Assembly: GCA_024734495.1 (NCBI GenBank)
Contig: JALMQS010000055.1
Span: 7,931,386-7,995,385, forward strand
Source of the DNA: Forficula auricularia
Lineage: Eukaryota; Arthropoda; Insecta; Dermaptera; Forficulidae
Direction: 5' to 3'
Length of the DNA: 64,000 nucleotides
Below are positions 1-64,000 of the stretch, piece by piece. The notes under the pieces are model-generated. The model had not been told where the DNA came from. It worked only from the letters and a program-made list of their open reading frames with translations, and searched no databases. Each line of letters starts with the position of its first letter. The stretch's first letter is position 1. Made by a program: the position numbers and the translations under genes.

Positions 1-59
1 GCGAAATTATACAATTGAAGATTTAAATCTTTGAGTGAAATTTTTATCGCGTTTACGTA

Positions 60-200
60 TGTCAGAGGGTAGCTAATTGGCCCGGATTGCTATTATTGGC
101 ACTCGGGTTTGATTCACGAGGGGGTAAAAAACAAGTCTTCTGTCATAAGTATAATTAAAAATAATCCATTCCATCTAGGATCTAATAGATGACACCCTCT
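60..200 (+). repeat. tRNA-derived SINE remnant, family S3
   Basis: An A-box-like stretch (TAGCTAATTGG, about 70-80) and a B-box-like stretch (GGGTTTGATTCA, about 105-116) have tRNA spacing. The following 80 bp, including AATCCATTCCAT and CTAATAGATGACA, recur in reverse orientation at 47937-48040, which defines a dispersed family. No clear poly-A tail or target duplication was found, so this is an old or truncated copy. Confidence 0.45.
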
Positions 201-1260
201 TGTGATTTTCTTACAAGCCCATTTGCAGGAACGGATTAACAATTAAACTCAATAGGTATGTGCTTAGCTCTATCAAGGAAAAGGACCACAATAGAAATTT
301 AATTGATGTTACTTTATCATCTAGTAAAATTTGAACGATTTGCTCAGCGTTATCAAAACCCAGAGGACTTGGAAACTAATTTTTTGATTGAATTTCACTT
401 CAAGTTTACTATAACAAATAATGCAAAAACAAGTTAAATTAATTCAACCTTCCTTCAGTCCAGTGATAAATGATTTAATTGTATATAGTAAGAAACTTTG
501 ATTGGTAAATGTCTCTATGATATAGGTGTGGGTAATCAATTATACTTGATAATATCAATTTTTTTTAATATATATTAAGTTTAATTAATTTTTAAATTTA
601 TAAAATAAATGTAGAAGACAAAATTGATCGTGTGCTTTTCCAAATGTTTACTTTCCCTGCATATGGTATAAGTAAAGTAATGTTTTCACTTCAGAAGGTT
701 CACTTTTCAAAGTCTTCTATCTCTAAAAGTATAAAAGTTAATTTCCCCGGACGACTCCAAGTGATAGTAATGGAAGCCCTTAAGATATAGAAACTGAGTT
801 TAGAAAAATAAAACTTGATTTGTGGGCGTCAGAGTAAAAAAATAAAAATTCACTGGCTGGTGTGTTTATGCACTGCTATCTATATCTCTACATCAGTAAG
901 TTACAGAAAACGAAATTTGAAACTTAAGATGAGTTCTCCTTGTTGAGGATTTTGATTAAAGTGCTTGATTCGATACTCTCTCTTTAAAACAATAATATGG
1001 GTCTTGTGGGCGTCAGAGCCAATATTAACCCTAAAATCCAATGGTGTGTGTGTATGTGCACACAGCTATATCTCACTATCAGTAAATCAGAGAGCAACCA
1101 AATTTGAAACTTAAGTATTACAAGTTTTGCCATTGGTATTTTTTTCTCTTAAAAGAAACACTGTTAGAATATTTTTTTGATATCAGAAAATTCGTAGGGG
1201 ATGATTTCAAAAAAGACGAGGTTATAAGTAAAAGTCGTGTGATTAGTCTTGAAATAGTTA
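201..1260. other. AT-rich stretch without recognisable gene
   Basis: No coding signal. Two similar blocks (about 825-905 and 1005-1090), each with a GTGGGCGTCAGAG start, an AATCCACTGG-like centre and a CATCAGTAA-like end, indicate a local duplication of about 180 bp. Confidence 0.4.
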
Positions 1261-1348
1261 ATTAAATTATACAAGGTGAGTTTCCCAAATAAAACAAATA
1301 TATTTAAAGTTTTATCTTGATAGTACACTCAGTTAAAAATTCCTTATA

Positions 1349-1493
1349 CAGGGTGGGGCATAAAGATCTACCTCATTTTGAAGAGGTATAAAAAATGAAA
1401 TGTTTTTTTCAAAAATATATTCAGTTTTTTTCTAGTTAAATTTTTTCATTTTTTTATACCTCTTCAAAATGTAGATCTTTATGCCCCATCCTG
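1349..1493. mobile_element. Tc1/mariner-type palindromic MITE, 145 bp
   Basis: The ends are inverted copies beginning CAGGGTGGGGCATAAAG and the element is flanked by TA on both sides (1347-1348 and 1494-1495), the mariner superfamily target duplication. CAGGGTGG-type ends are typical of mariner-like elements. The arms are almost complementary over their whole length, so the element folds into a hairpin; no transposase is encoded. Confidence 0.8.
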
Positions 1494-1883
1494 TATAATT
1501 TTACTATAAAATATGGCAAGTCCGGCCTCAAAACTTTTTAGTACCTAATATTACATACCAGTATTGTAACCTTACAACATATTTTTAGTAATATCTATCT
1601 AATTAATACAAGAAAAAAGTAAAGTTACAATTTATTTTTGTATTTTTGTAAAGAGTTAATGTGATTTTACCAATAGAATATAGTATTATTTTTACTATAC
1701 GCACTCTTGTAAATTTTCTATCTATTTGTATTGTAAAGATTTAGTAAATTTACAATTTTTTTTAACAGTGTATATATTTCGGGTTATTGAATAAAGTTAG
1801 TTCGATGTATACAGTTGTATGATAATTACAGGGAAAATTAAATGAAACTAAGTTTAATTAGTCTTCTTAAGTACCTATCTGCT

Positions 1884-1915
1884 CAGAAGATGGGTTAATA
1901 ACCTGAAATATATAT
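1884..1915 (+). ncRNA. Hammerhead-like core, decayed
   Basis: CAGAAGA stands for CUGANGA, followed by T, a GGGTT/AACCT stem with loop AAT, then GAAA and an alternating AU run ending in C. It belongs to the same class as 34920-34955. The U at core position 4 is replaced by A, so cleavage is unlikely in this copy. Confidence 0.5.
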
Positions 1916-2423
1916 CGAGATAAAACTTTAAATATATTTATGTTGTTCGGTGATAAAGTTGAGGTACTAAGGCCTCCTGAGAACAGTTGGTGGCTGCTCT
2001 TGTAAATAAAAAATCTTTTTTCTAAGGAAATCATATTTGTTTATTGAAATTTGTAAAAAATTTTAATATAGTACTCTGCCATCTTCAGTGTAGAGAAACA
2101 CAGAAAAACGCTATGAGCAATTGTACAAGCTTTAATATAAAAGAAAGAGTAAATACAAAAATCTATTCATAAAGAAAATTCGAAACTGTGAAAAACATAA
2201 CAATTGAAAAGAATGAATTTCTCAATTCAAATGAAAAACACAAAATAAAAGAAAAGATTCAACAATTGTCAAGAGGTGAAGTTATAATTACCTCGTTTTT
2301 ACTGTTCCAAGTACTCTAAAAAATACCCTTCCATTTCAAGTACCACGTATTGAATATTAAATATATTTGTTTCATTTGGGAAACTAACTTTGTATAAATT
2401 GAATTGACTATTATTAAATAGGT

Positions 2424-2449
2424 AATGTTTCACCAAGAACCAACACCAC
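2424..2449 (-). repeat. Terminal box of ribozyme elements
   Basis: Reads GTGGTGTTGGTTCTTGGTG then AAACAT on the minus strand, the box shared with copies near 5997, 16131, 18213, 32700, 34699, 35974, 37472, 61766 and 63712. It is found at one end of elements whose boundaries are fixed by target duplications. Confidence 0.6.
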
Positions 2450-2755
2450 GTTCCCTAAACAATGATATAGTCTTGTTGTGATACTTATAGTAATAATAAT
2501 AATAAGTTGTCAATTCTTATTCTTTAAGAACCCTTTTCCGTCCTTTCGTCAATGAATTTGACAATGAATAGGAACATCGTATTTTATAAAACTCTAATTG
2601 GAAATTTCCTTTCCAAGTTTTGCACGAATTCTCGTAGAGATCATGTCCAAGAATAAGAGGTCTTTAATGATATTACTTGTTGCTTCCCTTTCCTCTCTTG
2701 AAGACCGCCCTTTCCCTTTTCTTCTATCCATATTATTTGTAATATTAGTATTTTC

Positions 2756-3010
2756 TTGAATGGAGAGAGTATCTGGCAGGTGTCATTATCGTGTGCACTG
2801 GCCGAAAGGTCAACCCGGGATTGTCGTGAATGGAATCCCAGTCCATGGGAAACGACGCTCTGTCTTGGCGGACGGGACGAGACGTCTTCGTCTTGGTCTT
2901 CGACTTCTTCATTCAACTCTCTTCTGGAAAGTTCATTCATTCAGCCAGCTGGGCATGAATGGCCGACCCTCGCGTCTTCTCAATCCCGAGAGTTGTACCT
3001 ACACAATTAA
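2756..3010. promoter_or_regulatory. GC-rich island, possible cis-regulatory module
   Basis: Base composition is clearly richer in GC than the surroundings. Overlapping ORFs run on both strands and none resembles a known family or is bounded by convincing splice sites, so coding is doubtful. It contains an AGGTCA half-site near 2806, a nuclear-receptor type motif. An unrecognised exon on the minus strand cannot be excluded. Confidence 0.25.
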
Positions 3011-3629
3011 CTTGAACAACTCGTACTCACGAAAAGAAACTAACCACAAAACTTGTTGCTTTTTGTTTCCAATAAAAGATACACGCAGAAGTTTTTAATC
3101 AACAGACAAGCAAGTTAAGCTCTCCTCCTCTCCTTGTCCGTTACTTTTGCATTCAAAGGTAAAAAAAGGTTGAAAAGTACAGGATTATGGTTAGAACTAA
3201 TCTTAGTTAAGAGATTAATTTTTTCTTTTTTTGAAAGAATAATTCTGTCATAAAGAAAAATCAATGAGGATGCAAATAAACATGTACTTCAGTAAGGGGG
3301 GGGGGTGACATTTGAACCAGGGGATCCTGTCCAAAAAGAACCTTCAATTTTTAAAATTTTATTTTATTTTTTTGTTCCCTTTTCTAATATTCATCGATAA
3401 ACTCAGAATTTTTCGTTATTTTTCAAATTTAGCATTAGATTTTTGATAATAGTTACGGTATGAAAATACTCTTGACGTTTTGAAATTTCAGGGATGCACA
3501 TCATCTACAGCATCCATGAACCACACGCCACTGATGTACACATTTATAATAAATATATATAATTTACTTTTTAGATACGATTGTTTCGAAGGTTGACCCT
3601 CACATCAGACTTTTTTTTTAATTAAAAAT

Positions 3630-4570
3630 ATTTTGTCTAAAATTTGAATTTTTATTTAAATCACACATAACACAGGTCGACAAAAATTTGTACCTGTAGA
3701 CCTAACAATGGATTCCAGTAGAGTTTTATAAGTTTCATGCAATTTCTCGATTTTTTACAACAGGTCAGAGTTTCGAGATATTATCGGTCAAATTGACGGA
3801 AAACGCCATTTTGACCTATTTTCGAGTCTCATTAAATATTAAACAGCAATATTTGAAATCAAAATATTTTGTTGACGTAATAGAAAACAGTTTCCTCTTT
3901 GATTTTCAAATTACTACTTGATTTTAGATCAATTAGAACTCGAGTTATAACTAAAAAACTAAAACTACGTATAAAGGATAATAAACATAGATAAAAACAT
4001 ATGGTCTTGGTTATTTAGTTATATCGCGAGTTCTAACTGAGTTACAAACAAATGGAAATTTGAAAATCAAAGAGGAAACTGTTTTTTATTATGTCAACAA
4101 AATTTTGTGATTTCAAATATTGCTGTCTAATATCTAATAGAACTCGAAAATAGGTCAAAATGGCCTTTTTCTTGTTTATTATTATTATAACCTCTACAAA
4201 AGCAAACTTTTTTTTTTTTTTTTTTTTTTTTGGCTTTTCGGCCCTTCTAGCCATAAGCCTAATTACGATACTAGATATATATTTTTTTAAAATTTGTCTC
4301 TACCCCCGGGGGTCAGATTTTGGCTGGCTGCCTCGAGTCGGATTCGAACCCGGGTCTCCTGGTTAGCTCGCTGTCACGCTACCGACTAGCCTATCGACCC
4401 CCCACAAAAGCAAACTTTATATGGAATATAGGTATTTTTCCTTTATTTTGATGCACAATGAATAGAAGAATCATGAAATAAATCTTAGGACAAGGAAAAA
4501 AATTTTGTCGACATGTGTAATTAATTATAATTAATCATGTGTGATTTAAATAAAAATTCAAATTTTAATC
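3630..4570. mobile_element. Large foldback element, family F, copy 1
   Basis: Outer arms contain ATTTTTATTTAAATCACACA (about 3647) and its complement (about 4543). Inner arms near 3715-3915 and 4060-4165 are complementary in many blocks, including TCAAATATTGCTGTTTAAT-like and CAAAATGGCCTTTT-like sequence. The second copy is at 27003-27652. A SINE has inserted in the right arm. Superfamily unknown; no transposase seen. Confidence 0.65.
4211..4403 (-). mobile_element. tRNA-derived SINE, family S1, with target duplication
   Basis: On the minus strand the tRNA-like head has an A box (TAGTCGGTAGCG region) and a perfect B box GGTTCGAATCC. A body ending TGGCTAGAAGGGCCGAAAAG and a poly-A tail (poly-T at 4209-4230) follow. 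The element is flanked by ACAAAAGCAAACTT at 4196-4209 and 4404-4417, a 14-bp target duplication made by LINE machinery. A second full copy is at 35559-35728. Confidence 0.9.
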
Positions 4571-4736
4571 AAATTAAAACACAAAAATAAAAGCTTCAAT
4601 ATTTTGTCTGTTAATTCTCATTGACTAAAATACTCGATTAAAATTAGGTAAGTCTAGCAAAAAATTGAATTTTTCTTTATCCAATTATGTAAGTGAACCT
4701 ATGAAAAATAACAGATAAAATATCCTAATTAAAAGA

Positions 4737-4771
4737 CTGACGATGAAGATCAAGCCTTCGAAAATTTAGTC
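4737..4771 (+). ncRNA. Hammerhead-like core, ACUAUAGU class
   Basis: CUGACGA at 4737-4743, one T, stem II GAAG/CUUC (4745-4748 with 4756-4759), GAAA at 4760 and then AUUUAGUC in place of CUAUAGUC. It is followed 174 bp downstream by a second, more decayed core in the same orientation. Confidence 0.65.
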
Positions 4772-4910
4772 ACTAGCAAATAAATTATATGTCTGTATAC
4801 ATTTTTATAAGTATATGTACGTTTTTTCTTAAATTTGTTTTTTGTGCATAAGTAACTCCGTATTACTACACTCCTTAACAATATTATTAAAAAAAAAAAT
4901 TATTAAAAAG

Positions 4911-4950
4911 ACTAAAAATAAAGGTCAAGCCTTTGATACTATAACTATAA
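4911..4950 (+). ncRNA. Hammerhead-like core, decayed, tandem partner
   Basis: The core is damaged (CTAAAAA for CUGANGA; GATAC for GAAAC), but stem II AAAGG/CCUUU and the downstream ACTATAATC remain. It is in direct orientation to the core at 4737, giving a tandem arrangement like the direct repeats of retrozymes. Confidence 0.45.
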
Positions 4951-5040
4951 TCTCTAACAAATAAAATTATAATTGCTATATATTCACTCATTCTTCGCGA
5001 GAGTTTATTTATTAAGTGTATATTTATTTGTATTTAACAA

Positions 5041-5106
5041 ACAGTGGACACCCTCATTGATTTCCTCTTGAAAATTGACAACTCTCGGCAAGAAACAATT
5101 TTCATA
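5041..5106 (+). repeat. Terminal box of ribozyme elements, CTCTCGGCAA type
   Basis: Contains the shared words ACACCCTCATTGATTTCCTC and ACTCTCGGCAAGAAAC. Related copies occur near 8735, 15063, 22042, 33430 (reversed), 36120, 61345 (reversed) and 61925. In the element at 8472-8765 this box lies at one terminus. Confidence 0.55.
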
Positions 5107-5627
5107 GAAAGTCTCATTTTTCATTTGAGTTATGTAAAAATAGCGCTTAATTCTTTCAAGTCCTAAAGGTAGGTGTATATAAATTTATTTTCTTTCGGAA
5201 ACTTGGCTGGGTGAATTTGTTGTCTTCGCCCTACAGATTTATTAATGGATTTCGCCCTCTCATTTGTTTCTCTTCACTGGCATTGTTTAATTAAACTCTT
5301 TTTATCTGGCAACTTTTGATCTCATAGATCACCCACCCAACCGCATACAAAGTGCTCGTTTTTTATTTTATGTTTTCTAGTTCTAGAAAATTTACATGAA
5401 AATCTGTTTGTTTTTTTGTTTTTTCACGCGATGTTTTATAATGATAAAATGAATCAAGAGAGATTTCTTTTAAATCAGTTTATAATAAGGCTAAGATTAA
5501 ACCTACATTATATATTTTCTACTATACTGAAGTATAGAGGTTTGATAGAGAGACAGCCCAAGGATAATGAAAAATACAAATTTCGAATAATGTATATTGG
5601 AACATCATTTTCATTATCCTAAAATCC

Positions 5628-5659
5628 GACGTTTCCGAAAAGCTCCCCTCCTTCTTCAG
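5628..5659 (-). ncRNA. Hammerhead-like core, ACGU class
   Basis: Minus-strand core: CUGAAGA (5653-5659), one A, a purine-rich stem II, then GAAACGUC (5628-5635). The self-complementary ACGU followed by C fits a dimeric hammerhead stem III and cleavage site. Confidence 0.65.
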
Positions 5660-5763
5660 GGTTTAGAAGGGTCAACGAATTACCAGAACGAACTTATTTT
5701 CTCCTTTAACAAGCACTGTTAAAAGAGACGATTACAAACCTCATTCGTTGACCCTTCTAAACC

Positions 5764-5795
5764 CTGAAGAAGGAGAGGAGTTTTCCGGAAACGTC
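5764..5795 (+). ncRNA. Hammerhead-like core, ACGU class
   Basis: CUGAAGA at 5764-5770, one A, weakened stem II (GGA/UCC), and GAAACGUC at 5788-5795. It is the mirror partner of the core at 5628-5659. Confidence 0.65.
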
Positions 5796-5996
5796 GAATT
5801 TTAGGATAATGAAAATGATGTTCCAATATACATTATTCGAAATTTGTATTTTTCATTATCCTTGGGCTGTCTCTCTATCAAACCTCTATTTGAAATTCTT
5901 TCCCTTCTCTAGAAGTCCCTCATACAATATTTGTCATTATCTGGAGGCAATACTCCAATTAATTTTGTGAAAAAATAACATAGTTTTTAAGAAATT

Positions 5997-6177
5997 TGGT
6001 GTTGGTACTTGGTGAAATTTTTTAAAATTATTGGATAAAAATTACTTGGTAGGTTTCACATTAATAAAACGAATTTATTTTTGGAGAATCTTTAATCTCC
6101 ATATATATATTTCGAGTGACTAACCCATCTTCACCTTAATGTGAAACCTAACAAGTATTTTTTATCCTATAATTAAA
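5997..6177. mobile_element. Ribozyme element: terminal box plus palindrome
   Basis: The terminal box (TTTGGTGTTGGTACTTGG, 5997-6014) precedes an inverted repeat, 6022-6064 with 6137-6177, containing GGTAGGTTTCACATTAA. The order box, arm, ribozyme, arm resembles the element at 34684-35070. Confidence 0.6.
6100..6134 (-). ncRNA. Hammerhead-like core, AU-repeat class, decayed
   Basis: Minus strand reads GUGAAGA (C at position 3 lost), T, a GGGUU-type stem, then CGAAA and an AUAUAUAU run. Same class as 34846-34880. Confidence 0.5.
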
Positions 6178-6210
6178 AAAAACATATTGGTTTTATAATT
6201 AAACTAATTA

Positions 6211-6569
6211 CAGTAGAACTTCGATAATCCGGATTAATTGTGACCGGACCCTGTCGGGATTATAAAATGTCCGGAATTTCGAAAAGAAACAAAAAAAGGT
6301 CGTTTAGGTTCATGACAAAAAGAAAACTTGCTAAAACTATTAATAATTCACTTTAGTGTCTAAATAATTGGAGCAGATAAATAAAACCATTAATTAATAT
6401 GAACTTATAATGTACAATATTTTAATGAAATAATATACATACATACATATCAATGATTTTGTTTGACAAATATGTATGTATGTATTCACTTTAATTTTTT
6501 TTCACCGGAATTGAATTCGGATTATCGACGGTCCGGATTTTTGATGACCGGATTATCGACGCTCTACTG
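6211..6569. mobile_element. pogo/Tigger-type MITE, 359 bp
   Basis: Begins CAGTAGAACTTCGATAATCC and ends with the inverted equivalent (CGGATTATCGACGCTCTACTG). TA flanks both sides (6209-6210, 6570-6571). CAGTAGAACCTCGATAATCC-like ends are typical of pogo/Tigger elements. No transposase ORF. Confidence 0.8.
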
Positions 6570-6724
6570 TATTAGCAAGAGGTTGAAAAAGTGAATCATG
6601 AAGATTTTTTCGAAATATCTCAAAACTAATTTGATTAAAAAATTGAGCGAAACCATGGATTTCGGTCTACAAAAAAGCCCTAATAATTGAACATGGAAAA
6701 AATTATATTTTTCGAGATAATAAT

Positions 6725-7345
6725 TGTTTTGTCAAAATGTCTGTTAGTCTGGTTATTAGTCTGTGCGTTACCAAATTTTTGTGGACGAGCTAGCTCAAAA
6801 ACTAGCGTGAATATCGAAACCAAATTTTACACGTAGTTTTGGTGCATTTAGATTAAGAGCTGATTAGATTTTGGTGTATATCGACTCAAAATTAAGGGGG
6901 TGGAGGGGGGTTAAAAATTAAAAATCTAGGCCATTTGAGCAAACTCATCCAAATTTTGTATACATAATCAGTGACCCCAGAAGTCTTCTAAAAATGCAAA
7001 AACTAACCACCCAAAATGGGGGGGGGTCAAAAAATAAATATATAGGCCCTTATATCAATTAGTGGGCCTAAAGAAGTCTAAAAATGCAAAAACTAACCAC
7101 GCAAAATGGAGGGGGAGGGGCAAAAAAATGAAAATATAGGCCCTAGTACCAAACTCAGCCAAATTTCGTATACATAATCCGTGGACCCCAGAAGATTAAA
7201 AATGCAAAAACTAACCACCCGAAATGGGGGGAGGGGGTTTGTAGAGCCAAAATTGAAAATATAGGTCTATGAACCAAATTCAACCAAATTTGGTATACAT
7301 AATCCGTGGGCCCCCAGAAGCCTAAAAATGCAAAAATTAACTCCC
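6725..7345 (+). repeat. Helitron-related tandem repeat block
   Basis: About four repeats of roughly 125 bp contain CAAATTTTGTATACATAATC, CCCCAGAAG and CAAAAACTAACCACCCAAAA. The same words occur inside the complete Helitron at 41660-42873 (near 42118-42200). The start holds a GTCTG-rich stretch as in that Helitron. Neither end was identified. Confidence 0.6.
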
Positions 7346-8460
7346 CCTACATGATTATAAATAATTTTATTATATATTAAACATAAGTGAGGGACCAGGT
7401 TGTATGGTTAAGTCAAGTGTATGGCCACATCAGAATGTGTCAGTTTATTTAAGTTGTATTGTAAAATGGTTTTATATTTTTTGTGATGTAATTTAAAGAG
7501 AATAGCCCCTGGTCACCTAATAATTAAAAAAAATGGTTAATCATTTTTAAATTTAATATGACTTTAAAATAACGACCCGAAGTGGTAATTTGTAAATGGT
7601 TTTCGTACCTGTCGGAGTTTACAAATAGCTTAACTTAAAATTATGAAAAAATTCCACTAATTTCCTCATTCTCTTCTTATTACGACAAATAAGAACTAAT
7701 TTAATTTGTCAAGTATGTTGATAGTTAAAAGATACAGAACCGTTGGTATGCGAGTCCATTTTGCATTTGGCAGGCTTATTTTAGTTCGTAACCCTAAGAT
7801 TTTTTTTTGTTACATTTCTTACTGTAAAATTGTCACATAAATTACTTTTATTATCTCATATCTCTCACTATTTAATTATTTTTAAAATACTTTCAAGTTA
7901 TTTTATGTCAGAAATATGTATAAACTTTTATTTTATTTTTTATTTAAAAAAAAATGAAATATTTAAAAATTCTTAATGTACCGAAAAAAAGACAATTTCA
8001 CCGATTAATCATTTTTATCGTTTTTAATCTCTTCTAAAGTTTATAAATATATATCTCGTCAATCCAGAATCCAGCCATATAGAATGTTTTTTTTCTGCTT
8101 CTTCCTTTTTCAACTCTAAATGCATTTTGAGATAATAAATTAATCTTAATCTTACGATCATTTATATATACGTATATTTAATATTATGTAGAAAAAAAAC
8201 ATTCCGAAACGAATTAATTTAATATAAAACTGTGTCTGAATAATTAATAGGAAGTTTGTGTTAATCGACCGAGCCTCTATTCCTATCAAATAATCATTTA
8301 TTTTGTCAGGATCTCTCTTTCTCTTTTTAGAGATATACAGGGTGATTCGAACCAACTGTTCAATCAATCGGACACCGAAGAGTGTTTCCAAAATAGCGAA
8401 AAAAATCCATTACTAAAGCTAGCTCACCTATCGACGATATTTTCGAATATACTTTTACTG
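7346..8460. other. No gene recognised
   Basis: AT-rich DNA without coding signal. A CAGGGTGATTCGAACC stretch at about 8338 resembles a mariner-type end; a possible mate CACCCTGTATAT is at 10846, too far away to join with confidence. Confidence 0.35.
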
Positions 8461-8535
8461 GTTTAGTGAGTGGAAGGAGTCAATAAAGAGTGTGTCTTCT
8501 GCTGGAATTATAAATTTTTAATTTATTTATAACGA

Positions 8536-8567
8536 GACCATAGTTTCGAGAACTTTGCCCTCTTCAG
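8536..8567 (-). ncRNA. Hammerhead-like core, ACUAUAGU class
   Basis: Minus strand: CUGAAGA (8561-8567), shortened stem II, then GAAACUAUGGUC (8536-8547). One base is missing compared with its partner, so stem II is weakened. Confidence 0.65.
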
Positions 8568-8628
8568 ACCACATGTAAATCTCACTTCCAATACACAGTA
8601 CATTAATTCCTGTGAATCAATTGTCATA

Positions 8629-8663
8629 CTGATGAAGAGGGCAAAGCTCTCGAAACTATAGTC
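8629..8663 (+). ncRNA. Hammerhead-like core, ACUAUAGU class, intact
   Basis: CUGAUGA (8629-8635), one A, stem II GAGGG/CUCUC with loop CAAAG, then GAAACUAUAGUC (8652-8663). In this run ACU pairs AGU to give a minimal stem III, with C in the cleavage position. Confidence 0.8.
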
Positions 8664-9059
8664 TCGTTATAAAAATTTATAATTCCAGCAGAAGACACAC
8701 TCTTGTATTGTCTCCTTCAATTTATAAAAATTTTGCTACTCTCGGCAAAAAGAAACTTTCAATTAGTTTAGTGAGTACCTGAATGTTTTTAATTATAATG
8801 AAGGGTGTAATTGAAAATTTGCTTATTTCCAATAATAATTTTATTAATGTAACTTTTATGGCTTGATTCGTACTGGCTATGTTTATTTATAATGAAGGGT
8901 TCAATGAAGAGACCTGCGGCTTTTTACACTCTTTATATTAGCTTCGCCTCTATGTATGTATGTATCTATCTATCTATCAATGTGACATTTGTTCTGTTAA
9001 ATTCGGCAAACTTTTCTTTATAAAAATAATTAAGACTAAAAAGTAAAAAAATATATTAT

Positions 9060-9243
9060 ATTTAAAAAAAAAACTAAAAAACACGCTTCTAAAAAGTACA
9101 AAATAATGTAATACTTTAATCAAAAAGCGTGGGGCACTTTGTCGAAATTAATTAAAAGTACATATTTCTGCGCCTCACACTTTTTGATTAAGTATTATAT
9201 TATTTTCTACTTTTTAGAAGAGTGTTTTTTTTTTTTTTTTAAT
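9060..9243. repeat. Palindromic repeat family P1, copy 1
   Basis: Arms 9060-9135 and 9174-9243 are complementary; the centre contains GAAATTAATTAAAAGTACAT. A second copy at 29168-29375 shares arms and centre. No CUGANGA core is visible, so it may be a ribozyme-less relative or an unrelated foldback. Confidence 0.65.
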
Positions 9244-9447
9244 ATAATTTATTAGTAATTTTTTGATTAGTTTTAGTCCCTGGTAACAATAAAATAAAAT
9301 AAAGAAAAATAAATGATAAAAATGTGTTTTTGTCAAAAAAGAATAAAACCAACACCTATTTAAATGAGAATTTGTATCCTCAAGAAGTTTGGTTATATAT
9401 AGTTATATAAATAATTTATTAGTATTTCTTTTTTTAAAAATCCCCGT

Positions 9448-9481
9448 TAAAGTTTCGGGTATTTGTTATAGCCAACTTCAG
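9448..9481 (-). ncRNA. Hammerhead-like core, decayed
   Basis: Minus strand CUGAAGU, T, stem remnant GGCUAU/AUACCC around AACAA, then GAAACUUU. Related to the core at 63129-63161; both are followed by similar sequence containing ATATACA and GGATAT (about 9630 and 63225). Confidence 0.5.
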
Positions 9482-9669
9482 AGCTAATACAAAATTGAAC
9501 ATATGGGATTAGATTAGTCTCATCTAAGTAACTATATTAATGCAATTAATAAATTAGTCTTTTATACTTATCAGGAATTTTTATAAAAAAATTTCTGTTT
9601 TTGGATACAGAAATCATCAATAAAATTATATACAAGAAATACACAGGATATGTCGTGGGCTTATTGCAA

Positions 9670-10225
9670 AAAGTCACTAAGTAAACTTTTGGTGGATTTT
9701 TATCTAGTAGTACTTAGTTGTGAGTTTCGATCATATTTATCGATATAAAAATACTTTAAAGGAATCAACATAACACAAACCCTATTAAACGTAAAAAACA
9801 ATTTCACTAACTGCACAATATTCTGATTTTATAGAGCGAATATATATGTGTGTGTAAAGTATTTTAGTCAATTGTGTGAGGTATGAAACATATTTATAAT
9901 TACAAAAAACAAAAGCTAAACAATTAAATTGCTACTTAAGTATTTTTAAAACTAATCGTAAGTTTGAAATTGGGTTATCTAAAATGTAAGAAAATTTTAG
10001 TTAATAACTTTTCCCAATAAGCCCACAATATATACAAAATTATATACAGGTTATTTATAAAAAGAATGTAATATTTTCAATAGAAATTTTTTTACTTTTT
10101 CAGTCTAAGACTTAATGCAAAATTCAAGAAATTTAAATACTAAAAAGCTGCACGTCTCTTCATTGAACCCTTGTTAAACAAAAAAATCACAGCTATAAGA
10201 AATTATAATGAAGGAAGAACACAAA
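9670..10225. other. No gene recognised
   Basis: AT-rich DNA; a stretch near 10022-10060 (ATATACAAAATTATATACAGG) resembles the flank of the ribozyme copies near 9630 and 63225, suggesting a scattered repeat. Confidence 0.35.
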
Positions 10226-10273
10226 TTATTTGCTTGTTTCCAGTATTTTTTTTAATTTAATTAAGTAATGATC

Positions 10274-10309
10274 CAAATATTTCGAGTCCCTACAGCACCT
10301 CTTCCTCAG
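10274..10309 (-). ncRNA. Hammerhead-like core, AAUAUU class
   Basis: Minus strand CUGAGGA (10303-10309), A, stem GAG/CUC, then GAAAUAUUUGG. The palindrome AAUAUU is shared with the pair at 38278-38310 and 38570-38606. Confidence 0.55.
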
Positions 10310-11475
10310 TGGATACTGTGAAGTCAGGTAATGTTGAGTTAAGTGGGTGTAAAAGACATTAAATGATTGATATTTTAAGGTGTTAATATTGAAATGTAAC
10401 TTACCCACCAGTTCACTAATATGCTAACCTCTCCTGTTTACAAATATGTAAAGAAAACATAGGTAAAATTCCCGCACCTGGAAGATCTTAGACTTGCCAT
10501 TAGGGAAATTTAAAAATGGTTAAGTTTATGCACTAAGTTTTGGAGTGAGCCCTCTTTTCATAAAATTACAGCGAATTATTTTATACCTACTTAGCTAGCT
10601 CACAGGAACTAAGGTCTTTCATAAAAACATTTTTCTGATAATCGAATCCTGACTACTCCACTCGACTAATAGGTACCTATTTGAAATTTCAAAATTGTAT
10701 TTTAGGGGTTATGGGCTTCCGGGAAAACAAAAAAACTCATCAAAAAATAACTTAAATTAGGCTTTGGTCATTAAATTTTTTTAGTTATCTTCCAACCAGG
10801 TTTTTATTTCGAAATAAATGCTGGTTGTCACTAGTGGTTTGAGTCACCCTGTATATAACCCGAATATAAATTATATACATTTCTCAGATCTTCTATTATT
10901 ATTATGAAGATCAAGATTGTAAGAGATTAGTTTTCAAAGTCCAGCTTTCAAAAGCGAATTGAGATCTAATCTGTGCCGGTGTCCAACTTGGCTGTGTAAT
11001 ACTTTTAAAACCTCATAAATTAAGTTTACTACCTTGGCTTTTAAACAAAACAAGGACTAACATTTATTTTGTGACTGTCGTTATGATATTTCTTTAATTA
11101 ACCAAAAAAAGAGATCCAAATTGTATAATAATACTTAAAAAGCTATTATACTATAAAAGAGTAGAATTACATATGTCTTAGAGTAGGATTAACAGATAAA
11201 CAAGAAGCTAAAGGGATTACCTTTGACTACAATCAACGTGATTGTCAGAACATAGAAACATTATTATTATAATCTGGAATGTATTAATCACAAGGAATAT
11301 GGGCTGGAGACTTCAACGCCTGAATATATAATGAAGATTTACAATACTTCGGAAAAATTAAGGGATCTCATGTGAGTAAAGAGCAGATGTTTTAGTATAG
11401 GGAATAATAGGCCGGCCAAGTGCGAGTCGAGCTTGGGATCCCTTTATTATATCTTCTAAAAAACTTGAGATACTA

Positions 11476-11898
11476 CGGTAAATATTGATGAAGCTCTATA
11501 ATACTCTGAGGTATATGAGTCAAACCATTGACTAGGATGTAGGATGGTTGTAGTTTTTATATTCTTAATTATTTTTACTGTTAATGTTCAATTAATATGA
11601 CCTTGCATGGTTTCTCTTCATGACAAATTTATATTCAAGTTCCTTGTTTTGTATTTACTTTATAGACTGATGATGACAAGGCATACTTGTCGAAACGTCT
11701 ACTTCTGGAAAAATATATAAGAACCAAAAACAGAAAAATTTCTTTCATTTCTTATGGGAGAAGTACCCTGTGCCAACCGACAACTACATCCTAGTCAATG
11801 GTTTGACTCATATACCTCAGAGTATTATAGAGCTTCATCAATATTTAATAACGAGCCCTTATCAGTTTACTACAATTTTGTTATACTGTAATAATAAA
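11476..11898. mobile_element. Complete ribozyme element, 423 bp, 11-bp duplication
   Basis: Flanked by TTGAGATACTA at 11465-11475 and 11899-11909. Arms 11482-11551 and 11783-11850 are nearly perfectly complementary (for example GAAGCTCTATAATACTCTGA). A single intact hammerhead-like core lies between them at 11667-11699. No ORF. Confidence 0.8.
11667..11699 (+). ncRNA. Hammerhead-like core, ACGU class, intact
   Basis: CUGAUGA (11667-11673), one T, a perfect six-pair stem II GACAAG/CUUGUC with loop GCAUA, then GAAACGUC (11692-11699). This is among the best-preserved cores in the window. Confidence 0.85.
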
Positions 11899-12179
11899 TT
11901 GAGATACTAACTTCGTTGTTATCTGTCGTCAATAGGAAAAGAATGAAGAAACTTGTGGATTTTTTATAATTTCAAGTCATTTCTCAAAGTCGATAGGTAT
12001 AAAAATCACTTAAGAATGCTAGCCAATTAGTAATTCTCTCACACAGACATTTTAATGTAATTAAATTTAAAAAAATCATTATTACACTAATTACACTCTG
12101 TTCTATTGATGATGGAAAGTTTAAAAATATTCTCTATACACCAACAAGCACTGTAAGAGTAGACAGAAATAGGGAGTAG

Positions 12180-12320
12180 CATAATATGCTTCTTCATTGA
12201 CCCTTTTGAACTTTGAAGAAGGAGGGAATATCCTTCGAAATGTCGGTTTTAAAATATTATAAAGGAAAAACATTTCCAATAAATACCATTTTATTGGAAA
12301 TAGTCTCTTTTTTATATCTG
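12180..12320 (+). mobile_element. Ribozyme element fragment
   Basis: TTCATTGACCC upstream and TTCCAATAAATACC downstream match the arrangement in elements near 13410-13520 and 54240-54430, placing it in the GGGCTGCC-box group, here truncated. Confidence 0.5.
12213..12244 (+). ncRNA. Hammerhead-like core, ACGU class, decayed
   Basis: UUGAAGA replaces CUGAAGA; then A, stem GGAGG/CCUUC, and GAAAUGUC. Loss of the first core C and a change inside the palindrome argue against activity. Confidence 0.5.
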
Positions 12321-12564
12321 GAATGCCTTCCATGCAATCCTGAGAATTTAAAAAATATACCCTTATAAAATTAATGAGATCTACAGGAATATCACACATT
12401 TTAGTCTATAAAAATAATTTTACCAGATAAAAATTAGAACATTCCTACAATATTCATCTAGTTAAAAATTGCCGACAACACACCGAGTCTTGAAAAAGTT
12501 TCACTTTTTTCTCCAATTGAGGATTGAAAAAATTATCAATTTTTTTTATACAATTTATATAGTA

Positions 12565-13314
12565 GGGGAGATCGGGGCACATTTTTCATAGGGTCACGTT
12601 TTCCAACTCGCTTTAGTTTTTAAATAAGCAGCTAAATGACCCAGGCGGGCCAACTAGCTGAAGTAGCAAGACAGTAGCCATCATCTACCAAAGTTTTAGT
12701 TTAGTAGATGCTGTCCCATCGTTGGCAGAGCTGTTTTCTTAATTTTTTCAACGATGAGTAAATTTTCAGTTCTTTATTAAAACTTAAAATAAACGTACTA
12801 GCATTAAACTTATTGTTTTGACATTGCATGTACTAAAAAAGGGTTTCTTTCTTCACATAGATATGCGTTTATTTTGCAAATAAATTACACCACTATTCGT
12901 GTGGGTAGTGTCAAAGTTCCTAAATGGCGACGGGTCAAGTTTTCCAAAATCATACGGGGCATGTTCTATTATTATAACTTTTTAGTTTACAATAAAAAAT
13001 ACATAGTAAGTAACAAGAAAGATTTATTACCTGTGTTTTACCATTTAAAGTATAGTTGGAAAATTTGCCCACGTACATTTTTAGTAGAGTGGAAAACTTG
13101 TCCCGCATAAGGGGCACATTTTCCTACTTCACATGTTCATACTTAACCATTTGCTGTCAAAAACAATATTAACTTTTTTGAAAAATAATTGTGCTAGTTT
13201 GTAGATAAAGGTATAAGAAATGAGATGATATCCTGTTTACTTCAAAAAAGATCAAAATAAAAAAATAGAAAAATAAAATTATCAAAAGTTAGGAAAACTT
13301 GCCCAGGTTTCCTC
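12565..13314. mobile_element. Tc1/mariner-like MITE, 750 bp
   Basis: Flanked by TA (12563-12564, 13315-13316). Ends are diverged inverted repeats: GGGGAGATCGGGGCACAT at left, and GAGGAAACCTGGGCAAGTTTT read inward on the minus strand at right. Internal words GGAAAA, TTGCCC and GGGGCA recur. A short plus-strand ORF at 12874-13110 contains only translated repeats. Confidence 0.6.
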
Positions 13315-13369
13315 TAATTAAGGGGGGGAAATTATATTTAATGCTTCTGTTAAGTAAATACAAATTTCA

Positions 13370-13565
13370 AACACTACTGGAGAGAAGAGAGAAGCATCTT
13401 ATTTGTTTCCTTCGTTGACCCTTTGAAAGCCTGAAGAAGGAGGGAAGAATCCTCCAAAATGATGGTTTTAAAGGAAAATGGAAAAAAGAATGATAGTCCA
13501 ATAAATACATCTTATTTGAAAATGTAATAATTTTTTTTCTTAACTATCCTAGAGCTGCCTCTATT
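13370..13565 (+). mobile_element. Ribozyme element of the GGGCTGCC-box group
   Basis: Contains TTCGTTGACCC, a core at 13431-13463, CCAATAAATACATCTTATTTG, and a terminal ATCCTAGAGCTGCCTCTATTAC like the ends near 54465-54490 and 5865-5885. Boundaries were not fixed. Confidence 0.55.
13431..13463 (+). ncRNA. Hammerhead-like core, decayed at GAAAC
   Basis: CUGAAGA, A, perfect stem II GGAGG/CCUCC, but AAAAUGAU where GAAACGUC is expected. Structure is retained while the catalytic GAA is changed. Confidence 0.55.
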
Positions 13566-14621
13566 ACTTTTCAATTAAATAGTAAATTTTGTCAATATTC
13601 AAATTACAACACGTTTTACACTGATCAAATATCTCGTTATCCCTAAGATTAATATAAATAATTAATTTCAAAATTATTATTTTGTTATATGATAAATTGT
13701 ATATTTAAAATTGAATAGCGTATGTAATTGAAGTGATTTAAAAATTAAAGTCCTTTTAAAGAACAGAGGAAGTTTTGTCTATTGTGGGAACCTATTTTCT
13801 GGTTAATTCCTTCAACTCGGGGGACGAGTGGTGGGGGATCCATCCATCTTTCTGGCAATTTATGCATTCAATTGGAACGATCTACTGGTTTAAATAAGGC
13901 CACTTGTAATCAAATAAGAGACCCCTCCCCCGCTACTTGTTCACATAACGGAGCTTCCTCATTTTAAAACCTGTCACTACTCTCATTTTAAAACTAATTA
14001 AATTCTCAAGTAGCAGCATTTAAATATTTCTCTTTGTTTTGAGTATATGTATTTATAGCTAGCTATAAGCCTCCTATTTTCATACAATAATAATAATCTA
14101 TCTACTCGTATATCTATAAAATAAATTACTTTATACTAAATGATAATCTCAAAACGTTTATTAGAAATCTAAACGTTTCGGGAGAAATTCTTTCTTTATC
14201 CATGGAATTTGGAAATATAGTTGCTTTAAAAAGTGAAATATAAAGCAACTATAAGCAAATAAATAATAATAATAATATCTATAATATATTTATTATAATC
14301 GGCTTACGCGACGATACCGAAGTAATTTTTTAACTTTAAGACCCACTAATAGTTCATTACAATTAAAAATTTGGAATTTAAATTATTATTATTTCAAGAT
14401 CTATGGATGAGATCCTGGGAGGATTAAGATGGCAAAGGGGTTTTTTATTTCATTAATTTTTTACTCTTATTAAACAAGGACTAAAAAGATTATCACAAGC
14501 TCAGGAAGATCAAGGGCAGTCGATAGTGGGGAAGTAATCTCCGAAGTAGAAGCCCCAAATTCAATGTAAACTTTACTTCATATAATTATTTCAAATTATT
14601 ATTTCAAAATCCATTACAGAG
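13566..14621. other. No gene recognised
   Basis: A short GC-richer block at 13781-13965 has no splice-bounded ORF. At 14204-14225 and 14735-14760 GGAATTTGGAAAtATAGT-like inverted repeats bracket a Helitron-type end. TTATTATAATCGGCTT followed by CGCGACGA at about 14290 recurs near 63640, an unclassified dispersed repeat. Confidence 0.35.
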
Positions 14622-14690
14622 TCCAGGGGACGCGGACGTAGCCCCCTGCCAGAAAGATGCCCGCCGAAGGGCGGCTTCGCAGCAGGTAAT
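14622..14690 (+). mobile_element. Helitron 3-prime-end-like fragment
   Basis: CCAGGGGACGCGG, CCCCCTGCCAG, then a GCCGAAGGGCGG hairpin and GCAG parallel the last 60 bp of the complete Helitron at 41660-42873. The expected CTAG terminus is not clear. Confidence 0.5.
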
Positions 14691-15908
14691 AAGTATTATT
14701 TTTTGGTTAGCTTTATATTTCCTTTTTTCAAGTAACTACTATATTTTTCCAAATTCCATTGATAAAAGGAGAATTTCGCCCATTGGCGGAACTACAATAC
14801 TGCACGACCCCGCAAACGCAAGGGGTCCCAAAGTCGTAAGGTGTCCAAATTTTTTGGATTTATTATTTTTTAATTTTACTAAAATTCTCTTTAATCTAAA
14901 TTTGAATAAAAATACACCGAAAAAAACCATTTGCTATCGTAATAATAGTTATATATGCCACAGTATCTGAAGATCAAGTTATGCAGATGTTACCATTATC
15001 ACGAGTCTGTTTTAATTTTTAATTTTACCAATTAGCGTGTCAACAATTTAATTGTGTAGATACAACTCTCGGCAAAAAATATCTCACTCTTTTCATTGTA
15101 TAGTATAGAGCAGCGATTCTTAATAGGGGGGCCGCAAAAATATTAGAATTTTTTAAGTTTTTATATCTTTAGAAAAAAATAAATAAAAATAAAAAAAATA
15201 TGTTACTAGTTTTTATAAGTGATACATATTTAAGTAACAGATGAATTTATTGACATTTCAATATTGTTAAACTAAATGAAACCGTTGGGCGCATTCGACC
15301 CAAACAGACAGACAGACAAAATTACAAGTTGAATAAAACCGTGTAAATATTTTCTATAAATCTATGTTTTTACAATTTTTATACTATAGCAAATATACTT
15401 TCATTTCCAAATATACATATTTTTCAAGAAATATGTTATTTCTGACAATCTGATAAAGCATTTTTGTTCATTGCATTTCGCATCTGTGCGACACATTGCC
15501 ATTAATATTTGAAGTGTTAGTTCGTTTACTGGAACTGAAAACGGAAGTTGAAATATTTCTAAATGATAAAAAATAAAATTTGACCATTTATTTCAACGAC
15601 AGAAATTGGATTGCAAAACTTTCTTAATTGGCAGATATCTTCACCATTCTAAACCAACTAAATTTATCTCTGCAAGGAAATCAACACAATATTTTTTCCA
15701 TTCGAGATAAAATAGAGGCGATGAAAATAAAAGGTCGTACGTACATGAATTCGAAGAATAGAATCGAATGTTTTTCGAAATGTTTCCAAATTATTCTCAA
15801 ATGATTACACTTCATTGTGAATTTGATAAAGAACATACATATTATTTAATTCAATTAATAAGTTGTTGTAGGGAAATAAGGACAATAGCTTATGCAAATA
15901 TTTTTTAT

Positions 15909-16169
15909 AATAATAAAACTTGAGCAAGATGCGAGTAGGTTTCACAAAAAAAGAAATAAAACAAAATTGAGTTTTGAATTCGATATATTTCGGAGGTGAG
16001 CGTGAGCCCATCATCAGGAGTCAAAGAAACTCACCCCGAAATATATCGAATTCAAAACTCAATTTTATTTTATTTCTTTTTTGTGAAACCTACCTTTCAT
16101 CTTGCTCAAGTTTTATTATTATATTAAAATGTTTCACCTAGAACCAACACCTAACTCCTTAAAAGTTAT
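15909..16169. mobile_element. Ribozyme element A1, 261 bp, 13-bp duplication
   Basis: Flanked by AAATATTTTTTAT at 15896-15908 and 16170-16182; the uninterrupted site is visible in the opposite arm of B1 (about 16503-16530), which proves the insertion. Arms contain GTAGGTTTCACAAAAAAAG and GAATTCGATATATTTCGG. The right end carries the box ATGTTTCACCTAGAACC then AACACC. Copies A2 (37249-37518) and A3 (32662-32737) share both termini. Confidence 0.9.
15982..16017 (-). ncRNA. Hammerhead-like core, AUAUAU class
   Basis: Minus strand CUGAUGA (16011-16017), one U, a GGG-initiated stem II, then GAAAUAUAUC (15982-15991). The mirror arm keeps GAAAUAUAUC but has lost CUGANGA. Confidence 0.65.
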
Positions 16170-16190
16170 AAATATTTTTTATTTTATGCC

Positions 16191-16221
16191 AACGTTTCGT
16201 CAACTTTGTTGACTTCATCAG
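16191..16221 (-). ncRNA. Hammerhead-like core, ACGU class, intact
   Basis: Minus strand CUGAUGA (16215-16221), A, perfect stem II GUCAAC/GUUGAC with loop AAA, then GAAACGUU (16191-16198). Confidence 0.85.
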
Positions 16222-16467
16222 GGCTCTAAAATATTTTTAGATTTAAATAGGAAATATTTTTAATCTGTGCCTATATGTGTTTGCTAAGAATGAATATTTA
16301 TAAAATGACAAATATGCAAAGAAGTTAATTTGTTTGGTAGGTAAAATGAGTTTTTTGTGTGTGTTGAATTGTTTTTGTATGTACTGAGGTGGTTTGAGAT
16401 CAAAGCTTGTTTTTGATTTGAAATTGTTATAACATGTACTAATTGAGGCCTTTCATTTTTTAGAGCC

Positions 16468-16498
16468 CTGAGGAAGTCAACAAAGTTGACGAAACGTT
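16468..16498 (+). ncRNA. Hammerhead-like core, ACGU class, intact
   Basis: CUGAGGA (16468-16474), A, the same perfect six-pair stem II as its mirror partner, then GAAACGUU (16491-16498). Differs from the partner only at the tolerant core position 7. Confidence 0.85.
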
Positions 16499-17621
16499 GG
16501 CATAAAATAAAAAATATTTGCATAAGCTATTGTCCTTATTTCCCTACAACAACTTATTAATTTAATCGATGGACATAAATAATCAAAATAATTTAATTCA
16601 ATGTAATCTCCAAAAATTAATTGAAAAATTTCCAAATAATGAAATTGATAGCAGAAAATTGCGGATTCGAGATCCCTATAATAACTGGGATAATACCAAT
16701 TTATCACCAACCCACGATGACACTGATTGAATTGATCAAGGATTTAGGTTTGAATTCACTTTTCAAGAAAAAATGTTTGGTACATTCTAGTATTTGCTTT
16801 TTGATTTATTTATGAATTATTGTTACATTTGAGTGTTTTTTTGTTGTACGAGTAATTACGAGTATGTCACCTAATGGGGGGGGGGTACTGGCCGCGAAAA
16901 TATTTTAGGATTTTAAGGGGGCCGTGAATATACTTTCGGATTTTAACGGGACCGCGACTAATAAAAGGTTAAGAACCACTGGTATAGATGATGTTTTCTA
17001 TTTGCCCTGAGCTGGTTTGTCTACTAAATAAGTATTCTACTCTTCCGAAATATTCATGCTCGAGATGTCGCACGCATCTTCTTTCATCGGCCCGTAAAGT
17101 GTTAATGGCCACGGGCAGAACACCCTCCTCTGACCCTCTCCCACCTGTTCAAATGTTCAACTTTTTAAGGAAATAGCACGGAAATCATTCACTCATCTAC
17201 GCTGGTGGATAATGTTTAACCAGCTCAATTATTGTTCCACTCACATGGAGGTATTGTGATAATACACGCTACGATGTACAATTTGTAACAATAGGTAATC
17301 TTTTACTCAGGAGTACGCTAGTCAAGTAAAGACTAATTTTTTTTTGCTCATTATATAAAAAAATGTCTGGGTCGTGGAGAAAAACAATATTCGCCATAAT
17401 TATTTCTGTCTGTGTGTCTAGATGTGTGTTTGGATTCAGATACCCAAGATAATTTAATAACTATACGTCGTAGAGAGTACTTTCTTGTGCTAAAATGTTT
17501 ATATTTCCAATGTGGAGAATTAATTAGATTATGAGCTTTCTAGTTCCAGATCTTTCGGTTAAAATAGCAGAGGACAATCTCTTTGATTTCCCTTTATGAA
17601 ACATTTTCGTTAAACTTAAGA

Positions 17622-17700
17622 CAGGGCTGTCCAACCTGTGGCCCTCCTGCACTGCAATGAGTGTGGCCCACCATAAAATCATAAACTTCCTTAAGACATT
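17622..17700 (+). mobile_element. hAT 5-prime end fragment
   Basis: CAGGGCTGTCCAACCTGTGG followed by CCC matches the ends of hAT elements such as the one at 43004-43514. No matching 3-prime end or duplication was found. Confidence 0.5.
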
Positions 17701-18197
17701 GAGATTTATATGTAGAAATATATTTATTCACTTTTTTGAAATATGAATGTACATTTGTATACAATCGTGGTTCTTTTTGAAAAGAAGCTCCCGAAGAAAT
17801 ACTGATGATAAAAATTTTGAATAGGTATTTTTACAGTATGCAAAAAATTAAGGACGATTCGAGCATTTACAAAAAGAAGTTAATTTCAAGCAATTCGAGA
17901 CGTCATTAACCAGTGTATATGTTATGGACCAAGTAATTAATTAGGGCACTATTTATATTTCTCTGATTAATAACTTTAATAATTATGGTACCGCGACATT
18001 TCAGCCCCCGAAAAAATATCCCAAGGAAAAAATATCCCCCGACATAATATCTTCTGACAAAATATTCCACAGTATAAGGGAGAATACAAAAGAGATTAAG
18101 TGAGAAGTTTTAATCATAGTTTTGAATAATATAAACAGACTTTCATATTTTGGCGGCTAATTAGCCGTTTGAAAGTGCTGCTGTATGTCGTTAGATT

Positions 18198-18242
18198 AAT
18201 TAGTAGAGATTGTGGCGTTGGTGCAAGGTGAAACATCTTTAT
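18198..18242 (+). mobile_element. 45-bp insertion consisting of the terminal box
   Basis: Flanked by TGTCGTTAGATT at 18186-18197 and 18243-18254 (12 bp). The insert is little more than GATTGTGGCGTTGGTGCAAG and GTGAAACATCTTTA, the box present at one end of the elements at 34684-35070 and 35965-36069. It is best read as an extremely truncated copy whose synthesis began at the box. Confidence 0.8.
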
Positions 18243-18531
18243 TGTCGTTAGATTTTCTAGCTAACAATTTATTATTTTTATTATCTATAATATAGTATTT
18301 ATCATCTAAATTTACTTATTTATCGTCTATGTTTACATTACACAATGATTGATTGTTTGTTTTAAGTGTTATTATTCATTATCGTTATTAATTATAATTA
18401 TAATATTGGGCGAAAATATAGCGCCTCAAACACACCCCGCCCGACGATTGGCTGGTTCGGTTTTCAATGTGTGTTTGATTAGAAAGAAAATGGGAGCCCG
18501 AAACACACCCCGCCCGGACTAAACATTCGGA

Positions 18532-18706
18532 GGTTCGGTTAATATATATTCAGTTCGGCTCGGTTGAGTTCGTATAGCTCCTTTTCGGGCTGGTTTTTAG
18601 ACGGTTCGGTTGGGTTGGGTTGACGCCAACCGAACCGTCTAAAACCAGCCCGAAAAGGAGCTATACGAACCCAACCGAGCCGAACTGAATATATATTAAC
18701 CGAACC
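18532..18706. repeat. Near-perfect 82-bp hairpin rich in GGTTCGG
   Basis: Arms 18532-18613 and 18625-18706 are complementary with very few mismatches around an 11-bp loop. The sequence is much richer in GC than its surroundings. A shorter GGTTCGGTT-containing hairpin is at 45882-45935. The near identity suggests recent origin or repair-maintained symmetry. Confidence 0.75.
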
Positions 18707-19212
18707 GGAGTCGATTTGCATTACTCATAAGATTCACGAGGGGAAGGGTTATTTTGTCATGAAATATTTTGTCTGAAGGATATTTTGTCGGGGGATGTTT
18801 TGTCGGGACTATTTTATCGGGGACTGAAATGTCGCGGAATCAATAATTATTTAAACTTCATTATTTATCACATTGTCTTATCATTATGAATATTGCTACG
18901 ATTTGATATTTAAGGTACATTAGGCAGGGCGCGAGGAGCAAGAATAAACATGTACAGAGCATGTACATCTACAAACCATCAAAGTCGTAATTGTTCTAAT
19001 AAATAAGAAAGAAATCCTCCAAATCGGTTACTTATTACTTAGTTTATGTTACGTTTTATTTTTATAAGTGTGATTTATCTTAAAACTGAATTCGTTTCAT
19101 ATTTTTAATGATTCGATGGTAAAAATTTGAGAATTTTCTTATAAAAATGATAAACAGTCCCGAACCCCCTTAAGGAAAGCGTGTTGATTCTGGCCACTAG
19201 TTAACGATTTTT

Positions 19213-19400
19213 TTTGAAAGATTGACCTCTGATCGCAAACAAAGGCGTTTGGGCCGGCTTGGCTGTTTCGGCCCCGGGCTTCAGGTGGATCAGAAGAATC
19301 AGGAGCTCTGGATAGACGCATTCCGAGCCTACGCTCTTTCGCTGGCCTCGGCACATCTGCATACCGGTCGAGCTCTCTTGCCAGGGTGGCAGCCATTAGC
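19213..19400. promoter_or_regulatory. GC-rich island
   Basis: Contains overlapping ORFs on both strands without good splice borders. On the minus strand an ATG near 19394 in good context starts MAATLARELDRYADVPRP, but similarity to a known family is not recognised. GAGGTCAATC (about 19224, minus) is a nuclear-receptor half-site. Regulatory DNA or an unrecognised exon are both possible. Confidence 0.25.
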
Positions 19401-19619
19401 TTCACAAACCACACACGTAAAAAAAACAATATACAATCAATTTGTACTTGATTTCCAAGAAGCCATAAATCAATTATGCAATTATCAAGTGTGAGCTGGA
19501 CCATTAAATGAAGCCATCATTTTATGTTAATCACAATTATCTATTATTTCTTTTTGTTTTTTGGTCGTTTATTTTTTATTTCGGTAATTATAATCGTACT
19601 TAATTGATCTTCGGTAAAT

Positions 19620-19855
19620 ATGCGGCATGTCTGTGTGTCTGGTGAAGTTGATGGATGACATACAGGGTAGGGGAATAACCTTTGACCCCGCGACAGGTGC
19701 ACGCCAAGCAAAAACCTTAACTGGTCTGATCACTCGGCCTTTGCAAACTGGCCAAACCGCTCTTGGGCGAACCAATAAATCCATAGCGGCAGATCTGCCA
19801 ACGGGTTGGTGTCGTCTCATCATCAGGGAGCCCGACCGCGACCTTTAGGGCCGCA
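19620..19855. promoter_or_regulatory. GC-rich island with DR1-like site
   Basis: Contains GGGTCA-A-AGGTTA on the minus strand at 19676-19688, a direct repeat of nuclear-receptor half-sites with one spacer base. ORFs on both strands lack convincing splice signals. Confidence 0.3.
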
Positions 19856-20023
19856 CAAAAGAAATAGCCAATTCAAAATTGGCTGACACACGAGAATGCG
19901 CTCATAAATCAGATTGTTTACAACAGTGTTCTCGAAACCATTGTGTCGTATTATTTTTTTACAGTAATAAAATATATTGGTGGTAAAAATTTGGAGGTCT
20001 TGGGAAACACTTTTTGGTTCTAA

Positions 20024-20172
20024 GGGCCGGTTGTATGTCGCAAAGTAAATGCTTTTTACCACTAACAAACGGTAGAGGGTAAGTCATCTGATTGGCCATC
20101 CCAGCGGCTCCATTTACCATCTACCGTTTGTTAGTGGTAAAAAGCATTTACTTTGCGACATACAACCGGCCC
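20024..20172. mobile_element. PIF/Harbinger-type MITE, 149 bp
   Basis: Ends are GGGCCGGTTGTATGTCGC in inverted orientation with arms of about 55 bp. TAA flanks both sides (20021-20023, 20173-20175), the 3-bp TWA duplication of PIF/Harbinger elements. The empty site survives in the opposite arm of the host palindrome (about 21030). Confidence 0.85.
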
Positions 20173-20248
20173 TAAGTAAATATCAAGTGAACACTAATGT
20201 ATTTTTAGTATTTTATTGTGTATGGAGTTAATGGGTTGACAATGTACC

Positions 20249-20281
20249 TACATGTTGTTTCGCCGAAGACGACATCATCAG
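20249..20281 (-). ncRNA. Hammerhead-like core, ACAUGU class
   Basis: Minus strand CUGAUGA (20275-20281), U, stem II GUCG/CGGC with UCUU tetraloop, GAAAC, then AACAUGUAGG, whose ACAUGU is self-complementary. Confidence 0.7.
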
Positions 20282-20926
20282 CTGGATTATTAAACTCATT
20301 AATAAATTTTCAATTATTTTTCGACTAATTATTAATATTTAGAAATATAATATGAAGAAAAATTATCAAGCATAATTTTTTGGGTGTATGTTTGTGTGTG
20401 TGTCTGAATTCTAATATCCATGGTAGTTCAAGAACGAAGGATCGTGGAAAACTGATGCCATAATGTTTGTATTTTAAAAATAATTAGGAACCTCTTTAAT
20501 GGATCTAAAAAAATAATTAAAATTCGGTACATTGGCTTTCTAGAAACACATCGTTGTGTAAATTCTCAGCATTCTAAGATAAATCAATCGATAGTAGGTA
20601 CATACATTATATTATAACAAAGAAAATGTGAAAACCAAACAGCGCTATCAACTAGTTGCATCAAATAAATATTTCAATTACAAATGAATAAATACAAAGA
20701 TATATATATATATATATATATATATGTATAATAGACTCGCAAAAATATTTTTGAAACAAAAAATCAGATAAACCTTACAAAACTGCAACACCAGTCACTG
20801 GCATAGTTTACGCCTTGTTTCTATTGAGTTTGTTGGCCAATTATTGTACTTTTAAAAAGAAATGTTTTTTGTTTTTATATTTAATTTGGATACTAATTGC
20901 CGGCTTTACAGAATAATCTTTGAGTG

Positions 20927-20957
20927 CTGATGATGCCTTCTTTGACGAAACAAGATG
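20927..20957 (+). ncRNA. Hammerhead-like core, ACAUGU class
   Basis: CUGAUGA (20927-20933), U, a weakened stem II starting GCC and ending GAC, then GAAAC. Mirror partner of 20249-20281. Confidence 0.6.
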
Positions 20958-21226
20958 TACATTGTCCACCCATTAACTGCATGCACAATAAAATACTATA
21001 ATTACATAAGTGTTTACTTGATATTTACTTAGAACCTCCAAATTTTTACCACAAAAATATTCTAGTATGAATAAATAACGGAACAACTGTTCAGCACCCT
21101 GTATGAAGGGTTTTCTACTTGGTAGATATTAATTTTATAATAAAGTAAAATATTTAATATTCTTTAGGTAGGTTTATATTGAAAATTAGATTGTGGACAA
21201 TAATAAATTTTATTTAGCCTTGCACC

Positions 21227-21260
21227 AACGTTTTGGACCCTTAATGGTATCCTTGTTCAG
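21227..21260 (-). ncRNA. Hammerhead-like core, decayed
   Basis: Minus strand CUGAACA, A, stem GGAUacc/GGGUCC, AAAACGUU. Two catalytic positions (G8 and G12) are altered. Confidence 0.45.
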
Positions 21261-21460
21261 TGGAGAGGATAACTACTAAATATTAGAACTTTCAACACAT
21301 TTTCATCATTTAATTTGAACGTAACATATTTACAATTTTTCAAGGCATTCCAATGCTTAAATTTTGTAATAGTCAAGTGGAATTAGAATGGCTTGGAAAA
21401 TTGCAAATATGTTAAAATTAAATGATCAAAATTTGTTGGAAGTTTTACATAGCTTCTGCT

Positions 21461-21494
21461 CTGAAGAAAGATATCATTGAGGATGTAAAACTTT
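21461..21494 (+). ncRNA. Hammerhead-like core, decayed
   Basis: CUGAAGA is intact (21461-21467), but stem II is weak and GAAAC has become AAAAC. Mirror partner of 21227-21260. Confidence 0.45.
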
Positions 21495-21584
21495 GGCGGA
21501 AGGCTAAATAAAATATATTACATCGAGATATTAACTACGATTTTATTTTCTATATATATATATATATATAATATATAAATATCG

Positions 21585-21848
21585 ATGATTTTAAGGGAAG
21601 TGAGTGAAGGCTATGAGCCGCCTATGGTTACATCATGGAGGGGGCATTTTATTCTAAATTTAAGTTCATTGGAGATTATTTATTTATTTATAAATTGCTG
21701 TATTTATTTTATCAGGTATATGAGCGAAATTTTTTTAGGTGTGGACTCAAATTTTATTTTCTCCCTTTCTATAATACCATATGTGTATTTGATGGATTTT
21801 GATGTCAACAATAATTCAAGAACAGAAGCGCATAGGAAGGTTGTTCTA
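21585..21848. other. No gene recognised
   Basis: An open frame of 96 codons on the plus strand (21585-21875) is AT-rich, low in complexity and runs into the ribozyme element C2, so it is probably chance. A TA microsatellite precedes it at 21550-21572. Confidence 0.35.
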
Positions 21849-21863
21849 TTAACAAAATATTTA

Positions 21864-22068
21864 AGTAGAATATAAAAGAGTGTGTCTTCTGCTGGAAAAA
21901 TAAATTTTGAAATTATTTATAACGAGACTATAGTTTCGAGAGCTTTGCCCTCTTCGTCAGTCTATTACAATTGATTCACAGGAATTTTTCCAGCAGAAGA
22001 CACACTCTTTTTTTGTCTCCTTCAATTTATAAAAATTCTGCTACTCTCGTCAAAAAGAAACTTTGAAT
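21864..22068. mobile_element. Complete ribozyme element C2, 15-bp duplication
   Basis: Flanked by TTAACAAAATATTTA at 21849-21863 and 22069-22083. Shares AGAGTGTGTCTTCTGCTGG, the core and the CTACTCTCGTCAAAAAG end with C1 (8472-8765). The second ribozyme copy is deleted. Confidence 0.85.
21926..21960 (-). ncRNA. Hammerhead-like core, ACUAUAGU class, intact
   Basis: Minus strand CUGACGA (21954-21960), A, stem II GAGGG/CUCUC with loop CAAAG, then GAAACUAUAGUC (21926-21937). Confidence 0.8.
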
Positions 22069-22661
22069 TTAACAAAATATTTATATTTACAAAACGAAAA
22101 ATAAATTATATGTTTTCTAATATAGCATGACTACTGCTGCTTGATGAAAAATACTAAAAATCAGAGTAAAATTGAATCTTTATATGACAGGTCTTAGTCT
22201 GTACCTTTAGAGATATCTCCTAATGCTATGTGAATCGCTGCCTTAGACAAATGATGGATGCACCTGAGTAATGAAAGCAGATCTAATGATATTTGCCCGC
22301 CAGCTATTATTAATGATAATCGGATATTAAAGCTTAAGCCGCGCCTTTTTTTATTTCAATTGCAGAATGAAAAATAAAAGAAAAAGTAGTAAATGAATGG
22401 GGGCTGCTTCTGCTGCGTGAGGACAGATGATGGCTCGTTTCCGGTCAACTTTTTCTCTTCGGTAGCTCGAACCTGAATGGTTACCTCATTGGCCATTTAC
22501 TTTTATATACTATCTCAATGATACATAATTTTATTTTTTCAGCTGAACGATTTGTCGAGAATTTTAATAATATCTTTATCCTCACAACAACAACTCACCC
22601 TATTAACGATGATGAAGAGCTCTTAGGTAATCTTTTTAGTCATTGTTGGACGCTTATTTTT

Positions 22662-23147
22662 GATACAATCGTGGTTCTTTTTTGAAAAGAAGCTCGTAAA
22701 TAAATACTGATGATAAAAATTTTGAATAGGTATTTTTAAGGTATGCAAAAAATTAAGGACGATTCGAGCATTTACAAAAAGAAGTTAATTTCAAGCAATT
22801 CGAGACGTCATTAACCTGTGAATATGTTATGGACCAAGTGATTAATCAGGGCACTATTTATGTTTCCCTGATTAATTACTTTAATAATTATTTAAACTTC
22901 ATTATTTATCACATTGTCTGATCATTATGAATATTGCTACGATTTGATATTTAAGGTACATTAGGCAGGGCGCGAGGAGCAAGAATAAACATTTAGAGAG
23001 CATGTACATCTACAAACCATCAAAGTCGTAATTGTTCTAATAAATAAGAAAAATCCTCCAAATCGGTTACTTATTACTTAGTTTATGTTACGTTTTATTT
23101 TTATAAGTGTGATTTATCTTAAAACTGAATTCGTTTCATATTTTTAA
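22662..23147 (+). repeat. Segmental repeat R, copy 2 (empty site)
   Basis: Matches 17757-19109 without the 855-bp insertion. Small differences include a 4-bp change before GAGCATGTACATCTAC. No ORF; the repeat's nature is unknown. Confidence 0.8.
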
Positions 23148-23599
23148 TTTCATACAACTTAAAAATCTGATATTCGACCCGTTGATTACATAGTACTGTT
23201 ATTACATCAAAATAATTTAGTTTGCTTTTTAGTTCCTTTTTGTTAAATAAAAGTTTGATTAAGCTTAAAAAAACTACTCGTTTTATATGATTTGTTACTT
23301 AAATAGTATTCGTACTTACCTACCATACTAATTTTATAATAATGTACGTCAACATTAAAATAATTCACATCTTTTTATTACTCTGCCCAATAGAAGATGG
23401 ACATTATTCATAAAGCTCGGTAAATTTAATTATTTCAATAGTTTTTATCTTATTGCCAACTCATATTGGCCATTTTACAAATTGTCTGGACTTATGAATA
23501 ATGCCTTATTAATCACTTGGTCCATAACATATTTATTATGCAATAGTCTTATTGGGGAAAAAAGGGAAACTTTTCTAGGAGTTGATACGCTGTTCACTA

Positions 23600-24225
23600 T
23601 GGCGGTCCTTATTTTGGGTATTTTCGAATCTTCATAGGATCATAATGGTTCGAAATATTGTAAATAAAAACAAAATCCCCCAAGTTTCAAGTCTATATTT
23701 CAATTTTAATCTGTGCCCCCATCTAATTAACATGAGGTTTTGGCATTGAAATATCATTTTTTCATTCCGGCCAAAGCAACAGTTCAAAACATTTATAACT
23801 CTGGAAACTTTATCCTTATAATAGTACCTATCCTTAAGAATTTTTACCGATTTTTAGCTATTATAATTTTAGAGTTACAGCTAGATAAATTACTGCTATA
23901 TCATAGGGTTAGTAGGTTATAGACTCCAAAATTATAATAGTTAAAAATCTGTAAAAATTCCGAAGGATGCCTACTATTTTAAGGATAAAGTCTAAACAGT
24001 TTCATATTTTTGAACCATTACTTTGGCCGGAATTAAAAATTGATCGATTAATGCCAAAAACCCCATGCCATTTTATGGGAAACTTACATCGTCGTGAGGG
24101 ACAGGTTAAAATTGAGATAAATACTTGAATCTTGGGGGATTTTTTTTTTTTTTTTTTTTTATTTCGAACCATTATTAGTCTCTGACAGCGTAAAAATTCG
24201 AAAATATCCAAAAGAAGGACCACCC
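23600..24225. mobile_element. Mariner-like foldback, family E, copy 1
   Basis: TA flanks (23598-23599, 24226-24227) and ends TGGCGGTCCTTATTTT / GGACCACCC in inverted orientation. Arms of about 300 bp contain ATTCCGGCCAAAG, ACTTTATCC and TCGAAC in mirror order. Copy 2 is at 32036-32637. Stretches of poly-T at 24140-24160. No transposase. Confidence 0.75.
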
Positions 24226-25196
24226 TACTGTTGGAGCTGTTTGGGCGCAAAGGAGAATTATCATAAGCCTTTCTACTAATAAATTTAAATAAATATAATA
24301 ACAATTTTTTTTTAATTAAGTTAACTTGACTAAATTTGATTTCTTATATCTCATAAGTAGGTATATATTACTAATTATTTGTAATGTACTATTATTAGTC
24401 AGTTTTATATAAAACATAATTGTATATAATGATTTGAAATAACATACATGTCTATTTGTTTATGCTTTTATCATGACCACGCCTTAAAATGGAAATGAAA
24501 ACATCCAAAATAAAAGACATTTTCAACATTTATGAAGCGGTAGTTGTGAAGGTAGGAAGCTCGAAATCAGTTCTTTTAAGAGTTTTATTTATTTGTATTA
24601 AAATTTGAATTTTTGAAAAAACCTCTTTCAATGAACATCTCAGACATAAAGATAGCCGTTATGCCGAATATTAAGTTTTGTAGTTTCGGAGAAATCGTGA
24701 TAAAACCGAATCAAAAAGTAATTTTTATGGGTTTTTTCTAGTTTCATCCCTAAAATTTAGAAATTTTAAAAACAGTTCTTAGCAAGCATTCAAGTCTCTA
24801 AATGAACTCCCCTAAAAATTTCGACTTTCTACCGTCAGTAGTTTCAAAGAAATTATGATATCTTAAAACAAAACTGTGTTTTTAGAGTACTTTTAATTGT
24901 TTTATCTTTTTGAAATTTGAATTCATAAAAAAATCTTTCTTAGTGAACATTATCTCCTCAAAATAACCTTTATGTCGAACTTCAGTAATTCTGAATGAAT
25001 CATGATGAACCCAGATAAAAACGTAATTTTAGTGATTTTTTTTTCACCCCCTTAAAAAATGGGAATTTTCAAAAAATCTTCTTAACAAGATTGAAGTAAT
25101 TTTTAGAGACGGACTGATGAGTGAATTGAGTGGATATTGATGAGGCAGTCCAAAAAAAGAAGAAGATAATTTATACTATAATTTTATTCATAAATC

Positions 25197-25228
25197 GACG
25201 TTTCGGAGGCTATTCCCTTCTTTTAAAA
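25197..25228 (-). ncRNA. Hammerhead-like core, half lost
   Basis: GAAACGUC and the stem-II strands persist on the minus strand, but CUGANGA has become UUUAAAA. Confidence 0.4.
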
Positions 25229-25230
25229 CT

Positions 25231-25262
25231 CTGAATAAGAAGGGAATAGCCTCCAAAACGTC
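25231..25262 (+). ncRNA. Hammerhead-like core, decayed
   Basis: CUGAAUA, A, stem II remnants GAAGG/CCUCC, AAAACGUC. G8 and G12 are both altered. Confidence 0.45.
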
Positions 25263-25719
25263 TGTTTATGAATATAAACATAGTAAAAATTATCTTCATC
25301 TTTTTTGGACTGCCTCATCAATATCCACTCAATCTTCTTAACCCTTAAAAATAATATTACTTATTTAGTTATGGATAAATAGGGATTTTTCTTTTTTCGC
25401 CCCCTTTTAAATAGTAATATTTTAAAAACCGTTCTTAGCAAGCAATTATGATTCAAATGAAATTTTTCTAAAAAAAAAATATTGTTTCTGGTCTTAGTTG
25501 TTTAAGAGAAAATGTGATTTATTAAAATAAAACATTATTTAGTGTTTTGACAACGTTTTATCCTTTTACAATTTGAATTTTTAAAAACCCTCATTTAGCT
25601 CAAGCATGCTCGTCCTAAGAGTAATTTCCATGTCAAATTTCAACTTCTTAGCCTAAGTAGTTACAGAGAAATCACGATAAATCAATAATGAATGTTATTT
25701 GGATTTTATATTTATAGAT

Positions 25720-27000
25720 TAATAGAAGCAAATTCATTATAACATGAATTGCCGTGTCAATATACCAGTGATTGGCCAGATCTACCTCCCAAATGATTGA
25801 AGGGAGATTCGATTCCATTTGTTGATCAATGCACGGTTACACCATTCATGAAATAAATGGTGAATGCATTTATTTTCTCGCCTTGTCTATAATTTTCGAT
25901 TGTTCGTCTAAGATAAAAGTAGAAAACAAGACTACCTATTAAAATTTGGTATGGTAGTCGTTAGGATGTTTGATATCTGCCGATCCGATGTTCGTTTATG
26001 TTAGCCAACTGGCCGGGATCAACCGATAAGTTTTAATCTACCCTAGGCACTTTTCAAATTATCCAAATCTATTATTTAGCACTATTGACTCATTTGAAAT
26101 CTTAACAACAACCTCAACGAGTAAAAAAAACAACAACATCAACAGATAATTCCATGTTATTTTACACATTTTATCTCCTTAAAGCACTTTTGCCAACACC
26201 TTAAATCTTCACAAGGCTCTAATTTGAAACTTACAATTTTGGAACTAATTCAAATGACAGGTTTAGGCATGAATGTTTCTACTATTTGATTGAAATGTCT
26301 TTATTTTTTTGATACAAAAAAAATTCATTTCAATTTGCTACACTACATTGATAAAATTTTAGCCATTTAATGATATTTAAAATCTTTGGTTAATGTGAAC
26401 ATTTACTAACTATGTCAGTGTAAAGCAGTGACTCTTAACCAATGTGTGGTGGCACACTAGTGTACTGCCAAACCATTGGAAATGTCTTGCTAAAAATTAT
26501 GAATAAATTTTCACTACCTACGAGAATTTAATTGAATACAAATATTTCTGTACCTCTTTTACCACTTGGTATATATAGTAAGTTACATATACATTCAATA
26601 ATTTCGTCATGTCGGCTGACAAATATCGATTTTTGTCCAATTTGTTTGTTAGTTTTTGCAAGAAATATGTTCCTATGTATTTTAGACCCCACAACAAATT
26701 CAACCCTCTCCAAAATAATCTCATTTGAGTGCAATTTTAATGCAATTTTATGATTTCTGGGGAAATGAAGACATATGTTGTGGATTTCAAGTCTGTATCT
26801 TATTTAGTTTACCGTATGAGCAACATTTCTATGACGGACAGATAAACATTATATCGACAATTCGACACTAATAGAGTACCGTTTTACTTTTCAACGAAAC
26901 CCTAAAAAGACTGAAAAAACATTCCATTGAAATAATAATAATATTTTAAATACTTGTTGAATCAGATGAAGTGGATCTTTCTCTATACATATAATAACTC
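25720..27000. other. No gene recognised
   Basis: AT-rich DNA. A hAT-like end (GCAGTGACTCTTAACC) lies at about 26428. Short overlapping ORFs on both strands at 26518-26753 have no family resemblance. Confidence 0.35.
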
Positions 27001-27002
27001 TG

Positions 27003-27652
27003 CTCGACAAAAATTAAACAAAAATTCCCCCCCTTAAACTCAACAATGGATTCTAGTAGAGTTTTATACGCTGATTATCATGAAATTTCCTGATTTTTTT
27101 ACAACAGGTTAGAGTTTTGAGATATTATCGATCAAAATGAGGAAAAAGGCCATTTCGGCCAATTTTCGAGTCCCATTAAATATTAAACAGCAATATTTGA
27201 AATCAAAATATTTCCTTGACGTAATAGGAAACAGCTTCTTCTTTCATTTTCAAATTACCACTTGAATTTAGCTTAATTAGAACTCGAGTTATAGATAAAA
27301 TACTAAGACCTTGTGTTTTTATCCATGTTTTTAATCCTTTATAATCACGCAGTTTTAGTTTTTTAGTTATAACTTGAGTTTTAATTGAGCTAAATTCAAG
27401 TGGTAATTTGAAAATCAAAGAGGAAGCTGTTTTCTATTACGTCAAAAAAATATTTTATTTCAAATATTGATGTTTAATATTTAATGGGACTCGAAAATAG
27501 GTCAAAATGGACTTTTTCGTCATTTTGACCGATAATATCTCAAAATTCTGACGTATTGTAAGAAATCGGGAAATTACATGATAATCAACGTAGAAAACTC
27601 TACTGGAATCCATAGTTAGGTTTATGGGGAAAATTTTTTGTTGAACAGTGTA
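27003..27652. mobile_element. Large foldback element, family F, copy 2
   Basis: Ends CTGCTCGACAAAAATT and its complement; arms about 300 bp including GAGTTTTGAGATATTATCG and AATATTTGAAATCAAAATAT, with the centre near 27330. It corresponds to the inner part of 3630-4570. Its length and lack of ORF suggest a foldback MITE. Confidence 0.7.
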
Positions 27653-28065
27653 ATAGGAGTGCATATGTTAGTAAATAAGAAGCCAACAGTTTTAGATTTT
27701 TTGCAGGTCAAAGGATATGGCTATATCAATTTCAGGCCGTTCATTATGAATTATTGAAGATATCCTGATAAATATCAAAGTCATTAAGAAAATAACAACA
27801 TGTCGACAGACTTCATTAAAGATCACATTCTCTAAACACTGATAAGAAATTTGAACTCAAGAGTTTTCAAGTGCTTTTTTTTTCTCTGCCACTCTTTTTG
27901 AAATTAATCTAGAAGCTTTCATCTGATTGATATGTTATTTTTATTACTTTTGCATCAAATTTAGCATATATTTAAATAAAGAAGATGATGGTAATACCTT
28001 GCATATGATATATAATTAAATTAACATAATACATATTTAAAATATGCTTGCTTCTTAGTTTAAAT

Positions 28066-28443
28066 GATCGCTTCTTAAACTGGAGGTGGCAACCCCAAGA
28101 GGGTCACTTAACAAATTATTGGGGTCTCGTAAAATTCGCCAGCATTAAATTTTCTGAATTCGTAAGAATATAATATATACAATGTATAAAAATCATAAAT
28201 ATATAGAACAGGAATATAAAATAAATTTAGTCAAAGAATAATTAAGCCATTTTGTTGTTTCTGTTAGTGTTATGTATGTCAAAGATACATAGATATGTTT
28301 TATGTTAATTTTTATAATTTGTTATTAAAAAATGTTTGATTTGTATCTTTGTTTTATATACTTATGATATCACATACATGGGGGCATCTAAAAATTTACT
28401 CGGCGAAAAGGGGTCGCTAGTGAAAAATGTTTAAGAAGCTCTG
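28066..28443. mobile_element. hAT-like MITE, 8-bp duplication
   Basis: Flanked by GTTTAAAT (28058-28065) and ATTTAAAT (28444-28451). Ends contain GCTTCTTAAAC and its complement, with internal GGCAACCCC / GGGGTCGC. Confidence 0.65.
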
Positions 28444-28788
28444 ATTTAAATTAACTTTAACTAAAATTAAACTACTCTCAAAAAATAAGTATCGGCTGAA
28501 AACAACTAAATTGAATATTTTTACTGAGATAAGCTCATAAGTACCTACTCAAGATGTTTCAATACATAGATCTGGAATTGAATTCAAATGTCGGGTTAAG
28601 TAGGTGGTTATATATTGTTTATTTCTTCCAAAATACTTGAGATATCAAATTTTTTATTTGTCGTTGATAAGAAATGTATGAGTGAATTTGTCAAATTTAT
28701 TGTTCAAGGTGTGGGTGACATAGGTTAAGATATCGCCTGTAGAACGATTTTGTCTTCTTTCTAATTTATTATCCCCATAATGTATTCA

Positions 28789-28822
28789 CTGCTTGAAGAT
28801 GACTCTTTTAAAAGACAAAATT
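28789..28822 (+). ncRNA. Possible decayed hammerhead-like core
   Basis: UUGAAGA, U, a stem GAC/GUC-like around UUUUAAAA, then AAAAUUGAAU. Only the general plan is preserved and no element boundary was found. Confidence 0.25.
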
Positions 28823-29167
28823 GAATAGCAATATGTTTCTTCAGCATTCTTAACAAATCTTTAAAAAATTTCTAATTTCTTTTAGAAATTTAACTTTAAT
28901 CTCAGGTTTAGACTCTTCCAAAAATTATATACTTTATTCTTTAGAATTAGCGGTAAGGACCCATCATCGAATTTCGTTTTATATTTTAAAATAAATTTTT
29001 TTAAAACCTCACTAACTTCTTCAAATTCTGAAATTTTATCATATTCAGGGTAGTTTATGAACAAATTATGCCTGACTGTGGACACTTTTATTATCGAAAT
29101 TTCTTACTAAAATTGAGTGTAATTTTATTTCTTTGTTGTTCGACACATCTAATAATGTACTCTAAAA

Positions 29168-29375
29168 TATAAAAATTATAGTTTAATAAAACTAAAAAAC
29201 AAACTAAAAAGTAAATAATAATGTAATAATCAAAAAGCCTGTGGAATTTTGTAGAAATTAATTAAAAGTACATGCTTCTGCGCCCCACACTTTTTGATTA
29301 TTACATTATTATGTACTTTTTAGTGCATTAGCGTGTTTTTTAGTTTTGTTTAAACTATAATTTTAAATTTTATGA
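29168..29375. repeat. Palindromic repeat family P1, copy 2
   Basis: Arms 29168-29244 and 29283-29375 share AGTTTTGTTTAAACTATAA-type ends and a centre GAAATTAATTAAAAGTACAT with the copy at 9060-9243. Confidence 0.65.
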
Positions 29376-29442
29376 GTACAAAGGTGTATAAAAGAATCCA
29401 AAGGATTATTTTTGAAGTACAAGTTTTAAATGGAGTAAAGGA

Positions 29443-29785
29443 GGCCTTAGATGGCCAATCTTTTCATCAAAATCATTGAGTCAATGATTGAGTTAAGCAT
29501 GATCGACCTTCTAAGAACCCGTTTGATGCTTGAGTCGATCAATGATAGTGATTGATAGAAAGTTTGAAGAGGCGCATGACCGTCTAGAAGGGTTTTGATC
29601 AATCTTTCACTCAATCACACACTCGGCAGCAACCATGGAGGACTCTCCGCTAGCTTCCAACACCCAATCGAAACTCCAATACGAATGAGTTTTGATCAAA
29701 AGATTTAGGTTGAATGGATGATTGAGTCAATGATTGAAGCACGCGTCAATGATTAACTCACTCTTTTTATTGACCGTCTAGGGTC
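29443..29785. mobile_element. MITE-like element with imperfect terminal repeats
   Basis: Ends GGCCTTAGATGGCCAAT and ATTGACCGTCTAGGGTC are imperfect inverted repeats (13 of 17). Inside, ATTGAGTCAATGATTGA-like words recur in both orientations, so the whole can fold. Superfamily unclear. Confidence 0.5.
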
Positions 29786-30009
29786 TACTTAAGGTTCACA
29801 AAAAGGACTATAAATCTCCCTAAGAGTACTGTTGGCCTTATTATATAGAGATGATTTCGATATCATTGGAAAGGTTAATTTACTAGTTTTAAAATGATAT
29901 ATAATTTTGATAATTTATTTTCCAAAATACTAGGCAGCGATTACAAATGTAAACCTTGAGCATTATGTAGATATTTACAAGATTGCATACTGCATATTTA
30001 TATCTTAAT

Positions 30010-30470
30010 TTTATCTCCCTGTTGCCTTGAGGTTGTCGGATGCCAAATCCAAGAGGAAGGTAGCGGCTATTTAGCCAGCATTAGCCGCGAGTGGCTACAT
30101 TAACACATTAGCCGACTGTCAGGCGTCAGAGTCATAAAAAGCCCAGAGAGCAGTATTCTTCACCATGGAATTTATAAATAATAATAGTGGAGAGCAAGAG
30201 ACGTCAACGTGCAATCTGATCTCTTTGGAATGGATATTACGAAGGGTGTTAAATTGTAAGGTAAGGAGAAGAATTCCGGCAGGCACAAGTGCGCGTGGTT
30301 GCTTGTTACGAGGTCTTGTTGTGCGTGTGTTTCGGTTCCATTCACAAGTAACGCACTGGTGCACTGGTCAGAGGTCAAGGACTGACCGGAAGTGATGACC
30401 GCCCTTGAAGACGGTCGGAGTCTTTGCGGCCGGATGCTTTCGACAACTCTCAACATGAAACCGATCATCT
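30010..30470. promoter_or_regulatory. GC-rich island with promoter-like features
   Basis: Repeated TTAGCC words (30070-30115), a CATAAAAAG TATA-like element at 30133, CAGT initiator-like sequence at 30151, and AGGTCAAGG at 30372-30380, which matches monomer-type nuclear-receptor sites. The TATA-to-initiator distance is shorter than usual, so this is suggestive only. Confidence 0.3.
30165..30260 (+). CDS. Candidate first coding exon, unrecognised product
   Basis: An ATG in strong context (CACCATGG) opens 32 codons, starting MEFINNNSGEQETSTC, and stops exactly at AAG followed by GTAAGG, a strong splice donor. Upstream lies the TATA/initiator-like sequence. No homology is recognised and the encoded peptide is short, so a chance ORF in a regulatory island is the main alternative. 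Confidence 0.25.
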
Positions 30471-30794
30471 TGGGAAATTTGCAAAATCCCTCCCCTTCCC
30501 CCTAGGCCAATCCTCCAATCAAGATGGAAAATATTTTAATTGGATTCACCAAGAAGAAGAAAAATTGATAAGAAGAAATTAATAAATTCCTTAAGTGAAG
30601 TGTTTTTAATAATTCTAATCCAATTTTTGAAATTCTTAATAAATATGGAAAAAAATATCTTTTCTACGTCACATTTTATGAAATAAGTATGATATTAAAA
30701 AATATCTATATTATACTTAATTGAATTCAGCTCTAAAAAAATAAACTCTTTTATAGCCGGAATATGTAAAAGAAATGATCTTACAGAAGGACGG

Positions 30795-30890
30795 ATGGCA
30801 ACGATATATCGATTATTTTTTATATCGATATATTTCCAAAATATATCGATATATAAGTATCGATATACTCCTTGCGATATATATCGAAAA
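30795..30890. repeat. Cluster of ATATCGATAT motifs
   Basis: About five TATCGATA or near-matching words occur within 100 bp, with some arranged as inverted repeats. TATCGATA is the DRE motif bound by DREF in insects; it could equally be a decayed palindromic repeat. Confidence 0.4.
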
Positions 30891-31299
30891 AATTTTCGGA
30901 ATTTTTTTTCACTTGCAAATACCTACTAAAAAACCGCTGCAATTTTTTAATTGAACAATTTAATAGGAAATTTTTATTTCACAACATCTCTAAACTCAAA
31001 AAAATAAAAATTTATGTCATGTATTGTAATAGAGAGGGGGAAAATACCATAATACTAGAAAAATAGCGACAAAAATCGCAGCCGTCTGACTGGCAAAAGA
31101 TTATCCAAGCTTTTGTTTTTGGAATCATTTTTGGAAAAGTAGTTTTTTTTCATGTTTTTTGTGTTTTTTTTTTTTAAGTTAATTTTTAAATTTAAAAAAA
31201 TGTACACCACATGACTATTATGACTATTGACTACTGTTTTTGTTATATAACTAGCTTTGAATAACAGAAGACTACAATTTTTTCATGTGTATTTTAAAA

Positions 31300-31640
31300 A
31301 ATATCAATTCAATTTCAGAAAACCCCAATTGTGTGAATCAAATGAATTTTAGAAAATCACAAATATATTTCAGAAATCACAATTCAATTTCAGAAAACGT
31401 TAATTGTTTAGTTAGTTGTTTATATATATTTATTTTCTAAAATACAATTGATATTTCTGAAATGGAAGTGAGAGTTTCTAATATTCAATTGAGAATTCTA
31501 TAATACATTGTTGAGATTTTCTGAAATTGAATTGAAATTTAAGAACTACAATTGTTATTTTCTATTATTAAATTGAGAATTCTCAAATACAATTGGAACT
31601 TTCTGAAATTAATTTGATATTTTCTGAAATAAAATTGGAA
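31300..31640. repeat. Degenerate short repeats, mirror arranged
   Basis: CAATTTCAGAAAA-type words occupy 31310-31400 and their complement TTTCTGAAATTGAATT occupies 31455-31640, so transcripts could pair. Unit length is roughly 25-35 bp. Confidence 0.5.
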
Positions 31641-32035
31641 AAGGTATAGTCGATCTAGAGGTAACCAATCCATGACCGCGATGTCCACGTCGGAAAATCA
31701 GGGGTAAATTACGCCAAGTGAAGTAAATTTTGCGGGAATGGAAGGCTCAATAAATATAAATAGAATTAAGTAAATAAAAATCACACAAGTCCAAAGAATG
31801 TATTCAAATTGGTTTTACATCAAAATACTCCAATTTTGATATTATTTTTCAATAATGAAAAAATTAATTTCTCCAAAAACTTAAGGGAAAAAATTTTCAA
31901 TTAATTTTTTTTTTGAGTATTTTATTAATTCTATTTATTATCAACATATTTTTAATTCATGTAGCTCATTTATTTTTATTTATTATTATTTATTGATTCC
32001 TTAGGTACCTGCCCAATTTGGTCTTAGGTACATTA

Positions 32036-32637
32036 AGGTGGTCCATATTTTCGGTATTTTCGAATTTTTGCGCTGACAGAGACTCATATGGTTCGAAATA
32101 AATAAAAAAAATATCCCCCATGTTTCAAGTCTCTATCTCAATTTAAACCTGTGCTCCACAGCGATGTAATAAGTTTCCTAATTCTAAATAACATGGGGTT
32201 TGAATTGAACGATCAATTTTTTATTCCGGCCAAAGTAATTGTTCAAAAAATTTGATACTCTGTAGACTTTATCCTTTTAATAGTAGCTATCCGTCAGAAG
32301 TTTTACAGAATTTTAGCTATTAAAATTTTGAAGACTATAGCTTACTAACACTAAGATATAACAGTATTTTATCTAGCTGTAACTCCAAAATTATAATAGC
32401 TAAAAATGTGTAAAAATTTCGAGAGGATAGCTACTATTATAAGGATAAAGTCTACAGAGTTTCAAATTTTTGAAACATTGCTTTGGCCGGAATAAAAAAA
32501 TTGATTTTTCAATTCCGTAAACCCCATCTTATTTAGATGTGAAACTTGCATCGCTGGAGGTACAGGTTATAAGTGAGATAGAGACGTGAGCCTCTGTCAG
32601 AGTAAAAATTCAAAAATACACAAAATAAGGACCACCC
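32036..32637. mobile_element. Mariner-like foldback, family E, copy 2
   Basis: TA flanks (32034-32035, 32638-32639), ends AGGTGGTCC / GGACCACCC, arms about 290 bp with the same internal words as copy 1 at 23600-24225. No transposase. Confidence 0.8.
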
Positions 32638-32661
32638 TAATGTACACACTTTACATTAAAA

Positions 32662-32737
32662 TAATAATAAAACTTGAGTAAGATACGAGGTAGGTTTTAA
32701 AATGTTTCACTTAGAACCAACACCTAACTCTTTAAAA
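32662..32737. mobile_element. Ribozyme element A3, 76-bp deletion copy, 12-bp duplication
   Basis: Flanked by TTTACATTAAAA at 32650-32661 and 32738-32749. It retains both termini of family A (AATAATAAAACTTGAG and ATGTTTCACTTAGAACC then AACACC) but lacks the ribozyme palindrome. This independently fixes the family's ends. Confidence 0.85.
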
Positions 32738-33289
32738 TTTACATTAAAAGTTTACATTTACAATTACATATAATCATTCCTTTTAATTTATTTTTATTTA
32801 TTTATTTTAAGATGTTCATTTTATATTTTGGGATAATAAAAAATAAAAGGTTTCCAGAGCCTTGATTTATAATTTATGTTAGCTACGGAACTCTGGATAT
32901 GTGGCCTCGAGTCACATTTGACGACTTATTGAAATTGTATATAGGTAACGTATGTATATTATATTACGTAACTGCGAAGCCTGGCTGGGCTTTTGCTAGC
33001 CTGAGTGAAGTTTGTAAATGATCTTAATACCTAGAAGACAATCCATTCGAAGAACATTTTTTTACTTTATTTTATCTGAATTTATTGCTGTTTTCTAATT
33101 AGTCACAAGTCAGTAATTACACAGTATAGTTCCTTGTTATAATCTTGAATGTTATGCATTTAACAATATTTAAAAAAAGAAAACATAAAAACCTGTTAAT
33201 CTTTTTGATATTAAGTTTAAGATAATTAATATTATAATGATTTTTTTACGTTGGTTTGTAATTAAAACAGTCAAATTTTTAAGTCAAGC

Positions 33290-33560
33290 CTTTATATTTA
33301 TTTATATATTTAATTATTTATTTATTTTTTCAAAGGTGTTTAAGACACGTGTATTCAAATTTCTAACTTCTTTATCGTAAGTGATCAGATATTATAAATA
33401 TTCAATTTTTTTTATGAACTGTTTTACAAGAGGAAATCACTAAGGTTGTCCTCTGCTTGATACTTATAAACATAGACATATATATGTATGTATATATAAT
33501 TTTATTTGATAGTAACTATAGTTTAAAAGGCTTGACTATCGTCTTCCTCTCTTATAAATA
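33290..33560 (-). mobile_element. Ribozyme element arm, ACUAUAGU class
   Basis: Minus strand shows a decayed core (33505-33545: GACGA, AAGCC stem, AAACUAUAGUU) and the sequence GCAGAGGACAACC (reversed near 33452). The mirror core remnant is at 34543-34575, so the LINE at 33648-34530 appears to lie inside this element. Confidence 0.45.
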
Positions 33561-33647
33561 TTATATTTGATTTGTGTCCATGACTACCTTCAAATGACAC
33601 TTTTAAAAAATATATTTATGTTATAACCGCACTCCCGAATAATCGAA

Positions 33648-34530
33648 TCAATGTTGCCTCCTCAATTACTCTCGACCTAGACAAACTGATTAAATAGAGG
33701 CTCTCAAAATTTAGTTAACTTTAATTCAAACAAGACTCAATGCTGTCTAATTTCTAGGCGCGAAAATAAAGATTTCCCTGATATTCATTTCGATTCGAAT
33801 ACCCTGAAAATGTGTGACAGCCTATCCATGTTGGGCGTCTCTGTCGCATCTGACCTGTCTTGGAATGAACACATCTCCTCTGTAGCGAAATCTACAGCAA
33901 GGAAGATTGGCCTCTTATTCAGGTCCAAGCGATTTTACAAACCCCCACAACTTCTCACCATCTACAAGGCCCAAATCCGCCCCTGTCTCGAATACGGCTC
34001 TCATCTATGGAGAGGAGCCTCAAAATATTCTCTTGCTACCCTTGATGCAATTCAGAAACGAGCCGTCAGGCTAATTGACGATTCTACCCTCACCGACTCC
34101 CTCGACTCGCTGGCTCATCGAAGAAATGTCTCTGCCCTTTCCCTTTTCTATAGATACTATCACGGCAGGTGCTCTGATGAGATAAAATCAATAATTCCCC
34201 CAAAGCATGCTTTGCACGTAGCACGCGTTTTGCCGACTCCCAACACTCTTTCGCGGTCAAATTAGAAAAGTGCCGGACCACTTCATTCGCCAATTCATAT
34301 ATCCCCATGACTTCAAGGAACTGGAACTCCCTCCCAGCCTCCATCTTTCCCAGCACTTATAATCTTCAAACCTTCAAAACCGGAGTGCATAGACACCTAC
34401 GTCTACACCCTCTCACTTAATCAACTTTCCCTTCTCTTCGGTAATGCAAGGGTCTTTCGAGATCCATAGGGGCTGCATCTTTACTGGTACACCCCTTCTT
34501 GCATTCGATTGCATTAAAAAAAAAAAAAAA
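33648..34530 (+). mobile_element. 5-prime-truncated LINE (jockey/CR1-like)
   Basis: Contains the end of a reverse-transcriptase ORF, a 3-prime UTR (34421-34514) and a poly-A tract at 34515-34530. The 5-prime end is truncated, as is usual for LINE copies. Placement in the jockey/CR1 group rests on the C-terminal sequence style only. Confidence 0.85.
33650..34420 (+). pseudogene. LINE reverse transcriptase, C-terminal end, frameshifted
   Basis: Frame 33723-34265 reads LLTIYKAQIRPCLEYGSHLW and RAVRLIDD, hallmark sequence after the RT catalytic core of non-LTR retrotransposons. Upstream 33650-33697 (NVASSITLDLDKLIK) is in another frame with a stop. Downstream 34250-34420 continues in a third frame with SRNWNSLPASIFPSTYNLQ and ends at TAA. 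At least two frameshifts disable it. The catalytic YADD region is absent. Confidence 0.9.
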
Positions 34531-34542
34531 TAAGAAAACATT

Positions 34543-34575
34543 AAGATGAAGGTCAAACCTTTAAAATTATAGTCT
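34543..34575 (+). ncRNA. Hammerhead-like core remnant
   Basis: UUAAGAUGAAGG, UCAAA, CCUUU, AAAAUUAUAGUC: stem II and the ACUAUAGUC-like run survive while CUGANGA is damaged. Confidence 0.35.
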
Positions 34576-34610
34576 TAATCAAATAAAACTATATGCGAGT
34601 ATATAGTAGT

Positions 34611-34640
34611 ACCTGGCGGACCGAGTGTTGCTCGGTAATG
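34611..34640 (-). mobile_element. Helitron 3-prime hairpin fragment
   Basis: CCGAGTGTTGCTCGG hairpin next to CCTGGCGGA resembles the end of the minus-strand Helitron fragment at 58535-58790 (CCGAGCGATGCTCGG). Confidence 0.4.
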
Positions 34641-34845
34641 TTTTGTTTAAGTTAAAAACGATATTTTAATATTATTTATAATTAATTAGTAGATATTGTG
34701 GTGTTGGTGCAAGGGGAAACATCTTTAATAAAGATAAGAGTAAATAAATATTATATTTAATATTCATTTACTATGAGTTAGGATTCTTGGTCACATGTTT
34801 CATATTAAAATTAAAAATTAAAAGATGTAAATTTTTTTTTCAATT

Positions 34846-34880
34846 TATATATATATTTCGGGCTATCAACCCATCTTCAG
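34846..34880 (-). ncRNA. Hammerhead-like core, AU-repeat class, intact
   Basis: Minus strand CUGAAGA (34874-34880), U, stem II GGGUU/AGCCC with loop GAU, then GAAAUAUAUAUAU. Confidence 0.75.
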
Positions 34881-34919
34881 GAAGTACAGAAAATAATTTT
34901 GTAATATTTTCTGTACTTC

Positions 34920-34955
34920 CTGAAGATGGGTTGATAGCCCGAAATATATATATAT
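34920..34955 (+). ncRNA. Hammerhead-like core, AU-repeat class, intact
   Basis: CUGAAGA (34920-34926), U, stem II GGGUU/AGCCC, GAAA at 34941-34944 and an alternating UA run. Identical core to its mirror partner. Confidence 0.75.
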
Positions 34956-35279
34956 ATTGAAAAAATTTTACATCTTTTAATTTTTTAATTTTAATGTGAA
35001 ACAAGTGACCAAGAATCCTTAACTCATAGTAAATGAATATTAAATATAATATTTATTTACTCTTATCTTTATTATTTATAATTTTAAATCCAGGTAAAAA
35101 TCGATGCGTATTTACAGCCAGAATTAAATAAAGTTGAAATAAAATTTAATTTAATTTTTTTGTCAACGTTTTGACCCGCTCTGGGCATCATCAAAGCGCT
35201 GTGTACAGTTTTGAACTTGAAATGCAATTAAAAATAATATTAATTTACACGGAGGCTCCTTCGTTGACACTTTTAAGCC

Positions 35280-35301
35280 CTGAAGATCCTCCGAATCGTC
35301 C
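35280..35301 (+). ncRNA. Hammerhead-like core with deleted stem II
   Basis: CUGAAGA joins directly to UCCUCCGAAUCGUCC, so half of stem II is missing. Upstream TTCGTTGACAC shows it belongs to the GGGCTGCC-box group. Confidence 0.4.
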
Positions 35302-35558
35302 AATTTTTTAAGCGGATGAAAATTATTTTCTTATAAATTATTATACTTATTCGGAATTTATGGTTTTCATTTTCGTTTGAATGTCTTTGCATTAATTCAG
35401 TATTGAGTTCTAGCAGTCCGTCTTCAATAGAAAATACCCGTAATTTATTAAATTTCCTAATTTTAATATATAATAAAATAATAATTTGTAATAAACTATT
35501 AGTGGATATTTAAAATAAAAACAAATTAGCTAACAAAAGTAAATTAGAAAAAATAATT

Positions 35559-35728
35559 GGGGCCGGGTTAGCCGAGGGGTTAGCGTACCAGCCTGCTAAT
35601 CAAGTGGACTCGGGCTCGAATCCGACTCGAGGCAACTGGCTAAAAATCTTATCCCTGCATAAAAGTCTTAATTTAATATCAGTATCGTAAATTGGCTGAT
35701 GGCTAGAAGGGCCGAAAATCCAAAAAAA
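35559..35728 (+). mobile_element. tRNA-derived SINE, family S1, with 13-bp duplication
   Basis: A box TTAGCCGAGGGG, B box GGCTCGAATCC, then the family body with CAGTATCGTAAATTGGCTGA and GGCTAGAAGGGCCGAAAAT, and an A-rich tail. Flanked by AGAAAAAATAATT at 35546-35558 and 35729-35741. Confidence 0.9.
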
Positions 35729-35964
35729 AGAAAAAATAATTAATAATAAATTTTTATTGGCACACCCACCCGTGAATAATTACTTCAATAAGGAAAAATC
35801 AATCAAATTAATGGTGCCCGTAAATAATACCATGACAGATCGATTCTTTGAGCCAAAAATCCCCTAATCTGTGATGTTAATCGAAATCCTTATAGTCGGT
35901 TTCTAGAAATCGATTCTATATATTATACAAGAATTGCTCATTTAATAGTAGTTTAAGAATTATA

Positions 35965-36069
35965 ATCAGTAGAGATTGTGGTGTTGGTGCAAGGTGAAAT
36001 AAGTGACCCAGTATCCTTAACTCATAGTAAATCCATATTAAATAAAATATTTATTTACTCTTATCTTTA
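35965..36069 (+). mobile_element. Deletion copy of the 34684 element, 12-bp duplication
   Basis: Flanked by TTAAGAATTATA at 35953-35964 and 36070-36081. It keeps the box (GAGATTGTGGTGTTGGTGC) and the far arm (ACTCATAGTAAATC) but has lost the ribozyme palindrome. Confidence 0.85.
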
Positions 36070-36094
36070 TTAAGAATTATATCTGGCTTTGTAT

Positions 36095-36185
36095 AAATAT
36101 ATGTTTATTTGCATCATGCAGAGGATACTCTCAATGATTTCCTCTTGGAATTCTGCTACTCTCAGTAAACTAAATCTTTTCAATT
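36095..36185 (+). repeat. CTCTCGGCAA-type terminal box
   Basis: GCAGAGGATACTCTCAATG, TTTCCTCTTGGAATTCTGC and TACTCTCAGTAAAC match the tail of the family seen at 5041-5106 and 61925-61990. Confidence 0.5.
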
Positions 36186-36339
36186 AATAATTTCTCTGAC
36201 CTTTCCCCAAATTGTCTATAAATTTCAGCTTCCTTACGACATATGGACCATGGATATACATACTCATAGATGATTTTATTTCACAATAAACTCCGTACAG
36301 CTCTTGGGAATTTCTTTTTGATTTAAATGCTCGTGTCTA

Positions 36340-36725
36340 TCTGTATCTGTTTCTGACCTCGACACCCGCCCGTGTTGGAATATTTAAAGAAGCCTCCCTT
36401 TTCAGTAAAACTCTTTGTCTATGTAAAATAAATGGTAAAATTTAAATAAAAAGCGAAGATTAAGACGTCCCGAGGTAATTGCACCGGAAAAGTGCCATCG
36501 GTATCTGTTTGGTGGCATCTGGCTGCGAGAGAACATGTCGTCTGCAGCCTCCGCAGCAGACACGATTTGCCCATCGGAATTGCAGATGGGGCTTGTTCGC
36601 ACTCGAGGGCTCTGCCCATTACAACTTCATTAAAAGCTAATGTTTAATAATGTGCTCAGCTGAGCAACAGCCAGCGGAACCTGCATGCACGCACATGGAC
36701 GGAACAACTAGAGACCTCAGCTCGA
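36340..36725. promoter_or_regulatory. GC-rich island, possible enhancer
   Basis: Contains CCGGAA, CATCTG-type E-boxes and a perfect 14-bp palindrome TGCTCAGCTGAGCA (36653-36666) with a CAGCTG E-box at its centre. ORFs on both strands lack good splice borders. Confidence 0.3.
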
Positions 36726-37321
36726 AACTTAGCAAAGGTTTTCCTTTTTTATTGAACTTCTAATTATTCCAAGATTCTAATTCACTGAATAAATAAAATG
36801 AAATTTTACACTGGAGAATAATAAATTTCGAATTAAAAGAGAACTAAGTAAAATCGAACATCCCAAGGGGGACTATATTGGAGGAGAGGACTATACCACT
36901 CCTCTCAAGACCAAATATTTTTATCTATATATATGTTTCAGTAAAACCTCGTTTTTAGTAAGAACGGGTTCTCACTAGTTAAAACGCGTTTCACTGAATA
37001 CCTGGCAAACTAGAGTTTACTGATGTTGGTTGAGTTTGGTTCAAACTTCTAGAATCTTCATTTTTGACCTTCCGCAACTAGAATTTACTGATGTTGGTTG
37101 AGTTTGGTTCAAAGGTCTAGAATCTTCATATTTGACCTTCCGCCTCATTAAGGGTGTTTATTTTTAAAAAATTTTAAACAAAAATGTCAAAAATTAGAAG
37201 CAAAGTTTGTAGAGGATATTTAAACCAAACTCAACCAAAATCAGTAAATATAATAATAAAACTAAGATACGAGGTAGGCTCTCACAAAAAAAGAAATAAA
37301 ACAAAATTCGAGTTTTGTATT

Positions 37322-37350
37322 CGATATATTTCGGGGTTGGCCCATCATCA
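37322..37350 (-). ncRNA. Hammerhead-like core, AUAUAU class
   Basis: Minus strand CUGAUGA (37344-37350), U, stem II GGG/CCC, GAAAUAUAUC (37322-37331). Confidence 0.7.
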
Positions 37351-37363
37351 GTTTTCTTAGACT

Positions 37364-37396
37364 CCTGATGATGGGCTAGGTCCTCTCGAAATATAT
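37364..37396 (+). ncRNA. Hammerhead-like core, AUAUAU class
   Basis: CUGAUGA (37364-37370), U, stem II damaged on the 3-prime side, GAAAUAUAUC (37387-37396). Confidence 0.65.
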
Positions 37397-37677
37397 CGAA
37401 TTCAAGAAGCTCAATTTTGTTTTATTTCTTACTGTGAATTACCTCACTGTATCGTAGTTTTTATTATTATATTAAAATGTTTCACCTAGAACCAACACCG
37501 AACTCCTTAAAAAAAGTTAAAATCAAGTAAACTCTAGATGCCACAAAGCTATTCAGTGAAACGCGTTTTAACTAGCAAGAACCATTTCTTGCTAAAAACA
37601 GTTATTTATGCAACATATATATGTTACGATTTGAACCCATAAGAAATAAAAGATATAATGTTTTTAATTTAAAAAAA

Positions 37678-37712
37678 CTGATGATGAAGGTCAACCCTTC
37701 GAAACTATAGTT
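37678..37712 (+). ncRNA. Hammerhead-like core, ACUAUAGU class, intact
   Basis: CUGAUGA (37678-37684), U, perfect stem II GAAGG/CCUUC with loop UCAAC, GAAACUAUAGUU (37701-37712). Confidence 0.8.
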
Positions 37713-38277
37713 GTATAGTCTATAACAGAGGATCTCAGCTTTTTCTTCCAATAAACCCTTCGATTTCGTAAGAATGCCATTTCCCCTTTCCTGGATTTTC
37801 TAGCTCCAAAAGTTTATTTCAAATAATATGTTTTTAATATTGAAAATACAAGGTAACATATTTTAATTTGGAGATAAAGATAAGGAAAATTTACCTCATG
37901 AAAACTGAGGTTATTATTGTTATTTATTAACTTATGAAATTTGTATACAGATTAATTACCCCTTAAAATACTAAACTCTCTCTTGGGGATTCCACCCCGG
38001 TTGAGAATCCCTGATCTAAAACAAATAAATTATAAATATTCAGGTATAAGCCAGCTTATAAAGGTCCAGAACCTAAAAATAATAAGAATAAGAATAAAAA
38101 GTCTGATAGTTTTCGAGTTAGTTCAAGATTGGGTAACAAAAATTGGAATCATAAAATATGGAAAATATGGAAAGCCACAGAATCTAAATATTTGGTACAG
38201 GGGGTAGCGATTTTCTTAATTTTCAAAAAAAACTTATAACTCAACAACAATGAGACTTGTGTTTTTTAATTTATCCA

Positions 38278-38310
38278 AATATTCCGAAAATCTTGTACAA
38301 TATTCTTCAG
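38278..38310 (-). ncRNA. Hammerhead-like core, AAUAUU class, decayed
   Basis: Minus strand CUGAAGA (38304-38310); three stem-II bases (GGA) are deleted relative to the partner; then GGAAUAUUUGG. Confidence 0.5.
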
Positions 38311-38569
38311 TGGACTTTTTTTTGTGCAAATACAATACTAGATTGTTAGGTATATGTTACATGTTCTGATGTTTGTTATATATTACCTCACCCAAAAAAT
38401 CACCGTATTTGCTCAGTCTTTACAAAAATTTTGAACACAGGGCCACAGGCTGAGATTATGTATAATAAACATCACAACATGTAATATATTTAAAAAAGTT
38501 CTTTAACTTAATTTAATGTCTAACCATATCTAACAATCTATTATTGTATTTGCACAAAAAAAATGTCCA

Positions 38570-38606
38570 CTGAAGAAGGAATATTGTACAAGATTTCCGA
38601 AATATT
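38570..38606 (+). ncRNA. Hammerhead-like core, AAUAUU class
   Basis: CUGAAGA (38570-38576), A, stem GGAA/UUCC, GAAAUAUU (38599-38606). Confidence 0.6.
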
Positions 38607-38756
38607 TGGATAAATTTAAAAACCAAAATTTAAAATTAAAAAACTGCTGAAAAATAAGCTTTTCACTTAATACCTATAAGAATCCTCAACACCACCATTA
38701 ATCGAAATGAGACTTGTATTAGTTTTTCCTTTTCTTTAAGTTCTGGACTGGCATAA

Positions 38757-39010
38757 CGTTGCTGATCTTACAAAACCTCGTAAGACCAATTTTTGGTGAA
38801 ATACGTATTATACGTTTACCATATACCGACCAACTTTTCACGGCGCGTCTGTCTATTGAAACCTTATTATTCTATTCCAATTTAATTTCTCGCTACTGAC
38901 AAATAATAAATATTGGATTGTATTTGTTTGTATTCGTGTTTAAAATGGTTTTTCTTGTTTTCTGGCAAACTATGAATTTAGGACTTACGAGGTTTTGTAA
39001 GATCAGCGAC
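38757..39010. mobile_element. MITE with perfect 24-bp terminal inverted repeats
   Basis: GCTGATCTTACAAAACCTCG plus TAAG at 38761-38784 is exactly inverted at 38983-39006, and the match extends outward with one mismatch to CGT. ATAA occurs just outside on both sides, a possible 4-bp duplication. Superfamily unknown, and the perfect ends suggest recent activity. Confidence 0.75.
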
Positions 39011-39083
39011 GATAAGCTCGTTTGTTTATACCCTGTTCCCGGCTTAAGGTTGAGTTATGGGACAGTCTGTAGGTAGACAAATT

Positions 39084-39280
39084 ATTTTTCTTCAAGCGCC
39101 ATACTCGATTTCGAGCGTCGTCGATTGCTATGGAGAGTATACTCTTCATTGTAATTTTGATGAGAAAATTGTTTCCAGTGGTGATTTCCCATTGCCTTCG
39201 CCTGGAATTAGTGAAGAATCTTGCAAATTTTTCTGACTAGAGAGAGATTTGATCCCGAGTAAACTTGATCCGAAGTCAAC
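39084..39280 (-). repeat. SINE-like copy related to family S2
   Basis: On the minus strand a degenerate B box (CTCGGGATCAAATCTC), then GGCAATGGGAAATCACCACTG and near the end GTATGGCGCTTGAAGAAAAA. The order matches the SINE at 51839-52127 (GTAATGGCAACC; TATGGCACTCGAAGAAG). Confidence 0.5.
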
Positions 39281-39287
39281 TGTCTTA

Positions 39288-39480
39288 GAGCCAGTTGTAT
39301 GTCGTCTTGTAAAGCCTTTGTTAAGTTGACAGACGGTCAAATCTTAGTATTCACCAAGTGCCGGGCCAATCAGATGACACGCACTTTCATCTGATTGGCC
39401 ACCCGGGCACATAGTAAATACTAAGGTTTGACCGTCTATCAACTTAACAAAGACTTTACATACCGACATACAACTGGCCT
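39288..39480. mobile_element. PIF/Harbinger-type MITE, 193 bp
   Basis: TTA flanks (39285-39287, 39481-39483). Ends GAGCCAGTTGTATGTCG / CGACATACAACTGGCCT are inverted, related to the MITE at 20024-20172, with near-complementary arms (AACTTAACAAAG; TTTGACCGTCT). Confidence 0.8.
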
Positions 39481-39689
39481 TTATCCACTGCTCTGACATA
39501 TATATTTTTAGTTATTTTTTTATAAAATCCCGAAAACAATATGGGAGAGACATGAAGTAATCAATTTTTATCTAAAATGTGAACAAATATCTCAAAACAA
39601 ATCAATTTGTCAGTTGGCCAACTAAATAGCGAAAAATTTCAACTGATGGTCCTTTCACAAAAACCTAATATTAATTAATGTGCGGTTTA

Positions 39690-39960
39690 ATTTGGGCGAG
39701 TTGTGGGGGTCGAGCTGACAGGGTCTTTGGTCAAGGGGACATGTCAAGCGTCTGGCTGGCAAGGAAGAGTGTTCGCCGCTGGGTTGTGGCCAAGCACTGA
39801 GTGACACGTGACGACGTCGACGCCGATGTGACCCCCTGGCCAGGTGCTGGCACGGCACTGACCCGCACGCATGCCCGGCCTATCTTTAGAGACATTTTAC
39901 GAGCAGAACAGTGCTCCTTGCGGCAATTTATTGGCGGTTTAACATTTCAACATAATTCTG
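39690..39960. promoter_or_regulatory. GC-rich island, possible enhancer
   Basis: Contains CACGTG E-box with adjacent TGACGACGTCGACG (about 39803-39820), TGACAG, GGTCAAGG (39730) and GCAATTTATTGG. No splice-bounded ORF. Confidence 0.3.
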
Positions 39961-40276
39961 AATGAATGTAAACCCCATGACAAAGAGAGAGAAACATCAC
40001 CAATGAAATTCGAATAAATTCCCTCCGTATTCTCTGTTTCCCTTTTGACTTTTTTATGTAATTTAAGATTCAGCTTCTAATTGGATAGTAGCTGTAAATT
40101 TGCCCAAAAATCCTATCCTTGTAATTTAATTCAAACAGAAACACTAGACTAAGAGATCTGATTACATGAGAGAAGTATTAGTATACTATAGTATTTATTA
40201 TCTATTTATCTGAATCTTTTATATATTTGTAGATAAATGGTCCAAGTCCCTCCTCTGGCTCCGAAATTATGAAATA

Positions 40277-40702
40277 CAGTGAAACCCCGTAAATCCAAAA
40301 TCCCGGGAAATCCGTACGAGTTTTTTTTAACAAATTTAAGTTTGAGACAAAAAACTGCTTCATCAATTTTTTCATTTACGGAAGCTGTTACGTGAGTGTA
40401 CTTTTAAGGTTTTATCACTTGATACATTGCAAAACTGTTCAATTTTGAAACGTGTTTTTTCCAGTCACTGATTGTTACTTTACCAACACCAAACTCGCCA
40501 GCCAACTTTGTCAAACTTTCCCCAACGTTCAGACACTTTAAAGCTTTCAGTTTTTGTTCTACAGTACAAGAACTGTGTTTTCGTTTGTTTGTCATAATTT
40601 AAAATCAAAACATTAATCAACACCATTCACGTAATTAAAATCTTTTCGGCTAATCCGAACAGGCTACAGCCCCAATTAGTTCGGGTTAGAGGGGTTTCAC
40701 TG
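40277..40702 (-). mobile_element. Internally deleted pogo/Tigger element, 426 bp
   Basis: TA flanks (40275-40276, 40703-40704); ends CAGTGAAACCCC inverted. It encodes only the N-terminal DNA-binding part of a Tigger transposase. Confidence 0.85.
40404..40595 (-). pseudogene. Tigger/CENP-B-type transposase N-terminus
   Basis: 63 codons reading MTNKRKHSSCTVEQKLKALK then LNVGESLTKLAGEFGVGKVTIS DWKK in outline: the first helix-turn-helix of pogo/Tigger/jerky/CENP-B proteins. These normally continue for 450 or more residues with a second HTH and a DDE catalytic domain; all of that is deleted. The intact frame could be recent deletion or a DNA-binding fragment. Confidence 0.85.
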
Positions 40703-41013
40703 TATATAAAATTTATTTCATTTCCCTTCAATGTTCATTTCAAAATGTTAAATAATAATTATAATAATAATTTGAAGTTACAACCTTTTGGTTATCAAAG
40801 TAATGTCCTGATGAATTTATTCATCTTCATAGAGAAGTTAAAAAAATATTACACATTTGAGAATAGAACCCAAATTATGTTGAGGTCAATAGGCTTGGGG
40901 ATCTCTACAACGACTATTAATTACTTTCGAAGAATCCCGAAGAACAGAGAAAAAACAATCGATATTGGACAGATTCTTTAATTTCCATAAACGAAAAACA
41001 AAAAAACGTAGTA

Positions 41014-41092
41014 TTAAAATTTGAATTTTTATTTAAATCACACATAATTAATTATAATTATGTGTGTTTTAAATAAAAATTCAAATTTTAAT
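41014..41092. repeat. Solo palindrome of family F outer ends
   Basis: TAAAATTTGAATTTTTATTT and its complement surround an ATAATTAATTATAATTAT centre. The same arm sequence bounds the foldback at 3630-4570, suggesting a deletion product. Confidence 0.6.
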
Positions 41093-41659
41093 CAAATTAA
41101 TCACAAAAATAAAAGCGTCAACAGCTTCATTACTAAACTTAGTATTAACAATAATTTGTATTTATTTTCTGGATTTTTCGAACAAATTAATCAAATTCCC
41201 ATAAAAATCTATGGTAAATCAATGATCGGATAACGAACGATTCTGATAAAGAACATTTTTTTAACGGATTATGTTCGTTAACCGAATACCCACTGTATTA
41301 TTATTATTTTATGATAACTCCTGATTGCATCTTTTTTTGCCAATTTTAAATTCAATGAAAACCTAGTAAGAAATATGAATCATGAAAAAGATGTTCTTTT
41401 GACACGACTTTTATTTTCCACGAAATTGCACGTTTTCAGGTTTTACTTCACGAAATTATTTTTATTCCCATTTTATTTATGTTTAGTATGATTTATGAAA
41501 ATATGTTTTAAATAATTAATTTTACTATCAATTTAAAATTAAAAAAATTTTAATAATTACACACTAAGTAAAATCTATCCTTATGTAGTGCTCAAATAAA
41601 TAGAATATACAAATAGTAGAAGAAACAAATAACAATAAATAACGAAAAAGGAAGATTAA

Positions 41660-42873
41660 TCTATATATATAAAATTAAGGTTTTGTCTGTACATTGGTCC
41701 AAATCACGCCAAATTTTAGTTGCACACGTTTCAAGCAAAGTTATGAACGAAAACACCCTCAACAAAATTCCTGTCTGTATGTCTGTCTGTTTCAGTGGTT
41801 TCCGCGAAAAGTTGCTCACGATTCACGTCAAAACGGCTGAAGGGATTATTATGAAATTTCATATTTGTATCAGAGGTCTTCTAACTTACGTTTTTAGCTA
41901 TATAACGTTTTGATATTTTGACCCCAAAAGGGGGTTTGGGGGGGTGCACGAATGAAAATTATCAAATAACTCTTAAACTATTAACTCTACGGGAAATTTT
42001 ATAATGAGCAAAGTTGTAGGGGATGTGATTTCTGACAACTTTTGTTTAAAAAATTCCCCCAAAAACCACCCAAAAAGGGGGGAAGGAGAAAAATATATAA
42101 ATTCTTGCCCTTGGAGCAAACTCAACCAAATTTTGTATACATAATCTGTAGGCCTCTAGAGAGCTAGAAATGCAAAAACTAACCACCCAAAATGGGGGGC
42201 GTCCCAAAATAGGGGGGGTCAAAAATGAAAATTCTTGCTCTTGGACCAAACTCAACCAAATTTTGTTTACATAATCTGTGGGTCACTAGAAGGCTAGAAA
42301 TGCAAAAACTGGGTGCGGGGGTGGAGTGGGGGTGGGTTAGGGCATGGGATGCGCGGAGTGGAATGGCGGTGGAGTGAGGGAGTATGGCGGAGTAGGGGGG
42401 GGTGCAAGGTTGGTGGATGGGGGGTTCAGGTGAGGGTCCAGTGGCGTAGTGGGGTGGTACGGGGTGGGGGTCCGAGGTGGGGGTGCAGGTTAGAGTGTTG
42501 AAGTGGTGGTGTGGGGGCGGGGGTTGGGGTGCTGGGTGGGTTTCGTGGAGTGTGGTGGGTTGGAGTGGGGGTGAGGTTGGGGTTCGTGGGTTGGGGGCCC
42601 GAGGTGGGTGGGGTGAGGGTTGGGGTGGTGGTGTGGGGGCGGGGGTTGGGGTGCTGGGTGGGTTTCGGGGAGTGTGGTGGGTTGGAGTGGGGGGTGAGGT
42701 TTGGGTTCTGTGGTATGGGGGCGGGGGTTGGGCACGGGTTCATGGTGCGGGGGTAGGGGTGCTGGATGGGTCGGGGGGGGAGTGTAGTGTGAGGGTGGGA
42801 TTCGTGGGTTGGGGTCCAGGGGCGTGCCCCCTGGCTAGCAAGAGGGCCGCCGAAGGCGGAGCCTTGCAGCTAG
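41660..42873 (+). mobile_element. Complete non-autonomous Helitron, 1.2 kb
   Basis: Begins TCTATATATATAAAATTAAG after an A, and ends with a CCGCCGAAGGCGG hairpin, GCAG and CTAG before a T. These are the Helitron hallmarks: TC start, 3-prime hairpin, CTRR end, insertion between A and T. No Rep/helicase ORF. It contains related internal repeats and a long G-rich array. Confidence 0.85.
42310..42815 (+). repeat. G-rich minisatellite inside the Helitron
   Basis: Repeated GGGGGCGGGGGTTGGGGTGC, GGTGGGTTGGAGTGGGG and related words over 500 bp with strong strand asymmetry. Open frames on both strands here (about 42313-42884 and 42426-42743) are translations of the repeat, not genes. Confidence 0.8.
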
Positions 42874-43003
42874 TCTTTAAATAATTAAACGTAGTTTTTT
42901 TTAAAAAAATCCTGGGTATAAAATGTTAATAAATATAATGCAATTATAAATGGAAAAAATGATGATGTCGATATTTCACCAAAAATTTTAAGTTCATATA
43001 AAC

Positions 43004-43514
43004 CAGGGGTGTCCAACCTTTTAGATTGCCTGGGTCACATGGGAAGAATACGAGTTGTATTGGGCCACACATAAAATACATTAACGCTGATGAGCCAAAA
43101 AAAAGTAGAATATTTAAGTTATTTAAAACTTATTACTTTATAAAATTAATACAAGTCAGCAACATAAAATTAGTGAGATGTTTGTCATTGTTTTTGAGGC
43201 ATTAATCCGAAGATATTTGGCTCAAAGGAATTCTCAGTAAGTTCTAAGGTGCCCTCAAATATTTTGGAACTAGCTTCCCGTTAAGTTTTCATTGTTGAAA
43301 ATAGTTGCTTGAATAAATAAAATTATTAAATACCTCATTGCTAAATATCGTGTTAAATCCAAAAATTCATTACCTATAAAATAATATTGTATTTTTAGCA
43401 ATTTGACTTTAGTCGCAAACTCATAAAGTTTGTAAGTTTGAGATTTTTCGGGCTACATTGATAGTTGTCTTGGGCCGCATGAAGCCCGCGGGCCGAGGAT
43501 TATACAAACCTCTG
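43004..43514. mobile_element. Non-autonomous hAT, 511 bp, 8-bp duplication
   Basis: Starts CAGGGGTGTCCAACCTTTT and ends with CAAACCTCTG, flanked by ATATAAAC (42996-43003) and ATATAAAA (43515-43522). GGGCCACAC and GGGCCGC words inside are usual for this hAT group. Confidence 0.75.
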
Positions 43515-43522
43515 ATATAAAA

Positions 43523-44850
43523 AGTAACAAGTGCAGATGTGGAACGAGCCCCTTTTCTTTATTGAAACCAATTCTCGACGACAGGAGAAGTAAAACTTAA
43601 CGGGAAAACATTTTGTACTTGGTAGTACATTTTAACGAAAATTATTATTTTTTTTGTATTATTAACTCTTTGTAAAATTGATTCTTTAAGTTATTATTTA
43701 TTGTTTTTCATTTATCGTTTACGAACTTAAAATTACTTATTTTATTGTAGTTATATTATTATTATAATGTTGAATTTATGCATTCTTGACATAATAAAAA
43801 TATAAATGATCTTTGCCAAGTTTCAGCAAAATCAGATGCTTAAATTCTGAAGAATTAAAAATAAAACAATGCATCAGGATCCGTGATATAAAGACTAGTA
43901 CTCAATAATAATTACTTTTTTATTGATAAAAATAAAGTGGAACTAAATTGAATCAAATATATTAACTACCTACATGATAAAATATCAAGAAATATCTCTT
44001 GTATACTATTAAGTAACTCATATTTAAAATAAGTAATAAATGAAAAAGCAGAGACATTAATAAAAAAAACTATTACACATAATTAGAGTGGAAATAAAAT
44101 GAAACTACTTAAGAGAAATTTATTTTCAAATGTATTTTTCTCCCTTCATTGAACAGGTGTATAAATTATTCTAAAGTGCAACAACCTCATAGAAATCAGC
44201 CCACAATTTGCATATTTATTACTATACTATATACTATACTTGATAAAAAAACTCTATTTTAAATGAATACATTGAAATGAGTTTTGTGCCCCTAATCCAA
44301 AATTATTAAGTGTATTCATTTGTAGAAAAAGAAAGATAAATAAAACTTGAAATACTGCTAAAAATCGAAAGCTACGAGCTACGATCTTCATTTCTCAAAC
44401 TCTAAAAACTATTCTTGGCACGCGCGTCTCCAGTCAAAGGTCAGATGGCAATTTTTAAATAATAGAGGAAAGATGGAAATAGCACGTTAGTACATCTTTT
44501 CTATAATTACTGCTGATCGAGAGCGAAGTAGGGGGGAGTAAGGTAAATTTAAAAAGATAGAAACGGCATTGGTTAGTTATTTATTTATGTATGTCTTTAT
44601 TTAACTTACTGTATGTATGTACTGAATAGCATAAGAAATTTCATACAAATAAATAACTCTTTATTAATTTTCAAAACTAAAACAGTAAAATATTCTGAAA
44701 AAATCATTTGGCAGAGAAATTTGGAAAACGAAATGAGCCCTTAATCATTTACCTGAGACCCTATTTCATATAAAGAGTCTTCATAGAAAGAAAAAGCATT
44801 TTGTCAATTTCCAATATTAAACTTGAAAAGATTTTCTGTTGAAAACAAAA
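43523..44850. other. No gene recognised
   Basis: AT-rich DNA without ORFs or clear repeat boundaries. Confidence 0.4.
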
Positions 44851-44900
44851 AAGAAAAATCGAGTCGAAACATTTTTCCCGACTCCGACTCCATAGCCCTA
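44850..44900 (-). mobile_element. hAT end fragment
   Basis: CCCGACTCCGACTCCATAGCCCT reads inverted as AGGGCTATGGAGTCGGAGTC, a common hAT end. A similar fragment lies at 48195-48275. Confidence 0.45.
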
Positions 44901-44924
44901 GAGCAGAAAATATTTTTAGAGAAA

Positions 44925-45670
44925 TTTTAAATTAAGGATAGTCACTCCCTTTAGGGGATGAAGGGTTGATCAGAAATCTTATTTAGGGTCATATTTACGC
45001 TAAGTTATTTGGAATTTCTCTAGAATCTAGTAGTAATCACTTTTTTATTGAAATTTTAAATTAAGGGTAGTCACCCTCTTTAGTGGGTCAATGAAAGGGT
45101 CAATCAGAAAACTTATTTATGGTCATATTTAGATTTAGTGATTTGAAATTGCTCTAGAATCTACTAGAAATCATTTTTTTAGTGAAATTTTAAATTAAGG
45201 ATAGCAACCCCTTTAGGGAATGAAGGGTTAAGAAAACTTATTTCACGCCATTTTCATACTTAGTGACTTGAAAATTGCTCTAGAATCTAGTAGAAATAAT
45301 TTTGTTAGTGAAATTTTAAATTAAGAGATGAAGGGTTGATCATAAAACTTATTTAGTGTCATATTTACACTAAATGATTTGGAATTTCTCTAGAATGTAG
45401 CAGAAATTATTTTTTTAGTGAAATATTAAATTAAGGGTAGTCACCCCCTTTGGGGGATGAAGGTTCAATCAGAAAACTTATTTCAGGCCATATTCATACT
45501 TAATGACTTAGAATTGCTCTAGAATCTAGTAGAAATCATTTTTTTAATGAAATTTTAAATTAAGGGTAGTCACCCCCTTTAGGGAATGAACGGTTCATCA
45601 AAAAACTTATATCAGGCCATATTCATAATTAGTGATTTGTAATTTCTCTAGAATCTAGTAGAAATAATTT
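44925..45670 (+). repeat. Tandem array, six units of about 125 bp
   Basis: GAAATTTTAAATTAAGG starts units near 44930, 45052, 45184, 45309, 45421 and 45548; each contains GGTAGTCACC, GGATGAAGGG and CTCTAGAATCTAGTAGAAAT. Confidence 0.8.
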
Positions 45671-45881
45671 AATTTCTTTTTTGAATTATTAATATTTTCC
45701 TTAGGGGTCACCCATCCAAGAATTAGCCATGAATCGTGTCGCTTAACTTGTCTGATCATTTAATATAATATTTTCTACATGCATTTGCTTATTAGAAGAA
45801 TAAATGTTTTTTTTTTTATTATATTAGAAAACATGGAAATATAAATTTATATTTTGCATTGATTTCTATTGCATTGTGATT

Positions 45882-45935
45882 CTCGGTTCGGTTCGGTTTA
45901 ACTCTTAACCGATGTGAACCGAGAAATGCAAAATC
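45882..45935. repeat. GGTTCGG hairpin
   Basis: TCTCGGTTCGGTTCGG and AACCGATGTGAACCGAGA are partly complementary. Related in vocabulary to the long hairpin at 18532-18706. Confidence 0.4.
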
Positions 45936-45989
45936 CACTTTGCCTATTCATTCAAGCAAGCAGTGGATCTGGACTTTAGAATTTTTTAC

Positions 45990-46435
45990 TAGAATGTTGA
46001 TAAATCTTTAAAAACCTCTCTATCTTGCAAACCATTAATCGGAGATATTTTTATTCGAAAGGACCTTTTTTGTAGAAAATTAAATTTTCTACAAATTGTT
46101 TCTTCGGGTTTATTCGATTAAGTTAATATTTTAGCCAATACGAGAAAATTTTTAATGTTGATAAATCTTTAAAGCCCTATATCTTGAAAACCATTAATCA
46201 GAGAGATTTTATTCAAGGGACCATTTTTGTAGACAATTAAATTTTCTATAATTTTCTCTCAATTAAGTTAATATTTTAGCCAATAAGCAAAAAAAATATT
46301 TCAATAAATTCTTTAAACGCCTTTATTTGGAAAACCATTAATTAGAAAGATTTTATTTAAAGATCTTTCTGTAGAGAATTAAATTTTCTACAAACTTTCC
46401 CTTTAAGTTTATTCGATTAAATTAGTATTTTTGCC
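45990..46435 (+). repeat. Tandem array, three units of about 150 bp
   Basis: GATAAATCTTTAAA, AAACCATTAATC and GAAAATTAAATTTTCTAC recur at about 45997, 46158 and 46307. Confidence 0.7.
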
Positions 46436-46584
46436 ACTATTATATATTAAATCTAAGTTATTATGACTTTTTATGAACATAATTTTCAAGTTTTCATACT
46501 ACAACCATTTCATTATATCCTTATATATTATTTTATTTTGGGATTGTAGGACCAAAAAATGAAAATAAAAGTCTATCAATCAAA

Positions 46585-46640
46585 TTCAACCAAATTTTGT
46601 ATACATAATTTCATTGGGCCCCAGAAAACTAAAAATACAA
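46585..46640 (+). repeat. Helitron-internal repeat fragment
   Basis: CAACCAAATTTTGTATACAT and GGCCCCAGAAAACTAAAAAT match the units at 6725-7345 and within 41660-42873. Confidence 0.5.
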
Positions 46641-46689
46641 AATCGAACCGTCCAAACTGTACTTACTTTAAAAACATGCCTCGTATTAA

Positions 46690-47350
46690 ATGAAGTTTGG
46701 ACCGCCCTGTATATTCATATTTTCATAGTAAATGAATTTTCGACCACCCTGTTTATTCATATTTTTATAGTAAATGAATTTTCGACTACCCTGAAAATTC
46801 ATATTTTATATAGTAAATGAATTTTTAGACCACCCTGGATATTCATATTTTTAAAATAAAATAAAGTTTGGACCACCCTGTATATTCATATTTTTAAAGT
46901 AAATGAATTTTTTACCACCCTGGATATTCATAATTTTAAAGTAAATGAATTTTTAGACCACCCTGTATATTCATATTATGTCATAGTAAATGAATTTTCG
47001 ACCACCTCGGATATTCATATTTTTATAGTAAATGAATTTTCGACCACCCTGAAAATTCATATTTTTATAGTAAATGAATTTTTAGACCACCCTGGATATT
47101 CATATTTTTATAGTAAATGAATTTTTAAACCCTCCTGTATATTCATATTTTTAAAGTAAATAAAGTTTGGACCACCCTGTATATTCATATTTTTAAAGTA
47201 AATGAATTTTTTACCACCCTGGATATTCATAATTTTAAAGTAAATGAATTTTTAGACCACCCTGTATATTCATATTTTTATAGTAAATGAATTTTCGACC
47301 ACCTCGGATATTCATATTTTTTATATTAAATGAAGTTTGGACCACCCTGT
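46690..47350 (+). repeat. Minisatellite built from mariner terminal repeats
   Basis: About 15 units of roughly 43 bp read GACCACCCTGTATATTCATA then TTTTTATAGTAAATGAATTTT. The reverse of the unit head, TATACAGGGTGGTCCAAAC, is a mariner-type terminal repeat. The outermost units keep the fuller GTTTGGACC, inner ones diverge. Confidence 0.85.
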
Positions 47351-47936
47351 ATAGTATAATGTTAATTATAATATGTAATCAATTAATTGAATAAACAGTT
47401 AGGACAAGAGAAAGTATGTTTTAGGATACTACAAAGTACCTATATGACGTTTGTCTTACCTTTGGCTGGCTGGCTGGCTATCGAGAAGCCCTTCTACCTA
47501 ATAATATACTGAGCTTTCAATGAAAGGAAGGAGACCAGCCAGCTTTTTATCAATTTTCTTGAATTTCGATATATAATTTTTCAAGGGAATTTTCCAATAA
47601 ACATTTCTATTAATTTTTTTATGAATTAAATGAAATATAATGTACTCATAGGTGATGGACCAAAACATTAGGGACGTAATCAGAATTTTTTTGGGGGGAG
47701 GGTGCCCGATTGTATTTATATATTTATTTTGAAAATAAAACTAATTTCAATAATCTTGATAACTCAAAAATAAAAAATGGTAGAAAGTTCATTATGGTGT
47801 CAAAATTTGTGTAATTCTAAATCAATAACTGATAATATTTTGAGTTTTCTATTTTGAAAATTTTTCGGGCAAAAGTGCAAAAAAGTATTTATAATAAAAT
47901 AATAAATAAAATCGTAAAAGCTCTTTCTATATCTAC

Positions 47937-48040
47937 AGAGGTTGTCATCTATTAGATTCGAAATGGAATGGATTAATTTTAATTATATGTCAGAAGGGTT
48001 GTTTTTATCAATTTAGAATCAAACCCTAGTGTCCTCTTAA
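47937..48040 (-). repeat. SINE family S3, copy 2
   Basis: The minus strand matches 95-200: a B-box-like GGGTTTGATTC, then AATCCATTCCATT and TCTAATAGATGACAACC. Confidence 0.45.
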
Positions 48041-48194
48041 AAGTCTATTTCTATCGACTAGTTGAATTCTTATGTTATTTTATTTTTTTAATTCAAACTA
48101 GCTATAGAAAGTAAATTTTAATGCGAAAATTTGTGTTTGTTTTTAATACAGAGAATGATTATATTTTAAATTTTAGGCTTTCTAAAACAAAAAG

Positions 48195-48275
48195 AGAGAA
48201 ATCCCGGTCTCGGAGTCGGCACATTTTCCGACTTCTCCAGCCAGTAATTCCTCCCAATTCCGCTCCATAGCCCTT
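48195..48275 (-). mobile_element. hAT end fragment
   Basis: CTCGGAGTCGG and CGCTCCATAGCCCTTA resemble the fragment at 44850-44900. Confidence 0.35.
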
Positions 48276-48279
48276 ATTT

Positions 48280-49270
48280 TAAGGGGCAGTTATGATAAAA
48301 GCATATGTATATAAACATATGTTTTTTAATTTCAATTTATTTAGTTTTAAGCTAGTTTCGCGACAATACTAGCAAAAAGTTAATGCAAGAGTATATAAAA
48401 TAGACAATAAGGATTCATAATTCATAAGCCCAAAACTTTTTGATGTTTATGTACCACTACTAGCCAATCCCGTGCTCGTTTGACAAATCTGGCAATACTG
48501 AAGACCTTGTATATATTTTATCATAGAAATGTCAGATAAAGTACATTATAAATGGAGATTAATAAAACAAAAAGTTCTTAATAAGCCATTGAAAGCTGTT
48601 GCGACAATGGCTGAAGCGAAAAAACTTCAAAAAAGTAATAAGGTTAACCAATTTTTTAGGTTAAATATATGCTTTGTTGCCAGCTTGCTTTTAGTGTAAA
48701 TTTTTCATTATACATTTTTCATTATTTATTCATTATTATCTCAGAAACTGTGTTGTAACTATAAATTAAATTTTTCTTAAAAAATGTATTAGTTGTTGTT
48801 TAATGTTGATTTAATTTTTTAATAACAATGGTAAGAAGAGTTTCTTAATTATAGTTAAATATGTATGTAAACTTTCCGATATCACGTATAGTGTAATATA
48901 TAAGAGTCTGAAAAACTCTATCTTTGGAATTTCAAATCTCCGGAACTATATTGTTCATAAATTTCGTTTTGCCACCAATCGATGCATGAAGTATTTAAAT
49001 AATAATCTGTTTAAATTTCAAAAATATCCTAAGATAACCCATATGGTGAAATAACTACCTTAAATAAAAAAATATTTGTTTGTAAATTTATTAATACCTA
49101 TAATATATAAATTTATTAGTAAGATCCCTAGGTAACTGCGATAGCTCACTTGTCCCCCCGAATATCTGAGAAATTTGTGAAGTGCCTACCAGGACTTGAA
49201 AACGTTTTCACTTTTTCCTTCAATTTTAATTTAAAAATGATCAGGTTTTCTTTTTGATTGGGATTGTACA
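48280..49270. other. No gene recognised
   Basis: AT-rich. A stretch at 48529-48640 on the plus strand reads MSDKVHYKWRLIKQKVLNKP, a short open frame without recognised family; chance is likely. Confidence 0.35.
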
Positions 49271-49278
49271 TAATAAAT

Positions 49279-49889
49279 CAGAGGTCGGGGAACTTTTTTA
49301 GCCATTACCCCAAATATTTTTGCGTAGGTCTCTGATACAGCTACATTCTGAAAAAAAAGCAACGTAAGTGTATATTAAAAGAGAAAGAATTCAATCTTTA
49401 GGACAAATTCTAAGATTTTAGTAGAAATATCATTAAATTGCAATATCAGAGGAGAATCATCCCCTCACGAGTCGAACCTGAGAACTAACATGCTTTCCGG
49501 GCAGTCAGCTCTCTGTAAAAACATATAGTAAATTTATAATTTTTTTAACAGTGTAGCTACAATGTTCTTCAGTCTACCAGAGCATTGTACTCGTAAGCTA
49601 AATAAGATTCAAACTTGAAATTAAAAAATTACTATCGGCTGCCCAGAAAGCATGTTAGTTCTCAGGTTCGACTCCTGAGGATAAATCCCCCTAATATCGC
49701 AATTTAATAATATTTCTATTAAAATCTTAGAATTTGTCCTAATAATTGAATTTTTTTTCTTTTAAAATACATTGGTTAATCTTACTATAATAGTTTATAA
49801 AATAGAAAATTTTAAAAATGTCCTTATTACTCCTGATAGGTTCATTGTTACCCCATTTGGGGTAATTTACCCAGGTTCCCTGACCCCTG
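49279..49889. mobile_element. Non-autonomous hAT, 611 bp, perfect 8-bp duplication
   Basis: Flanked by TAATAAAT at 49271-49278 and 49890-49897. Ends CAGAGGTCGGGGAACTT and, inverted, CAGGGGTCAGGGAACCT. The interior is a tRNA-like palindrome. Confidence 0.8.
49374..49760. repeat. Palindrome with tRNA-like arms
   Basis: Arms about 49374-49506 and 49637-49760 contain GCTGCCCAGAAAGCATG, TTAGTTCTCAGG and TTCGACTCCTGAGG; the latter contains a B-box-like GGTTCGACTCC. The centre also has a minor inverted repeat (TAGCTACAATGTTC / GAGCATTGTACTCGTAAGCTA). Confidence 0.65.
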
Positions 49890-50035
49890 TAATAAATGAA
49901 TGTAAGAATAATACTTTTTTTCTCTCCCGCAAGCCAAATGCACTTCTACCTAAGTGTGATTTTCTCATTGTTATTCAAAAAATAAATAAATAAATAATAT
50001 GCAAAGAAGTGAATATAACTTTTAGCAGGTCGTTT

Positions 50036-50445
50036 ATGTTTATGGCTCCGTGTTATTTTTGCCAAGTAATTTCCCGGTCTAATCCCTTGTATTGTCTTTT
50101 AATCCGCGCTAATGCGCTGGGAACGGCCGCTTGTGGTCCTTGTGCTTGTGTCTGTCGCTTAATGAAGCTGACTTGGCAATCCCGATAAGGAAATGAATGG
50201 GTTCTCTCGGACCAGGGACCAGGTGCAGATCAAAGGTCGCCGCACATGACAAAGCCCCTGGCTGGCTCTTTCGTGACCTTTGACACCAGTGTACCAGAGT
50301 ACCTACCAGTACCTGCGCTCACAGACACTCTGGTCTGGCTATGCCCCCTGCGTCACGCTCTCTCTTTCTCATCTCCCTCACGCCAACATCCGAGGATTAT
50401 TTTAAGAAACTCAAACAAATTCTCTGTCCATCCCGACTGACGTAA
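50036..50445. promoter_or_regulatory. GC-rich island with clustered factor motifs
   Basis: Two DR1-type nuclear-receptor sites: AGATCA-A-AGGTCG at 50227-50239 and, reversed, GTGTCA-A-AGGTCA at 50274-50286. Also two TAATCC words, TGTGGTCC, CCGATAAGG, CAGGTG and ACAAAG. The density and lack of a splice-bounded ORF suggest an enhancer. Confidence 0.4.
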
Positions 50446-50589
50446 ATGAGAGAAATATTTTTTTTACCCTCGAATTCTTTTCATTGACAAGACTGAAAAA
50501 TTTAATGTCAAACATTCACGCATCTTCATTTAAACCATATTACAATTTTATATGATATACCTATATATTTTTTATTGAATATGTTGCAG

Positions 50590-50985
50590 TCGCAGTAAAA
50601 ACCCGTTTTTAGTAAGAACGGATTCTTACTAGTTAAAACGAGTTTCGCTGAATACCTTTGTGACAACTAGAGTTTACTGATGTTGTTTGAGTTTGGTTCA
50701 AAGGTCCAGAATCTTCATTTTTGACCTCCTGCCTCATTTTGGGTGTTTATTTTCAAAATTCTTTAAACGAAAATGTCAAAAATTAGAAGCAAAGTTGTAG
50801 AGGATGTAATTTTTGACATTTTCGTTGAAAATAAACAGTCGAAAATGAGGCAGGAGGTCAAAAATGAAGATTCTAGGCCTTTGAACCAAACTCAACCAAT
50901 CAGTTAACTCTAGTTGCCACACAGGTATTCAGTGAAACGCGTTTTAACTAGTAAGAATAAGTTCTTATTAAAAACAACATATATA
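50590..50985. mobile_element. pogo-like foldback, family G, copy 2
   Basis: Mirror arms with CCGTTTTTAGTAAGAACGG, GCTGAATACC, CTAGAGTTTACTGATG and GAAAATGTCAAAAATTA. It is the uninterrupted counterpart of 36945-37610. Confidence 0.65.
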
Positions 50986-51088
50986 TAGAATTAGTATAAT
51001 TCGATACAAGGATTGAGAAAAATAAATTTGTGAACATATAATATTTTATAAAACAAACATTCCTTACATATTCTTTCCACTGCTTCAC

Positions 51089-51427
51089 TCATTCATTTAT
51101 AATAAATGATCGGAGACACAGAGCACCCCAAATAAAAATATATAAATTCAACTCCTTCAAGCTCAAAGGTCTTAAAATATCCCAAAAAGTTTCAGCATTC
51201 TCAAATAAACCTCGCTCAATGCATTGTACATTGGACACCCATTGAAATAGATCTTCATTTTCGTATTTATTACAAATGGACCACACCATCTCAGGATTTA
51301 TTCTGTGTCCAGTCCCATTCAGCAAAAAATACAGTGTTTTTTATTGCCCATTCTAGCCTGATAAAGAATTCTCTTCATCCTAATGGTTGCCAGAATTCCT
51401 CCCTGACTATAATCGATCAATCTCTAA
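51089..51427 (-). pseudogene. LINE reverse transcriptase, C-terminal zinc-binding region
   Basis: Minus strand 51427-51328 encodes RLIDYSQGGILATIRMKRIL and YQARMGNKKHCIFC; after a frameshift 51325-51089 continues LLNGTGHRINPE, then WSICNKYENEDLFQWVSN. A CxxC followed by E-x-ED-x2-H/W and C is typical after the RT domain of non-LTR elements. One frameshift and loss of conserved His/Cys mark it as dead. Clade not determined. Confidence 0.6.
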
Positions 51428-51838
51428 AGAGGAGCAAAGGAGGAATTTATTTGTTATGGTCTTTCATAAAATAAAAAACATCCAGTTCCCCTGTTAGGCT
51501 ACTTACGTTACCCCGAATTTCTTCCGGGTCCTGTCTAAGTCAAATTTATATTTTATTTAAAACAGTGAAAAACTTATTCATTTGACAGGCCCAACTTAAA
51601 TTGATTGAATGATTCTCCTTCTCACTAAATATTAAATAAATATTCTTAAATATTCTAAATATTAAGGTAAATATTCTTTGGTAACATATTTTGAGCAATC
51701 TATATTCGGGCTCTGAAAGAATTTATTTTATAAATGTTGAGTAAAGCTTACATAATTTAATATATCAAATTGTTCAAGAATTATTAGGTTTTCGGTAAAG
51801 AATAAACCCTTAATTATTTATTTCCGAGTAGATTATAG

Positions 51839-52127
51839 ATTAAGAGGCGACTGTGGGTCAGTGGATAGAGTGTTGTGTCGCTGACTCGGAGATCGCTGGT
51901 TCGAGACCGAGTCTCGGCAGATAGATATTTGCAGTCGCCTCCTCTTGGAAAGTAATGGCAACCTACCAAGAGTATAATTGCCAAGTGACCTCTCCAAATT
52001 AGCCGTTCGGAACTGGCGTTAAAAAGTAGGTCCCGTATATCTGTGTAAAACAACTAAACACACTCAGCACAGGTATATGTGGAGAGGAGCCGACACCCGT
52101 TTCGGGTATGGCACTCGAAGAAGAAGA
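51839..52127 (+). mobile_element. tRNA-derived SINE, family S2, 9-bp duplication
   Basis: A box region GTGGGTCAGTGGATAGAG, B box GGTTCGAGACC, then a body with GTAATGGCAACCTACC, and an end GGTATGGCACTCG followed by AAG repeats. Flanked by AGATTATAG at 51830-51838 and 52128-52136. Confidence 0.85.
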
Positions 52128-52271
52128 AGATTATAGTACTCTTCAAACATTAATGGGGTCCTGTTTTACATTTGAACAGACCATAAAAAATACTGGCATT
52201 TCTGGAAGTCTATCTTCATTGTTATAACTTGGAGAATTTTTTTTTATTTTTTTTTCAAGATTATCCTAAAT

Positions 52272-52350
52272 CAGTGGCTTCTTAAACTATGGGTAGCGAC
52301 CCCATTTTGGGTCGAGTAACTGAATTTTGGGACCGCGAAACATAGGGCAA
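52272..52350 (+). mobile_element. hAT 5-prime end fragment
   Basis: CAGTGGCTTCTTAAACTATG followed by GCGACCCCATTTTGGGTCG resembles hAT ends at 15111 and 28066. No mate was found. Confidence 0.45.
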
Positions 52351-54110
52351 CAATGAGAATGAAAAAAATGAATATTGAAAAAATTATAATACGGATCAGC
52401 TAAAAAGTAAACTGTAGTGAATTTGAGGTATGGTATAATGTAACATTGAATTTTCAATAATTTGTGAAATTGTCATTTTGCCTAGATCTTCATTTTAGGA
52501 CAAATCTTTTATACATATTATTATTATATGATTTTCAGCATTCATAAACCGAAATTCGGAAGTTACAAAACAAAGTTCTTCGTTTTAAAAATACAATCTT
52601 TTGGGTACTGAAACGAAGTTTAGAAGATTCATTCTTTGAGTTTTTGTGAATATTTTAATCCAGAAATACAAACAGGAAAACCTTCCTGCTTTGAAAATTA
52701 TTTCTTTCAAGATTTAAACAATATTCTAAGCACGAATAAAATGAATTTTAGAATGAATTCAATACACCGGTCAGCCAGAAAGGCTTCACTTATTTGAATG
52801 TTCAATGCAGTCCTAAACATTGAAGAAAGATTAAGTTTGCATCTTCTCTAATGAACCTCCTCTATTCGAGTCGGCTTAGACCAGACTACGATATGAATCG
52901 CGCTCACTATTAAGTATACATTTGTTTTAAATAATTTATACTCTTCAGAACATTGTTTTTAACAATTTCATTTGATTATAGGATGAATAAATTTTTACAA
53001 AGAATGTTGTTTTGGCGATGTTTCGACTAGTGAAGATGGATAGTAACAATAAATTAGTAAAATTTCATGTCTTTCTGTTGGATTACTCAGCAATTTGAGA
53101 ACTTGCCGGTGGATGATGATGATTAGGAAGAAGTTCTAAGTAAGAGGATAAAAGGGGAGAGATGACCTTCAGTGACCTTTTTTATGGGGGGGGGGGGCAG
53201 AAAGTACTATCGTGTGTTTCAATCCAGGGTCGTGTCCCGCCCCCCCTGGCGCCTACATTGATTAACAAATGTCCGGTACAAGAGTGGTACATAATCTTTG
53301 ATGCTTAACAAACATTGGTTGGGGATTTCGGAGGTGTAGTTAAATACATAGAAGAGAGAGGGGTCTTTTTAGGGTTCCATACAAAAGCAATAAGGGGGTG
53401 TAGATACAATATCTGTCTCTCTGTCAGAGCATTGTAGCTCAGTAGCTAACACATCACTCAATAAGTCCCCGGTCTAACTAAGAAAAATAATTTTTTTAGA
53501 AATTCGAATTTATTCATCAACATAGTCTACTTCAAGAGTTATACATTCATTCCAAACGCTCCTCAAACTTTTCGATGACTTTTGAAAAAAGGAGGAGGTT
53601 ATCAATTCAACGAAATGTCTGGGTTTTTGTGTGTTTGAACATTTATTTCTCTTTACTATGTTGACCGATTTTGATGATTTTTTTCCAATGGGTTCATTCT
53701 AGTTGTAACTAAATTAGATAATTATATTATACCTTTTAGTGCATTTTATTTTATTTTTGAGATCTTATTATTTTATTTGTTGCATTTAATTTTTTTGAAG
53801 TCGTTTTTTTTTGTTGAACGATTTGTCTTTGTTCTCAAAATAGGTGTCAGTTTCGGAAATCACTTCTTCATATGGGTCTGTTAACATTGTTCCTATATAT
53901 GTGACAGACCTGAAACTTATTCAGTGATGTGGTACATAAAATGAAAACTTGAAATTTAAAAGTTAATGTTCAATTAATTTTCCCGTAAACCGAAGATTTT
54001 ATTAAAAATAAGAGACGTTTTTGTTCCAGCTTAATTTTACTCAAATACTTAATTTTAAATTATCAACGAATTCCATAAATTCATTTATTCATCTCTTACA
54101 ATTTCAATCA
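52351..54110. other. No gene recognised
   Basis: Includes a poly-G tract (about 53188), a degenerate tRNA-like stretch at 53430-53480 (GTAGCTCAGTAGC ... CCCCGGTCTAAC), and otherwise AT-rich DNA. Confidence 0.35.
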
Positions 54111-54130
54111 AATATTAAAATTAAACGAAA

Positions 54131-54505
54131 TTTTTTCTGGAGAGAGACGGACTGGTAGAAATTTTAATTGAATGTAATGGAAGGCAGTCCAGGGTAGTGA
54201 GGAAAGAAAGATTAACACATATCAAAAAAGATGTAATTTATTGGAATCCTTCCTCCTTCCTTTCAAACCAACGTTTCGGAGGATTCTTCTCTCCTGAAGA
54301 AGGATTATTGAATCCTTCTCCTCTTTTCAAACCGACGTTTCGGAGGATTCTTCCTCCCTGAAGAAGGAGAGGAAAATCCTCCGAAACGTCGGTTTGAAAG
54401 GAAAGGAGGAAGGATTCCAATAAATTACACCTTATTTGATATGTGTTAATTTTTTCTTTCCTCACTACCCCTGGGCTGCCCTCCATTACATTCAATTAAA
54501 ATTAA
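54131..54505. mobile_element. Palindromic ribozyme element D2
   Basis: Starts GAGAGAGACGGACTG as D1 does. Arms share GAAGGCAGTCC / GGGCTGCCCTCC, GATGTAATTTATTGGAATCC and ACACATATCAAA. The left arm contains a partial tandem duplication (CGTTTCGGAGGATTCTTC twice, 54270 and 54334). No firm target duplication. Confidence 0.75.
54358..54390 (+). ncRNA. Hammerhead-like core, ACGU class
   Basis: CUGAAGA (54358-54364), A, stem II GGAG/CUCC, GAAACGUC (54383-54390). The mirror GACGTTTC at 54333-54340 belongs to the opposite arm. Confidence 0.75.
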
Positions 54506-54544
54506 AATTATGAAAAAAGTCCACTAATTCATCCATTCCTTATC

Positions 54545-54690
54545 AACCAATATAAGAAAGAAAGAAGTTAATTTGTTTGAGCCCTGAGGAAGTCAAGAAA
54601 GTTGACGAAACGTTGGCAAAAAAAATTAAAATTTTTTGCATAAACTATTGTCCTTATTTTCCTACAACAACTTATTAATATAATATTAAT
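54545..54690 (+). mobile_element. Ribozyme element B, partial copy
   Basis: GAAGTTAATTTGTTTG, the core, GCATAAACTATTGTCCTTAT and CCTACAACAACTTATTAA match 16320-16335 joined to 16463-16560 of B1, so the first arm is deleted. Confidence 0.7.
54584..54614 (+). ncRNA. Hammerhead-like core, ACGU class, intact
   Basis: CUGAGGA (54584-54590), A, stem II GUCAA/UUGAC, GAAACGUU (54607-54614). Confidence 0.8.
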
Positions 54691-56940
54691 TTAGTATTTT
54701 ACAAAAACTTAAAAATCTTAGCTAAAACCTTTTAAACAAGGTTTAAATAAGAATCTGTTAATCATGATCAATTATAATATATATGTTAGGTTCAGAACCC
54801 TCTCATATGCTAGCCCGACTAGCACTTGTCCGGGTTATTTATTTTTTCTTATTCTTTTAATTATCTCCCAAATTATACTCATCGTGTTAGAAATTTTCTA
54901 CTTTTTTTTATTACCTAGAGGCTTTTGGCTTTAAAATAGACAGTGACAACTTTTTAATAAGCCTCTATCTGTGATGGTTGTCAGTTCACTTTCTCGTGTC
55001 AGAGAGATGGAAATAGTAAAAAAATTATCCAAGTTATATATTAATAATCATTTCTAATCCAATTTCCATTATTAATTTCTAGATCGAAGCTTAATCTTTG
55101 GTCATCTCTTTTTGAAAAATCATGATTTATTATCATTGGAGAACGGATTACCATGCAATTGTGCATATATTTTGTTTGCCGCCACATAGGAGATCAATTA
55201 TCAGAATCATGCGTTTAGGAAATTATAGGTTAAATTTTATCATGCATATCTGACTAATATTGCATAAAAATGAATAACTAAAGAATTCTTACAAATATTG
55301 CATATTTCGAGCTAAATATAGATGTTTTAAAAGTAAATTTTGGGAATAAGAATCGCGTCCCTATGTGCAAGATCGCCCGGTGCACGACGGCACCTTTTTT
55401 CGCAGGGTAGTGATTCCCTTAACAGATCTGCCAATTAAGTTGTCTAAATAGCAGGGGTTTGATTGTGTCTGATGATTCGTCCCCCACCTTCTGCTCACTA
55501 TAGTTTGTCTGTAAAACTACGTATATATTGGAAGATTACCGGTCGATTCGAGCCGTCCGCCGAATATAAATAATACAACAAAATGTACGAATTGAACGTA
55601 TATCGTCCAAAGTATACGTAGCTTAACAATAGTCCGGAGTAGTGTCTGCGACATATTTTTTTTTAATGATAGTGATGTGAGAAGGAGATACACCAAAAGG
55701 TGCATCCCCTAAAGGCCTGTATGGGCTGGCTCCTCCATCGTGAAAAGAACAAAGTAGAAGGAAAGAAGCCGGAATCACGAGCCAAATCTCAGAAAGTTAG
55801 ATACAATCCAATTTACTAAGTTTTAAGGGCTTCGATATATAGCTTATTTGATACATGGTGTCTATAGCTTACTTTATCAGTTTATTCCTTTCATAGAACT
55901 CCTTTAAATATATAGTCTTTTTCTCTTCAATTTTAATTTTTTAGTTCATAAAAAAAATATTTTGCCATCTTTAACTGCATATCTTTTCATATTTCAATGC
56001 ATTACTGCATATTACTTGGATATTTTAGCATTTTCAACTATATATTTTATAGCATATTTTGGCAGTTTTTACTGGATAAAAATTTGGTCTCTAATTATCA
56101 TATTCATATTAACTCTGATTTTTCCGGAATATTTTAAATTAAACCATTTTTTTGTTGTATTTGAATAGAAAATGAAACTGAAAGAAGATAATTTCCCCCT
56201 AGAGCTCAGGCAGTGACCGCAGTTTCCGCTGATAAATACGAGAGATATTGAGAATTTAATCAATAAATTTCATTAACATTAGCTATAAGCAAGGATATTA
56301 CGATCTGTTTATTCTTTGATAAATCTAATACTCATCTAGTTTACTTTCATCCAGCATCATAGTTTGACCTGGAATAACCTCAACCGTGTTTATTTTTTAT
56401 GAATGAATTTTTATTTTTTCCTAAAGATATACTGTCAAAGATAGAGAAAAACTTACAGGTATTTTTTCTGATATAGCCTCAATGTCGATTTCCTAAATTT
56501 ATATATTAGTTATATTTAAAAAATAACTTAAAAGTGAAAATATGTCTGTTTATGCTTTTAACATAACAACAGCTCAAAATATCTATAAATTCATTCAAAT
56601 AAATAAATAAATAAATAAAAATATATGTTCTCCATTTTTAAACAGCAATTTTAAGTTAGAGCCCAAAATTTCATCACTCTGTATTGGAAATACAAATATT
56701 TTAATTAAAATTATAGGGTTTTTGTTTTGTTTCACATTAAAAGACAGTAAAGCCCTTTAACTTTAATTGAATGATGTTTTACTACAAACCTACACCACAT
56801 TCAATTGTTTTAATTACAAATATTTTACTTCAGAACAAAAGTTCTACGACTTTGTGGAGTTATCGTGTCAATCAAAATCCAAAGACATATATGGTATATG
56901 GTAAACAGACGAAAATAAAAAAAAATTTAATTGAACTCTA
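54691..56940. other. No gene recognised
   Basis: A slightly GC-richer block at 55350-55770 has no splice-bounded ORF. ORFs at 55517-55705, 55962-56263 are AT-driven and unrelated to known families. Confidence 0.35.
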
Positions 56941-57770
56941 TAGTGTAGCCTCCTTATACTTCGAGATGCATTAGGTTAGGGAAATTCCTAAGAATTTTGA
57001 GTGAAATCAATACTGGAGCCGGGTTATGCTTCAAAATTCATTATTTTAGAAAAATTGTAAGAACTTTGAATGAAATGAATAGTGGAGCCTCCTTATACTT
57101 TATATTGCATTAGGTTATAAAAATTTTGAGTCAACTCAATTCTAGAGCCGTCTTATACTTCAAAATTCATTATGTTACGGAAATTCGTAAGAATTTTACG
57201 CGAACTCACGACTGGAGTTACCTAATACTTCAAAATGCGTTAGATTCAGGGCCGGATTAAGCCATGTAGAGTCCCTATAGGCAAAGCAAGTCTTGGGGCC
57301 CCTCTCCCCTTATCTAGGTTAGTCTCTAGGAAGTTTAGTAGCATTTAAACCTTATAACAACAGCAAATTTTAATATCACGTACTAATGAATGTATGTCAT
57401 TTATTAAAACAAAAATTTAAAAAAATAGAACTAAAACCTTTTAAAAACGAAAACGATAGAATCAAATTAAAACTATGACTTATTTTTCTCACGGTTTGGG
57501 GGCCTATAAGCCGCTCGGGGTCCATAGGCCTGGATTGCCTATTGGATAATTCGGCCCTGGTTAGGTTAGGAAAATTTGCAAGAAATTTGAGTGAACTCAA
57601 TCCTGGAGGCGTCTTATGCTTCAAAATCTGTTAGGTTACCAAAATTTGTAAGAATTTTGAATGAACTCAATACTGGAGCCGCCATATGCTTCAAAATCTG
57701 TTAGGTTACCAAAATTTGTAAGAATTTTGAGCGAACTCAATACTGGAGTTATCTTATGGAAATAATTCCT
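56940..57770 (+). repeat. Satellite of about 72-bp units
   Basis: Units read GAGCCnnCTTATGCTTCAAA, TTAGGTTA, AATTTGTAAGAATTTTGAGT and GAACTCAATACTG. About eight or nine units, split by a hAT insertion at 57247-57559. Confidence 0.8.
57247..57559. mobile_element. Non-autonomous hAT, 313 bp, 8-bp duplication
   Basis: Starts CAGGGCCGGATTAAGCC, ends AATTCGGCCCTG; flanked by GTTAGATT (57239-57246) and GTTAGGTT (57560-57567). The satellite continues in phase after it. Confidence 0.85.
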
Positions 57771-58046
57771 TTGTTAAGGGACACCCTTTTTTAGAAACTA
57801 TAATTTTATTATCTATTCTGAAAATTTCAGTTAATTACATTTCAACTTTAATCAAATACACCCATGGACAAAATTAGCTGAATAAAAACAAAAAAGAAGC
57901 TATAATTTGATTTAAAGTGACTTTTATCTTTTAGTTTCTTGAATAATTTGTAAAATATTATTTTTAATAAGGTGAAACATAATATTTTAACAAATTAATC
58001 AGAAACTGAAAGATAAAAGTCACTTTAAATAGAATTATAGTTTCTT

Positions 58047-58331
58047 GTTAGAGTTCGTGGCTGTGATGTAACTGTACTAGATGAATGAGGAGGTATCAGC
58101 CAAAGATGGAATCACTGGGTTCAATAAAACACCTTTAATAAGACGTTTCGGCCTGAATTTTATTTGGCAATCTTCAGTCAATTAGGAGTTATAGACAAAA
58201 TGCGGTACACATATGTGATCGAACCAAGCCTTGTCAAAAATAAAAAAAAATTTACTTTCATGTAAATTTATAACGTGCCTGGACCCAAAAGTTTCAGAAT
58301 TGAAAGTAACGTTACTTTCATTAACTAGTAC
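58047..58331. mobile_element. Ribozyme element E1, 285 bp, 16-bp duplication
   Basis: Flanked by AGAATTATAGTTTCTT at 58031-58046 and 58332-58347, perfect. Unlike most others it is not a palindrome and holds a single core. No ORF. Confidence 0.85.
58142..58177 (-). ncRNA. Hammerhead-like core, ACGU class
   Basis: Minus strand CUGAAGA (58171-58177), U, stem II remnant GCC/GGC with a long loop, GAAACGUC (58142-58149). Confidence 0.65.
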
Positions 58332-58534
58332 AGAATTATAGTTTCTTTCTTTTTTTTTTCTTTTTTTTTTTTGTTCCTCTAATTATGTCCATGAGTGTAT
58401 TAACAAAATTAGTAATTGCTGCTTTAAAACCGCTTTGGATCGTCAGCTTATCTTATAATAAAAACTTTAAAAAACTATATTTTTAAGCAGGTTTTGTGGT
58501 TAAAGAGTTAGACCTCACAAAATATAATAAGTAC

Positions 58535-58790
58535 CTAGAGGCACCGAGCGATGCTCGGTAACCCCTGACCCCCACACCCCTCCCGAAACCATACACCTCG
58601 CCCCCAACCGCCCCTCCCACCCCCAGACCCTCCACAACTGCACCCCCACCTTCTGCACCCCCCACATCCATCTCCACCCCCGACCCAGTTTTTGCATTTC
58701 TATCTTTCTAATGGTCCACACATTATGTGTATATTTGTTTACTCGTACACCAATTTGCCCACATTCGTTAATATTGATAAACATTATAAA
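58535..58790 (-). mobile_element. Helitron 3-prime part
   Basis: The minus strand contains GAAATGCAAAAACTGGGT, a G-rich tract, a CCGAGCATCGCTCGG hairpin and CTAG, in the same order as in 41660-42873. The 5-prime end was not found. Confidence 0.65.
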
Positions 58791-58970
58791 AAATACATAA
58801 GAAAATAATAATAAAAAAAATAATCGTATAGGATCTGAAATAAAAACATAAAATTATTTATTAAATACATAGCTATATATCATATATTCAATTATTTCCA
58901 CACTTATAATAAAGTCTAATTCAAAAATATTCATTTTAGTAGAAGTAAAAATCAAGGATTTTTAAAATAG

Positions 58971-59043
58971 TTCTGTGGTCCAATGCTAGAGTGTCGGCCT
59001 CATATGCAAGAGGTCCCAGGTTCTAATACGACTTCCGCCGAAT
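58971..59043 (+). tRNA. tRNA-like sequence, probably SINE-derived or pseudo
   Basis: GTGGTCCAATGCTAGAG resembles a D-arm/A box; CCTCATATGCAAGAGG an anticodon arm with CAT in the anticodon place; GGTTCTAATAC a degenerate T-arm/B box. The acceptor stem does not pair, so a functional tRNA is unlikely. Confidence 0.35.
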
Positions 59044-59327
59044 CATATTTTTTTATTGATATTTTCATCTATCAATAATTACTTTAATTAAGAAAAAATC
59101 AATTAAGATGAATTTTGATGAGGTCCAGACCTAGCCAGATCGTTTTTTCATCCTCAAAACTTGTTAATAGATTTTGTTTCATAAAAATCGGTAGGGCAGT
59201 TTTCAAAATAGAACCAAGATACAAATATATAAATAAATAAATATATATATAAATAAATATACAATTTTTGGCCGTTTAATAAGAGTAGATAAAGATAGAA
59301 ATTAATATGACATACTCATAAACTTAC

Positions 59328-59428
59328 CATATTCGAGAAGGGGCCCATGATGATCCGTTTCGTTGCGACCTTTGTTAATCCTCAGCTGATCGATGATGGA
59401 AGAGAGCTTCTCCCGTCTCTTGTCATCA
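59328..59428 (-). CDS. Internal coding exon, 101 bp, gene not recognised
   Basis: On the minus strand the exon follows TTTCCAG and ends before GTAAGTTT, strong acceptor and donor. Only one frame is open: one base, 33 codons, one base. The peptide begins DDKRREKLSSIIDQLR and continues INKGRNETDHHGPLLEY, charged and helical at first with no low-complexity bias. Codon use is more balanced than surrounding DNA. It suggests a conserved regulatory or nuclear protein, but I do not recognise the family. The rest of the gene must lie far away. Confidence 0.7.
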
Positions 59429-61330
59429 CTGGAAATCAATCATTTCAATCAATTGACTTTTCTCTCCAGAATCAAGCATTTTTTTTTGGGGGGGGGGGGT
59501 GAGGTTTAATAAAATAAAAAACACCTATTGAAATCATACATAATGATCGGGTCCAATTAGCCATACATAAACTTATGGTTTTATTATAATGAAGGAACAT
59601 GAAGAGATGTTTCTTAATGGAATGAAATATGAAGATTGCCTTTTTTCCTCATTACATCGAAGTAGAACATTAACTATAATATTAAATAAATATAATTTGA
59701 ATATCTACGAGGGAACTAATCAAATGGGGTAAGAGAATCAAGTTTAATTTAGATTTAATCATCTTTTCATTAGAGAGCTATTTATAAGCTAAATTGAAAT
59801 AATCCGCTAAAGGGAATAACTCTAATCCAAGTTTGTAATAATAAAAATCAATATAAAAATATTCTTAATTCCTTGTTAATTAATATTAATATATAAGTAT
59901 TCATTTAATAGTATCTGAAAGTTTTAATTTAATATAAACGAATGACATTTAAAAGCTAAAAAAAATTACCAATATAATCAAGCTCTCTAATTTATAACAA
60001 AAAATTTGGCGTGGCTCAAATACACTAGGTGATTTTACCACACCCTTGTCTCCTTTTGAGGTCAGCGGAAAAGTATTATTTAAAAATACTACTACTACCA
60101 ATAATTAAATATATAATTTATCTTTTGAGGGCCTATTTTTGTCCTAGTGCTATATTGAGTAACTTTTTTTCTCTTATTTGTCCCGCAGAGAGTAAATGTG
60201 CAAAATATTGTACAAATCATCTAAAGGTTTATATATTTTTATTTTTAGAATATTTATAATTCAAAAGATTGATAAAGCTTAAATCTTCGAAGTATACTCT
60301 CTATCAAATAATATATATTGGGAATTCCACACCAAATTGGACAGTTTGAAAAATTTTAATTTTTTGGAAACAAAAATTGGAACTTTTTTTCTATAAATAA
60401 TAGCTAAAAAGTTTTTAAAAATAATAAAAATTCTCAAGATCCCACAATCAAACCTGTCTTAAAAATTATTGTTAAATAGATAGAATAAGTTTTCAAAAGA
60501 ATAAAAAAATATACTCAGTTTCACAAAATTTATTTAAATTTTTAAACAAAAAATCGACTGTAACAACAATTATAATAATTTTTTAGTATTTTTTTCTGAA
60601 AAGTACACAAAAAACGAAAATTTTGAAGAAAAAAATGTGTCTTATTTGATCTATTTTTCAAGAAGTTATAGGCAAAGAAACCAAAAAAACTTTCTCATGA
60701 ACGGTTTGTCGAAAAAGTTTGAAAATTCACCTAGAAGCCTTTTTCATAAAGTACAAATAAATGTCAAGAAATCAAGAAACTCATAAATTTAAATTTTTCA
60801 AACTGTCCGATTTGATGTTGAATGCCTTATATATAACCAGAGTCCAAATTTAAGTAGTACTTTTATCCCTAGGCCCGAAATAGAACCGATTTAAAGCACT
60901 ATAACCTCGCCCTGCTCCTACATTGAACCCCCTGATCCTACGCTTTACTGTGAGATACTACTTTGAACCCCTAAGTCCGATATTAAAAATGAAGACCTAC
61001 TATTGTCTTCTTGAACCCCGCAATTCATTTATATTTATATTATTATCTATATTAATAAGAAATTTAAAAGGCTTGGAGCGTACCGGATATGTTAATTTTT
61101 TAAAGAGGATGAATGAAATTCAATTGCTTCTTTCCAGTAATTTTTATTTTTACACACAAGTGGTTTAACCAAATATTTCTTCAGTAGAAATTGCAGGACC
61201 AGAATAACAGTGAGTTATCGGGTTCATAGGGCTCATTTTATCTTATAATTACAGATGTTAAATTGTTAACATGGAATAATAATCTACTTTGAGCCCCCAA
61301 GTCCTAAATAAGAACTACCTTAGGAGGTAA
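59429..61330. other. Intron-like AT-rich DNA
   Basis: A poly-G tract lies at 59489-59502. Short ORFs (60029-60259, 60923-61168) are AT-driven. A few CTTTGAACCCC-like words recur near 60920-61020 and 61290. Confidence 0.4.
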
Positions 61331-61339
61331 TTGAAAAGT

Positions 61340-61740
61340 TTTTGTTTTGCCAAGAGTAGCAGAGTTGTTGATTCACAAAGAGAAACAAAGAGGTTGTCCT
61401 CTGTTTGATACAAATAAACATACACACATATATATCGAGATGATGTATCTGTATTTATATTATTTATTTGTTTGAGACTATAGTTATATATTTATACTTC
61501 TAGAAGTTCTAAGCTGACCACCAGTGAAGAAGGGACACCAAATTTTCAATATCCATACGATATTGACTCCATGAAAAACATTTATAATTAAAAAAAGACT
61601 GATGATGAAGACCAAGTCTTCGAAACTATAGTCTCAAACAAATAAATAATATATATACAGATATATCATCTCGATATATATGTGTGTATGTTTATTTGCA
61701 TTAAGCAGAGGACAACCTCTTTGTTTCTCTTTGTGGACCT
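61340..61740. mobile_element. Palindromic ribozyme element, ACUAUAGU class
   Basis: Arms 61380-61490 and 61625-61736 are complementary: AGAGGTTGTCCTCTG, ATACACACATATATATCGAG, TTTGTTTGAGACTATAG. The core in the right half is intact; the left is decayed. GCCAAGAGTAGCAG at 61350 is the reversed CTCTCGGCAA-type box. Confidence 0.75.
61599..61633 (+). ncRNA. Hammerhead-like core, ACUAUAGU class, intact
   Basis: CUGAUGA (61599-61605), U, perfect six-pair stem II GAAGAC/GUCUUC with loop CAA, GAAACUAUAGUC (61622-61633). It is one of the best candidates for activity. Confidence 0.85.
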
Positions 61741-61756
61741 TGGGAGGTAGTTAATA

Positions 61757-61860
61757 GGGATTGTGGTGTTGATGCATGGTGAAACATCTTTAATAAAGAT
61801 AAAAGCAAATAATTATTATATGAAAATTTCATATAATATTTATTACTTTTATCTTTACGT
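61757..61860 (+). mobile_element. Deletion copy of the 34684 family
   Basis: GGATTGTGGTGTTGATGC, GGTGAAACATCTTTAATAAAG and TTACTTTTATCTTTA match the ends of the 34684-35070 element; the ribozyme palindrome is missing. A clear target duplication was not found. Confidence 0.65.
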
Positions 61861-61919
61861 TAGGAAGTTTTAATGTAGGGTTTAAATTTCGACTCGGGAG
61901 TTTATGAATATGTTTATTT

Positions 61920-62005
61920 GATTCAAGCAGAGGACAACCTTATTGATTTCTCTTTATGAATCAACAACTGCTACTCTCGGGAACAAAATCTTTTCAAATA
62001 AATGT
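61920..62005 (+). repeat. CTCTCGGCAA-type terminal box
   Basis: CAAGCAGAGGACAACC, TTGATTTCTCTTTATG and GCTACTCTCGGGAACAAAAT match copies at 5041-5106 and 36095-36185. Confidence 0.55.
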
Positions 62006-62204
62006 CTCAACCTTGACAGAGTGTAATTCAGATTCTTTTTCTATCCCTCAAAACTAGTTCACAATTATTATTATAGATTTTTTTCTATTTCAATTTGATT
62101 ACCAGTCTCTGGTAATAAGTTCATCTAAAACTATCGTAATAATCCACAATATAATTAAAAAAGAAGCAATAAAAAAACAACCCAAGCCCCATATAGGTAC
62201 GTAC

Positions 62205-62347
62205 GCAATAATTAAGTGTGTCCGATTCAATTTGTTTGATTGCCTCTGGTGCACAGTGAGTTCGTTGCTTGTGCTTTGCTTGCTGTCTTTAACTCGAATA
62301 ATATCAGAATCGTGAACGATTATTTTTTCCATCAGACCGGGAGCCAT
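62205..62347 (-). CDS. Candidate first coding exon on the minus strand
   Basis: ATG at 62347-62345 opens 47 codons plus two bases, beginning MAPGLMEKIIVHDSDIIRVK, and reaches GC followed by GTACGT, an acceptable donor. The two leftover bases match the one base that starts the exon at 59428, joining as GCT (Ala). The peptide is not recognised; phase compatibility alone has a one in three chance. Confidence 0.3.
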
Positions 62348-62370
62348 TAAGTTATGATTTTTTTATTCAA

Positions 62371-62396
62371 CCCCCCCCCCCCCCCTCCCGCCCCCA
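62371..62396 (+). repeat. Poly-C tract
   Basis: A run of about 16 C, then CTCCCGCCCCC. Similar homopolymer G/C tracts occur near 3296, 16877, 53188 and 59489. Confidence 0.8.
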
Positions 62397-63054
62397 ACAC
62401 GTAAATATGGATTGGGGGCTGAGCAAATACATTTTTTTTTATTTAATGATCCCTGATAGAGACAGAGAGGGGAATGTTCCGTTGCGGACTCAACTTTAGA
62501 TATCCACTCGAATAAACAATAATAATTCAAGTTTTATGTAGCCATCAACATGGCTAAACTATACTTCATCCCTCTCCCTTCGTCCCCTCTTTTCATTAAA
62601 GAATTGATTAATAAAATTGAGGATTGAATGGAAGGCGGTTAAAGAATAAATATAAAATTCGAGTGTGTGCTTAAGACAACACGACAGAAGTGAGGGCATT
62701 TACAATTTTCTTCTATTCTAAAATTATTAAAATTTATTTTGTTATAAATATATAAATTTAATAATTTTATTATTTTTTGAAATATATTTTCAGACAATGA
62801 TTGAACTGGCACTAGACCACATCTCAATCGTGACCCGAGACGTGACGCGTCACGCCACCCGTGATGATGATTATATAAGATATTAATTTGAGCTTAGAGC
62901 TAATGCTGCAGCGCCATATGTGGCTTGAATTGGTACCAACCGTGACGCTTGAGAACCCTTACAGCGTGGCGCGTGACGGCTCAATCCCATTTACTGCCAA
63001 GATAAATAAAAAGTGTGCAAGGCGCGCCAAAAGAAGTTATCAGTTCAATAAAAT

Positions 63055-63252
63055 TTTATTATATTTAACAAGGGTTCAATAAAGAGTCATACAGCTTTAG
63101 ATAGTTCTTATATTTAAAAATTCACTCTGACGTTTCGGGTATTGGTTATAGTCATCTTCGGAGTGGGAATCTGTCAATATTTATAAAAAATTTTAGATAA
63201 CCAATTCATCAAAAAAATAATATATACAAGATATATACAGGATATTTATAAA
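63055..63252. mobile_element. Ribozyme element interrupted by another
   Basis: Contains the core at 63129-63161 and the sequence TATACAAGATATATACAGGA, related to 9380-9660. It continues after the insertion 63253-63611, at 63624 onward. Confidence 0.55.
63129..63161 (-). ncRNA. Hammerhead-like core, ACGU class, decayed
   Basis: Minus strand CCGAAGA, U, stem GACUAU/AUACCC around AACCA (ancestral GGGUAU/AUACCC inferred), GAAACGUC (63129-63136). Confidence 0.55.
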
Positions 63253-63348
63253 TATGATTATCATTTCCGTCCATAATTTGTATTAATTTGAAAGTGGAAA
63301 TAGTAAAATAAGGACAAGTTTTATGTGTGACTTTTTTATTTATCAGTC

Positions 63349-63379
63349 AACGTTTCGGCGACTTTGCCGACTTCTTCAG
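63349..63379 (-). ncRNA. Hammerhead-like core, ACGU class
   Basis: Minus strand CUGAAGA (63373-63379), A, stem GUCGGC/GUCGCC (one mismatch) with loop AAA, GAAACGUU (63349-63356). Confidence 0.75.
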
Positions 63380-63518
63380 GGTTTCAAATAGTCTAGCCAC
63401 ACATTCTTCTAAATTTTCTTTTTATTTCCGTTACCATTGAAGACCATCAGAAACTTCTTCAACAGTAACGGTGATAAAAGAAAATTTAGAAGAATGTGTG
63501 GCTAGACTATTTGAAGCA

Positions 63519-63548
63519 CTGAAGAAGTCGGCAAAGTCAACAAAACGT
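63519..63548 (+). ncRNA. Hammerhead-like core, decayed
   Basis: CUGAAGA (63519-63525), A, GUCGGC/GUCAAC, then AAAACGUU in place of GAAACGUU. Mirror partner of 63349-63379. Confidence 0.6.
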
Positions 63549-63704
63549 TGGCTGATAAATAAAAAATCAAACATAAAAACTTGTCCTTATTTTCTATTTT
63601 AACTTTCAAAAGATATTTATAAAAAAGAAGAATCTCTATTTATTATAATCGGCTTGCGCGACGAAGCTGTCGTGATTTTTTTAATTTTAAAACCCACTAA
63701 TACT

Positions 63705-64000
63705 TTTGTTAAGAATGGTCTAGGTTCTTGGTGAAACATATTTAAATAAAGTAAAGAAAATTTAAAAAATAAAATTCTAGGTAGGTTTTCACAAAAAATA
63801 AAAGACAAGATGCTTGTTAGTATGACTCTATATATATATTTCGGGGTATGAGCCCATCTTCAGGAATTCACAGAGAAAATCTCATCACAAATAAGCCAAT
63901 AGAAATAAAGAAAAATCCTCTCAAACCCATAGTGTTCCATGAATAAAGTAAAGAAAATTTAAAAATTTTTAAAAACTTTTAAAATTTATAAATATAAAAT
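63705..64000 (+). mobile_element. Ribozyme element running off the window
   Basis: Terminal-box relative GGTCTAGGTTCTTGGTG then AAACAT (63717-63740), an arm GGTAGGTTTTCACAAAAAAT, and a core at 63829-63863. The second arm lies beyond the window end. Confidence 0.6.
63829..63863 (-). ncRNA. Hammerhead-like core, AU-repeat class
   Basis: Minus strand CUGAAGA (63857-63863), U, stem II GGG/CCC with loop CUCAUAC, then GAAAUAUAUAUAU. Confidence 0.7.

Follow-up and report, generated by a model that had tools for sequence, protein, structure and literature searches.

Why should a single 64-kb stretch of the Forficula auricularia genome (the window, analysed at its full length) carry some thirty hammerhead-like ribozyme cores, and what placed them there? 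The cluster is real, and its source is a class of mobile element that is already known and abundant. At a probability of roughly 0.87, we read the cores, from their sequence and setting, as minimal type I hammerheads in the pseudo-LTRs (pLTRs) of GIY-YIG Penelope-like elements (PLEs), with head-to-head pairs that the PLE would make by two-ended priming. A pseudo-LTR is defined here as the interval from the end of one coding frame to the start of the next.

The pattern CTGANGA-8..34-GAAA occurs 28 times in the window, on both strands, against 3.6 (maximum 9) in 100 dinucleotide shuffles; CTGANGA by itself occurs 50 times against 17.3 (maximum 30). A strict scan, which demands the core and a stem II of at least four contiguous pairs, four of these Watson-Crick, returned 13 cores against a mean of 0.12 (maximum 1) in 200 shuffles of the window. 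A covariance model built from nine window cores gave 33 matches at a cut-off of E≤0.61, 24 of them outside the training set. On these two scans, the figure of about 30 cores given in the first-pass annotation is fair, with 13 well preserved and the remainder degenerate. Some of the loosest are probably chance matches; the model does not match the core at 48498 even at E≤10, and it matches those at 35280 and 59385 only at E 8.1 and 2.5, respectively. The six cores that the annotation quoted all lie where it had placed them, stem II at 8629 being GAGGGC/GCUCUC (six pairs, including one G-U) and at 34920 GGGUU/AGCCC (including one G-U).

The cores are predicted to be minimal type I hammerheads with a palindrome in the place of stem III. 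The core at 61599..61633 (+), CUGAUGA-U-GAAGAC/GUCUUC-GAAA-CUAUAG-UC, is also present next to RT + GIY-YIG frames and was recovered by both the strict scan and the covariance model. One extra nucleotide follows A9 in 13 of 13 strict window cores and in 105 of 105 well-paired cores from all the sequence examined (0 or 1 was allowed, and the loci overlap). Compensatory variation of stem II between families, also proposed in the first-pass annotation, is borne out by covariation tests: 14 cells are altered on both sides, with a score of 0.727 versus 0.340 (0/500 shuffles), and the outer four pairs of nine clade representatives, picked by the analyst, are formed in 34 of 36 cases versus 21.0 when permuted (0/20000), both tests resting on cores selected partly for pairing. 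The strict-scan shuffles serve as the control without selection for pairing. Stem I is weaker, with 79 of 125 cells paired across 25 cores against 60.5 permuted (0/5000; the L and V clades are weak) and 26 of 40 in eight clade representatives against 18.0 (44/5000); cores 34880 and 34920 were excluded from this test because of an ambiguous palindrome end. In the 61599/8629 and 11667 clades, stem I amounts to one or two pairs beside the core, and coding copies retain that sequence. No stem III helix was found, most cores having a short palindrome there, and cofolding of eight cores did not specifically yield a dimeric hammerhead. The Rfam hammerhead models, suggested earlier as an Infernal check, gave no match on the window at gathering thresholds or at E≤10, and none on two 101-base pieces; they overlook this group of cores. 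The cores may be catalytically silent.

Two thirds of the window cores sit in short non-autonomous insertions built of two pseudo-LTR copies placed head to head. Fifteen such inverted pairs hold 22 of the 33 cores, all 22 oriented outward, while the other 11 lie outside any recognised pair; only seven of the 15 elements have a covariance-model match on both arms. Element E61 (61330..61736), of the PLE family with an 858-residue frame, has the hammerhead 61599-61633 in its right arm and a tail encoding INNSATLGKTKTFQL in its left arm. Its 13-bp duplication (61317-61329 / 61737-61749) has one mismatch and is weak alone, as 16 of 112 null pairings score equally. Five elements carry an exact duplication and a right-arm tail: E8 (8472..8765; cores 8567(-) and 8629(+); 11 bp at 8461/8766); E22, of the E8 family with another 5' truncation (21864..22068; core 21960(-); 15 bp at 21849/22069); n11 (11476..11898; core 11667(+); 11 bp at 11465/11899), whose 64-bp arms are 100% identical; X (15856..16590; cores 16221(-) and 16468(+); 12 bp at 15844/16591; tail MDINNQN...); and the nested Y (15909..16169; core 16017(-); 13 bp at 15896/16170; tail MFHLEPTPNSLKV), also head to head, which interrupts X. 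Four have an exact duplication and a left-arm tail: E25 (25087..25330; degenerate core 25231(+); 12 bp at 25075/25331), E34 (34684..35069; cores 34880(-) and 34920(+); 14 bp at 34670/35070; tail MFPLAPTPQYLLI), E54 (54126..54494; core 54358(+); 12 bp at 54114/54495), and E63 (63253..63611; cores 63379(-) and 63519(+); 12 bp at 63241/63612; tail MDGNDNH). At the last five of the 15, a target duplication was searched for and none was found: E37 (37247..37507, right end approximate; cores 37351(-) and 37365(+) with 13 bp between; MFHLEPTPNSLK start at 37477), E5 (5534..5889; cores 5659(-) and 5764(+)), E20 (20172..21032; cores 20281(-) and 20927(+); arms beginning 1 nt ahead of C3), E38 (38257..38626; core 38570(+)), and the doubtful palindrome E21 (21201..21520; weak core 21461(+), E 0.61). 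Solo cores at 37678..37712 (+), 54584..54619 (+, X clade), and 4737..4771 (+) were found by both scans, and one at 10277..10309 (-), with stem I AUCCA/UGGAU, by the covariance model. The model also detected a single arm (63739..63863, minus strand) running from core 63863 to the start MFHQEPRPF at 63739; its partner, if any, would be past the window end.

The ends of the insertions are readable. Exact target duplications of 11-15 bp flank nine of the 15 elements, E61 being a tenth with its one mismatch, and exact duplications of at least 11 bp were obtained in 0 of 112 null pairings (maximum 9) and in two of the 29 core-less inverted repeats (0/13 in one set, 2/16 in the other). The two are 9648-10033 (13 bp) and 36927-37622 (11 bp, within arms). 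In each of the ten window elements with a duplication, one arm and only one has a tail, of about 31-51 nt; 20 genomic loci gave one full tail in 17 cases, none in three, and two in none. At genomic X loci, a duplication score of at least 9 was reached by 15 of the 16 copies with one tail and by none of the three without, in AT-rich flanks with a high null (52/342 pairings at 9 or more, 26/342 at 10 or more). The spacer between arms measures 73-1892 nt at 19 loci, and tails other than that of E61 contain ATG starts common to different families. E8 and E22 belong to one family and differ in both duplication and arm truncation; each insertion therefore builds its inverted pair afresh. By substitution, the arms of the window elements hardly differ; their divergence predicts 8.6 intact duplications, with 9/15 observed, and is compatible with a single template for both arms.

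The coding source was found in the same 1.06-Gb genome, as expected from the Penelope-like host that had been suggested for these ribozymes. The 61599 core is carried there by PLEs arranged in tandem, whose open frame of 858 residues encodes RT + GIY-YIG. At one such locus, L059, the stop-to-stop frames of 858 residues lie in tandem 2.9 kb apart, with YVDD and GIY-YIG present, a core at each frame junction, and one additional inverted core. E61 matches the pLTR of this locus, the coding-frame start being part of the match, with 92.6% identity over 61505-61735 and 94.9% over 61485-61328. The RT region of the coding PLE has a match to solved RTs at E 2.7e-7. At the four junctions measured, the core is 138-140 nt ahead of the open (stop-to-stop) frame; at nine of nine further loci (13 measurements) it is 183-198 nt past the open-frame end. 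Among 30 GIY-YIG loci, 22 have a core on the same strand, one on the opposite strand only, and seven none. At locus L044, a core of the E8/E22 type follows a GIY-YIG motif by 483 nt on the same strand, and at L055 a compensated variant of it is likewise downstream and on the same strand. For the M, G, T, V, and U clades and for the exact X core, no associated coding PLE was identified, and none of the window frame-segments scanned (26 of 30) gave an RT or GIY-YIG match. Three marks of PLEs are present. First, the E61 clade is assignable, by its sequence, to EN+ PLEs, with an RT + GIY-YIG frame and the same terminal sequence. Second, L059 has tandem copies giving pseudo-LTRs plus an inverted pLTR. 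Third, window elements and genome loci have target duplications with a tail at one end. We infer that the remaining clades likewise derive from PLEs.

How would the pairs arise? The PLE protein would cut both target strands ~11-15 bp apart, and each target 3' end would prime reverse transcription of the leader RNA. One priming would start further downstream, producing the tail, and its counterpart slightly upstream; both cDNAs, independently truncated at their far ends, would then be joined in the middle. Many arms include the core or reach upstream of it; their templates had therefore apparently escaped cutting by that ribozyme. If cleavage happens at all, it would be expected in a dimer formed through the palindromic stem III, either in trans or between neighbouring units of a PLE tandem, and its effect would be to process the transcripts of arrays, not to create the insertion template. 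Two-ended priming is what we infer; alternatively, the pairs could come from an antisense template self-priming by fold-back, not from both target ends. Fold-back is proposed for Adineta Penelope in the excerpted text of PMC3846280, and near-identical arms with duplications at the number predicted from divergence agree with it. By itself, however, it predicts neither a tail at exactly one outer end beside a duplication nor the spacers of 73-1892 nt between arms, and PMC11167929, in the portion available, describes a purified PLE protein that cuts the two strands and extends each. We regard fold-back as unlikely, yet the most serious competitor to two-ended priming.

Other origins fare worse. 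Metazoan retrozymes, non-coding tandem elements with circular RNAs and type I hammerheads that are mobilised by PLEs, would explain the type I cores and the short elements, and according to passages of PMC7761336 they are believed to employ PLE machinery. No 150-300-bp arrays surround the cores in the tandem-repeat scan, the sole array touching one being a 64-bp, two-copy repeat at 54238-54368. In the window, direct 150-300 bp repeats each with a hammerhead, the mark of retrozymes, are replaced by inverted pairs, and the 61599 core is found in coding PLEs; retrozymes, also named earlier as a host, are very improbable and not required. Still less probable is an origin as MITEs, derived from a cut-and-paste DNA transposon and with an accidental hairpin motif in their inverted ends: the elements are short, palindromic, non-coding, abundant, and duplication-flanked, but the duplication length varies, the ends are unequal with a single tail, 5' truncation is independent between E8 and E22, other tails hold shared ATG starts, and E61, for which this origin is ruled out, matches the pLTR of a coding PLE, frame start included. 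Least credible are chance hairpins in AT-rich repeats with no ribozyme, to which the silence of the Rfam models and the weak stem I of two clades might point; chance is ruled out by the strict-scan shuffles, stem II covariation, and coding PLE context.

The minimal hammerheads of Penelope-like elements, reportedly the subject of Cervera and De la Pena (2014) and of Lunse, Weinberg and Breaker (2017), resemble the cores in their type I core, reduced stem III, and pseudo-LTR position, a likeness by description and not by consensus. The present cores differ by the extra nucleotide after A9 in well-paired copies and by the placement of two thirds of the window copies in head-to-head insertions. 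Excerpts of PMC7761336 describe thousands of minimal motifs in animal genomes, mainly dispersed and non-coding, some in PLE pLTRs, with their role in PLEs unknown. The Adineta vaga Penelope has inverted head-to-head pLTRs, palindromic junctions, and a frame start within the pLTR, with 8-10-bp duplications and, optionally, a 31-bp tail carried by one of the inverted pLTRs (PMC3846280, in part); here, the duplications are 11-15 bp, and the window copies are leader pairs without a coding frame. The word 'hammerhead' has 0 occurrences in the available text of that paper. Poseidon PAc of Anolis shares an RT + GIY-YIG ORF, a hammerhead near the ORF start, and AT-rich targets, and its unprocessed RNA serves as template in vitro; its ORF starts at stem II, whereas here the core precedes the open frame (PMC11167929, in part). 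The (+) hammerhead of CChMVd has an unpaired nucleotide after A9 as well (PMC3705267, in part), in a viroid, whereas here every well-paired core examined has it. Metazoan retrozymes likewise combine type I hammerheads with short non-autonomous retroelements (PMC7229834 and PMC7761336, in part), as direct repeats with circular RNAs (PMC7229834) in contrast to the inverted pLTR pairs found here. Minimal PLE hammerheads and inverted pseudo-LTRs are already published; the analysis adds the assignment of scattered cores to head-to-head insertions, the tally of one tail per insertion, and templates that are apparently uncleaved. Since a single kind of insertion, with ends that can be read, accounts for two thirds of the dispersed window copies, the role of minimal hammerheads becomes a testable question: which RNA ends prime, whether the ribozyme cuts before insertion, and why a single arm has the tail. 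A broader and tentative proposal, which we would not yet favour, is that head-to-head pairs form a major non-autonomous PLE class, made by two coordinated primings, and the source of most dispersed animal minimal hammerheads, with the ribozyme retained chiefly as a structured element for recognition or for processing arrays, because inserted copies stem from uncleaved templates.

The first-pass annotation held the window remarkable for the number of distinct families side by side. About eight or nine clades, by the analyst's grouping, do stand next to one another, but many cores are paired arms, and the cluster is not exceptional, given that, across the 1.06-Gb genome, the exact 29-mer of one core is present 1,946 times and a single start motif 16,280 times. 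Of the 18 core pairs lying within 2 kb among the 100 genomic places listed, 17 are head to head by hand count.

The window contains about as many hammerhead-type cores as the first-pass annotation had proposed (~30), and all six that it quoted lie exactly where it placed them. The string CTGANGA followed by GAAA within 8–34 bases occurs 28 times on both strands of the window, against 3.6 in shuffled sequence, and a strict scan that demands four or more pairs in stem II retains 13 cores against 0.12. A covariance model built from nine cores gives 33 matches in the window at E ≤ 0.61, of which 24 are not training cores. Comparison between clades (lettered core families) matters here because repeated copies inflate core counts. 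The compensatory variation claimed for stem II is borne out by two tests, both resting on cores selected partly for pairing: the nine training cores have 14 cells altered on both sides and a covariation score that 0 of 500 shuffles reach; in nine hand-picked representatives, 34 of 36 outer pairs are paired against 21.0 by permutation (0 of 20,000). With stem I anchored by the palindrome, 79 of 125 cells pair across 25 cores, against 60.5 (0 of 5000), a figure inflated by relatedness; among eight clade representatives, 26 of 40 cells are paired (44 of 5000 permutations). The 61599/8629 and 11667 clades pair poorly in stem I, and a single fixed register was rejected as weak in clades L and V.

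The Rfam hammerhead families match nothing in the whole window, either at gathering thresholds or at E ≤ 10, and nothing in two 101-base pieces; for the published models, Infernal thus returned what the first-pass annotation had named first as speaking against its proposal. We read the missing matches as a limit of those models, because a palindrome (ACGU, ACUAUAGU, AUAU or longer AU runs) replaces stem III in most cores and the core carries an extra nucleotide. Exactly one nucleotide separates A9 from stem II in 13 of 13 strict cores. With 0 or 1 allowed, this nucleotide is present in 105 of 105 cores from the window and the genomic loci whose stem II has five or more pairs; some loci overlap, so that not all cases are independent. 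The excerpted text of PMC3705267 places an unpaired nucleotide at the same position in the CChMVd plus hammerhead, which the window cores resemble in this respect. Several microRNA-like Rfam matches in the window are long palindromes, and scans of viral contigs with three patterns gave 0 matches.

Self-comparison of the window revealed inverted-repeat blocks whose cores face outward. Fifteen such blocks, E22 included, contain 22 of the 33 cores, and all 22 point outward. A model match is found on both arms in seven (E5, E8, X, E20, E34, E37 and E63) and on a single arm in the other eight, where the second arm is truncated or degenerate. Eleven cores lie outside the blocks (37678, 54584, 4737, 13431, 12213, 4912, 3608, 10309, 63863, 9481 and 58177), and that at 63863 has a start of the Penelope-like element (PLE) type downstream. 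A blind search for target duplications found nine blocks flanked by exact repeats of 11–15 bp and a tenth flanked by a 13-bp repeat that has a single mismatch, the best null score being 9 among 112 pairings; no clear duplication was found in E5, E20, E21, E37 or E38. Block Y (15909–16169) is nested in X (15856–16590), and each has its own duplication. Core-less inverted repeats were scored in the same window: in a first set 0 of 13 reach a score of 11, the repeat at 18532–18706 coming to 10 within its own arms, and in a further set 2 of 16 reach it. One of these two, at 9648–10033, has an exact 13-bp repeat at its ends and is possibly a PLE pair truncated before the ribozyme; the other, at 36927–37622, has an 11-bp repeat inside its arms. 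A third core-less repeat, at 41013–41092, has a 14-bp repeat with a single mismatch and extends 42 nt further on one side, and may be a PLE pair truncated before the core. Long palindromes with neither core nor target duplication (27014–27645, 32125–32589, 23595–24230, 50605–50975 and 3800–4169) are presumably other foldback elements.

Each of the ten blocks that carry a duplication has one arm reaching ~31–51 nt beyond the other. Four of these tails contain an ATG start, encoding MFHLEPTPNSLK in Y, MFPLAPTPQYLL in E34, MDINNQN in X and MDGNDNH in E63; the tail of E61 encodes INNSATLGKTKTFQL, and that of E8 is similar to it. The motif ATGTTTCMCC has eight matches in the window. Seven head mutually similar stretches, with 21–35 of the 36 bases from the ATG identical between copies and an identity that exceeds that of the preceding 36 bases in 20 of 21 comparisons; the eighth, at 57980, lacks the remainder of the peptide and was set aside. 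Codon-position counts in the seven stretches (48/76/70) reveal no third-position excess, so coding is not indicated. MFH-type starts with no core in the 190 bases upstream, at 2425(+), 18236(-) and 61787(-), are read as remnants of further PLE leaders.

The source of one block was found by searching the whole genome (1.06 Gb, 845 contigs). Of 3,423 candidates for GIY-YIG, all 150 that were scored match. We examined nine places with frames of 686–864 residues or in tandem, and in all nine (13 measurements) a core lies 183–198 nt past the end of an open frame. In the tandem array at locus L059, 858-residue stop-to-stop frames are spaced by 2.9 kb; each junction carries a 61599-type core and an inverted core lies beyond, which is the classical PLE layout. 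Its frame starts with INNSATLGKTKTFQL, has its first ATG at residue 32 and carries YVDD and GIY-YIG motifs; its reverse transcriptase (RT) region matches RTs of solved structure at a best E of 2.7e-7. The arms of E61 are 92.6% (61505–61735) and 94.9% (61485–61328) identical to the L059 pseudo-LTR (pLTR), the stretch between the end of one coding frame and the start of the next, and the E61 tail corresponds to the first 15 residues of the L059 frame, upstream of its first ATG. Among 30 other GIY-YIG loci, 22 have a core on the same strand and one (L049) on the opposite strand only; seven (L029, L030, L033, L034, L043, L047 and L050) have none within ~1.5 kb. An E8/E22-type core lies beside a GIY-YIG motif at L044; compensated stem II variants accompany L055 (GAGUGC/GCACUC) and, on the opposite strand, L049 (GAGGAC/GUCCUC), and a further clade (GCUGC...) occurs at six loci, L031 among them, with a different GIY-YIG. 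No coding source was found among the genomic GIY-YIG loci for clades M, G, T, V and U or for the exact X core, and a PLE origin is suggested for them by the architecture that they share. Cores of other clades adjoin E61-family coding PLEs at L060 7880(+), L058 3095(+), L053 843(+), L064 5162(-) and L042 2531(+), and are read as neighbouring or nested insertions.

The structure and ends of the insertions and the source of E61 are established steps; the purpose of the ribozyme, unlike these, is something we infer. Because the duplications of E8 and E22, two blocks of one family, are not alike, and truncation affects a different arm and position in each, the inverted pairs arise at insertion and are not copies of a palindromic master. 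The available portions of PMC11167929 report that both strands of the target are cut and extended by a purified PLE protein, which initiates reverse transcription at two neighbouring internal sites of the RNA and inserts in vitro with no requirement for ribozyme cleavage. On the simplest reading, both target ends would prime, one product carrying the tail and the other lacking it. The pairs may instead form by self-priming on an antisense template, as proposed by the authors who described Adineta Penelope, whose head-to-head pLTRs with one optional tail the Forficula auricularia blocks resemble (PMC3846280, in the portions available). An origin of the two arms from different source RNAs is not supported (intact duplications expected 8.6, observed in 9 of 15 blocks).

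Arms starting at the ribozyme cleavage site were not seen: where arms reach the ribozyme, their inner ends are upstream of the core or fall within it, which suggests that the templates of these arms were uncut at that site. In n11 and in one arm of E22, the ends lie downstream of the core. In E8, E20, E25, E37, E54, E61 and Y, one arm or both end within a core or at its edge, as if reverse transcription often stopped at the hammerhead. Dimeric cleavage would have its likelier place in the tandem coding arrays, where cores are in direct order. The inserted pairs are probably poor ribozymes, because the E34 single transcript, the sole pair folded, is predicted to fold into a single long hairpin with both cores buried. 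Two of six isolated monomers (16468 and 38570) are predicted to adopt the stem I plus stem II shape and the others different or partial folds; monomer and dimer folding of eight cores gave no discrimination.

The 29-mer of the X core has 976 + 970 exact copies in the genome (reversed control 0) and the MFH start motif 16,280 (control 0); the window is therefore a sample of a genome-wide population. By hand count among 100 places listed, 17 of 18 core pairs at most 2 kb apart are head to head. A head-to-head pair is present in all 20 genomic X loci examined, 17 of which were picked as such pairs. One full tail, counted when the reference end falls no earlier than position 125 of 136, is found in 17, none in three and two in 0; one arm of L016, an untailed locus, reaches 122. 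With L018 left out at a contig end, the duplication score is at least 10 in 11 of 19 loci and at least 9 in 15, the latter comprising 15 of 16 one-tailed against 0 of 3 untailed loci. The null is high (26 of 342 pairings reach 10 and 52 reach 9) because the flanks are AT-rich.

Published work already covers minimal PLE hammerheads and how abundant they are, as well as tailed inverted pLTRs. This analysis ties dispersed minimal hammerheads to head-to-head pLTR insertions in one genome, and adds the count of one-tailed loci, the extra nucleotide as a constant feature and the apparently uncleaved templates. The titles, abstract openings and passages covered by the literature search contain no description of hammerhead-bearing head-to-head pLTR insertions.

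Other features of the window include a tandem array at 46687–47353 (42-bp unit, ~15.6 copies, CCACCCTG in the consensus unit) and a G-rich minisatellite with strong GC skew at 42557–42739. An open 191-aa RT fragment at 33690–34262 has 226 relatives, several carrying PF00078 and those listed lying mostly on short metagenome contigs; we take it to belong to a non-LTR reverse transcriptase family, and it was set aside as unrelated to the PLEs. A CENP-B N-terminal-like DNA-binding domain on the minus strand at 40440–40586 (hand-computed coordinates; E 0.0002, just over the cut-off) is probably a transposase remnant.
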